A stretch of DNA of 64,000 bases from Ascidia mentula (taxonomy: Eukaryota; Chordata; Ascidiacea; Phlebobranchia; Ascidiidae), in the NCBI GenBank assembly GCA_947561715.1, contig OX387199.1, positions 6,577,001 through 6,641,000 of the forward strand, given 5' to 3'. Made by a program: the position numbers and the translations under genes. The notes below the pieces were generated by a model. It saw only the letters and a list, made by a program, of their open reading frames with translations. It was not told where the DNA came from and searched no databases. Positions 1 through 64,000 of this stretch are shown here, in pieces; position 1 is the first letter of the stretch; each line of letters starts with the position of its first letter.

Positions 1-3000
1 TTAAGCTAAGCCAACGTCTGCACAAACCTTCAAAGAATTCTTCTATTTCTGCCGCGGTTCCAAAGTTTTCGCAAGTCTCTCCACCAGGACAGGTCTTATC
101 ACCAAGATTCATGTAAGTGAATGCCTTGAACACGTAGGTTTTATTCGGGCGTAGCCCACGGTAAGTGTACGTGAACACATCTTGACCAGGAAATGGTATC
201 ACCTTTAACGAAATGAGGAAACATTTGTTGGTCTGTTATGTCAGAAACGACACTCAAATACAACGAGTTCGCAAGGCCTGCAAGTTTATATTTAACATGT
301 CAAATATATTAACATTGTAATAGAATACATGCAGTAGGGTACAGAAGCACTACAGCATTAGGGGATGTTGTGGTCACACTATATGCGAACCATTGCGGTC
401 TCTTTGCATATGAGCACAACTAACAATCAAACCATGCTGTAAATCCTGAACAACTTTTACACATGGATTTTACCTCAACTGCCTTTGAGTGAAAGCCGGT
501 TTGATTCTCGTACAACACCAAGTATTTGTCAGGCAAGCGGTTTTCAATGTTGTCTACGACATGAGGTGCTTGCCATTGTAACATCACCGTTATTGTGTGG
601 TCCTTGTGATTTTGGAATGCTTCGAGCATTGTGAAGTTGATTGGTGGTCCCGATGACGATGTCAAGTCTAGGTTAAGATATGAATTTTTGCATCACGGAC
701 CAATTACTTAACTCGTTTCAGATGTATTGAAATCATTACAATAGCGTGAAGCACATCAAAGTTTAATGAATTGATTTTTTTTGTATTTTGGCATCTTTAG
801 ATCCCGCAAAAGCGGATTTCATTTACAAATATATGAGACATAAACTCTTAAACTTCACTGTGTCGTTAACTGGTGCAGGAATCTTCTCTTGTCATGGCTG
901 TTGTAACATGCACTTTACCAAACGTTTCAAAACCAAAGAAATGTCCAACAATACAACTCACTACTGAGTACTTGTTCACTGCGACAATACTTGTAAGCTG
1001 CTTGCTCGTCTACCGGATGCTTGTTGATGAGGTGATAGCCACAGAATAGGTAGATGTCGCTGCTATGTTGAGTTTTACCAAAAACTCGTCTTCCACGGTA
1101 CCCGAAAATGTTAAAATGATACGAACGACCGAATCGGATAGGAAACGTGATGTTGGTTTGGTTCTGTAATCAGCAACCATTTGGGGTCAAATAAACTTAC
1201 ACAAACAATTAGTTGGGTTTGAGTTGTAATTCGTGTTTTGTTTTTTCATCGTAGGCTGTGGAATACGGACTATACCATTTAAAACACCAGGCAAATAAGG
1301 AAATCAATTTTTTAATATATTCATTTCAGGTGGAAACCAGCACGCGTGCCATTTTTTAAACAAAGGCGTGCCAAATTTGGTGGTTAACCAAAACCGACAT
1401 AAATTCCGCGAAAATAAAACGAATCCAACGTCGCATTTGTCGTCGACCACTCTATATGTGGAAATCATGAGTGTTGTCTCATTTCAGTATCGTCCTGTCT
1501 GGCAGGATGGTTGGTCATATATCCGGAAATTATTATTGGGGCATTTGGTGAGTACTAGCATTGCGCATGTAATCGGAAATACCTTCATTATGGCCTTTAT
1601 TTGTCCCATTGGACAGGGCGGATCAACATAAGTGGCTGTAACGCAGATTTCTTCACTTTTGCAACCCTGTAGATCAACTGACTCACACTGGTAGGGGCAC
1701 TCCACATAATCCCCATTAACGTTCGTCACCCACATTTTCATGCCTATCATGGATTGGCAGTAGTGGTCGTGGAGGTCGTAGTAATAATCCGAGCCTGCAA
1801 CAGATTGATAAACTAAAGACAATTTGTAACAAACTGTTTTTGGCAGACTATTTCGAATGGTTTTGTGGCACACGAGTCAACCTGAAGGTTTTTTATAAAA
1901 AAAGAATCAAACTGACCAACTTGATGTCTTATTTCGATATTTGAATTTCATTGTTAGTTCTCAAAAGTTTGTGTTTTTAAACCACACGAAACTTGTTCAC
2001 TCTATGCTGTACAGTAAGCCTTTCTCTAATTTATGTAGATATACTCGCCTTTGGCTGCAATGTGGTTGTCCCGGTCGAAAAAACAGTACATAAAACCATC
2101 GTAATCCTCATCTAAAAACCAAAATACTCAACTCTTTCGGTATTTGAAACCACACTCAATACTTAATTGCACAGAAAACACTTAACTATAACTTTGCCCA
2201 CTTTGAAATAACTGTATATTTTTTTATGCGTTAAATTCCTATGACTTTGAAAATCTTCGTATGCAGCATGTCGTGTTTGTTTATTTGTACTCAAAAGACT
2301 GTGATTTCTATTTACTTTCCACTGTCCAGTTGAAGGTGACGCTGAGTTTAACGGTCGAGAGGTTTTTGTTACTGGGAAGGTACAGTTCAGGGTAATGGGA
2401 TATCTGGATTTTCTTCAAGTCTCCAACCCCTGTTGGTATAACACTAAGATTAAAGCATATCATATAATTACTACCTCACCTATTCTTGATATACCGACCA
2501 TTGCAAATATCATACATTCTACAGATGTATTTTTTTTACCCATCCGCATACTATTAGACCTTTATATATTCTTTGGAAGCAATCATGCAATTAAACAGCA
2601 TTTTTAAAAACCGTTGCACTTCTTTATGTCCCAGACATTTGTGTCGGGTGTCGCGTACAACTTGTCGCTTTGTGCGTTTTCTCACTATTTGGTGCACCAT
2701 TAGTTTTGAGTAAACTTGTTATCCCAGAAATACGTCATTCATGTAGTTTGCGGCTTTATTTTAATAGAAAACCAAAGGCTAAGATTTGTTAGATTGAATG
2801 AGCGTCCAATTTTAATATAAATTATGATATTTTGCAGTGGACTTACGATCTTCATTTGAACAATTGTTTGAGGTCCGTTGTGCCTCGGACGTGGCCACTG
2901 GTAAAATGCAGAAACAGCTAAACGTGGAATGTTTCCACATCCTGTATTAAACTACATCTGTGGTTGCTGCAAAAAGTGTTTTTTTGTCTCTTTCAACAGA

Positions 3001-3362
3001 ATTTCCTCACGTATATTATTAGTTGTACAAGGACTAAAGCTTGACAACTTACGAATTTAGCATTATTGCATATCTACTGAGTAGAGACATTAGCTCGCAC
3101 AAATCACTCAGCTGTAAGTTGCATCCTGGAGCATTTTTCCAAGCTTACTTGCTGCGCCATTCCTAACTAATTCCTTTTGAAGTACAACATTATATGAAAA
3201 CGATGACTAAGCCATGCAGGCAAACAGCTATCACTTGTATACTTGTCTGCGGTGGCGCTTTTAACTGGAAATGTGTCTTTTTTCGTCTCACTGTACCGAA
3301 ACCGCAATGGAGTGCAGCCAACGCTACTCGTACCTGGAACATAGGAAATGGTAAAATCCCAT
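1..3362 (-). CDS. G1: EGF/FN3 receptor paralogue, 5' part only (exons 1-8)
   Basis: This gene runs off the left edge, so only its N-terminal half is seen. Exons on the minus strand, in order, are 3362-3334, 2917-2847, 2429-2316, 2111-2049, 1794-1583, 1163-962, 667-474 and 202-28. Exon 1 starts at an ATG and is only 29 bases long. Joined to exon 2 it gives a signal peptide (MGFYHFLCSS then CFCILPVATSEA). Exons 3-6 encode the cysteine-rich, N-glycosylation-rich segment of module I, and exons 7-8 an FN3 domain with the LQWQAP and GLRPNKTY motifs. All exon lengths and phases match the complete paralogues. Exon 4 ends at a GC donor. The FN3 loop carries the short NQTG version. The sequence is nearly identical to the 5' half of G6 (49654-52986), so G1 may be a kinase gene whose kinase lies off the window. 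That last point is inference. Confidence 0.85.
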
Positions 3363-4418
3363 GGTTTTGCTCACAATGCAAACGAGCTCTGCGCTGCCCC
3401 GTCGTGATTAGTGTTTATCTTTGCCCAATTACATCGATATTGGGTTGTTAATGACTTTCCCTGTTCTTGACTTATCGTGTCAAAGAGTATGTTGCTCGAT
3501 TCCGGACGGAGGGCAATAAAGATAAATTGTCTCATGAAGTATATTGCAACAATAACTAGGTATTTGATTGTACTGCAACCAATACATAGCGTAGATCTGA
3601 TACTACCAACTCAATGGAAATGCAAAAAACGCATTATATTTTAGAATTTGTATAATTCGAGTATGTTTGACAAACTCATGCAGTTAACCGAGTTCCAACA
3701 GGCTGAATATACAATTGAATTTTATCACATAACATAAACATTGGAGCATGTAACTTCATAGGCAGCATGTCTTGTTAGTTTAGAAAAAACTGTTTATAAA
3801 AACGTAATGTTAAATTGAAACACTGCCGGGGGTGCGCTGCTGCAAATAGTCCTGGGGCGCTAATATAGAGATAATGCATCAACAGTTACTATTTGTTTTG
3901 TTTTCGAGTCAATTATTACATTTTCTGAGACGATAGGTATGTTGTTTGACCTGCGACAAGACTGAGGTTTTGAACAATTTGTTGTTCAAACAATTTACTA
4001 AAATTTATTATTTGGTGAAAACTTCGTTTTTCTTTTTAGTGAACCTTTCAACCAATGCACTAGAGTATTTATTCAACCAATTGTTAATTCACCCAAATAC
4101 CTTAAAAATATTAGGTTCTGAAATTCTCTACTTAACGTTTTTTTCTGCGTGAAAGAAAAAATAATTGAATTTAGGTAAGATTGCCTTTATATTTTGCCCA
4201 AGCGCTTAGGGTATTGTTGGTCATTTACCCAATCACCTCGTAAAAATAATATTCAATTTCGTTGACAGTCTATACTCATATATTCATTGTACAATAATAA
4301 ACAAGGGCATGAAAAAGAACATAATTTTCAGCAAAGGTCCATGTGTTCGACAACAGGAAAAAAAAATTCTTGTGAAAAGTTTAGCCAGGAAAGGAATTCC
4401 ATCCACGAAGGTTCCAAG
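3363..4418. other. Intergenic region G2/G1
   Basis: Holds the G2 3' untranslated region (candidate polyadenylation signals at 4004-4009 and about 4069-4075) and the G1 5' flank. I found no open reading frame that looks coding. A TATAAA-like box on the minus strand lies near 3793, but its role is uncertain. Confidence 0.5.
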
Positions 4419-7400
4419 TTACTCATTGACAATGCAGAGTGGGATTTCTTCACGTGCTGCATTCAATGACATCGACGCTCTGTAACCAAAATTATTCAAA
4501 AATCGACATCTGCCTTTTGGTAATCCACCCACATATTTGTATTGGAAACTTACTTTCTCATTCGTTTTCGTCGACGTCTGATGACGAAGAACATAATAAG
4601 AAACACAGTAATCACACATACGGTCACAAGAACAACGATCACGGGGTTTATCATTTTCCTACAGCTGTTGTATCCATCACCGGTGTAACCCTCGCTGTAA
4701 AGAATATTTATGCTTATATGGCAATCTTTGAAGCGTTATTTAGTATTCAAATTGAAAACAAAACAATTTGTTAGGAATATAAACAAAAGAGCGGCCTTGA
4801 ATGCAACTCATTGTGGTGAATTTGCAGTCGCAATCCGAAACGTTACACCACGACCGAACAACTGTTTGGAACTAATATTGCTGCTCTCGATGTGGCGAAA
4901 TCATGAAAAAAACAATATACAGCCAGCAATAATGCCAAGCTAGATTGCCTTTGGTTTAGGCATTTTAATGCAACGTTGCGTAAATGTGTTTGTGCAAGTA
5001 GCTGTTTTTAAACAGAATTGTGATCAATTTACATTGTTGCGGGCACTGTGATCAAAGTGTAGATGGGATGGTTTTAAAAATGCGATCCAGGCTGCTAATA
5101 AAGCAGACGACATCCTTTGGCTTTAAAGAAACTGCTCGATGTCGTTTATGTTCTTAATATTCCATGCACAGAAAAGCTAACGAAAGCTAACTTACTCGCA
5201 AGAGCAATCATAACCTAGTTCGGGTGCTGGCCTGTCTTTGCATATTGCAGTCGTAGCACATTTAGCTGTAGATCCGTGACAGGCGTTGTAGTCTTTGCAG
5301 CCGATCCCGCCAATGAACTGATCCACCCCGTCACCACTGTAGCCGGGTTTGCAGGTGCAGTTCAAAATAGAACGATCGTTGTTGAGAACCTCACAATATG
5401 CATGTGGATCGCAGTGACGTTCTTTCACAGTTTCGTCGACTGGACAGGGATTCCAATCTAAACAGAATGATTTGATTGAAGTTTTTCCTGATCATTTTGC
5501 GGCTGAAATATATAAAGCAGAGTTCAAGAACCACCAAATGCACCGAGAACCAAATGCAAAAAGTAAGAAACAAACCTTAAATACAAAAACGTTTTTCCAA
5601 CTAAAGTATCAAAATGTAATTTTTGCGACACAGATATCACAAAACTATTTTTAAGCGGGTATTCTTTAGTTGGCCTTTTATTGCTATAATGATTATTTGT
5701 TACCTATTTCCTTCTGATATCATATATTGGAAAACTTTTGAAACGTAAATCGTGATTAGAAATGATTTGTTAGATCTTCAGAATCGAATTCTCAAACCTT
5801 CAAAGAAGTTTTCCAAGTATGCGGGGGATCCATAGTTTTGGCACCAGTGGTCGTTCCCAATACAAACTTTATCCAGGTATATGTACGCAGTCACGAGGAA
5901 CAAGTATGTGGCATTCGGAGGTAGTTTTTGATACGTGAAGTTGAACAAAGTTTCTCCGTCCTGCGCTTTGATCTTTCGAAGTGAAACAGATGTAAAAAAT
6001 TGGTCGGTTTCACCACGACGAGGTTAAATGTTACGTGTACGAATAAATGTACTATTTTCACAAATGCATCTTGTATTTCAACTTTTATTCTAAGATCGAT
6101 ACGGTTTACTGTAATTAATGAAGTATTCAATGGAAAAACACTTTCGGCATTGAATGATTTCTTAGGTTGTCGTGTGTATACTTACTACCATTGGTCTTGA
6201 GAATGTGTCATCCACTATGTAGCGCAAACGATACTCAGGAGGTAAACTGTTGGTAATAACATCGAGAATGTGAGGTGCTGTCCACTGCAAGACTACAGTT
6301 ATTGTATGGTCTGTGTGGTTGCGGTACCAATTGACCATTGTGAAGGCTAGTGGTGGCCCCGAAGACGAAGTCAAGTCTAAATTACAAATATATTGAATAT
6401 GGTTCTTTGTAGTCAAACAAACGCTGACATGGTAGACGTTGGTCATATTATTCTAAGAGTATTCAAAAGTAGTAGATATAAATTGTTGCAGCCTAAACAA
6501 GAAATGTACACTCACTACTCAGTACTTGTTCACTGCGACAATACTCGGAAGCTGCTTGCTCGTCGACAGGATGCTTGTTGATGAGGTGATAGCCACAAAA
6601 CAGATACACGTCATGGCCATAATTCCTGTCTACGCCAATCATGCATCGGCCTCTATAAGCCATAATGTGGAATGTGTAGGAACGACCGAACCGGATGGGA
6701 AACGTGATATTTGTTTGATTCTGAAAACAACCGTAAAATGTTTGGAATCAACGTGAATCCAAGGCAGCACCTTTATGAGGATGTTTCTGTAAATTTTGTG
6801 TTGTTTGGGGCAATTTGGTGTTTTTTTGCTGGGTGGAAATATTAAAGCAATTTTTATGTAATTTTTTTTGCAATTTAACATTTGGACCTTCTTATACCTT
6901 CATGATTGTTTTTATCTGTCCCATTGGACAGGGCCGGTCCACTTCTTCCAATGCAATAACGCAACTTTCCGAGCTTGTGCAGTTCGTCACGTCCTCTGCT
7001 TCGCAAGGGTATTTGCACTCCACAAGTTCTCCTTCAACGTTTGTGACCCACATTTTCATGCCGATCAACGCCTGGCAGTATTCGTCCTTCTCATATTCGT
7101 TTTCTATTAACAAAATATGGTTGTAGACATCATCGCGTGATTATAAAAACGAAGGCTCTCTGCTTTGTCGTTTATGAGCACTTTCCGCAGCACTTAATAT
7201 GGATCTAAAGATCTAAGTAATTCAATGCGAATTAATTTCAAGTGATTAATTTCCACTTAAGCGTAAGCAAGTGCTGCATTATGAATGACAAAATCCTGCT
7301 TCATATGTTGTAATGTGCCTTGAAATGTTTTTTGTTTTAAATTTTGATTTGATGTACTTGCCGTAGGCCAATGTATCGTCGTCACTGTCAAAAAAGCAAT

Positions 7401-10400
7401 ACATGAATCCGTCGTGATCGTCTCCTAAAACAAATCGATGTTTAAGCGATGGGGCTAATAATGATTTTTAGTGAGCGCAGACAGGGCCACTGTTTCCGCA
7501 AAATACCGTTCAGTAAAATTTATTTTTGCAGTCGGCAATCAGATGAAAAGTCTGCAATAAGACGTGTGCTGAGTTAAATGAAAATCTTTGAAACAACTCT
7601 GTGTAAGACTCTCTTGACACCTTCGCAGAGAATGCATAACAAAATTACCACATATGATAAGCATCTGTCTGCAGTTTATACACAATTAACACTACCCACC
7701 CTTCACTGTCCAGTTGTAAGTAACGCTTAGTTTTGCGGTCGAGTGGTTGGTATGATCGGAAAGGTGAAGATTAGGGTAATAGTATGTCTCGACAACCATC
7801 AATTCATCATTCTGTATACTGGGACTTTGGCAACCAACTCCCCCAATGGATTGGTCAATCCCATCACCGCTGTAGCCAGGTTTACAGGTGCAGTTTATTC
7901 GTGAACGATCTTTGCTCAGGATCTCACAAAACGCATGCGGATCGCAATGACGTTCTTTTACTTCTCTTTCTGTTGGGCAGGGATTCCAATCTGTGGAAAA
8001 GTATGCGAATGAAGATGTCATCATACCAGAATAGAAAAGACGACTTTCTACTGCAATTACACCTCAGCAACCGCCACCAACACAGACACTTTATGTTAGT
8101 CAGTGGTTTTTGATAATTTATTTTCAATTCTTTCATAATTTTAATTGAAATTATTCATTCAAGGTGTTTTTAAGCTAAGCCAATGTCTGCACAAACCGTC
8201 AAAGAATTCTTCTATTTCTGCCGCAGTTCCAAAGTTTTCGCAAGTCTCTCCATGAGGACAGGTCTTATCATTAAGATTCATGTAAGCTAATGCCTTAAAC
8301 ACGTAGGTGTTATTCGGGCGTAGCCCACGGTAAGTGTACGTGAACACATCTTGACCAGGAAATGGTATCACCTTTAACGAAATGTGGAAATATTTGTCGG
8401 TCTTTTATGTCAGAAACGACACTCAAATACAACGAGTTCGCACGGCCTGCACGTTTATATTTAACATGTCAAATATATTAACATTGTAATAGAATCCATG
8501 CAGTAGGGTACAGAAGCACTACAGCTTTAGGGGATGTTGTGGTTACACAATATGCGAACCATTGCGGTCTCATTGCATATAAGCACAACTAACAATCAAC
8601 CCATGCTGTAAATCCTGAAGGACTTCTACACATGGATTTTACCTCAACTGCCTTTGAGTGAAAGCGGGTGTGATGTGGATCTTTCACGTACAACACCTTG
8701 TATTTGTCAGGCAAGCGGTTTTCAATGTTGTCTACGACATGAGGTGCTTGCCATTGTAACATCACCGTTATCGTGTGGTCATTGTGATTTCGGAATGCTT
8801 CGAGCATTGTGAAGTTGATTGGTGGTCCCGATGACGATGTCAAGTCTAGGTTAAGATATGAATTTTTGCATCACGGACCAATTACTTAACTCGTTTCAGA
8901 TGTATTGAACACATTACAATAGCGTGAAGCAAATCAAAGTTTAATGAATTGTTTTTTTTCGTATTTTGGCATCTTTGGAACCCGCAAAAGCGGATTTCAT
9001 TTACAAATAATATGAGACATAAACTCTTAAACTTCACAGTGTCGTTAACTGGTGCAGGATTCTTCTCTTGTCATGGCTGTTGTAACATGCACTTTACCAA
9101 ACGTTTGAAAACCAAAGAAATGTCCAACAATACAACTCACTACTGAGTACTTGTTCACTGCGACAATACTTGTAAGCTGCTTGCTCGTCTACTGGATGCT
9201 TGTTGATGAGGTGATAGCCACAGAATAGGTAGACATCGCTACTATGTAGAGCTTTACCGAAAATTCGTCTTCCGCGGTACCCGAAAATGTTAAAATAATA
9301 CGAACGACCGAATCGGATAGGAAACGTGATGTTGGTTTGGTTCTGTAATCAGCAATCATTTGGGGTCAAATAAACTTACACAAACAATTAGTTGGGTTTG
9401 AGTTTTAATTCGTGTTTTGTTTTTCCATCGTAGGCTGTGGAATACGGACTATACCATTTAAAACACAATGCAAATAAGGAAATCAATTTTAAAAATATAT
9501 TCATTTCAGGTGGAAACCAGCACGCGTGCCATTTTTGAAACAAAGGTGTGCCAAATTTGGTGGTTAACCTAAACCGACGTAAATTCCGCGAAAATAAGAC
9601 GAATCCAACGTCGCATTTGTCGTCGACCGTTCTATATGTGAAAATCATGAGTGTTGTCTGATTTCAGTATCGTCCTGTCTGGCAGAATGGTTGGTCATAT
9701 ATCCGGAAATCATTATTGGGGCATTTGGTGAGTACTAGCATTGCTCATGTAATTCGAAATACCTTCATTATGGCCTTTATTTGTCCCATTGGACAGGGCT
9801 GATCAACATAAGCGGCTGTAACGCAGATTTCTTCACTTTTGCAACCCTGTAGATCAACTGACTCGCACGGGTAGGAGCACTCCACATAATCCCCATTAAC
9901 GTTCGTCACCCACATTTTCATGCCTATCATGGATTGGCAGTAGTGGTCGTGGAGGTCATAGTAATAATCCGAGCCTGCAACAGATTGATAAACTAAAGAC
10001 AATTTGTAACAAACTGTTTTTGGCAGACTATTTCGAATGGTTTTGTGGCATACGAGTCTTCCTCAAGATCTTTTATTGAAAAAGATTCAAACTGACCAAC
10101 TTGATGTCTTATTTCGATATTTGAATTTCATTGTTAGTTCTCAAAAGTTTGTGTTTTTTAACCACACGAAACTTGTTCACTCTGTGCTGTACAGTAAGCC
10201 ATTCTCTAATTTGATGTAGATATACTCGCCTTTGGCTGAAATGTGGTTGTCCCGGTCGAAAAAACAGTACATAAAACCATCGTAATCCTCATCTAAAAAC
10301 CAAAATACTCAAATCTTTCGGTATTTGAAACAACACTTAATACTTAATTGCACAGAAAACACTTAACTTTAACTTTGCCCAGTTTGAAATAACTGTATAT

Positions 10401-11483
10401 TTTTTTTTATGCGTTAAATTCCTATGACTTTGAAAATCTTCGTATGCAGCATGTCGTGTTTGTTTATTTGTACTCAAACGACTGTGATTCTATTTACTTT
10501 CCACTGTCCAGTTGAAGGTGACGCTGAGTTTAACGGTCGAGAGGTTTTTGTTACTGGGAAGGTACAGTTCAGGGTAATGGGATATCTGGATTTTCTTCAA
10601 GTCTCCAACCCCTGTTGGTATAACACTAAGATTAAAGCATATCATTTAATTACTACCTCACCTATTCTTGATATACCGACCATTGCAAATATCAGCAGAC
10701 ATTCTACAGGTGCAATTTTTTACCCATCCGCATACTATTAGACATTATATTCTTTGATAGCAATCGTTGTGCGTTTTCTCACTATTTGGTGCACCATTAG
10801 TTTTGAGTAAACTTGTTATCCCAGAAATACGTCATTCATGTAGTTTGCGGCTTTATTTTAATAGAAAACCAAAGGCTAAGATTTGTTAGATTAAACGAAC
10901 ATCCAACTTCAATACAAGTTATGACATATATTTTACAGTTGACTTACGATCTTCATTTGAACAATTGTTTGCAGTCCGTTGTGCCTCGGACGTGGCCACT
11001 AGTAAAATGCAGAAACAGCTGAACGTGGAATGTTTCCACATCATGTATTAAACTACATCTGTGGTTGCTGCAAAAAGTGTTTTTTGTCTCTTTCAACAAA
11101 ATTTTTTTCTTTTTCAACAGAATTTCCGAACGTATATTATTAGTTGTACAAGGATTAAAGCTTGACAACTTACGGATTTAGCATTATTGGATATCTACTG
11201 AGTAGAGACATTAGCTCGTACAAATCACTCAGCTATAGGTTGCAGCCGGAAGAATGCTTACAAGCTTACGTACTGCGCCATTCCTAACTAATACATTTTG
11301 AAGTACAACAATATATGAAAACGGTTACTAAGCCATGCAGGCAAACAGCTATCACTTGTATATTAGTCTGCGGTGGTGCTTCTAACTGGAAATGTGACTT
11401 TTTTCGTCTCACTGTACCGAAACCGCAACGGAGTGCAGCCAACGCTACTCGTACCTGGAACTGAGGAAATGGTAAAATCCCAT
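4419..11483 (-). CDS. G2: kinase-less transmembrane EGF/FN3 receptor
   Basis: Complete 17-exon gene predicting about 887 residues. Exons: 11483-11455, 11018-10948, 10611-10498, 10292-10230, 9974-9763, 9342-9141, 8845-8643, 8371-8197, 7990-7700, 7424-7362, 7103-6898, 6720-6516, 6376-6186, 5972-5798, 5457-5196, 4694-4554 and 4479-4419. Order: signal peptide (about residues 1-22), module I with FN3, EGF, module II with FN3, two EGF domains, a single transmembrane helix rich in V/I/L, a basic stop-transfer stretch (RRRRKRMRK) and a tail ending IPLCIVNE before TAA. All phases agree and I found no frameshift. The extracellular part has many NxT/NxS sites. There is no kinase exon before the next gene starts at 3362. 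A candidate polyadenylation signal (AATAAA on the minus strand) is at 4004-4009. Likely role: surface binding protein or decoy for the ligand of the kinase paralogue (inference). Confidence 0.88.
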
Positions 11484-13245
11484 GGTTTTGCTCACAATGC
11501 AAACGAGCTCTGCGCTGCCACGTCGTGATTAGTGTTTATCTTTGACCAATAACATCGATGTTGGATTGTTAATGACTTTCCCTGTTCATGACTCATCGTG
11601 TCAAAGTGTATGTTGCTTGATTCCGGACGGAGGGCAATAAAGATAAATTGTTTCATGAAGTATATTGGAACAATAACTAGGTATTTGATTGTACTGCAAC
11701 CAATACATAGCGTAGATCTGATACTACCAACTCAATAGAAACGCAAAAACGCACTATATTTTAGAATTTGTATAATTCGAGTATGTTTGACAAACTCATG
11801 CAGTTAACCGAGTTCCAACAGGCTGAATATACAATTGAATTTTATCACATAACATAAACAGTGGAGCATGTAGCATGTAGCATGTAGCATCATAGGCAGC
11901 ATGTATTGTTAGTTTGCTTATAAAAACGTAATATTAAATTGAAATACAGCCGAAGGTGCGTAGCTGCACAAACTCCAGGAGCACGAATATAGATGTAATG
12001 CATGAACAGTCTTTTGTTCAAGTCTGTTTACCACATGGGTACAATTTCTCCAACTACATCAAATAGCGACTGCATTGATATTCAACAGCCTTGTCGCCCA
12101 GTGGTTCTCAAAATTTGTTGTTTGGTGAAAACTTTGTTTGCCTTTTTAATGAACCTTTCAACCAATGTACTAGAGTATTGCCTTTTTATTTTGCCCAAGC
12201 GCTTGGGGTATTGTTGTTCATTTACCCAACCACCTTGTTATAATGACATCCAATTTTCTTGGCAGTGTATATGCATATATTCATCACACAATAAAAAACA
12301 AAGGCATGGAAGAGAATATTATTTTCAGCAAAGCTGCAATATGCAAAGACAGGCCAGCATGTTGTCACTTGTATCGGTCTGCAGCTGCGGGTTGAATACA
12401 GAAGGTATTTCCAAGGTCGGTTTCATTCTGCCACTTGTTCTAAAACTCAGGGTATTTTCTAAACACTGCGCAATTCGAATGTGTCATGGCAATTTAAAGC
12501 GTTGCACTGAAAAATAAATTTTGGAAAAGGTGAAGACACATTAGTATGCGTTTTGTTGCATATAAGACAGAATAATCTTTTTGTTTGGGTTAACGAACAC
12601 CTAATTTACCGTTCGGCCCCTTGTCATGAATGCGATGTTGAACGTTTTGCCACTAATTTCCAAATACCAACTGTATGCGCAGTTTCTGCTTTTTAACCTA
12701 CTTCGCTGACTTAAAGTGTATTAAGAAAACCTGTTCAAACATTTGTCTTCACTCACAGCTTAAGCTGGTTTGACCAACCCTATATATATACTTGTATCCT
12801 TGCCTGTTGATCTACACACTAACAAACACAATATGGGCCCATATACTGCTCTAACGTTCGAACACACAGATTGAATGTTTAACGATACGGCAAATTCGGT
12901 GGTTCCTTCAGTGTCTGCAACCATTCACTCATCAAAACCCATTGTTAAGAATGTGGGTGTCGAATTTCAGTTTGGTTGTGTTTTCCTCAGCTGTACTTCA
13001 AGCACCAAACTACCGGAGACGAAAACGCAGCAGAACACACCATGGTCAAGCAACCGCTTGGAAATCAGTCGTATCGGCGTGCACAACTGTCTGCAGCTCA
13101 AATGTCATTATTGGCTGATTGCTTGTACGTGCATTTGACTATGTGTTGAATTAAAATTCAGGTGCAAATTTACTGTGGATTTTGCGTGAAATTCTTGTGC
13201 ACACAGTATCTCGGTAGGATATTGACCACCCTAGTCTCCAACTAT
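11484..13245. other. Intergenic region G3/G2
   Basis: Holds the 3' flank of the G3 kinase gene and the 5' flank of G2. From about 12180 to 12334 it is homologous to the 3' flank of the kinase-less genes. A plus-strand frame of 171 codons at 12002-12517 has no recognisable domain and overlaps that non-coding homology, so I do not call it a gene. The block is nearly identical to 40608-42369. Confidence 0.5.
11866..11890. repeat. Short tandem repeat, unit GCATGTA
   Basis: Three and a half copies of a 7-base unit in the G2 5' flank. The G5 copy at 40990-41014 has one base changed. Other genes have one unit or a degenerate form at this place. Confidence 0.7.
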
Positions 13246-16200
13246 TCAAACAATTTTATCAAAAGCAACACGGCGATCGACCCCGGCTTGATGTCCAACA
13301 TCACCATTAAACTGTGAGAAAAGTTCTGTATTGTTGACTTCAAAGTTGGTGCCAGTGGACCAAGGTGCCAAATACTTGTCTCCGCATGTTCCATCTAAGC
13401 TGTCAGTTGGCAAGATTTGTCGGTCCACTGTTCCATCAGTTTTTACATCTCTTAGCTGCTCCTGGAGGTTGACGAAGGTCGGTCGGTTCATTGGCAACCA
13501 CTGCCAACATTGTAGCATGAGTTTGTATCTATAAACACATTTAAACTTGTGGCCAACATGAAGTGGTGATACAAATGTTATGTTTTTGAAACAGCTTTAA
13601 ACCAAAATTAACTGCCCTCGATACACGCGTAAAACGTGCTAGACCGTGCTGTACTATGATAGCAAGTTAATCAAATGTGCTCATGCCAACATTTGTAGTC
13701 CTCTGGTGCTTTATGATTCAATTAACGAATTTTACAGTAAGGATTTCGTATTGATGTACTGAGCTCACAATTTCCAACACTTACAGATGATCGTTGCACG
13801 ACGTGGGCTTTGGCATCCTGTACCCCTTTTCCAGTGAATAAAAGAGATGACTCTGTTCAATTTCAGGGTATGGCGTGGCACCCACTGTTACCATTTCGTA
13901 AAGTAATATGCCGAAAGACCACCTTGAACATAAGAAAGCACGATTTGTTATGTGGTCGATTAGGCCAAATCACCCAGGGTCTAAAAGTACCCCGTTCTCC
14001 AAAAGGGTTCCACTGTCTGCCTGATTGTGTATTTTCTAGGACGGGCCCAGTGTGTTGTATCTAATGATATAAACAACTTACACGTCACTCCGCCACGTAA
14101 TAGGGACTTTCCCTCCCATCATCCGTTCGGGGCTGACCCACTTGAACGGAACTCGTCGCTCGGTGGCGCCCTTGATCATGCCGTAGCGGTAAACGTCGTT
14201 GGCCAGACCAAAGTCAGAAATTTTACACTGCATGTTCTGCAAAGTTTGGATGTTGCTTACGTATAGGAAACTGACAAAACATTGTGAATTAATATCCATT
14301 ACATGCAGTTTCGAATCCTCATAAAATCAGTCACCGTAGTGCAAGCTTTAACGCTATGAAGCTGCGCCCAATTTAACACCATGCAAAATGAACGTTTGGG
14401 TTTTCGGGGATACTTGCCTCTCCCACTAAAATGTTTCTGGTCGCGACATCCCCGTGAATAATCTTAGAGGAGGCGAGAAAATGTAAACCTCCGGCGATTT
14501 GTCGCCCAATCTGGTAGAGATTGGACTCACTGAAGTTGTAGATTGGATTCTGGTTTCTCTTGGATGCCTTCAAACCAAATTACGTATCTTGTGTTTGGTC
14601 AATACTGTAAAGAACCGGCTCAGTAAATCTGTACTATGGAAAACAGCAGACAGCATCCATTGGCGTAGCTGGGGGACATGTAGGGACCATAGCTTCCCTA
14701 ACCCAAAAATACTGAGATTTTGGTTATTCGATTGTTCAATTATGGTTTGACTTGTGCTGAAAGCACGAGGACGACTGGTCGTTGTTTGCATTGTGCGTTG
14801 AATTTTGATCTGACCACTGGTAGAAACGGAACGGGATTCCAGCTTTGGTAGTATAATCGTTGGGTTTACAGCGATTAAAATCGGAAAACCCAATTTTCCT
14901 ACGTAGGTACCAGCATATTTGCTGACGTGAGATTAGGATTTTCATAATATGTGCGGATCACTCCTCCCGATCGTGTAAATGTCAACCTTGTCGGTTGCAA
15001 AAATTTCACTGCAACCCTGAAATCTTTGGTTTCCTTTTCCCCCTGACATTTTATTGATATTAATACCCACCAAAACGGTTATCATGCGGATCGACCGTTG
15101 TGGTTTGAATGGTATTGGTTAGGAGCCGTTTGTTATTGCCTCAAGATGTTAACACCCATGCTGTTTACAGCGTTATCCCGAGTACGACGCCAGGTTATGT
15201 AGAGAGGCGTTGCTGTCAGCAACTAATGTCCTGCATGGCGTCATAAATAAGGAAACGATTTCTATCCTAACCTCCCTGCAATCCCAGAGGAAATGAAGCA
15301 AATCTCCATATTTCATGTACTCGGTCACCAACAATGGTGATTCGCACTCGTTGTCCGCATCCAGCTTTGTCGTGCACACCCCAATGATCCCCATAATGGA
15401 GTCGTGCGGCCCAAGCGACATTAGGAGCGCCATTTCAGCCAGGAAATCCTCCCTGTATGCAACCGCATGAAGAGCTGCAAGAAAGCAAAGCCATTTGATT
15501 TACAAATTTTCGGTGAACATGAATTTGGTAAATGTTTCTCAGGTATAGGCTGGTTTAATTGGGGTAACGGTTGCTGGTAATAATACAATAAAGATCTTAT
15601 GAACTTTCATTATATAATAACCACGTGTCAAAATGGAAAATAAATGTAATAGGCTATAAGCTATAAGTTAAATAGTAAAACTGGCTGAACATGTAGGCTG
15701 CTGTTGCCAACTACCTCCAAGTCACACTGAATAGCAATGGTAGCAAAACTTGGAGATTTGTTCCTCAGGTTTCTTACATGCGATATATTTAAATGCCTGT
15801 GCCTGGCAACAAAGGCATCCGACAACCAAATCAGTTTTCTTTAGTTTCTTTTGCATAAATGCCCGACAAATTTATTCACAAATCTTGTTAAAGTGCATAT
15901 GACACGGCCATGACAACTTTGCGTAAAACTAAAGGTACATCTACAACAAACGTATTCCAAAGTATTTCTGTTCTACGTCAACTAAAAAATGGAGAAAACT
16001 GCACGAAAAGTAACGGCGACCAAAAATCGTAATCCTTTTGCGCTAAGGAGAAAAGGACATCACATAAGGCGCTTGCGTCGAAAAAATGCATTGTTTAGAT
16101 AGGAGAAGGCCCCTTTTTTGCAGATATCGAATAGTTTCAAACATGGGAGAATCCACAGATTACGTTACCGTAAAGGTCAGGACAGGATTTTGCATCACAC

Positions 16201-19200
16201 AATAATTTTTGATTGTGACGTCACGAATCAACGGCTTATTTGTCCCTAATTAGCCGAAGACCACAGGGTATAGCAGTAACGACATAACTGTGAGTGGACA
16301 AACGACAATGCTAAACTAACGGTTTGTCTCTGTCGTGTTTTCAAAAGTTCATGTATCAGGTTAGCGATCATAAATGCTGTAAAGAACACCCTGTCTGCAG
16401 CTCTCATTGATAATTATGGCTCTTTTGCGCATATAAGAACACCCTGTCCCAGTAACTGTTTTATTATTACACAACCAAATAAGACATAATAGGTCAAACA
16501 GCGGCCATCTGTCTTCAGCTTAAATTAACATCAAAATCCGTTTATTGCCAGTTTTACAATGTTTTCCATTCCTACGCATAAGGCTTGCTGCCAGCACTGG
16601 CACACGACCGAAGCGCATTCTATGACGTCACGCAACAATATCTCGCTTTCGCACGATTTCGTTCGCAGCGGCAAAAGTGCGATTTTGATCAGCTGTATCT
16701 TAGAAACCAGTCGTCGTATCAAGCTACTTTTTTCGCCAAAAATGTTCTAAAGTTATGAACATCTCTTAGTTTGATTATTAACATGTTTTATTTTTATGTG
16801 TCATATGCACTTTATGGCTTGCAGAGGAAGCTTTGGAAATCTTTTAACGGCTGGTACTTTGCAACTGAATTGAAATAACCTGTCAACGATTTCACGGCAA
16901 CTTCCTTTCTCGATCCAATATCGTGCCAGGTTGCTCTGTAAACGACTCCAAAGTTTCCCCTTCCGAGTACGTCTGAAATTTAGTGATGAAAGCCGTTATC
17001 TTTAAATTGCCTGAGCGAGTCAAATCACAACCTGAGAAAAGTCTTAAGTAAGCGGTTAGTGTCAATGTTTATGGTTTTGATGGCAAAGGTGAATTCATCG
17101 TGGCGGTTTTCATGATAGTTGTTCGTTTATTTAATCCTAAACCTCATAAAAGTTTACGTTAAAGTTATTTTGGAAAAAGGCAAAATTCTTGCCCCAAACT
17201 ATATAAAGTAATGGCAAACCGTGTAAAGCCAGGTTGTTTCGATCTATTTCCCACTTTTGTCCAAATACAGGACCCATGTTGGTCATTTGAAGGTGGTTTT
17301 CGAACTGAGAGTAGTTTAGAAAAGGCGCCAGGTCTGCCAAAGATTCTCCGGCGACAAACCGCGATTGGTCAAATATGAGTCTCCTTTATACAACAAGAAT
17401 ATAAAAATAAACATCATATTATGGTCGTAAGATAAAAACTTTCGTTCAGAAAATCGTTTTTGTGAAAGGTTTGTCCAACAATAGTAATCGATTCACGGTG
17501 TTTGCAAGTTACCTATTGTCAATGCAGATTGGAATTACATACCACCAACTACATTCAATGACATCGACGGTATGTAACCAAAAATATTCAAAAAAATGTA
17601 CTTCTGCCTTTTGGTAATCCACCCACATATTTGTATTGGAAACTTACTTTCTCATTCGTTCTCGTCGAAGTCTGATGACGAAGAACATAAGAAGACACAC
17701 AGTAACCACACATACGGTCACAAGAACAGCGATCACGGGGTTTATCATTTTCCTACAGCTGTTGTATCCATCACCGGTGTAACCCTCGCTGTAAAGAATA
17801 TTTATGCACAAAAGGCGATCACTGAAACATGGTATCAAAATAAGAAATATAAACTAATGTTTTTTTTTTAATGGAAGAAAGGTCTTGTCATTTTGCAAGC
17901 CAATCATGAATGCAACGCATTGTGGTGACATTTCAGTCGCAATCCGTTGCGTAACACCATAACCGAACAACCGACAGTGCAGCTGGCTCAATGTAGCGGA
18001 AATCATGTGAAATCAATACAGCCAGCAATAATGCTGAGCTCCAGACACTGTCTGGTGAGAGGGCTTCGGTTTAACGTTGTTATACAATGTTAAGCGAATT
18101 CCTTTGCGAGCGAATATTAGCAGTTTATTTAAAGGAAATTTCATCGATTTAAACTTTTACGGGGTCTGTGACTTCAGTGCATATGGCATTGTTACAAACA
18201 ATGTCATCCACATTGCTATTTAGCCGCCGACAACCGCTGGATCAAAATAATTGGTCGATATTGCCTACGGTCGCTACTTGGTTATAGGACGTGTATGGTT
18301 TTCGCAGAATTAAAATCGGCGGGTTTTGTAGTAAAGTTTCCTGCATTGTACAATATATCCCTTATACGTAGCTTCGGTACAAACAATGCTCTTAATTTTA
18401 ACTTTCACGGCAACAAGCTGGCGATAAAACTAACGAAAGCTAACTTACTCGCAAGAGCAATCATAACCCAGTTTTGGGGCTGGCCTGTCTTTGCATGTTG
18501 CAGTCGTGGCGCATTTAGCTGTAGATCCGTGACAGGCGTTGTAGTCTTTGCAGCCGGTCCCGCCAATGAACTGATCCACCCCATCACCACTGTATCCGGG
18601 TTTGCAGGTGCAGTTCAAAATGGAACGATCGTTGCTGAGAACCTCACAATATGCATGTGGATCGCAGTGACGTTCTTTCACAGTTTCGTCGACTGGGCAG
18701 GGGTCCCAATCTAAACACAATGATTTGATTGAAATTTTTCCTGATCATTTTGCGGCTGAAATACATAAAGCAGAGTTCAAGAACCACCAAATGCATCGGA
18801 AAACTAATGCAAAATCAAGAAACAAGCCTTAAATACAAAAACGTTTTTCCAACTAAAGTATCAAAATGTAATCTTTGCGACACAGATATTACAAAACTAT
18901 TATTAAGATGGTATTCTTTAGTTGGCCTTTTATTGCTATAATGATAATTTGTTACATATTTCCTTCTGATATCATATATTGGAAAACTTTTGAAACGTAA
19001 ATCGTGATTAGAAATGATTTGTTAGATCTTTAGAATCGAATTCTCAAACCTTCAAAGAAGAATTCTAAGTAAGCGGCGGTTCCATAGTTTTGGCACCAGT
19101 GTTCTTTGCCTATACAAACTTTATCCAGGTTTATATACGCAGTCACGGAGAAAAAGTATGTGGCATTCGGAGGTAGTTTTTGATACGTAAAGTTGAACAA

Positions 19201-22200
19201 AGTTTCTCCGTCCTGCGCTTCGATCTTTTGAAGTGAAACAGATGTAAGTAATTGGTCGGTTTCACCACGACAAGGTCAAATGTTACATGTACGAATCAAT
19301 GTACTATTTTCGCAAATGCATCTTGTATTCTAAGATCGATACGGTTTACTGTAATTAATGAAGTATTCAATGGAAAAACACTTTCGACCTTCAATGATTT
19401 CATAGGTTGTCGTGTGTATACTTACTACCAATGGTCTTGAGTATGCGTCATCCACTATGTAGCGCAAACGATACTCAGGAGGTAAACTGTTGGTAATAAC
19501 ATCGAGAATGTGAGGTGCTGTCCACTGCAAGACTACAGTTATTGTATGGTCTGTGTGGTTGCGGTACCAATTGACCATTGTGAAGGCTAGTGGTGGCCAC
19601 GAAGACGAAGTCAAGTCTAAATTACAAATATATTGAGCATGGTTCTTTGTAGTCAAACAAACGCGGACATGGTAGACGTTGGTCATATTATTCTAAGAGT
19701 ATTTAAAAGTAGTAGAAATAAATTATTGCAGCCTAAACAAGAAATGTACACTTACTACTCAGTACTTGTTCACTGCGACAATACTCGGAAGCTGCTTGCT
19801 CGTCGACAGGATGCTTGTTGATGAGGTGATAGCCGCAAAACAGATACACGTCATGGCCATAATTCCTGTCTACGCCAATCATGCATCGGCCTCTATAAGC
19901 CATAATGTGGAATGTGTAGGCGCGACCGAACCGGATGGGAAACGTGATATTTGTTTGATTCTGAAAACAATCGTAAAACGTCTAGAACCAACGTGAATCC
20001 AAGACAGCACCTTTTTGAGGATGTTTTTGTCAATTTTGTAGTTGTTTGGGCAATTTTGCGTTTGTTTGGGCTGGGTGGAACAAGAAATTTTTCAGTATCT
20101 ACAATTTAACATTCGGAACTTCTTATACCTTCATGATTGTTTTTATCTGTCCCATTGGACAGGGCCGGGTCACTTCTTCCAATGCAATAACGCAACTTTC
20201 CGAGCTTGTGCAGTTCGTCACGTCCTCTGCTTCGCAAGGGTATTTGCACTCCACAAGTTCTCCTTCAACGTTTGTGACCCACATTTTCATGCCGATCAAC
20301 GCCTGGCAGTATTCTTCCTTCTCATATTCGTTTTCTATTAACAAAATATGGTTGTAGAAATCATCGCGTGATTATAAAAACGAAGGCTCTCTGCTTTGTC
20401 GTTTATGAGCACTTTCCGCAGCACTTTATATAGATCTAACGATCTAAGTAATTCAATGCGAATCAGATTCAAGTGACCAATTTCCACTTAAGCGTAAGCA
20501 AGTGCTACATTATGCATGACAAAATCCTGTTTCATATGTTGTAATGTGCCTTGAAATGTTTTTTTGTTTTAAGTTTTGATTTGAGGTACTTGCCGTAGGC
20601 CAAAGTATCGTCGTCACTGTCAAAAAAGCAATACATGAATCCATCGTGATCGTCTCCTAAAACAAATCGATGTTAAAGCGATGGAGCTAATAATGCTTTT
20701 TAGTAATCGCAGACAGGGCCACAGTTTCTGCAAAATACCTTTGAGTAAAATTTTTTTTTGCAGTCGGCAATAAGATAAAAAGTCTGCAATAAGACGTGTG
20801 CTTAGTTAAATGAAAATCTTTGAAACAACTCTGTGTAAGACTCTCTTGACACCTTCGCAGAGAATGCACAACAACATTACCCACATATGATCAGCATCTG
20901 TCTGCAGCTTATACACAATAACACTACCAACCCTTCACTGTCCAGTTGTAAGTAACGCTTAGTTTTGCGGTGGAGTGGTTTGTATGATCGGAAAGGTGAA
21001 GATTAGGGTAATAGAATGTCTCGACAACCATCAATTCATCATTCTGTATACTAGGACTTTGGCAACCGACTCCCCCAATGGATCGGTCAATCCCATCACC
21101 GCTGTAGCCAGGTTTACAGGTGCAGTTTATTCGTGAACGATCTTTGCTGAGGATCTCACAAAACGCATGCGGATCGCAATGACGTTCTATCACTTCTCTG
21201 TCTATTGGGCAGGGATTCCAATCTGTGGAAAAGTAAAGCGAATGAAGATTTCATCATACCAGAATAGAAACGACGACTTTCTACTGCAATTACACCTCAG
21301 CAACCGCCACCAACACAGACACCTTATGTTAGTCAGTGGTTTTTGATAATATATTTTCAATTCTTTCATAATTTTAATTGAATTTAATCATTCAAGGTGT
21401 TTTTAAGCTAAGCCAATGTCTGCACAAACCGTCAAAGAATTCTTCTATTTCTGCCGCAGTCCCAAAGTTTTCGCAAGTCTCTCCACCAGGACAGGTCTTA
21501 TCAGTAAGATTCATGTAACCTAATGCCTTAAACACGTAGGTGTTATTCGGGCCTAGCCCACGGTAAGTGTACGTGAACACATCTTGACCTGGAAGTGGTA
21601 TCACCTTTAATGAAATGCGGAAACATTTGTTGGTCTGCTTTGTCAGAAACGACACTCAAATACAACGAATTCGCAAGGCCTGCACGTTTATATTTAACAT
21701 GTCAAATATATTAATATTGTAATAGAATACATGCAGTAGGGTACAGAAGCACTACAGCATTAGGGGATGTTGTGGTTACGCTATATGCGCACCATTGCGG
21801 TCTCATTGCATATAAGCACAACTAACAATCAACCCATGCTGTAAATCCTGAAGGATTTCTACACATTGATTTTACCTCAACAGCCTTTGAGTGAAAGCGG
21901 GTGTGATGTGGATCTTTCACGTACAACACCTTGTATTTGTCTGGCAAGCGATTTTCAATGTTGTCTACGACATGAGGTGCTTGCCATTGTAACATCACCG
22001 TTATCGTGTGGTCACTGTGATTTCGGAATGCTTCGAGCATTGTGAAGTTGATTGGTGGTCCCGATGACGATGTCAAGTCTAGGTTAAGATATCAATTTTT
22101 GCATCACGGACCAATTACTTAACTCGTTTCAGATGTATTGAACACATTACAATAGCGTGAAGCAAATCAAAGTTTAATGAATTTTTTTTTTGTATTTTGA

Positions 22201-24798
22201 CATCTTTAGAACCCGCAAAATCGGATTTCATTCACAAATAATACGAGACATAAACTCTAAAACTTCACTGTGTCGTTAACTGGTGCAAAATTCTTCTCTT
22301 GTCATCGCTGTTATAACATGCACTTTACCAAACGTTTCAAAACCAAAGAAATTTCCAATAATATACAACTCACTACTGAGTACTTGTTCACTGCGACAAT
22401 ACTTGTAAGCTGCTTGCTCGTCTACTGGATGCTTGTTGATGAGGTGATAGCCACAGAATAGGTAGACATCGCTACTATGTAGAGCTTTACCGAAAATTCG
22501 TCTTCCGCGGTACCCGAAAATGTTGAAATAATACGAACGACCGAATCGGATAGGAAACGTGATGTTGGTTTGGTTCTGTAATCAGCAATCATTTGGGGTC
22601 AAATAAACTTACACAAACAATTAGTTGGGTTTGAGTTGTAATTCGTGTTTTGCACGTTTTTTCATCGTAGGCTGTGGAATACGGACTATACCATTTAAAA
22701 CACCAGGCAAATAAGGAAATCAATTCTTAAAATATATTCATTTCAGGTGGAAACCAGCACGCGTGCCATTTTTGAAACAAAGGCATGCCAAATTTGGTGG
22801 TTAACCAAAACCGACATAAATTCCGCGAAAATAAGACGAATCTAACGTTGCATTTGTCGTCGACCATTCTATATGTGAAAATCATGAGTTTTGTCTGATT
22901 TCAGTATCGTCCTGTCTGGCAGGATGGTTGGTCATATATGCGGAAATTATTATTGGGGCATTTGGTGAGTACTAGCATTGCTCATGTAATCGGAAATACC
23001 TTCATTATGGCCTTTATTTGTCCCATTGGACAGGGCTGATCAACATAAGCGGCTGTAACGCAGATTTCTTCACTTTTGCAACCCTGTAGATCAACTGACT
23101 CACACGGGTAGGAGCACTCCACATAATCCCCATTAACCTTCGTCACCCACATTTTCATGCCTATCATGGATTGGCAGTAGTGATCGTGGAGGTCGTAGTA
23201 ATAATCCGAGCCTGCAACAGATTGATAAACTAAACACAATTTGTAACAGACTGTTTTTGGCAGACTATTTCAAATAGTTTTGTGGCATACGAGTCTTCCT
23301 CAAGATGTTTTATTAAAAAAGATTCAAACTGACCAACTTGATGTCTTATTTCGATATTTGAAATTGATTGTTAGTTCTCAAAAGTTTGTGTTTTTTAACC
23401 ACACGAAACTTGTTCACTCTGTGCTGTACAGTAAGCCATTCTCTAATTTATGTAGATATACTCGCCTTTGTCTGAAATGTGGTTGTCCCGGTCGAAAAAA
23501 CAGTACATAAAACCATCGTAATCCTCATCTAAAAACCAAAATACTCAACTCTTTCGTTATTTGAAACCACACTCAATACTTAATTGCACAGAAAACACTT
23601 AACTATAACTTTGCCCAGTTTGAAATAACTGTATATTTTTTTATGCGTTAAATTCCTATGACTTTGAAAAACTTCGTATGTAGCATGTCGTGTTTGTTTA
23701 TTTGTACTCAAAAGACTGTGATTCCTATTTACTTTCCACTGTCCAGTTGAAGGTGACGCTAAGTGTAACGGTCGAGAGGTTTTTGTTACTGGGAAGGTAC
23801 AGTTCAGGGTAATGGGATATCTGGATTTTCTTCAAGTCTCCAACCCCTGTTGGTATAACACTAAGATTAAAGCATATCATATAATTACTACCTCACCTAT
23901 TCTTGATATACCGACCATTGCAAATATCATACATTCCACAGATGTATTTTTTTTACCCATCCGCATACTATAAGACCTTTATATATTCTTTGAAAGTAAT
24001 CATGCAATTAAACAGCATTTTTAAAACCGTTGCACTCATTTATGTCTCAGACATTTGTGTCGGATGTCGCGTACAACTTGTCGCTTTGTGCGTTTTCTCA
24101 CTATTTGGTGCACCATTAGTTTTGAGTAAACTTGTTATCCCAGAAATACGTCATTCATGTAGTTTGCGGCTTTATTTTACTAGTAAACCAAAGGCTAACA
24201 CTTTTTAGATTAAATGAGCGTCCAACTTTAATATAAATTATAATATTTTGCAGTGGACTTACGATCTTCATTTGAACAATTGTTTGCAGTCCGTTGTGCC
24301 TCGGTCGTGGCCACTAGTAAAATGCAGAAACAGCTGAACGTGGAATGTTTCCACATCATGTATTAAACTACATCTGTGGTTGCTGCAAAAAGTGTTTTTT
24401 GTCTCTTTCAACAAAATTTTTGTCTTTTTCAACAGAATTTCCTCACGTATATTATTAGTTGTACAAGGATTAAAGCTTGACAACTCACTGATTTAGCATT
24501 ATTGCATATCTACTGAGTAGACACATTAGCTCGTAGAAATCACTTAGCTGTAAGTTGCAGACGGGAGCATTTTTCCAAGCTTACTTGCTGCGCCATTCCT
24601 AACTAATACGTTTTGAAGTACAACATTATATGAAAACGGTGACTAAGCCATGCAGGCAAACAGCTATCACTTGTATACTCGTCTGCGGTGGCGCTTTTAA
24701 CTGGAAATGTGTCTTTTTTCGTCTCACTGTACCAAAACCGCAACGGAGTTCAGCCAACGCTACTCGTACCTGGAACTGAGGAAATGGTGAAATCCCAT
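13246..24798 (-). CDS. G3: intact receptor tyrosine kinase with EGF and FN3 ectodomain
   Basis: A 23-exon gene predicting about 1262 residues. Ectodomain and transmembrane exons: 24798-24770, 24333-24263, 23846-23733, 23528-23466, 23211-23000, 22575-22374, 22078-21876, 21604-21430, 21222-20932, 20656-20594, 20334-20129, 19960-19756, 19616-19426, 19224-19050, 18710-18449, 17788-17648. Juxtamembrane and kinase exons: 17383-17220, 16972-16880, 15474-15272, 14567-14418, 14236-14082, 13922-13785, 13528-13246. The kinase shows GRGNFG (about residue 926), the ATP-site lysine in VAVK (about 950), the helix-C glutamate in DFLAEMALL, catalytic HGDVATRN (about 1059), DFG, and SPE in place of APE. Tyrosine-kinase identity rests on the AxRN catalytic loop and the VPFKWVSPE segment. 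HGD replaces the usual HRD. Every exon is open and all phases join, so this is the only complete active-looking kinase gene here. I do not recognise its RTK subfamily. The 17383 acceptor could instead be three bases later. Confidence 0.9.
14412..14417 (-). promoter_or_regulatory. Non-canonical GC splice donor in the G3 kinase catalytic-loop exon
   Basis: The exon encoding HGDVATRNILVGE ends GAG followed by GCAAGT. The next exon starts AACATGCAGTGT, and joining them gives VGENMQCKISDFG, the expected unbroken kinase sequence. Only the GC donor gives this join. The same site occurs in G6 at about 43532-43537. Confidence 0.8.
15891..16812. mobile_element. TIR element in a G3 kinase intron
   Basis: A 922-base insertion with perfect 15-base inverted termini, AAGTGCATATGACAC and its complement, flanked by TA on both sides. 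The orthologous intron of G6 (near 44985) lacks it and reads GTTAAGGCTTGCAG. TA target and short termini fit a Tc1/mariner-like non-autonomous element, but no transposase frame is visible, so the superfamily is a guess. Confidence 0.75.
17530..17567 (-). pseudogene. Decayed alternative terminal exon (exon 17) inside the G3 intron
   Basis: This stretch lines up with the last coding exon of the kinase-less genes. The core still spells PSMSLNV, but the splice acceptor is changed from AG to AT (TTACAT before ACCGTCG), and the residues that follow give VVGGM and a stop. Phase shows that the G3 kinase transcript does not use it: the transmembrane exon ends in phase 2 and the juxtamembrane exon starts with the matching base. 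Confidence 0.6.
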
Positions 24799-25670
24799 GG
24801 TTTTGCTCACAATGCAAACGAGCTCTGCGCTGCCACGTCGTGATTAGTGTTTATCTTTGACCAATTGCATCGATGTTGGATTGTTAATGACTTTTCCTGT
24901 TCATGACTTATCGTGTCAAAGAGTATGTTGCTTGATTCCGGACGGAGGGCAATAAAATATATTTTCTCATGAAGTATATTGCAACAATTACTAGGTATTT
25001 GATTGTACTGCAACCAATACATAACGTAGATCTGATACTACCAACTCAATAAAAATGCAAAAACGCATTATAGTTTAGAATTTGTATAATTCCAATATGT
25101 TTGACAAACTCATGCAGTTAACCGAGTTCCAACAGGCTGAATATACAATTGAGTTTTATCACATAACATAAACAGTGGAGCATGTAGCACCATATGCAGC
25201 ATGTCTTGTTAGTTTGCTTATAAAAACGTAATGTTAAATTGAAACTCTGTCGGGGGATGCGCTGCTGCAAAAAGTCCTGGGGCGCTAATATAGAGGTAAT
25301 GCATGAACAGTTCCTATTTGTTTTGTTTTCGAGTCAAATATTACATTTTCTGCGACGATAGGTATGTTGTTTGACCTGCGACAAAACTGAGGTTTTGAAC
25401 AATTTTTTGTTGAAACAGTTTACTAAAATTTATTGTTTGCTGAAAACGTTGTTTGCCTTTTTAGTGAACCTTTCATTTACCCAACCACCTCGTTATAATA
25501 ATATCCAATTTCGTTGGCATTGTATACGCATATATTCATTATACAATAATAAACAAAGGCATGAAAAAGAATATAATTTTCAGCAAAGGTCCATGTGTTC
25601 GACAACAGAAAAAAAACATCCTTGTGAAAAGTTTATTCAGGAATGGAATTCCATCCACTGAGGTTCCAAG
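24799..25670. other. Intergenic region G4/G3
   Basis: Short spacer with the G4 3' flank (candidate AATAAA at 25429-25434) and the G3 promoter side. It lacks a stretch of roughly 200 bases present in the G2/G1 and G7/G6 spacers. No gene seen. Confidence 0.5.
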
Positions 25671-25737
25671 TTACTCATTGTCAATGCAGAGTGGGATTTC
25701 TTCACGTGCTGCATGCAATGACATCGACGGTCTGTAA

Positions 25738-25764
25738 ACAAAATGGCAATCTTTGCAGCGTTAT
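25738..25764 (-). other. Deletion scar of the transmembrane exon in G4
   Basis: In G7 and G8 more than 200 bases containing exon 16 lie between the exon 17 acceptor side (CGGTCTGTAAACAAAA) and the sequence GGCAATCTTTG. In G4 these two pieces are directly joined, removing exon 16 and parts of both introns. Confidence 0.75.
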
Positions 25765-27128
25765 TCAAATTAAAGAAAAAACAATTTGTTAGGAATAGAA
25801 ACAAAAGAATGCAACTCATTGTGGTGAATTTGCAGTCGCAATCCGATGCGTTACACCACGACCGAACAACTGATTGGAACCAATATTGCTGCTGACTGAA
25901 TGTGGCGAAATCATGACAAAAACAATATACAGCCAGCTATAATGCCAAGCTAGATTGCCTTTGGTTTAGGCATTTTAATGCAACGTTGCGTAAATGTGTT
26001 TGTGCAAGTAGCTGTTTTTAAACGGAATTGTGATCAATTTTCATTTCTGCGGGCACTGTGATCAAAGTGTAGATGGGATGGTTTTAAATATGCCATCCAC
26101 ACTGATAATATAGAAGACGACATCCTTTGGCTTTAAAGAAACTGCTCGATGTCGTTCATGTTCTTAATATGTCATGCACAGAAAATCTAACGAAATAGTT
26201 CTGAAACTTACTCGCAAGAGCAATCATAACCTAGTTCGGGTGCTGGCCTGTCTTTGCATATTGCAGTCGTGGCACATTTAGCTGTAGATCCGTGACAGGC
26301 GTTGTAGTCTTTGCAGCCGGTCCCGCCAATGAACTGATCCACCCCGTCACCACTGTATCCGGGTTTGCAGGTGCAATTCAAAATAGAACGATCGTTGTTG
26401 AGAACCTCACAATATGCATGCGGATCGCAGTGACGTTCTTTCACAGTTTCGTCGACTGGACAGGGATCCCAATCTAAACAGAATGATTTGATTGAAGTTT
26501 TTCCTGATCATTTTGCGGCTGAAATATATAAAGCAGAGTTCAAGAACCACCAAATGCATCGAGAACCAAATGCAAAAAGTAAGAAACAAACCTTAAATAC
26601 AAAAACGTTTTTCCAACTAAAGTATCAAAATGTAATTTTTGCGACACAGATGTCACAAAACTATTTTTAAGCGGGTATTCTTTAGTTGGCCTTTTATTGC
26701 TATAATGATTATTTGTTACCTATTTCCTTCTGATATCATATATTGGAAAACTTTTGAAACGTAAATCGTGATTAGAAATGATTTGTTAGATCTTCAGAAT
26801 CGAATTCTCAAACCTTCAAAGAAGTATTCCAAGTATGCGGGGGATCCATAGTTTTGGCACCAGTGGTCGTTCCCAATACAAACTTTATCCAGGTGTATGT
26901 ACGCAGTCACGAGGAACAAGTATGTGGCATTCGGAGGTAGTTTTTGATACGTGAAGTTGAACAAAGTTTCTCCGTCCTGCGCTTTGATCTTTCGAAGTGA
27001 ACAGATGTAAAAAATTGGTCGGTTTCACCATGACGAAGCTAAACGTTACATGTACGAACAAATAGAAAAAAAACATCAGAAATGTGACGGATCTGCCGTT
27101 ACAAATCAATGTAATATTCCTAGGGCTC

Positions 27129-27444
27129 CAAAAGAAGTAACAGACGATCACACCAGTATAAGATCTTTATTTAAGAAACATTAATTTCGCCTAATGGCAT
27201 CTTCAATTTCTGTCGTAGAAAGTAGATTTTTTTATCGTTTTAATCGCTTTGTTTTTTGTCGTGGTAGCCAGTAAGTGGACTTACTGTGGAGTAATTTTGT
27301 TGTTGTTTTTGTTTTTGTTGTGGTTTTAAGTAATTAATTTAATTTTTTATTGCTATTCTATTTTCAGACAGAAATTGAAGATGCCTTTTGTCGAATTCTT
27401 AAACAAAGATCTTATACTGGTGTGATTGTCTGTTACTCCTTTTG
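27129..27444. mobile_element. Foldback-type element in G4 intron 13
   Basis: Two long arms in inverted orientation (27129-27214 and 27367-27444), both beginning CAAAAG(A/G)AGTAACAGAC and holding ACCAGTATAAGATCTTT and GGCATCTTCAATTTCTGTC, separated by about 150 bases of T- and G-rich DNA. It is absent from the same intron of all other copies. The neighbouring 27063-27128 also differs from them. No clear target duplication was found. Confidence 0.7.
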
Positions 27445-30400
27445 AATTAATGAAGAATTCATTGGAAAAACACTTTCGACATTGAATGATTTCATAGGTT
27501 GTCGTGTGTGTACTTACTACCAATAGTTTTGAGAATGTATGATCCATTACGTAGCGCAAGCGATACTCAGGAGGTAAACTGTTGGTGATAACATCAAGAA
27601 TGTGAGGTGCTTTCCACTGCAAGACTACAGTTATTGTATGGTCTGTGTGGTTGCGGTACCAATCGACCATAGTGAAGTTTAGTGGTGGCCCCGAAGACGA
27701 AGTCAAGTCTAAATTACAAATGTATTGAATGTGGTACGCGTTCTTTGTGGTAAAGAAATGCAGACATGGTAGACGTTGGTCATATTATTGAATATTTAAA
27801 GGTAATTAAAATTACCAGTAAGCCTTTTTGTGCTCCAGTTTTGAAAATATAATTACAAGATACAATTTGGTCTTGAAAATATAAATCCTTGCAGCCTAAA
27901 CAAGAAATGTACACTTACTACTCAGTACTTGTTCACTGCGACAATACTCGGAAGCTGCTTGCTCGTCGACAGGATGCTTGTTGATGAGGTGATAGCCACA
28001 AAACAGATACACGTCATGGCCATGATTCCTGTCTACGCCAATTATACATCGGCCTCTATAAGGCATAATGTGGAATGTGTAGGAACGACCGAACCGGATG
28101 GGAAACGTGATATTTGTTTGATTCTGAAAACAACCGTAAAATGTCTAGAACCAAAGTGAATCCAAGACAGCACCTTTATGAGGATGTTCATGTAAATTTT
28201 GTAGTTTTCTGGGCAATTTTGTGTTTTTTTTCGCTGGGTGGAAATTTTTAAGTACCTGTAATTTAACATTTGGACGTTCTCATACCTTCATGATTGTTTT
28301 TATCTGTCCCATTGGACATGGCCGGTCCACTTCGTCCAATGCAGTAACGCAACTTTCCGAGCTTGTGCAGTTCGTCACGTCCTCTGATTCGCAAGGGTAT
28401 TTGCACTCCACAAGATCTCCGTCAACGTTTGTGACCCACATTTTCATGCCGATCAACGCTTCGCAGTATTCGTCCTTCTTATATTCGTTTTCTGTTAACG
28501 AAATATGGTTGTAGACCTCATCGCGTGATAAAAAACGAAGGTTCTATGCTTTGTCGTTTATGCGAACTTTCCGCAGCACTTTATGTAGATCTAACGATCT
28601 AAGTAATTCAATGCGAATCAATTTCAAGTGACTAATTTCCACTTACGCGTAAGCAAGTGCTACATTGTGCATGACAAAATGTTGTTTCATATGTTGTAAT
28701 GTGCCTTGAAATGTTTTTTGTTTTAAATTTTGATTCGAGGTACTTGCCGTAGGCCAACGTATCGTCGTCACTGTCAAAAAAGCAATACATGAATCCGTCG
28801 TGATCGTCTCCTAAAACAAATTGGTGTTGAAGCGATAGAGCTAATAATGATTTTTAGTGAGAGCAGACAGGGCCACTGTTTCCGCAAAATACCGTTCAGT
28901 AAATATTTTTTACAGTGAGCAATAAGATGTGTGCTGAGTTAAATGAATATCTTTGAAACAACTCTGTGTAAGACTCTCTTGACACCTTCGCAGAGAATGC
29001 ATAACAAAATTACCCACATATGATCAGCATCTGTCTGCAGCTTATACACAATTAACACTACCCACCCTTCACTGTCCAGTTGTAAGTAACGCTAAATTTT
29101 GCGGTCGAGTGGTTGGTATGATCGGAAAGGTGAAGATTAGGGTAATAGAATGTCTCGACAACCATCAATTCATCATTCTTTATACTGGGACTTTGGCAAC
29201 CAACTCCCCCAATGGATCGGTCAATCCCATCACCGCTGTAGCCAGGTTTACAGGTGCAGTTTATTCGTGAACGATCTTTGCTCAGGATCTCACAAAACGC
29301 ATGCGGATCGCAATGACGTTCTTTTACTTCTGTGTCTATTGGACAGGGGTTCCAATCTGTGGAAAAGTAATTTCATCATACCAGAATAGAAAAGACGACT
29401 TTCTACAACAATCACACCTCAGCAACCGCCACCAACACAGACACCTTATGTTGGTCAGTGGTTTTTGATAATTTATTTTTTCAATTCTTTCATAATTTCA
29501 ATTGAATTTAATCATTCAAGGTGTTTTCAAGCTAAGCCAATGTCTGCACAAACCGTCAAAGAATTCTTCTATTTCTGCCGGAGTTCCAAAGTTTTCGCAA
29601 GTCTCTCCACCAGGACAGGTCTTATCATTAAGATTCATGTAAGCTAATGCCTTAAACACGTAGGTGTTATTCGGGCGTAGCCCACGGTAAGTGCACGTGA
29701 ACACATCTTGACCAGGAAATGGTATCACCTTTAACGAAATGTGGAAATATTTGTCGGTCTGTTATGTCAGAAACGACATTCAAATACAACGAGTTCGCAC
29801 GGCCTGCACGTTTATATTTAACATGTCAAATATATTGACATTGTAATAGAACACGTGCAGTAGGGTACAGAAGCACTACAGCATTAGGGGATGTTGTGGT
29901 TACACAATATGCGAACCATTGCGGTCTCATTGCATATAAGCACAACCAACAATCAAACCATGCTGTAAATCCTGAAGGACTTCTACACATGGATTTTACC
30001 TCAACTGCCTTTGAGTGAAAGCGGGTGTGATGTGGTTCTTTCACGTACAACACCTTGTATTTGTCAGGCAAGCGGTTTTCAATGTTGTCTACGACATGAG
30101 GTGCTTGCCATTGTAACATCACCGTTATCGTGTGGTCATTGTGATTTCGGAATGCTTCGAGCATTGTGAAGTTGATTGGTGGTCCCGATGACGATGTCAA
30201 GTCTAGATTAAAATATGAATTTTTGCATCACGGACCAAGTACTTAACTCGTTTCATATGTATTGAACACATTACAATAGCGTCAAGCAAGTCAAAATTTA
30301 ATGAATTTTTTGCATTTTGGCATCTTTAGAACCCGCAAAAGCGGATTTCATTCACAAATAATACGAGACATAAACTCTTAAACTTCACTGTGTCGTTAAC

Positions 30401-32910
30401 TGGTGCAAAATTCTTCTCTTGTCATCGCTGTTATAACATGCACTTTACCAAACGTTTGAAAACCAAAGAAATTTCCAACAATATACAACTCACTACTGAG
30501 ATGTATATTGTTCACTGCGACAATACTTGTAAGCTGCTTGCTCGTCTACTGGATGTTTGTTGATGAGGTGATAGCCACAGAATAGGTAGATGTCGCTACT
30601 ATGTAGAGCTTTACCGAAAATTCGTCTTCCGCGGTACCCGAAAATGTTGAAATAATACGAACGACCGAATCGGATAGGAAACGTGATGTTGGTTTGGTTG
30701 TGTAATAAGCAATCATTTGGGGTCAAATAAACTTATACAAACAATTAGTTGGGTTTGAGTTGTAATTCGTGTTTTGCACGTTTTTTCATCGTAGGCTGTG
30801 GAATACGGACTATACCATTTAAAACACCAGGCAAAAAAGGAAATCAATTTTTAAAATATATTCATTTCAGGTGGAAACCAGCACGCGTGCCATTTTTGAA
30901 ACAAAGGCATGCCAAATTTGGTGGTTAACCAAAACCGATATAAATTCCGCGAAAATAAGACGAATCTAACGTTGCATTTGTCGTCGACCACTCTATATGT
31001 GAAAATCATGAGTATTGTCTGATTTCAGTATCGTCCTGTCTGGCAGGATGGTTGGTCATATATCCGGAAATTATTATTGGGGCATTTTGTGAGTACTAGC
31101 ATTGCTCATGTAATCGGAAATACCTTCATTATGGCCTTTATTTGTCCCATTGGACAGGGCTGATCAACATAAGCGGCTGTAACGCAGATTTCTTCAATTT
31201 TGCAACCCTGTAGATCATCTGACTCACACGGGTAGGAGCACTCCACATAATCCCCATTAACGTTCGTCACCCACATTTTCATGCCTATCATGGATTGGCA
31301 GTAGTGGTCGTGGAGGTCGTAGTAATAATCCGAGCCTGCAACAGATTGATAAACTAAACACAATTTGTAACAGACTGTTTTTGGCAGACTATTTCGAATG
31401 GTTTTGTGGCATACGAGTCTTCCTCAAGATGTTTTATTAAAAAAGATTCAAACTGACCAACTTGATGTCTTATTTCGATATTTGAATTTGACTGTTAGTT
31501 CTCAAAAGTTTGTGTTTTTTAACCACACGAAACTTGTTCACTCTGTGCTGTACAGTAAGCCATTCTCTAATTTATGTAGATATACTCGCCTTTGGCTGAA
31601 ATGTAGTTGTCCCGGTCGAAAAAACAGTACATAAAACCATCGTAATCCTCATCTAAAAACCAAAATACTCAACTCTTTCGTTATTTGAAACCACACTCAA
31701 CACTTAATTGCACAGAAAACACTTAACTATAACTTTGCCCTGTTTAAGACAACTGTATATTTTATTGAAACCAGGATTGCATTAAATTCCTATGACTTAA
31801 AAACTTCGTATGCAGCATGTCGTGTTTGTTTATTTGTACTCAAAAGCTGTGATTTCTGTTTACTTTCCACTGTCCAGTTGAAGGTGACGCTAAGTGTAAC
31901 GGTCGAGAGGTTTTTGTTACTGGGAAGGTACAGTTCAGGGTAATGGGATATCTGGATTTTCTTCAAGTCTCCAACCCCTGTTGGTATAACACTAAGATTA
32001 AAGCATATGATATAATTACTACCTCACCTATTCTTGATATACCGACCATTGCAAATATCAGCAGACATTCTTCAGGTGCAATTTTTTACCCATCCGCATA
32101 CTATTAGACCTTTATATATTCTTTGAAAGCAATCATGCAATTAAACAGCATTTTTGAAACCGTTGCACTTCTTTATGTCTCAGACATTTGTGTCGGATGT
32201 CGCGTACAACTTGTCGCTTTGTGCGTTTTCTCACTATTTGGTCCACCATTAGTTTTGAGTAAACTTGTTATCCCAGAAATATGTCATTCATGTAGTTTGC
32301 GGCTTTATTTTAATAGAAAAGCAAATGCTAAGATTTGTTAGATTAAATGAGCGTCCAATTTATTTTATCAATTCTGATATTTTGCAGTGGACTTACGATC
32401 TTCATTTGAACAATTGTTTGCAGTTTGTTGTGCCTCGGACGTGGCCACTAGCAAAATGCAGAGACATCTGAACGTGGAATGTTTCCACATCATGTATTAA
32501 ACTACATCTGTGGTTGCTGCAAAAAGTGTTTTTTGTCTCTTTCAACAGAATTTCCGAACGTATATTATGTAGTTGTAAGGATTAAAGTTTGACAACTTAC
32601 GGATTTACCATCATTGCATATCTACTGAGTAGAGATATTAGCCCGTACAAATCACTCAGCTGTAAGTTGCAGCCGGGAGCATTTTTCCAAGCTTACTTGC
32701 TGCGCCATTCCTAACTAACACGTTTTAAAGTACAACATTATATGAAAACGTTTACTAAGCCATGCAGGCAAACAGCTATCACTGGTATACTTGTCTGCGG
32801 TGGCGCTTTTAACTGGAAACGTGTCTTTTTTCGTCTCACTGTACCGAAACCGCAACGGAGTGCAGCCAACGCTACTCGTACCTGGAACTGAGGAAATGGT
32901 GAAATCCCAT

Positions 32911-33783
32911 GGTTTTGCTCACAATGCAAACGAGCTCTGCGCTGCCACGTCGTGATTAGTGTTTATCTTTGCCCAATTACATCGATATTGGACTGTTAAT
33001 GACTTTCCCTGTTCATGACTTATCGTGTCAAAGAGTATGTTGCTTGGTTCCGGACGGAGGGCATTAAAAATAAATTGTCTCATGAAGTATATTGCAACAA
33101 TTACTAGGTATTTGATTGTACTGCAACCAATACATAACGTAGATCTGATGCTACCAACTCAATAAAAATGCAAAAACGCATTATACTTTAGAATTTGTAT
33201 AATTCCAATATGTTTGACAAACTCATGCAGTTAACCGAGTTCCAACAGGCTGAATATACAATTGAGTTTTATCACATAACATAAACAGTGGAGCATGTAG
33301 CACCATATGCAGCATGTCTTGTTAGTTTGCTTATAAAAACGTAATGTTAAATTGAAACTCTGTCGGGGGATGCGCCGCTGCAAAAAGTCCTGGGGCGCTA
33401 ATATAGAGGTAATGCATGAACAGTTCCTATTTGTTTTGTTTTCGAGTCAAATATTACATTTTCTGCGACGAGGTATGTTGTTTGACCTGCGACAAAGCTG
33501 AGGTTTTGAACAATTTTTTGTTGAAACAGTTTACTAAAATTTATTGTTTGCTGAAAACGTTGTTTGCCTTTCTAGTGAACCTTTCATTTACCCAACCAAC
33601 TCGTCATAATAATATCCAATTTCGTTGGCAGTGTATAGGCATATATTCATTATACAATAATAAACAAAGGCATGAAAAAGAATATAATTTTCAGCAAAGG
33701 TCTATGTGTTCGACAACAGGAAAAAAACACATCCTTGTGAAAAGTTTATTTAGGAATGGAATTCCGTCCACGAAGGTTCCAAG
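32911..33783. other. Intergenic region G5/G4
   Basis: Spacer of the same short type as the one between G4 and G3, with a candidate polyadenylation signal for G5 at 33540-33545. No gene seen. Confidence 0.5.
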
Positions 33784-36700
33784 TTACTCATTGTCAATGC
33801 AGAGTGGGATTTCTTCACGTGCTACATTCAATGACATCGACGGTCTGTAAACAAAATTAATCAAAAAATCGACTTCTGCCTTTTAGTAAACCACCCACAT
33901 ATTTGTGTTGGAAACTTACATTCTCATTCGTTCTCGTCGACGTCTGATGACGAAGAACATAAGAAGACACACAGTAACCACACATACGGTCACAAGAACA
34001 GCGATCACGGGGTTTATCATTTTCCTACAGCTGTTGTATCCATCACCGGTGTAACCCTCGCTGTAAAGAATATTTATGCTTATATGGCAATCTTTGAAGC
34101 GTTATTTAGTATTCAAATTGAAAACAAAACAATTTGTTAGGAATATAAACAAAAGAGCGGCCTTGAATGCAACTCATTGTGGTGAATTTGCATCAAAGTG
34201 TATATGGGATGGTTTTAAATATGTCATCCACACTGCTAATATAGCAGACGACATCCCTTGGCTTCATAGAAACTGCTCGATGTCGTTTATGTTCTTAATA
34301 TGTCATGCACAGAAAAGCTAAAGAAAGCTAACTTACTCGCAAGAGCAATCATAACCTAGTTCGGGTGCTGGCCTGTCTTTGCATATTGCAGTCGTGGCAC
34401 ATTTAGCTGTAGATCCGTGACTGGCGTTGTAGTCTTTGCAGCCGGTCCCGCCAATGAACTGATCCACCCCGTCACCACTGTATCCGGGTTTGCAGGTGCA
34501 GTTCAAAATCGAACGATCGTTGCTGAGAACCTCACAATATGCATGCGGATCGCAGTGACGTTCTTTCACAGTTTCGTCGACGGGACAGGGGTCCCAATCT
34601 AAACACAATGATTTGATTGAAGTTTTTCCAGATCATTTTGCGGCTGAAATACATAAAGCAGAGTTCAAGAACCACCAAATGCATCGGGAACCTAATGCAA
34701 AATCAAGAACGAGTCTTAATTACAAAAACGTTTTTCCAAGTGCAATATCAAAATGTAATCTTTGCGACACAGATATCACAAAACTATTATTAAGATGGTA
34801 TTCTTTAGCTATGGCCTTTTATTGCTATAATGATTATTTGTTACCTATTTCCTTCTGATATCATATATTGTAAAACTTTTGAAACGTAAATCTTGATTAG
34901 AAATGATTTGTTAGATCTTTAGAATCGAATTCTCAAACCTTCAAAGAAGTATTCAAAGTATGCGGGGGATCCATAGTTTTGGCACCAGAGGTCGTTCCCT
35001 ATACAAACTTTATCCAGGTTTATGTACGCAGCCACGGAGAACAAGTATGTGGCATTCGGAGGTAGTTTTTGATACGTGAAGTTGAACAAAGTTTCTCCGT
35101 CCTGCGCTTCGATCTTTCGAAGTGAAACAGATGTAAGAAATTGGTCGGTTTCACCACGACGAGGTTAAATGTTACGTGTACGAATAAATGTACTATTTTC
35201 ACAAATGCATCTTGTATTTCAACTTGTATTCTAAGATCGATACGGTTTACTGTAATTAATGAAGTATTCAATGGAAAAACACTTTCGGCATTGAATGATT
35301 TCATAGGTTGTCGTGTGTATACTTACTACCATTGGTCTTGAGTATGCGTCATCCACTATGTAGCGCAAACGATACTCAGGAGGTAAACTGTTGGTAATAA
35401 CATCGAGAATGTGAGGTGCTGTCCACTGCAAGACTACAGTTATTGTATGGTCTGTGTGGTTGCGGTACCAATTGACCATTGTGAAGTCTAGTGGTGGCCC
35501 CGAAGACGAAGTCAAGTCTAAATTACAAATATATTGAATATGGTTCTTTGTAGTCAAACAAACGCGGACATGGTAGACGTTGGTCATATTATTCTAAGAG
35601 TATTCAAAAGTAGTAGATATAAATTGTTGCAGCCTAAACAAGAAATGTACACTCACTACTCAGTACTTGTTCACTGCGACAATACTCGGAAGCTGCTTGC
35701 TCGTCGACAGGATACTTGTTGATGAGGTGATAGCCACAAAACAGATACACGTCATGGCCATAATTCCTGTCTATGCCAATCATGCATCGGCCTCTATAAG
35801 CCATAATGTGGAATGTGTAGGAGCGACCGAACCGGATGGGAAACGTGATATTTGTTTGATTCTGAAAACAACCGTAAAATGTTTGGAAGCAACGTGAATC
35901 CAAGGCAGCACCTTTATGAGGATGTTTCTGTAAATTTTGTGTTTTTTGGGGCAATTTGGTGTTTTTTTGCTGGGTGGAAATTTTAAAGAAATTTTTATGT
36001 AATTTTTTTTGCAATTTAACATTTGGACCTTCTTATACCTTCATGATTGTTTTTATCTGTCCCATTGGACAGGGCCGGTCCACTTCTTCCAATGCAATAA
36101 CGCAACTTTCCGAGCTTGTGCAGTTCGTCACGTCCTCTGCTTCGCAAGGGTATTTGCACTCCACAAGTTTTCCTTCAACGTTTGTGACCCACATTTTCAT
36201 GCCGATCAACGCCTGGCAGTATTCGTCCTTCTCATATTCGTTTTCTATTAACAAAATATGGTTGTAGACATCATCGCGTGATTATAAAAACGAAGGCTCT
36301 CTGCTTTGTCGTTTATGAGCACTTAATATGGATCTAAAGATCTAAGTAATTCAATGCGAATTAATTTCAAGTGATTAATTTCCACTTAAGCGTAAGCAAG
36401 TGCTGCATTATGAATGACAAAATCCTGCTTCATATGTTGTAATGTGCCTTGAAATGTTTTTTGTTTTAAATTTTGATTCGAGGTACTTGCCGTAGGCCAA
36501 TGTATCGTCGTCACTGTCAAAAAAGCAATACATGAATCCGTCGTGATCGTCTCCTAAAACAAATCGATGTTTAAGCGATGGGGCTAATAATGATTTTTAG
36601 TGAGCGCAGACAGGGCCACTGTTTCCGCAAAATACCGTTCAGTAAAATTTTTTTTTGCAGTCGGCAATAAGATGAAAAGTCTGCAATAAGACGTGTGCTG

Positions 36701-39700
36701 AGTTAAATGAAAATCTTTGAAACAACTCTGTGTAAGACTCTCTTGACACCTTCGCAGAGAATGCATAACAAAATTACCACATATGATAAGCATCTGTCTG
36801 CAGCTTATACACAATTAACACTACCCACCCTTCACTGTCCAGTTGTAAGTAACGCTAAGTTTTGCGGTCGAGTGGTTGGTATGATCGGAAAGGTGAAGAT
36901 TAGGGTAATAGTATGTCTCGACAACCATCAATTCATCATTCTGTATACTGGGACTTTGGCAACCAACTCCCCCAATGGATCGGTCAATCCCATCACCGCT
37001 GTAGCCAGGTTTACAGGTGCAGTTTATTCGTGAACGATCTTTGCTCAGGATCTCACAAAACGCATGCGGATCGCAATGACGTTCTTTTACTTCTCTTTCT
37101 GTTGGGCAGGGATTCCAATCTGTGGAAAAGTAAGCGAATGAAGATGTCATCATACCAGAATAGAAAAGACGACTTTCTACAGCAATTACACCTCAGCAAC
37201 CGCCAACAACACAGACACTTTATGTTAGTCAGTGGTTTTTGATAATTTATTTTCAATTCTTTCATAATTTTAATTGAAATTATTCATTCAAGGTGTTTTT
37301 AAGCTAAGCCAATGTCTGCACAAACCGTCAAAGAATTCTTCTATTTCTGCCGCAGTTCCAAAGTTTTCGCAAGTCTCTCCACCAGGACAGGTCTTATCAT
37401 TAAGATTCATGTAAGCTAATGCCTTAAACACGTAGGTGTTATTCGGGCGTAACCCACGGTAAGTGTACGTGAACACATCTTGACCAGGAAATGGTATCAC
37501 CTTTAACGAAATGTGGAAATATTTGTCGGTCTTTTATGTCAGAAACGACACTCAAATACAACGAGTTCGCACGGCCTGCACGTTTATATTTAACATGTCA
37601 AATATATTAACATTGTAATAGAATCCATGCAGTAGGGTACAGAAGACTACAGCATTAGGGGATGTTGTGGTTACACAATATGCGAACCATTGCGATCTCA
37701 TTGCATATAAGCACAACTAACAATCAACCCATGCTGTAAATCCTGAAGGACTTCTACACATGGATTTTACCTCAACAGCCTTTGAGTGAAAGCGGGTGTG
37801 ATGTGGTTCTTTCACGTACAACACCAAGTATTTGTCAGGCAAGCGGTTTTCAATGTTGTCTACGACATGAGGTGCTTGCCATTGTAACATCACCGTTATC
37901 GTGTGGTCATTGTGATTTCGGAATGCTTCGAGCATTGTGAAGTTGATTGGTGGTCCCGATGACGATGTCAAGTCTAGGTTAAGATATGAATTTTTGCATC
38001 ACGGACCAATTACTTAACTCGTTTCAGATGTATTGAACACATTACAATAGCGTGAAGCAAATCAAAGTTTAATGAATAGTTTTTTTTTCGTATTTTGGCA
38101 TCTTTAGAACCCGCAAAAGCGGATTTCATTTACAAATAATATGAGACATAAACTCTTAAACTTCACAGTGTCGTTAACTGGTGCAGGATTCTTCTCTTGT
38201 CATGGCTGTTGTAACATGCACTTTACCAAACGTTTCAAAACCAAAGAAATGTCCAACAATACAACTCACTACTGAGTACTTGTTCACTGCGACAATACTT
38301 GTAAGCTGCTTGCTCGTCTACTGGATGCTTGTTGATGAGGTGATAGCCACAGAATAGGTAGACATCGCTACTATGTAGAGCTTTACCGAAAATTCGTCTT
38401 CCGCGGTACCCGAAAATGTTAAAATAATACGAACGACCGAATCGGATAGGAAACGTGATGTTGGTTTGGTTCTGTAATGAGCAATCATTTGGGGTCAAAT
38501 AAACTTACACAAACAATTAGTTGGGTTTGAGTTTTAATTCGTGTTTTGTTTTTTCATCGTAGGCTGTGGAATACGGACTATACCATTTAAAACACTGTAA
38601 GGAAATCAATTTTTAAAATATATTCATTTCAGGTGGAAACCAGCACGCGTGCCATTTTTGAAACAAAGGTGTGCCAAATTTGGTGGTTAACCTAAACCGA
38701 CGTAACTTCCGCGAAAATAAGACGAATCCAACTTTGCATTTGTCGTCGACCGTTCTATATGTGAAAATCATGAGTGTTGTCTGATTTCAGTATCGTCCTG
38801 TCTGGCAGAATGGTTGGTCATATATCCGGAAATCATTATTGGGGCATTTTGTGAGTACTAGCATTGCTCATGTAATCGGAAATACCTTCATTATGGCCTT
38901 TATTTGTCCCATTGGACAGGGCTGATCAACATAAGCGGCTGTAACGCAGATTTCTTCACTTTTGCAACCCTGTAGATCAAATGACTCGCACGGGTAGGAG
39001 CACTCCACATAATCCCCATTAACGTTCGTCACCCACATTTTCATGCCTATCATGGATTGGCAGTAGTGGTCGTGGAGGTCATAGTAATAATCCGAGCCTG
39101 CAACAGATTGATAAACTAAAGACAATTTGTAACAAACTGTTTTAGGCAGACTATTTCGAATGGTTTTGTGGCATACGAGTCTTCCTCAAGATCTTTTATT
39201 GAAAAAGATTCAAACTGACCAACTTGGTGTCTTATTTCGATATTTGAATTTCATTGTTAGTTCTCAAAAGTTTGTGTTTTTAAACCACACGAAACTTGTT
39301 CACTCTGTGCTCTACAGTAAGCCATTCTCTAATTTGATGTAGATATACTCGCCTTTGGCTGAAATGTGGTTGTCCCGGTCAAAAAAACAGTACATAAAAC
39401 CATCGTAATCCTCATCTAAAAACCAAAATACTCAAATCTTTCGGTATTTGAAACAACACTTAATACTTAATTGCACAGAAAACACCTAACTTTAACTTTG
39501 CCCAGTTTGAAATAACTGTATATAATTTTTTTTGCGTTAAATTTCTATGACTTTGAAAAACTTCGTATGCAGCATGTCGTGTTTGTTTATTTGTACTCAA
39601 ACGACTGTGATTCCTATTTACTTTCCACTGTCCAGTTGAAGGTGACGCTGAGTTTAACGGTCGAGAGGTTTTTGTTACTGGGAAGGTACAGTTCAGGGTA

Positions 39701-40607
39701 ATGGGATATCTGGATTTTCTTCAAGTCTCCAACCCCTGTTGGTATAACACTAAGATTAAAGCATATCATTTAATTACTACCTCATCTATTCTTGATATAC
39801 CGACCATTGCAAATATCAGCAGACATTCTACAGGTGCAATTTTTTACCCATCCGCATACTATTAGACCTTATATTCTTTGATAGCAATCGTTGTGCGTTT
39901 TCTCACTATTTCGTGCACCATTAGTTTTGAGTAAACTTGTTATCCCAGAAATACGTCATTCATGTGTTTTGCGGCTTTATTTTAATAGAAAACCAAAGGC
40001 TAAGATTTGTTAGATTAAACGAACATCCAACTTCAATACAAGTTATGACATATATTTTACAGTTGACTTACGATCTTCATTTGAACAATTGTTTGCAGTC
40101 CGTTGTGCCTCGGACGTGGCCACTAGTAAAATGCAGAAACAGCTGAACGTGGAATGTTTCCACATCATGTATTAAACTACATCTGTGGTTGCTGCAAAAA
40201 GTGTTTTTTATCTCTTTCAACAAAATTTTTGTCTTTTTCAACAGAATTTCCGAACGTATATTATTAGTTGTTCAAGGATTAAAGCTTGACAACTTACGGA
40301 TTTAGCATTATTGGATATCTACTGAGTAGAGACATTAGCTCGTACAAATCACTCAGCTATAGGTTGCAGCCGGAAGAATGCTTACAAGCTTACGTACTGC
40401 GCCATTCCTAACTAATACATTTTGAAGTACAACAATATATGAAAACGGTTACTAAGCCATGCAGGCAAACAGCTATCACTTGTATATTAGTCTGCGGTGG
40501 TGCTTCTAACTGGAAATGTGACTTTTTTCGTCTCACTGTACCGAAACCGCAACGGAGTGCAGCCAACGCTACTCGTACCTGGAACTGAGGAAATTGTAAA
40601 ATCCCAT
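33784..40607 (-). CDS. G5: kinase-less transmembrane EGF/FN3 receptor
   Basis: Complete 17-exon gene of about 887 residues. Exons: 40607-40579, 40142-40072, 39735-39622, 39415-39353, 39097-38886, 38471-38270, 37973-37771, 37500-37326, 37119-36829, 36553-36491, 36244-36039, 35861-35657, 35517-35327, 35113-34939, 34598-34337, 34060-33920 and 33844-33784. Domain order is the same as in G2. The signal peptide starts MGFYNFLSSS. The FN3-I loop has the long KEPHHTR form. The first cysteine of the membrane-proximal EGF is serine here (NASHGS instead of NACHGS; codon at 34420-34422), leaving five of six cysteines. The last base of exon 16 differs, so the residue at the tail junction is I instead of K. 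All phases agree. A candidate AATAAA lies at 33540-33545. The 5' two thirds is closest to G2 and the 3' third is nearly identical to G8. Confidence 0.88.
35327..39735 (-). repeat. Internal duplication of the ectodomain module, shown in G5
   Basis: Exons 3-8 and exon 9 (3' part) to 14 are copies of one ancestral block. Exon sizes pair up (63/63, 212/206, 202/205, 203/191, 175/175 bases), as do the phases, including the GC donor after the 63-base exon. Matching residues include LSVTFNWTV with LSVTYNWTV, MYCFFDRD with MYCFFDSD, IGMKMWVTNV in both, QTNITFPIRFGRSY in both, and LTSSSGPP in both. The same holds in every complete gene of the array. Confidence 0.9.
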
Positions 40608-42369
40608 GGTTTTGCTCACAATGCAAACGAGCTCTGCGCTGCCACGTCGTGATTAGTGTTTATCTTTGACCAATAACATCGATGTTGGATTGTTAATGAC
40701 TTTCCCTGTTCATGACTCATCGTGTCAAAGTGTATGTTGCTTGATTCCTGACGGAGGGCAATAAAGATAAATTGTTTCATGAAGTATATTGCAACAATAA
40801 CTAGGTATTTGATTGTACTGCAACCAATACATAGCGTAGATCTGATACTACCAACTCAATAGAAACGCAAAAACGCACTATATTTTAGAATTTGTATAAT
40901 TCGAGTATGTTTGACCAACTCATGCAGTTAACCGAGTTCCAACAGGCTGAATATACAATTGAATTTTATCACATAACATAAACAGTGGAGCATGTAGCAT
41001 GTAACATGTAGCATCATAGGCAGCATGTATTGTTAGTTTGCTTATAAAAACGTAATATTAAATTGAAATACAGCCGAAGGTGCGTAGCTGCACAAACTCC
41101 AGGAGCACGAATATAGATGTAATGCATGAACAGTCTTTTGTTCAAGTCTGTTTACCACATGGGTACAATTTCTCCAACTACATCAAATAGCGACTGCATT
41201 GATATTCAACAGCCTTGTCGCCCAGTGGTTCTCAAAATTTGTTGTTTGGTGAAAACTTTGTTTGCCTTTTTAATGAACCTTTCAACCAATGTACTAGAGT
41301 ATTGCCTTTTTATTTTGCCCAAGCGCTTGGGGTATTGTTGTTCATTTACCCAACCACCTTGTTATAATGACATCCAATTTTCTTGGCAGTGTATATGCAT
41401 ATATTCATCACACAATAAAAAACAAAGGCATGGAAGAGAATATTATTTTCAGCAAAGCTGCAATATGCAAAGACAGGCCAGCATGTTGTCACTTGTATCG
41501 GTCTGCGGCTGCGGGTTGAACACAGAAGGTATTTCCAAGGTCGGTTTCATTCTGCCACTTGTTCTAAAACTCAGGGTATTTTCTGAGCACTGCGCAATTC
41601 GAATGTGTCATGGCAATTTAAAGCGTTGCACTGAAAAATAAATTTTGGAAAAGGTGAAGACACATTAGTATGCGTTTTGTTGCATATAAGACAGAATAAT
41701 CTTTTTGTTTGGGTTAACGAACACCTAATTTACCGTTCGGCCCCTTGTCATGAATGCGATGTTGAACGTTTTGCCACTAATTTCCAAATATCAACTGTAT
41801 GCGCAGTTTCTGCTTTTTAACATACTTCGCTGACTTAAAGTGTATTAAGAAAACCTGTTCAAACATTTGTCTTCACTCACAGCTTAAGCTGGTTTGACCA
41901 ACCCTATATATATACTTGTATCCTTGCCTGTTGATCTACACACTAACAAACACAATATGGGCCCATATACTGCTCTAACGTTCGAACACACAGATTGAAT
42001 GTTTAACGATACGGCAAATTCGGTTGTTCCTTCAGTGTCTGCCACCATTCACTCATCAAAACCCATTGTTCAGAATGTGGGTGTCGAATTTCAGTTTGGT
42101 TGTGTTTTCCTCAGCTGTACTTCAAGCACCAAACTACCGGAGACGAAAACGCAGCAGAACACACCATGGTCAAGCAACCGCTTGGAAATCAGTCGTATCG
42201 GCGTGCACAACTGTCTGCAGCTCAAATGTCATTATTGGCTGATTGCTTGTACGTGCATTTGACTATGTGTTGAATTAAAATTCAGGTGCAAATTTACTGT
42301 GGATTTTGCGTGAAATTCTTGTGCACACAGTATCTCGGTAGGATATTGACCACCCTAGTCTCCAATTAT
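40608..42369. other. Intergenic region G6/G5
   Basis: Nearly identical copy of 11484-13245: 3' flank of a kinase gene followed by the 5' flank of a kinase-less gene. The spurious 171-codon plus-strand frame recurs at 41126-41641. No gene called. Confidence 0.5.
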
Positions 42370-45144
42370 TCAAACAATTTTATCAAAAGCAACACGGAGA
42401 TCGACCCCGGCTTGATGTCCAACATCACCATTAAACTGTGAGAAAAGTTCTGTATTGTTGACTTCAAAGTTGGTGCCAGTGGACCAAAGTGCCAAATACT
42501 TGTCTCCGCATGTTCCATCTAAGCTGTCAGTTGGCAAGATTTGTCGGTCCACTGTTCCATCAGTTTTTACATCTCTTAGCTGCTCCTGGAGGTTGACAAA
42601 GGTCGGTCGGTTCATTGGCAACCACTGCCAACATTGTAGCATGAGTTTGTATCTATAAACACATTTAAACTTGTGGCCAACATGAAGTGGTGATACAAAT
42701 GTTATGTTTTTGAAACAGCTTTAAACCAAAATTAACTGCCCGCGATACACGCGTAAAACGTGCTAGACCGTGCTGTACTATGATAGCAAGTTAATCAAAT
42801 GTGCTCATGCCAACATGTATAGTCCTCTGGTGCTTTATGTTTCAATTAACGAATGTTACAGTAAGGATTTCGTATTGATGCAATGAGCTCACAATTTCCA
42901 ACACTTACAGATGATCGTTGCACGACGTGGGCTTTGGCATCCTGTACCCCTTTTCCAGTGAATAAAAGAGATGACTCTGTTCAATTTCAGGGTATGGCGT
43001 GGCACCCACTGTTACCATTTCGTAAAGTAATATGCCGAAAGACCACCTTGAACATAAGAAAGCACTATTTGTTATGTGGTCGATTAGGCCAAATCACCCA
43101 GGGTCTAAAAGTACCCCGTTCTCCAAAAGGGTTCCACTGTCTGCCTGATTCTGTATTGTCTAGGACGGGCCCAGTGTGTTATATCTAATGTTATAAACAA
43201 CTTACACGTCACTCCGCCACGTAATAGGGACTTTCCCTCCCATCATCCGTTCGGGGCTGACCCACTTGAATGGAACTCGTCGCTCGGTGGCGCCCTTGAT
43301 CATGCCGTAGCGGTAAACGTCGTTGGCCAGACCAAAGTCAGAAATTTTACACTGCATGTTCTGCAAAGTTTGGATGTTGCTTACGTATAGGAAACTGACA
43401 AAACATTGTGAATTAATATCCATTACATGTAATTTCGAATCCTCATAAAATCAGTCACCGTAGTGCAAGCTTTAACGCTATCTGCGCCCAATTTAACACC
43501 ATGCAAAATGAACGTTTGGGTTTTCGGGGATACTTGCCTCTCCCACTAAAATGTTTCTGGCCGCGACATCCCCGTGAATAATCTTAGAGGAGGCGAGAAA
43601 ATGTAAACCTCCGGCGATTTGTCGCCCAATCTGGTAGAGATTGGACTCACTGAAGTTGTAGATTGGATTCTGGTTTCTCTTGGATGCCTTCAAACCAAAT
43701 TACGTATCTTGTGTTTGGTCAATACTGTAAAGATCCAGCGCAGTAAATCTGTACTATGGAAAACAGCAGACAGCATCCATTGGCGTAGCTGGGGGACATG
43801 TAGGGACCATAACTTCCCTAACTCAAAAATACTCAGATTTTGGTTATTCGATTGTTCAATTATGGTTTGACTTGTACTGAAAGCACGAGGACGACTGGTC
43901 GTTGTTTGCATTGTGCGTTGAATTTTGATCTGACCACTGGCAGAAACGCAACGGGGAATCCAGCTTTACGTCTTAATCGCTGGGTTTACAGCGTAGGTAC
44001 CAGCATATTTGCTGACGTGAGATAGGAATTTCCATGATATGTGCGGATCACTCCTCCCGATCGTGTAAATGCCAACCTTGTCGGTTGCAAAAATTTCACT
44101 GCAACCCTGAAATCTTTGGTTTCCTTTTCCCCATGACATTTTATTGATATTAATGCCCACCAAAAAGGTTATCATGCGGATCGACCGTTGTGGTTTGAAT
44201 GGTGTTGGTTAGGAGCCGTTTGTTATTGCCTCAAGATGTTAACACCCATGCTGTTTACAGCGTTATCCCACGTACGACGCCAGGTTATGTAGAGAGGCGT
44301 TGCTGTCAGCAACTAATGTCCTGCATGACGTCATAAATAAGGAAACGATTTCGATCCTAACCTCCCTGCAATCCCAGAGAAAATGAAGTAAATCTCCATA
44401 TTTCATGTACTCGGTCACCAACAATGGTGATTCGCACTCGTTTTCCGCATCCAGCTTTGTCGTGCACACCCCAATGATCCCCATAATGGAGTCGTGCGGC
44501 CCAAGCGACATTAGGAGCGCCATTTCAGCCAGGAAATCCTCCCTGTATGCAACCGCATGAAGAGCTGCAAGAAAGCAAAGCCATTTGATTTACAAATTTT
44601 CGGTGAACATGCATTTGGTAAATGTTTCTCAGGTATAGGCTGGTTTGATTGGGGTAACGGTTGCTGGTAATAATACAATAAAGATCTTCTAAAATTTCAA
44701 TATATAATAACCACGTGTCAAAATGGAAAATAAATGTAATAGGCTGTAAGCTATAAGTTAAATAGAAAAACTGGCTGAACATGTAGGCTGCTGTTGCCAA
44801 CTACCTCCAAGTCACACTGAATAGCAATGGTAGCAAAACTTGGAGATTTGTGCCTCAGGTTTCTTATATGCGAAATATTTAAATGTCTGCCAGGTGCCTG
44901 GCAGCAAAGGCATCCGACAACCAAATCAATTTTCTTTAGATTTCTTTTACGTAAATGCCCGACAAATTTATTCACAAATCGTGTTAAGGCTTGCAGAGTA
45001 AGCTTTGGAAATCTTTTAACGACTGGTACTTTGCAACTGAATTGAAATAACCTGTCAACGATTTCACGGCAACTTCCTTTTTCGATCCAATGTCGTGCCA
45101 GGTTGCTCTGTAAACGACTCCAAAGTTTCCCCTTCCGAGTACGT
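42370..45144 (-). CDS. G6 kinase-domain exons (open, conserved)
   Basis: Six exons (45144-45052, 44564-44362, 43687-43538, 43360-43206, 43046-42909, 42652-42370) join in phase into an undamaged tyrosine-kinase domain. Visible motifs are GRGNFG, VAVKSL, helix-C glutamate in DFLAEMALL, HGDVAARN, ISDFGLANDV and VPFKWVSPE, then the C-lobe LQCWQWLPMNRPTF and a tail of about 70 residues ending FDKIV before TGA. It is very close to G3; the catalytic loop has VAAR where G3 has VATR. The clean state contrasts with the frameshifts upstream, which argues that G6 was damaged very recently or is mis-assembled there. Confidence 0.8.
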
Positions 45145-45758
45145 CTAAAATTTAGTGATGAAAGCCGTTATCTTTAAATTGCCTGAGCGAGTCAAATCAC
45201 AACCTGAGAAAAGTCTTAAGTAAGCGGTTAGTGTCAATGTTTATGTTTTTAATGGCAAAGGTGAATTCATCGGTGCGGTTTCCACGATAGTTGTACGTTT
45301 ATTTAATCCTAAACCTCAGAACAGTTTACGTTAAAGTTATTTTGGAAAAAGGCAAAATTCTTGCCCCAAACTATATATAAAGTAATGGCAAACCGTGTAA
45401 AGCCAGGTTGTTTCGATCTATTTCCCACTTTTGTCCAAATACAGGACCCATGTTAGTCATTTGAAGGTGGTTTTCGAACTGAGAGTAGTTAGAAAAGGCG
45501 CCAGGTCTGCCAGAGATTCGCCGGCGACAAACCGCGATTGGTCAAATATGAGTCTCCTTTATACAACAACAAATATAAATATACCCATCATATTATAGCA
45601 GCTCTTGTAAGCAATATTACAAAATCATCTGCCACTGAGTCTTTGTTGGCCGTAAGATAAAAACTTTCGTTCAGCAAATTTTTTGTGAAAGGTTTGTCCA
45701 ACAATAGTAATCAATTCACGGGCGTTTGCAAGTTACCTATTGTCAATGCAGAGTGGAA

Positions 45759-45795
45759 TTACATACCACCAACTACATTCAATGACATTGACGGT
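45759..45795 (-). other. Possible alternative terminal exon in the G6 juxtamembrane intron
   Basis: Homologous to exon 17 of the kinase-less genes. Here the acceptor (TTTGGTTACAG) is intact and in phase with the transmembrane exon. Using it would add KPSMSLNVVGGM and a TAA stop, giving a kinase-less isoform from a kinase gene. A GT also lies after GGTG (45767), but splicing from there is out of phase with the juxtamembrane exon. Use of the exon is inference. Confidence 0.4.
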
Positions 45796-48700
45796 CTGTA
45801 ACCAAAATTAATCAAAAAAAAATCGACTTCTGCCTTTTGGTAAACCACCCACATATTTGTGTTGGAAACTTACTTTCTCATTCGTTCTCGTCGACGTCTG
45901 ATGACGAAGAACATCAGAAGACACACAGTGACCAAACCTGCGGTGCCCATAACAGCGATCACGGGGTTTTTCATATTCCTACAGCTGTTGTATCCATCAC
46001 CGGTGTAACCCTCGCTGTAAAGAATATTTATGCACAAAAGGCGATCACTGAAACATAGTATTAAAATAAGAAATATAAACTAATGTTTTTTTTAATGGCA
46101 GAAAGGTCTTGTCCTTTTGCAAGCCAATCGTGAATGCAACGCATTGTGGTGACATTGCAGTCGCAATCTGTTGCGTAACACCACAACCGAACAACCGACA
46201 GTGCAGATGGCTCAATGTAGCGGAAATCATGTGAAATCAATACAGCCAGCAATAATGCTGAGCTCCAGACACTGTCTGGTGAGAGGGCTTCGGTTTAACG
46301 TTGTTATACAATGTTAAGCGAATTCCTTTGCGAGCGAATATTAGCAGTTTATTTAAAGGAAATTTCATCGACTTAAACTTTTACGGGGTCTGTGACTTCA
46401 GTGCATATGGCATTGTAACAAAAATGTCATCCACATTGCTATTTAGCCGCCGACAACCGTTGGATCAAAATAATTGGTCGATATTGCCTATGGTTGCTAC
46501 TTGGTTATATGCCGTGTATGGTTTTCGCAGAATCAAAATCCTTAAGGAATATGGTTTTTCTGCTATTATCAATTAGTTGAAAATAGAACTATAACTTAGT
46601 AGTTGGTGCGGGCTTACGTAGCTTCGGTATAAACAATGCTCTTAGTTTTAACTTATAGGCGACAAAAGCTAACGAAAGCTAACTTACTCGCAAGAGCAAT
46701 CATAACCCAGTTTTGGTGCTGGCCTGTCTTTGCATGTTGCAGCCGTGGCGCATTTAGCTGTAGATCCGTGACAGGCGTTGTAGTCTTTGCAGTCGATCCC
46801 GCCAATGAACTGATCCACCCCGTCACCACTGTATCCGGGTTTGCAGGTGCAGTTCAAAATAGAACGATCGTTGCTGAGAACCTCACAATATACATGTGGA
46901 TCGCAGTGACGTTCTTTCACAGTTTCGTCGACTGGACAGGGGTCCCAATCTAAACAGAATGATTTGATTGGAGTTTTTCCTGATCATTTTGCGGCTGAAA
47001 TATATAAAGCAATGTTTAAGAACCACCAAATTCACCGGAAACCTAATGCAAAATCAAGAAACGAGCCTTAAATACAAAAAGTTTTTCCAAGTGCAATTTC
47101 AAAATGTAATCTTTGCGACACAGATATCACAAAACTATTATTATGCGGGTATTCTTTAGCTGGCCTTTTATTGCTATAATGATTATTTGTCACATATTTC
47201 CTTCTGATATCATATATTGGAAAACTTTTGAAACGTAAATCGTGATTAGAAATGATTTGTTAGATCTTTGGAATCGAATTCTCAAACCTTCAAAGAAGTA
47301 TTCTAAGTAAGCGGGGGTTCCATAGTTTTGGCACAGGTGGTCGTTCCCTATACAAACTTTATCCAGGTCTATGTACGCAGCCACGGAGAACAAGTATGTG
47401 GCATTCGGAGGTAGTTTTTGATACGTGAAGTTGAACAAAGTTTCTCCGTCCTGCGCTTCGATCTTTCGAAGTAAAACAGATGTAAGAAATTGGTCGGTTT
47501 CACCACGACGAGGTTAAATGTTACATGTACGAATAAATGTACTATTTTCACAAATGCATCTTGTATTTCAACTTGTCTTCTAAGATCGATACGATTTACT
47601 GTAATTAATGAAGAATTCAATGGAAAAACACTTTCGACCTTGAATGATTTTATAGGTTGTCGTGTGTGTACTTACTACCAATGGTCTTGAGTATGCGTCA
47701 TCCACTATGTAGCGCAAACGATACTCAGGGGGTAAACTGTTGGTAATAACATCGAGAATGTGAGGCGCTGTCCACTGCAAGACTACAGTTATTGTATGGT
47801 CTGTGTGGTTGCGGTACCAATTGACCATTGTGAAGTCTAGTGGTGGTCCCGAAGACGAAGTCAAGTCTAAATTAGAAATATATTGAACATATTTCTTTGT
47901 AGTCAAACAAACTCGGACATGGTAGACGTTGGTCATATTATTCTAAGAGTATTTAAAAGTAGTAGATATAAATTGTTGCAGCCTAAACAAGAAATGTACA
48001 CTCACTACTCAGTACTTGTTCACTGCGACAATACTCGGAAGCTGCTTGCTCGTCGACAGGATGCTTGTTGATGAGGTGATAGCCACAAAACAGATACACG
48101 TCATGGCCATAATTCCTGTCTACGCCAATCATGCATCGGCCTCTATAAGCCATAATGTGGAATGTGTACGAACGACCGAACCGGATGGGAAACGTGATAT
48201 TTGTTTGATTCTGAAAACAACCGTAAAACGTATAGAACCAACGTGAATCCAAGACAGCACCTTTATGAGGATGTTTATGTCAATTTTGTAGTTTGTTTGG
48301 GCTGGGTGAAACAAGAAATTTTTAAGTACCTACAATTTAACATTTGGACGTTCTTATACCTTCATGATTGTTTTTATCTGTCCCATTGGACATGGCCGGT
48401 CCACATCTTCCAATGCAATAACGCAACTTTCCGAGCTTGTGCAATTCGTCACGTCCTCTGCTTCGCAAGGGTATTTGCACTCTACAAGTTCTCCTTCAAC
48501 GTTTGTGACCCACATTTTCATGCCGATCAACGCCTGGCAGTATTCGTCCTTCTCATAATCGTTTTCTACAAACAAAATATGATTGTAGAAATCATCACGT
48601 GATTATGAAAACGAATGCTCTCTGCTTTGTCGTTTATGCGCACTTTCCGCAGCACTTTAAAAAGATCTAACGATCAAAGTAATTCAATTCGAATCAATTT

Positions 48701-51700
48701 CAAGTGATTAATTTCCACTTAAGCGTAAGCAAGTGCTACATTGTGCATGACAAAATGTTGTTTCATATGTTATAATGTTCCTTGAAATGTTTTTTGTTAT
48801 AAATTTTGATTTGAGGTACTTGCCGTAGGCCAATGTATCGTCGTCACTGTCAAAAAAGCAATACATGATTCCGTCGTGATCGTCTCCTAAAACAAATCGA
48901 TCTTTAAACGATGGAGCTAATAATGATTTTTAGTGAGCGCAGACAGGGCCACTGTTTCCGCAAAATTCCGTTCAGTAATTTTTTTTTACAGTCGGCAATA
49001 AGATGAAAAGTCTGCAATAGGACGTGTGCTGAGTTAAATGAAATTCTTTGAAACAACTCTGTGTAAGACTCTCTTGACACCTTCGCAGAGAATGCACAAC
49101 AACATTACCCACATATCATCTGTCTGCAGCTTATACACAATTAACACTACCCACCCTTCAGTGTCCAGTTGTAAGTAACGCTTAGTTTTGCGGTCGAGTG
49201 GTTTGTATGATCGGAAAGGTGAAGATTAGCGTAATAGAATGTCTCGACAACCATATCAATTCATCATTCTGTATACTGGGACTTTGGCAACCGACTGCCC
49301 CAATGGATCGGTCAATCCCATCACCGCTGTAGCCAGGTTTACAGGTGCAGTTTAATCGTGAACGATCTTTGCTCAGGATCTCACAAAACGCATGCGGATC
49401 GCAATGACGTTCTATCACTTCTCTGTCTATTGGACAGGGGTTCCAATCTGTGGAGAAGTAAGCGAATGAATATTTCATCATACCAGAATAGAAAAGACGA
49501 CTTTCTACAGCAATTTCACCTCAGTAACCGCCACCAACACAGACGCTTTATGTTAGTCAGTGGTTTTTGATAATATATTTTCAATTCTTTCATAATTTTA
49601 ATTGAATTTAATCATTCAAGATGTTTTTAAGCTAAGCCAACGTCTGCACAAACCTTCAAAGAATTCTTCTATTTCTGCCGCGGTTCCAAAGTTTTCGCAA
49701 ATCTCTCCACCAGGACAGGTCTTATCATTAGGATTCGTGTAAGCGAATGCCTTAAACACGTAGGTGTTATTCGGGCGTAGCCCACGGTAAGTGTACGTGA
49801 ACACATCTTGACCAGGAAGTGGCATCACCTTTAACGAAATGTGGAAACATTTGTTGGTCTGTTATGTCAGAAACGACACTCAAATACAACGAGTTCGCAA
49901 GGCCTGCACGTTTATATTTAAAATGTCAAATATACTATCATTGTAATAGAATACATGCAGTAGGGTACAGAAGCACTACAGCATTAGGGGATGTTGTGGT
50001 TACACTATATGCGAACCATTGTGGTCTCATTGCATATAAGCACAACTAACAATCAACCCATGCTGTAAATCCTGAAGGACTTCTACACATGGATTTTACC
50101 TCAACTGCCTTTGAGTGAAAGCCGGTTTGATTCACGTACAACACCAAGTATTTGTCAGGCAAGCGGTTTTCAATGTTGTCTACGACATGAGGTGCTTGCC
50201 ATTGTAACATCACCGTTATTGTGTGGTCATTGTGATTTCGGAATGCTTCGAGCATTGTGAAGTTGATTGGTGGTCCCGATGACGATGTCAAGTCTAGGTT
50301 AAGATATGAATTTTTGCATCACGGACCAATTACTTAACTCGTTTCAGATGTATTGAACACATTACAATAGCGTGAAGCACATCAAAGTTTAATGAATTGA
50401 TTTTTTTTGTATTTTGGCATCTTAAGAACCCGCAAAAGCGGATTTCATTTACAAATATATGAGACATAAACTCTTAAACTTCACTGTGTCGTTAACTGGT
50501 GCAGGAATCTTCTCTTGTCATGGGTGTTGTAACATGCACTTTACCAAACGTTTCAAAACCAAAGAAATGTCCAACAATACAACTCACTACTGAGTACTTG
50601 TTCACTGCGACAATACTTGTAAGCTGCTTGCTCGTCTACCGGATGCTTGTTGATGAGGTGATAGCCACAGAATAGGTAGACGTCGCTGCTATGTTGAGTT
50701 TTACCAAAAACTCGTCTTCCGCGGTACCCGAAAATGTTAAAACAATACGAACGACCGAATCGGATAGGAAACGTGATGTTGGTTTGGTCTGTAATCAGCA
50801 ACCATTTGGGGTCAAATAAACTTACACAAACAATTAGTTGGGTTTGAGTTGTAATTCGTGTTTTGTTTTTTCATCGTAGGCTGTGGAATACGGACTATAC
50901 CATTTAAAACACCAGACAAATAAGGAAATCAATTTTTTGATATATTCATTTCAGGTGGAAACCAGCACGAGTGCCATTTTTGAAACAAAGGCGTGCCAAA
51001 TTTGGTGGTTAACCTAAACCGACGTAAATTCCGCGAAAATAAGACGAATCCAACGTTGCATTTGTCGTTGACCACTCTATATGTGAAAATCATGAGTGTT
51101 GTCTCATTTCAGTATCGTCCTGTCTGGCAGGATGGTTGGTCATATATCCGGAAGTTATTATTGGGGCATTTGGTGAGTACTAGCATTGCTCATGTAATCG
51201 GAAATACCTTCATTATGGCCTTTATTTGTCCCATTGGACAGGGCTGATCAACATAAGCGGCTGTAACGCAGATTTCTTCACTTTTGCAACCCTGTAGATC
51301 AACTGACTCACACGGGTAGGAGCACTCCACATAATCCCCATTAACGTTCGTCACCCACATTTTCATGCCTATCATGGATTGGCAGTAGTGGTCGTGGAGG
51401 TCGTAGTAATAATCCGAGCCTGCAACAGATTGATAAACAAAAGACAATTTGTAACAAACTGTTTTTGGCAGACTATTTCGAATGGTTTTGTGGCCCACGA
51501 GTCAACCTGAAGGTCTTTTATAAAAAAAGATTCACACTGACCAACTTGATGTCTTATTTCGATATTTGAATTTGATTGTTAGTTCTCAAAAGTTTGTGTT
51601 TTTAAACCACACGAAACTTGTTCACTCTATGCTGTACAGTAAGCCATTCTCTAATTTATGTAGATATACTCGCCTTTGGCTGCAATGTGGTTGTCCCGGT

Positions 51701-52986
51701 CGAAAAAACAGTACATAAAACCATCGTAATCCTCATCTAAAAACCAAAATACTCAACTCTTTCGGTATTTGAAACCACACTCAATACTTAATTGCACAGA
51801 AAACACTTAACTATAACTTTGCCCACTTTGAAATAACTGTATATATTTTATGCGTTAAATTCCTATGACTTTGAAAATCTTCGTATGCAGCATGTCGTGT
51901 TTGTTTATTTGTGCTCAAAAGACTGTGATTTCTATTTACTTTCCACTGTCCAGTTGAAGGTGACGCTAAGTGTAACGGTCGAGAGGTTTTTGTTACTGGG
52001 AAGGTACAGTTCAGGGTAATGGGATATCTGGATTTTCTTCAAGTCTCCAACCCCTGTTGGTATAACACTAAGATTAAAGCATATCATATAACTACTACCT
52101 CACCTATTCTTGATATACCGATCTTTGCAAATATCATACATTCTACAGATGTATTTTTTTTTACCCATCCGCATACTATTAGACCTTTATATATTCTTTG
52201 GAAGCAATCATGCAATTAAACAGCATTTTTAAAAACCGTTGCACTTCTTTATGTCCCAGACATTTGTGTCGGGTGTCGCGTACAACTTGTCGCTTTGTGC
52301 GTTTTCTCACTATTTGGTGCACCATTAGTTTTGAGTAAACTTGTTATCCCAGAAATATGTCATTCATGTAGTTTGCGGCTTTATTTTAATAGTAAACCAA
52401 AGGCTAAGATTTGTTAGATTAAATGAGCGTCCAACTTTAATATAAATTATAATATCTTGCAGTGGACTTACGATCTTCATTTGAACAATTGTTTGGAGTC
52501 CGTTGTGCCTCGGACGTGGCCACTAGTAAAATGCAGAAACAGCTAAACGTGGAATGTTTCCACATCCTGTATTAAACTACATCTGTGGTTGCTGCAAAAA
52601 GTGTTTTTCATCTCTTTCAACAAAATTTCCTCACGTATATTATTAGTTGTACAAGGACTAAAGCTTGACAACCTACGGATTTAGCATTATTGCATATCTA
52701 CTGAGTAGAGACATTAGCTCGCACAAATCACTCAGCTGTAAGTTGCATCCGGGAGCATTTTTCCAAGCTTACTTGCTGCGCCATTCCTAACTAATTCCTT
52801 TTGAAGTACAACATTATATGAAAACGATGACTAAGCCATGCAGGCAAACAGCTATCACTTGTATACTTGTCTGCGGTGGCGCTTTTAACTGGAAATGTGT
52901 CTTTTTTCGTCTCACTGTACCGAAACCGCAATGGAGTGCAGCCAACGCTACTCGTACCTGGAACATAGGAAATGGTAAAATCCCAT

Positions 52987-54038
52987 GGTTTTGCTCACAA
53001 TGCAAACGAGCTCTGCGCTGCCACGTCGTGATTAGTGTTTATCTTTGGCCAATTACATCGATATTGGGTTGTTAATGACTTTCCATGTTCATGACTTATC
53101 GTGTCAAAGAGTATGTTGCTCGATTCCGGACGGCGTGCAATAAAGATAAATTTTCTCATGAAGTATATTGCAACAATTACTAGGTATTTGATTGTACTGC
53201 AACCAATACATAGCGTAGATCTGATACTACCAACTCAATAGAAACGCAAAAACGCACTATATTTTAGAATTTGTACAATTCGAGTATGTTTGACCAACTC
53301 ATGCAGTTAACCGAGTTCCAACAGGCTGAATATACAATTGAATTTTATCACATAACATAAACCGTGGAGCATGTAGCTTCATAGGCAGCATGTCTTGTTA
53401 GTTTATAAAAAACTGTTTATAAAAACGTAATGTTAAATTGAAACACTGCCGGGGGTGCGCTGCTGCAAAAAGTCCTGGGGCGCTAATATAGAGATAATGC
53501 AACAACAGTTACTATTTGTTTTGTTTTGGAGTCAAATATTACATTTTCTGCGACGATAGGTATGTTGTTTGACCTGCGACAAGACTGAGGTTTTGAACAA
53601 TTTGTTGTTCAAACAATTTACTAAAATTTATTATTTGGTGAAAACTTCGTTTTTCTTTTTAGTGAACCTTTCAACCAATGCACTAAAGTATTTATTCAAC
53701 CAATTGTTAATTCACCCAAATACCTTAAAAATATTTTGTTCTGAAATTCTCTACTTAACGTTTTTTTCTGCTTGAAAAAAAAAATAATTGAATTTAGGTA
53801 AGATTGCCTTTATATTTTGCCCAAGCGCTTAGGGATTGTTGGTCATTTACCCAACCACCTTGTTATAATAATATCCAATTTCGTTGGCAGTATACGCATA
53901 TATTCATTGTACAATAATATACAAAGGCATGGAAAAGAATACAAATTTCAGCAAAGGTCCATGTGTTCGACAACAGGAAATAAACATTCTTGTGAAAAGT
54001 TTAGCCAGGAAAGGAATTCCGTCCACGAAGGTTCCAAG
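52987..54038. other. Intergenic region G7/G6
   Basis: Close copy of 3363-4418 (long spacer type), with the G7 3' flank and G6 5' flank. No gene seen. Confidence 0.5.
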
Positions 54039-57000
54039 TTACTCATTGTCAATGCAGAGTGGGATTTCTTCACGTGCTACATTCAATGACATCGACGGTC
54101 TGTAACCAAAATTATTCAAAAATCGACATCTGCCTTTTGGTAATCCACCCACATATTTGTGTTGGAAACTTACTTTCTCATTTGTTTTCGTTGACGTCTG
54201 ATGACGAAGAACATCAGAAGAAACACAGTAACCACACATACGGTCACAAGAACAGCGATCACGGGGTTTATCATTTTCCTACAGCTGTTGTATCCATCAC
54301 CGGTGTAACCCTCGCTGTAAAGAATATTTATGCCTATATGGCAATCTTTGAAGCGTGATTCAAATTAAAGAAAAAACAATTTGTTAGGAATATAAACAAA
54401 AGAATGCAACTCATTGTGGTGAATTTGCAGTCGCAATCCGATGCGTTACACCACGACCGAACAACTGATTGGAACTAATATTGCTGCTCTCGATGTGGCG
54501 AAATCATGAAAAAAACAATATACAGCCAGCTATAATGCCAAGCTAGATTGCCTTTGGTTTCGGCATTTTGATGCAACGTTGCATCAATGTGTTTGTGCAA
54601 GTAGCTGTTTTCAAACAGAATTGTGATCAATTTACATTTTTGCGGGCACTATATCAAAGTGTGGATGGGATGGTTGAAAATAGCAGAAGACATCCATTGA
54701 CTTTAAAGAAACTGCTCGATGTCGTTTATGTTCTTCATATGTCATGCACAGAAAATCTAACGAAATAGTTCTGAAACTTACTCGCAAGAGCAATCATAAC
54801 CTAGTTCGGGTGCTGGCCTGTCTTTGCACTTTGCAGCCGTAGCGCATTTAGCTGTACATCCGAGACAGGCGTTGTAGTCTTTGCAGCCGGTCCCGCCAAT
54901 GAATTGATCCACACCGTCACCACTGTAGCCGGGTTTGCAGGTGCAGTTTAAAATAGAACGATCTTTGCTGAGAACCTCACAAGAAGCATGTGGATCGCAG
55001 TGACGTTCTTTCACAGTTTCGTCGACTGGACAAGGATCCCAATCTAAACAGAATGATTATGTTGAATCTAATTCAGGTAATCTTTTTGCGGAAATAATAT
55101 AAAATAGAATACACAAACCCCAAATGCATCGAGAACCTAATGCAAAAAGTAAGACAGGGGTCTCAATGCAAAAACGTTTTGCCAAATGAGTTACATACGT
55201 GTACAGTACTTATGTAGTCTCCAAGAAAAGGATATCACTAACTAGTAGCGGGTATTTATTGGCCTGCCCTTTATCGCTGTGATGATTGCTTGTTTTGTTA
55301 TAACCTTTAGAATATAATTCTCAAACCTTCAAAGAAGTATTCCAAGTAAGCGGGGGTTCCATAGTTTTGGCACCAGTGGTCGTTCCCTATACACACTTTA
55401 TTCAGGTTTATGTACGCAACCACGGAGAACAAGTATGTGACATTCGGAGGTAGTTTTTGATACGTGAAGTTGAACAAAGTTTCTCCGTCTTGCGCTTCGA
55501 TCTTCGGAAGTGAAAGGGATGTTTAACATGACGAAGTTAAAATGTTTTGCAGTGCTGCTGCATTATTTTTAATGATGCATCTACGTGCTCTTCTCTTCGA
55601 TGTTGACAATTATTTTAGCTGACGTAAATGACCGAACTTATATTCTAAGATCGATAAGGTTTACTTTAATTTATTTAGAATTAAGTGGAAAAAAAATTTC
55701 GAATTTGAGTGCAGATTTCATCTTGTCACGGCGCTGTGTGTACTTACTAACATTGGTCTTGAGTATGTATCATCCATTAAGTAGCGCAAGCGATACTCAG
55801 GAGGTAAACTGTTGGTGATAACATCGAGAAGGTGAGGTGCTTTCCACTGTAAGACTACAGTTATTGTATGGTCTATGTAGTTGCGGTACCAATCGACCAC
55901 AGTGAAGTTTAGTGGTGGCCCCGAAGACGAAGTCAAGTCTAAATTACAAATGTATTGAATGTGGTCCGCGTTCTTTGTGGTAAAACAAATGTAGACATGG
56001 TAGACGTTGGTCATATTATTGAATATTTAAAGGTAATTAAAATTACCAGTAAGCCTTTTTGTGCTCCAGTTTTGAAAATATCATTACAAGATACAATTTG
56101 GTCTTGAAAATATAAATCCTTGCAGCCTGGACAAGAAATGTACACTCACTACTCTGTACTTGTTCACGGCGACAATACTCGGAAGCTGCTTGCTCGTCGA
56201 CAGGATGCTTGTTGATGAGGTGATAGCCACAATACAGATACACGTCATGGCCATAATTCCTGTCTACGCCAATTATACATCGGCCTCTATAAGCCATAAT
56301 GTGGAATGTGTAGGAGCGACCGAACCGGATGGGAAACGTGATACTTGTTTGATTCTAAAAACAACCGTAAAATGTTTAGAATCAACGTGAGTCCAAGGCA
56401 GCACCTTTTTGAGGATGTTTATGTCAATTTTGTAGTTTTTTGGGGCAATTTTTTTTTTCGCTGGGTGGAAGGAAATTTTTAAGTAACTACAATTCAACAT
56501 TTGGACGTTCTTATACCTTCATGATTGTTTTAATCTGTCCCATTGGACAGGGCCGGTCCACTTCGTCCAATGCAGTAACGCAACTTTCCGAGCTTGTGCA
56601 GTTCCTCGCATCCTCTGCTTCGCAAGGGTATTTGCACTCCACAAGTTCTCCTTCAACGTTTGTGACCCACATTTTCATGCCGATCAACGCTTGGCAGTAT
56701 TCATCCTTCTCATAATTGTTTTCTGTTAAAAAATATGGTTGTAGAAATCATCTCGTGATTTTATAATCAAAGGCTCTCTGCTTTGTCGTTTATGCGCACT
56801 TTCCGCAGCACTTTGTATAGATCTAACGATCTAAGTCACTGTTTCTTAACCTTTTTTGGAACACGAACCCCTAAAACATTCTTTGAAAAGCCATGGCCCC
56901 TTTGCAAGAAACACATTGCAAATGTCGAAAAATTAAAATTCGTGGACAGCGAAACCGCTTACGGACAGAGGAAAATACGTGGATTTTCGGAATAATTGTA

Positions 57001-60000
57001 TTTCGTTTCATGGACCCCTTAATGCATCTTCTCGGACCCCTTGGGGGTTCATGGACCCCAGGTTAAGAACCCCTGATCTAAGTAATTCAATGCGAATCAA
57101 GTTCAAGTGACTAATTTCCACTTAAGCGTAAGCAAGTGCTACATTATGCATGACAAAATCTTGTTTCATATGTTGTAATGTGTCTTGAAATATTCTTTGT
57201 TTTAAATTTTGATTCGAGGTACTTGCCGTAGGCCAACGTATGGTCGTCACTGTCAAAAAAGCAATACATGAATCCGTCGTGATCGTCTCCTAAAACAAAT
57301 CGATGTTTAAGCGATGGAGCTAATAATGATTTTTAGTGAGCGCAGACAGGGCCACTGTTTCCGCAAAACACCGTTCTGAAAAATTTTTTTTTTGCAGTTT
57401 GCAATAAGATGAAAAGTCTACAATAAGACGTGTGCTGAGTTAAATGAAAATCTTTGAAACAACTCTGTGTAAGACTCTCTTGACACCTTCGCAGAGAATG
57501 CACAACAACATTACCCACATATGATCAGCATCTGTCTGCAGCTTATACACAATTAACTCTACCCACCCTTTACTGTCCAGTTGTAAGTAACGCTTAGTTT
57601 TGCGGTGGAGTGGTTTGTATGATCGGAAAGGTGAAGATTAGGGCAATAGAATGTCTCGACAACCATCAATTCATCATTCTGTATACTGGGACTTTGGCAA
57701 CCGACTCCCCCAATGGATCGGTCAATCCCATCACCGCTGTAGCCAGGTTTACAGGTGCAGTTTATTCGTGAACGATCTTTGCTGAGGATCTCACAAAACG
57801 AATGCGGATCGCAATGACGTTCTATCACTTCTCTGTCTATTGGGCAGGGATTCCAATCTGTGGAAAAGTAAGCGAATGAAGATGTCATCATACCAGAATA
57901 GAAAAGACGACTTTCTACAGCAATTACACCAGAGCCACCGCCACAAGCACAGAAACCTTATGTTAGTCAGTTGTGTTTGTGATTTATTTTAAATTCTTTC
58001 ATAATTCTAATTGAATTTAATCATTCAAGGTGCTTCTAAGCTAAGCCAATCTCTGCACAAACCTTCGAAGAATTCTTCTATTTCTGCCGCAGTTCCAAAG
58101 TTTTCGCAAGTCTCTCCACCAGGACAGGTCTTATCATTAAGATTCGTGTAAGCGAATGCCTTAAACACGTACGTTTTATTCGGGCGTAGCCCACTGTAAG
58201 TGTACGTGAACACATCTTGACCAGGAAGTGGTATCACCTTTAACGAAATGAGGAAACATTTGTTGGTGTGCTATGTCAGAAACGACATTCAAATACAACG
58301 GGATCGAACGGCCTGCACGTTTATATTTAACATGCCAAATATATTAACATTGTAATAGAATACATGCAGTAGGGCAAAGAAGCACTACAGCATTAGGGGA
58401 TGTTGTGGTCACACTATATGCGAACCATTGCGGTCTCATTGCATATAAGCACAACTAACAATCAACTCATGCTTTAAATCCTGAAGGACTTCTACACATG
58501 GATTTTACCTCAACTGCCTTTGAGTGAAAGCCGGTTTGATTCACGTACAACACCAAGTATTTGTCAGGCAAGCGGTTTTCAATGTTGTCTACGACATGAG
58601 GTGCTTGCCATTGTAACATCGCCGTTATTGTGTGGTCCTTGTGATTTTGGAATGCTTCGAGCATTGTGAAGTTGATTGGTGGTCCCGATGACGATGTCAA
58701 GTCTGGGTTAAGAGTTTAATTTTTGCATCACGGACCATTTTCTTAATTCGTTTCAGATGTATTGAACACATTACAATAGCGTGAAGCAAGCCAAAGTTTA
58801 ATGAATTTTTTTTTGCATTTTGGCATCTTTAGAACCCGCAAAAGCGGATTTCATTCACAAATAATATGAGACACAAACTCTGAAACTACACTGTGTCGTT
58901 TACTGGTGCAAAATTCTTCTCTTGTCATCGCTGTTATAACATGCACTTTACCAAACATTTCAAAACCAAAGAAATTTCCAACAATACAACTCACTACTGA
59001 GTACTTGTTCACTGCGACAATACTTGTAAGCTGCTTGCTCGTCTACCGGATGCTTGTTGATGAGGTGATAGCCACAGAATAGGTAGATGTCGCTGCTATG
59101 TTGAGCTTTACCAAAAATTCGTCTTCCGCGGTACCCGAAAATGTTAAAATAATACGAACGACCGAATCGGATAGGAAACGTGATGTTGGTTTGGTTCTGT
59201 AATCAGCAATCATTTGGGGTCAAATAAACTTACACAAACAATTAGTTGGTTTTGATTTGTAATTCGTGTTTTGCACGTTTTCTCAAAGTAGGCTGTAGAA
59301 TATGGACTATACCATCTAAAACAGCATGCAAATAAAGAATATATTTTCAAATTATATTCATTTCTGGTGGAAACCAGCACGCGTGCCATTTTTGAAGCAA
59401 AGGCGTGCCAAATTTGGTGGTTAACCAAAACCGATGTAACTTCCGCGAAAAATAAGACGAATCCAACGTTGCATTTGTCGTTGACCACTCTATATGTGGA
59501 AATCATGAGTATTGTCTGATTTCAGTACCGTCCTGTCTGGCAGGATGGTTGGTCATATATCCGGAAATTATTATTGGGGCATTTGGTGAGTACTAGCATT
59601 GCTCATGTAATCGAAAATACCTTCATTATGGCCTTTATTTGTCCCATTGGACAGGGCTGATCAACATAAGCGGCTGTAACGCAGATTTCTTCACTTTTGC
59701 AACCCTGTAGATCAACTGACTCACACGGGTAGGAACACTCCACATAATCCCCATTAACGTTCGTCACCCACATTTTCATGCCTATCATGGATTGGCAGTA
59801 GTGGTCGTGGAGGTCGTAGTAATAATCCGAGCCTGCGACAGATTGATAAACTAAACACAATATGTAACAAACTGTTATTGGCAGACTATTTCGAATGGTT
59901 TTGTGGCATACGAGTCTTCCTCAAGATCTTTTATCAATAAAGATTCAAACTGACCAACTTGATGTCTTATTTCGATATTTGAATTTGATTGTTAGTTCTC

Positions 60001-61314
60001 AAAAGTTTGTGTTTTTAAACCACACGAAACGTGTTCACTCTGTGCTGTACAGTAAGCCATTCTCTAATTTGATGTAGATATACTCGCCTTTGGCTGAAAT
60101 GTGGTTGTCCCGGTCGATAAAACAGTACATAAAACCATCGTAATCCTCATCTAAAAACCAAAATACTCAAATCTTTCGGTATTTGAAACAACACTTAATA
60201 CTTAATTGCACAGAAAACACTTAACTTTCACTTTGCCCAGTTTGAAATAACTGTATATAATTTTTTTTGCGTTAAATTCCTATGACTTTGAAAAACTTCG
60301 TATGCAGCATGTCGTGTTTGTTTATTTGTACTCAAAAGACTGTGATTCCTATTTACTTTCCACTGTCCAGTTGAAGGTGACGCTGAGTTTAACGGTCGAG
60401 AGGTTTTTGTTACTGGGAAGGTACAGTTCAGGGTAATGGGATATCTGGATTTTCTTCAAGTCTCCAGCCCCTGTTGGTATAACACTAAGATTAAAGCATA
60501 TCATATAATTACTACCTCACCTATTCTTGATATACCGACCATTGCAAATATCAGCAAACATTCTACAGGTGCAATTTTTTACCCATTCGCATACTATTAG
60601 ACCTTATATTCTTTGAAAGCAATCTTTGTTTTCTCACTATTTGGTGCACCATTAGTTTTGAGTAAACTTCTTATCCCAGAAATACGTCATTCATGTAGTT
60701 TGCGGCTTTATTTTAATAGAAAACCAAAGGCTAAGATTTGTTAGATTAAACGAACATCCAACTTCAATACAAGTTATGACATATATTTTACAGTTGACTT
60801 ACGATCTTCATTTGAACAATTGTTTGCAGTCCGTTGTGCCTCGGACGTGGCCACTAGTAAAATGCAGAAACAGCTGAACGTGGAATGTTTCCACATCATG
60901 TATTAAACTACATCTGTGGTTGCTGCAAAAAGTGTTTTTTGTCTCTTTCAACAGAATTTCCTCACGTATATTATTAGTTGTACAAGGATTAAAGCTTGAC
61001 AACTTACGGATTTAGCATTATTGCATATCTACTGAGCAGAGACATTAGAGACAAATCACTCAGCTATAGGTTGCAGCCGGAAGAATGCTTACAAGCTTAC
61101 GTGCTGCGCCATTCCTAACTAATACGTTTTGAAGTACAACATTATATGAAAACGGTTACTAAGCCATGCAGGGAAACAGCTATCACTTGTATATTAGTCT
61201 GCGGTGGCGCTTCTAACTGGAAATGTGTCTTTTTTCGTCTCACTGTACCGAAACCGCAACGGAGTGCAGCCAACGCTACTCGTACCTGGAACTGAGGAAA
61301 TGGCAAAATACCAT
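54039..61314 (-). CDS. G7: kinase-less transmembrane EGF/FN3 receptor, most divergent copy
   Basis: Complete 17-exon gene of about 884 residues. Exons: 61314-61286, 60873-60803, 60470-60357, 60150-60088, 59832-59621, 59196-58995, 58702-58509, 58237-58063, 57857-57567, 57289-57227, 56722-56517, 56354-56150, 55938-55748, 55501-55327, 55043-54782, 54314-54174 and 54099-54039. Order: signal peptide (MVFCHFLSSS plus exon 2), module I/FN3, EGF, module II/FN3, two EGFs, transmembrane helix, basic RRQRKQMRK, short tail ending LCIDNE. All phases agree. The membrane-proximal EGF has an extra cysteine (NACLGCTAKC, codon 54856-54858). The FN3-II half differs more than in other copies (FTVVDWYRNYIDH). Intron 10 carries a hAT-type MITE, and intron 13 is unlike the other genes. 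A candidate AATAAA is at 53627-53632. Confidence 0.88.
56837..57075. mobile_element. hAT-type non-autonomous element (MITE) in G7 intron 10
   Basis: A 239-base insertion flanked by a perfect 8-base target duplication ATCTAAGT (56829-56836 and 57076-57083). The ends are imperfect inverted repeats: CACTGTTTCTTAACC on the left, and CAGGGGTTCTTAACC as the reverse complement of the right end. An 8-base duplication with CAG-like termini is the hallmark of hAT transposons. The other genes keep the empty site (GATCTAAGTAATTC, for example near 20440 and 28600), which proves insertion. It has no coding capacity. Confidence 0.9.
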
Positions 61315-62338
61315 GGTTTTGCTCACAATGCAAACGAGCTCTGCGCTGCCACGTCGTGATTAGTGTTTATCTTTGACCATTTACATCGATGTTGGATTGT
61401 TAATGACTTTCCCTGTTCATGACTTATCGTGTCAAAGGGTATGTTGCTTGATTCCGAACGAAGTGCAACAAAGACAAATTGTCTCATGAAGTATATTGAA
61501 ACAATAACTAGGTATTTGATTGTACTGCAACCAATACATAGCGTAGATCTGATACTACCAACTCAATAAAAATGCAAAAACGCATTATGATTTAGAATGT
61601 GTATAATTCGAGTATGTTTGACAAACTCATGCAATTAAACGAGTTCCAACAGGCTGAATATACAATTGAATTTTATCACATAACATAAACAGTGGAGCAT
61701 GTAGCTTCATAGGCAGCATGTCTTGTTAGTTAGCTTATAAAAACGTAATGTTAAATTGAAACACTGCCGGGGGATGCACTGCTGCAAAAATTCTTGGGGC
61801 ACTAACATAGAGATAATGCATGAACAGTTACTATTTCTTTTTGTTTTCGAGTCAAATATTACATTTTGTGCGACGATAGGTATGTTGTTTGACCTGCAAC
61901 AAAACTGAGGTTTTGAACAATTTTTTGTTGAAACAGTTTTCTAAAATTTATTGTTTGGTGAACCTTTCAACCAATGCAATAGAGTATTTATTCAACCAAT
62001 TGTTAATTCAACCAATTACCTAAAAACAGTAGGTTCTGAAATTATCTACTTAACGTTTTTTTTTCTGCGTGAAAGAAAAAGTAATTTAATTTAGGTAAGA
62101 TTGCCTTTATATTTTGCACAAGCGCTTAGGGTATCGTTGGTTATTTACCCAACCACATTGTTATAATAATATCCAATTTCGTTGGCAGTATACGCATAGA
62201 TTCATCATACAATAATAAACAAAGGCATGGAAGAGAATACAACTTTCAGCAAAGGTCCATGTGTTCGACAACAGGAAAAAAACACATCCTTGTGAAAAGT
62301 TTATTCAGGAATGGAATTCCATCCACTGAGGTTGCAAG
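61315..62338. other. Intergenic region G8/G7
   Basis: Spacer of the long type, with a candidate G8 polyadenylation signal at 61947-61952 and the G7 5' flank. No gene seen. Confidence 0.5.
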
Positions 62339-64000
62339 TTACTCATTGTCAATGCAGAGTGGGATTTCTTCACGTGCTACATTCAATGACATCGACGGTC
62401 TGTAAACAAAATTATTCAAAAATCGACTTCTGCCTTTTGGTAAACCACCCACATATTTGTGTTGGAAACTTACATTCTCATTCGTTCTCGTCGACGTCTG
62501 ATGACGAAGAACATAAGAAGACACACAGTAACCACACATACGGTCACAAGAACAGCGATCACGGGGTTTATCATTTTCCTACAGCTGTTGTATCCATCAC
62601 CGGTGTAACCCTCGCTGTAAAGAATATTTATGCTTATATGGCAATCTTTGAAGCGTTATTTAGTATTCAAATTGAAAACAAAACAATTTGTTAGGAATAT
62701 AAACAAAAGAGCGGCCTTGAATGCAACTCATTGTGGTGAATTTGCATCAAAGTGTATATGGGATGGTTTTAAATATGTCATCCACACTGCTAATATAGCA
62801 GACGACATCCTTTGGCTTTATAGAAACTGCTCGATGTCGTTTATGTTCTTAATATGTCATGCACAGAAAAGCTAACGAAAGCTAACTTACTCGCAAGAGC
62901 AATCATAACCTAGTTCGGGTGCTGGCCTGTCTTTGCATATTGCAGTCGTGGCACATTTAGCTGTAGATCCGTGACAGGCGTTGTAGTCTTTGCAGCCGGT
63001 CCCGCCAATGAACTGATCCACCCCGTCACCACTGTATCCGGGTTTGCAGGTGCAGTTCAAAATAGAACGATCGTTGCTGAGAACCTCACAATATGCATGC
63101 GGATCGCAGTGACGTTCTTTCACAGTTTCGTCGACGGGACAGGGGTCCCAATCTAAACACAATGATTTGATTGAAGTTTTTCCAGATCATTTTGCGGCTG
63201 AAATACATAAAGCAGAGTTCAAGAACCACCAAATGCATCGGGAACCTAATGCAAAATCAAGAAACGAGCCTTAAAAACAAGAACGTTTTTCCAAGTGCAA
63301 TATCAAAATGTAATCTTTGCGACACAGATATCACAAAACTATTATTAAGATGGTATTCTTTAGCTATGGCCTTTTATTGCTATAATGATTATTTGTTACA
63401 TATTTCCTTCTGATATCATATATTGTAAAACTTTTGAAACGTAAATCGTGATTAGAAATGATTTGTTAAATCTTTAGAATCGAATTCTCAAACCTTCAAA
63501 GAAGTATTCAAAGTATGCGGGGGATCCATAGTTTTGGCACCAGTGGTCGTTCCCTACACAAACTTTATCCAGGTTTATGTACGCAGTCACGAGGAACAAG
63601 TATGTGGCATTCGAAGGTAGTTTTTGATACCTGAAGTTGAACAAAGTTTCTCCGTCCTGCGCTTCGATCTTTCGAAGTGAAACAGATGTAAGAAATTGGT
63701 CGGTTTCACCACGACGAGGTTAAATGTTACGTGTACGAATAAATGTACTATTTTCACAAATGCATCTTGTATTTCAACTTGTATTCTAAGATCGATACGG
63801 TTTACTGTAATTAATGAAGTATTCAATGGAAAAACACTTTCGGCATTGAATGATTTCTTAGGTTGTCGTGTGTATACTTACTACCATTGGTCTTGAGTAT
63901 GCGTCATCCACTATGTAGCGCAAACGATACTCAGGAGGTAAACTGTTGGTAATAACATCGAGAATGTGAGGTGCTGTCCACTGCAAGACTACAGTTATTG
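62339..64000 (-). CDS. G8: kinase-less transmembrane EGF/FN3 receptor, 3' part only
   Basis: The 5' end lies beyond the right edge. Visible exons are 13 (64000-63882, cut by the edge), 14 (63668-63494), 15 (63152-62891), 16 (62614-62474) and 17 (62399-62339). They encode the end of FN3-II, two EGF domains with all twelve cysteines, the transmembrane helix and the short tail (MRIPSMSL ... CIDNE, stop). No kinase exons follow. The next gene, G7, starts at 61314. The sequence is almost identical to the 3' end of G5 (33784-35600), including the I at the tail junction. A candidate AATAAA is at 61947-61952. Confidence 0.87.

Follow-up and report, generated by a model that had tools for sequence, protein, structure and literature searches.

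This locus raises the question of what the kinase-less copies of a receptor are when they lie interleaved with receptor tyrosine kinase genes of the same ectodomain design. The window, the whole 64,000-nucleotide stretch analysed, covers positions 6577001-6641000 of contig OX387199.1 in a genome of 195.8 Mb and 79 contigs, and was predicted to hold at least eight paralogues head to tail on one strand. All eight were found as units and all lie on the minus strand, inside a larger minus-strand array that occupies ~6.534-6.873 Mb of the contig (~340 kb). Probe searches found 33 copies of the ectodomain and 13 kinase cassettes in it, all at this one locus; both counts are lower bounds. We read ~297 of the ~340 kb gap-free (6517001-6831000), which gave 28 ectodomain-bearing units; five further ectodomain places lie to the right of 6831000, read only in the 5′ part of the rightmost unit, and no kinase was found there in a first probe search or among the matches listed in another. 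No array of this kind appeared among the titles and abstract openings of the literature matches listed, which is no proof of its absence from print.

Among the minus-strand open frames were segments coding for EGF, FN3, membrane and kinase parts, and exon ends were set by splice sites and phase. Among the 20 largest of at least 60 repeat families, direct 300-nt copies occur seven times in the window, mostly at 92-100% identity, with one copy only 74-77% identical in families D14-D20, and no inverted pairs were present in the window in these 20 families. Repeats arising by chance or in assembly were ruled out, because the copies differ by several percent and each carries its own lesions. Rfam returned zero matches in the window at the gathering threshold. 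The intron-rich receptor kinases point to an animal source, and two weak GH6 matches hint at a tunicate, a group known to carry GH6 genes. The units and their main parts are as follows, in window coordinates, with ectodomain and membrane exons numbered e1-e13, kinase exons k1-k7 and the short-tail exon t.

1..2943, minus strand: unit 1, kinase form, 5′ part only (e1 2943-2847, e2 2429-2316), continuing to window position −7295
4419..11044, minus strand: unit 2, kinase-less membrane form, 844 aa, open (membrane exon 4694-4554, tail exon 4479-4419)
13246..24359, minus strand: unit 3, receptor tyrosine kinase, 20 exons, 1219 aa, open (from exons, phases, Pfam and integrity)
17648..17788, minus strand: unit 3 membrane exon e13, 141 nt, phase 2-2, from the splice model
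17509..17571, minus strand: unit 3 homologue of the short-tail exon, in the e13-k1 intron, acceptor AG changed to AT, kinase-class version PSMSLNVVGGM and stop
13246..17383, minus strand: unit 3 kinase exons k1-k7, with GRGNFG, VAVK, HGDVATRN and DFG
25671..32493, minus strand: unit 4, without membrane exon, broken (e4 acceptor AC, net +4 indel; tail exon 25731-25671 kept)
33784..40168, minus strand: unit 5, kinase-less membrane form, 844 aa, open (membrane exon 34060-33920)
33784..33844, minus strand: unit 5 short-tail terminal exon t, coding PSMSLNVAREEIPLCIDNE and stop, with AATAAA 33 nt past the exon end
42370..52568, minus strand: unit 6, kinase form, broken (lesions in e4, e7 (+2) and k1 (−1))
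54039..60899, minus strand: unit 7, kinase-less membrane form, 841 aa, open (membrane exon 54314-54174, tail exon 54099-54039)
62339..64000, minus strand: unit 8, kinase-less membrane form, 3′ part, open (membrane exon 62614-62474, tail exon 62399-62339)

Two of these eight units are cut by the window edges: unit 8 crosses the right edge and has its e1 at window position 68742, and unit 1 runs out on the left. The latter had been recognised as an array member, to which we add that it is also a broken kinase copy, with its kinase, a −10 lesion in e11 and a stop in k2 all beyond the window. The division of the remaining copies into a kinase receptor with a damaged relative (units 3 and 6) and short-tailed kinase-less membrane receptors (units 2, 5, 7 and 8, all open, with membrane exon and tail exon) was borne out.

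The complete kinase form is unit 3, whose 20 exons (3660 nt, 1219 aa) keep consistent phases throughout, with the k4/k5 intron read as GC-AG. Exon e1 encodes a signal peptide, e2-e6 the first module and e7-e11 the second, each module comprising a Cys-rich part, an FN3 domain and an EGF domain, with the EGF that closes the first module in e7; an EGF follows in e12, then the membrane exon e13 and k1-k7. Signal peptide, ectodomain and a single membrane segment upstream of the kinase are thus present in the spliced model, as judged by eye. Searched against Pfam, the assembled product matched the tyrosine kinase family PF07714 at E 2.4e-74 and EGF_3 at 1.1e-17, above the cut-off, with fn3 just above it at 1.6e-5, and no Ig family up to E 1. 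The tyrosine-kinase motifs, which together with receptor ectodomains are treated in excerpts of PMC8662651, comprise a glycine loop, the VAVK lysine, the catalytic Asp, DFG and AAR. In the first 264 kb, with its 11 cassettes, DFG occurs in all 11, AAR in 10 (ATR in unit 3) and VAVK in 10, a frameshift removing it in 6661053; the arginine of HRD is absent, with HGD in all 11 and in a neighbouring gene, B, and the catalytic Asp retained. Among the best 60 of 2425 PDB matches to the kinase, the closest chains were EGFR, then FGFR1 and RET; for the ectodomain module even the top PDB hit, gp130 at E 0.92, was not significant. The juxtamembrane exon k1 has a pN/pS of 0.02 and the core k2-k6 one of 0.29, with k6 (0.72) and the C-terminal k7 (0.53) less constrained.

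By form, the 28 units read comprise 15 membrane units without kinase, 11 with kinase and 2 without a membrane exon. Twelve of the 15 kinase-less membrane units are open (broken: 6789234, 6780910 and 6758544), and one of the kinase units is cut at an edge, leaving 10 assessable, of which five are open; the broken fractions, 5/10 and 3/15, give a Fisher p of 0.19 and point to decay in part of the array. In unit 6722221 the frame is open but two acceptors are lost, and the unit was scored as broken. Two extra membrane-plus-kinase cassettes lack an ectodomain, one truncated after k3 and the other open (441 aa) and directly behind a complete kinase unit. Unit 6814314, open at 1908 aa, has four copies of the second module, of which modules 2-4 are 97.5-99.3% alike and module 1 is 77% like those.

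The kinase-less units end in a manner of their own. After e13 (phase 2-2) comes a 61-nt tail exon coding PSMSLNVAREEIPLCIDNE, of which variants exist, and a stop; its acceptor is AG in 14/14 kinase-less units among the first 24 units, and no loss was flagged in the three read later. Its homologue in the kinase cassettes sits in the e13-k1 intron, with an AG acceptor in 7/11, lost in 4/11 including the open unit 3, and it ends in VVGGM and stop in 10/11, an earlier stop interrupting it in 6661053. Across the tail region 12/91 columns separate the classes completely, and 3′ of the tail the classes align for a stretch and then diverge ahead of k1. AATAAA stands 33 nt after the tail exon in 9/14 kinase-less units versus 0/11 kinase cassettes, but since all 25 of 25 units, of either class, have an AATAAA no further than 600 nt from the tail exon, the poly(A) argument is confined to the +33 position. 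By eye, no motif was recognised in the tail-exon product, which speaks neither for nor against signalling of its own.

With their own signal exon, tail exon and stop, the kinase-less units read are by gene structure separate genes, and we therefore rejected, as the main reading, the idea that they are just 5′ exons of one large gene. A related arrangement is known from the clustered protocadherins, where alternative 5′ cassettes are spliced to a downstream part. That kinase-less ectodomains serve in this way as alternative 5′ cassettes for a downstream kinase cassette is very improbable here: the e13 donor phase suits the tail exon and k1 alike and there are the two ectodomain-less cassettes, the open one directly behind a complete kinase unit, yet the 17 read kinase-less units retain a tail exon with an AG acceptor and all 10 complete kinase units read have a signal exon of their own.

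The original prediction also included a copy without a transmembrane segment, but a working soluble form is not supported. Unit 4 does exist as a copy without the membrane exon, and one other such unit was read; both lack e13, and e12 and the tail exon would still join in phase. Neither is open (0/2), as they share the loss of the e4 acceptor (AG to AC in unit 4) and a net +4 in e4, which leaves 36 stops in the models, and, being sisters in the ectodomain trees, they count as a single event. A soluble form might arise in other units if e13 were skipped.

We also compared substitutions and indels within the kinase-less units. For grouped exons we used 11 kinase-less units labelled as having an intact membrane segment, one of which (6758544) has a single stop, in e6, and was counted without its e1 and e6. 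In this set pN/pS was 0.22 in e2-e4 (upper limit 0.43), 0.15 in e7 (upper limit 0.34), 0.25 in e12 (upper limit 0.49) and 0.44 in e8-e9. Single-exon values, together with the residue, indel and upstream counts, were taken from the first 24 units, which span 264 kb and include broken ones; in their kinase-less members (12 with and 2 without membrane exon) the single-exon values ranged from 0.16 (e7) to 1.31 (e5). From the codon counts, 15 exon copies over 9 exons were dropped. Gap intervals per kb numbered 3.4 in exons versus 26.8 in introns of the 14 kinase-less units, an eightfold shortage, and 2.4 versus 16.1 in the 10 kinase units. By the low pN/pS in part of the ectodomain and the exon indel shortage, the kinase-less units evolve as coding genes.

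These figures bear on the improbable reading that kinase-less units are unselected by-products of unequal crossing-over. Broken copies, ectodomain-less cassettes and shared lesions do occur in the array, and e5, e10, e11 and e13 are weakly constrained in the kinase-less units (1.31, 0.84, 0.85 and 1.01). Such by-products, however, would not be expected to combine pN/pS of 0.15-0.25 in e2-e4, e7 and e12 with so few exon indels and 12/15 open membrane units, although concerted evolution with working kinase copies could supply part of this signal.

The two FN3 domains vary most, with pN/pS of 0.68 and 0.81 in the 11-unit set, both below 1. As the intervals include 1, we do not claim positive selection on them, and clustering of variable residues in the FN3 domains was not significant (P 0.064 and 0.087). 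Diversified recognition, which had been proposed for this locus, is thus only suggested, by FN3 values of ~0.7-0.8 against 0.15-0.25 in EGF exons.

We then compared the two classes over the part they share. In e1-e13, 150 residues are informative: not one is a fixed difference between the classes and 75 are polymorphic in both, while 51 vary only in kinase-less units, 22 only in kinase units and 2 are mixed. Over ~1 kb of upstream DNA, 2/294 informative sites are fixed between classes (23 of 24 units). One upstream block of 150 columns has an identity of 0, which we took as an insertion in one unit. The R1 and R2 ectodomain trees each need 3 class changes versus 7.9 in shuffles, with each class split, so the classes are clustered but not separate. 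No ectodomain haplotype in FN3a, e8-e9, FN3b, e7 or e12 is identical across classes. The absence of fixed residues and of identical haplotypes suggests a common pool of variants without exact pairs, and exact ligand matching between a kinase-less unit and a particular kinase unit is accordingly unsupported.

Taking these observations together, we see an even chance that the kinase-less units act as decoys or ligand buffers for the kinase forms, with which they have upstream DNA and binding domains in common. This proposal, drawn from sequence and analogy, builds on the shared ectodomain and upstream DNA and on precedents in excerpts of PMC12026108 (FGFRL1) and PMC7041946 (DAF-2B). The decoy and buffering role originally envisaged thus keeps its membrane part, in line with the shared variants and upstream DNA, the constraint in e2-e4, e7 and e12 and the scarcity of exon indels, whereas its soluble part is not supported. 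Rather unlikely, by comparison, is that kinase-less forms act independently as receptors or adhesion proteins, through homophilic contact or as co-receptors that signal via a partner, forming a recognition repertoire, for example in immunity or self/non-self recognition. They do outnumber the kinase units, by 17 to 11 of the 28 read, the FN3 domains are the most variable part of the kinase-less set and one open unit has five ectodomain modules; but their upstream DNA and ectodomain are inseparable from those of the kinase class, and the FN3 domains show no significant clustering of variable residues and a pN/pS below 1 with intervals that include 1.

The decoy or buffering reading has partial precedents. 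FGFRL1, a kinase-less paralogue of the FGF receptors, is described in excerpts of PMC12026108 as binding FGFs and as having antagonised FGFR signalling when expressed in Xenopus embryos. According to the same excerpts it is, like the short-tail genes, a separate gene for a membrane receptor with an RTK ectodomain design and no kinase, and the array likewise contains kinase-less membrane paralogues with the ectodomain of their kinase partner. Unlike the array, with its FN3 and EGF_3 domains, FGFRL1 has three Ig domains (excerpts of PMC3820611), and it is one family member, called multifunctional, rather than many copies alternating with kinase genes. The C. elegans protein DAF-2B arises from an alternative 3′ end inside the receptor gene and acts by sequestering ligand away from the full receptor; with Drosophila SDR it resembles the array forms in being an insulin-receptor ectodomain without a kinase (excerpts of PMC7041946). 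These proteins belong to the insulin family, are secreted and derive from one isoform or gene, whereas the array forms are predicted to be membrane-anchored and are encoded by separate tandem genes. Work cited in the excerpts of PMC7041946 further reports truncated receptor-kinase isoforms made by intronic polyadenylation. Array kinase genes resemble these in retaining a homologue of the tail exon within the intron that follows the membrane exon; unlike those isoforms, the short version in the array sits on genes of its own.

The locus can thus be pictured as one RTK family whose 3′ end comes in two versions, seven kinase exons or a single short-tail exon, with a common 5′ region, signal-peptide exon and ectodomain leading to the membrane exon in both. 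Short-tail genes would encode membrane-anchored decoys or buffers that bind ligands of neighbouring kinase receptors, or dimerise with these receptors, and may in this way reduce the signal, localise it or make it sharper. The trees and shared variants point to unequal crossing-over and gene conversion, which would keep both classes on one ectodomain pool. The short version looks like a former alternative terminal exon, an isoform switch that may have become separate genes, because kinase genes still have a homologue of the tail exon in their e13-k1 intron. More tentatively, and with some doubt, we suggest that this switch was fixed in the form of two interleaved classes of genes within a single concerted array, in which shared upstream DNA and recombining ectodomains let decoys and receptors co-diversify, copy number sets both specificity and the decoy-to-receptor ratio, and the same split arose again in a neighbouring gene pair. 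Decoy and truncated receptor kinases found in the literature are single genes or splice isoforms; if the proposal holds, a large array of alternating, recombining forms that retain the same binding domains would allow a direct test of how the evolution of decoys keeps pace with that of receptors, and of whether signalling thresholds depend on copy number.

The neighbouring pair lies to the right of the array.

6877.8-6882.3 kb, plus strand: gene A, one-module ectodomain
6892-6907 kb, plus strand: gene B, one-module ectodomain, kinase

Exons e4 and e12 of both genes are 37-43% identical to the array. Gene A has a membrane exon followed by its own, different 23-residue tail, and no kinase match was found between genes A and B up to E 0.5, so the diverged pair repeats the kinase/kinase-less pairing with another tail. 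The kinase of gene B is 63-71% identical to the array in k2-k4 and k6, 38% in k1 and 39% in k7, but 98% in k5, the activation segment. At the DNA level k5 of gene B is 94.8% identical to that of unit 3, against 65-72% for k2, k3, k4 and k6, and because the local alignment ends at the exon ends, this reads as gene conversion of k5 between gene B and the array.

The kinase exon k5 of gene B, the kinase receptor of the diverged plus-strand pair right of the array, was compared with k5 of unit 3, the open 20-exon receptor tyrosine kinase of the minus-strand array (window 14236-14082).

G000:C52:6906066-6906220 (contig OX387199.1), plus strand: kinase exon k5 of gene B

Pairwise DNA comparison gave 94.8% identity over k5 and 65-72% over the remaining kinase exons compared. 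From the sequence, gene B and unit 3, which lie at inverted loci, appear to have undergone gene conversion over this short tract, the activation segment.

Gene B is adjoined by gene A, the tail exon of which differs from that of the array's kinase-less units.

G000:C52:6877800-6882260, plus strand: gene A, a second, diverged kinase-less receptor

Within the array, one kinase-less unit repeats its second ectodomain module in a single open frame of 1908 aa, the tandem copies being possible because the module phases are 1-1.

G000:C52:6798898-6814314, minus strand: kinase-less unit, exons e7-e11 in four tandem copies

Probe matches near 6857-6864 kb suggest another unit, with three modules. At the left end, a complete, open kinase (441 aa with the membrane exon) is possibly an alternative 3′ cassette for the preceding unit.

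G000:C52:6534068-6537724, minus strand: membrane exon and kinase cassette without ectodomain

The left flank (C52:6527001-6537000) holds ordinary genes, encoding thiamin pyrophosphokinase domains and a tetraspanin. In unit 3, a ~0.9 kb segment between k2 and k3 (window 15900-16800) had no match in any of the remaining kinase cassettes within the first 264 kb. Elsewhere in the genome, glycoside hydrolase 6 gave two weak matches over the Pfam cut-off (C71:8046784-8047068 and C52:18248788-18249069).
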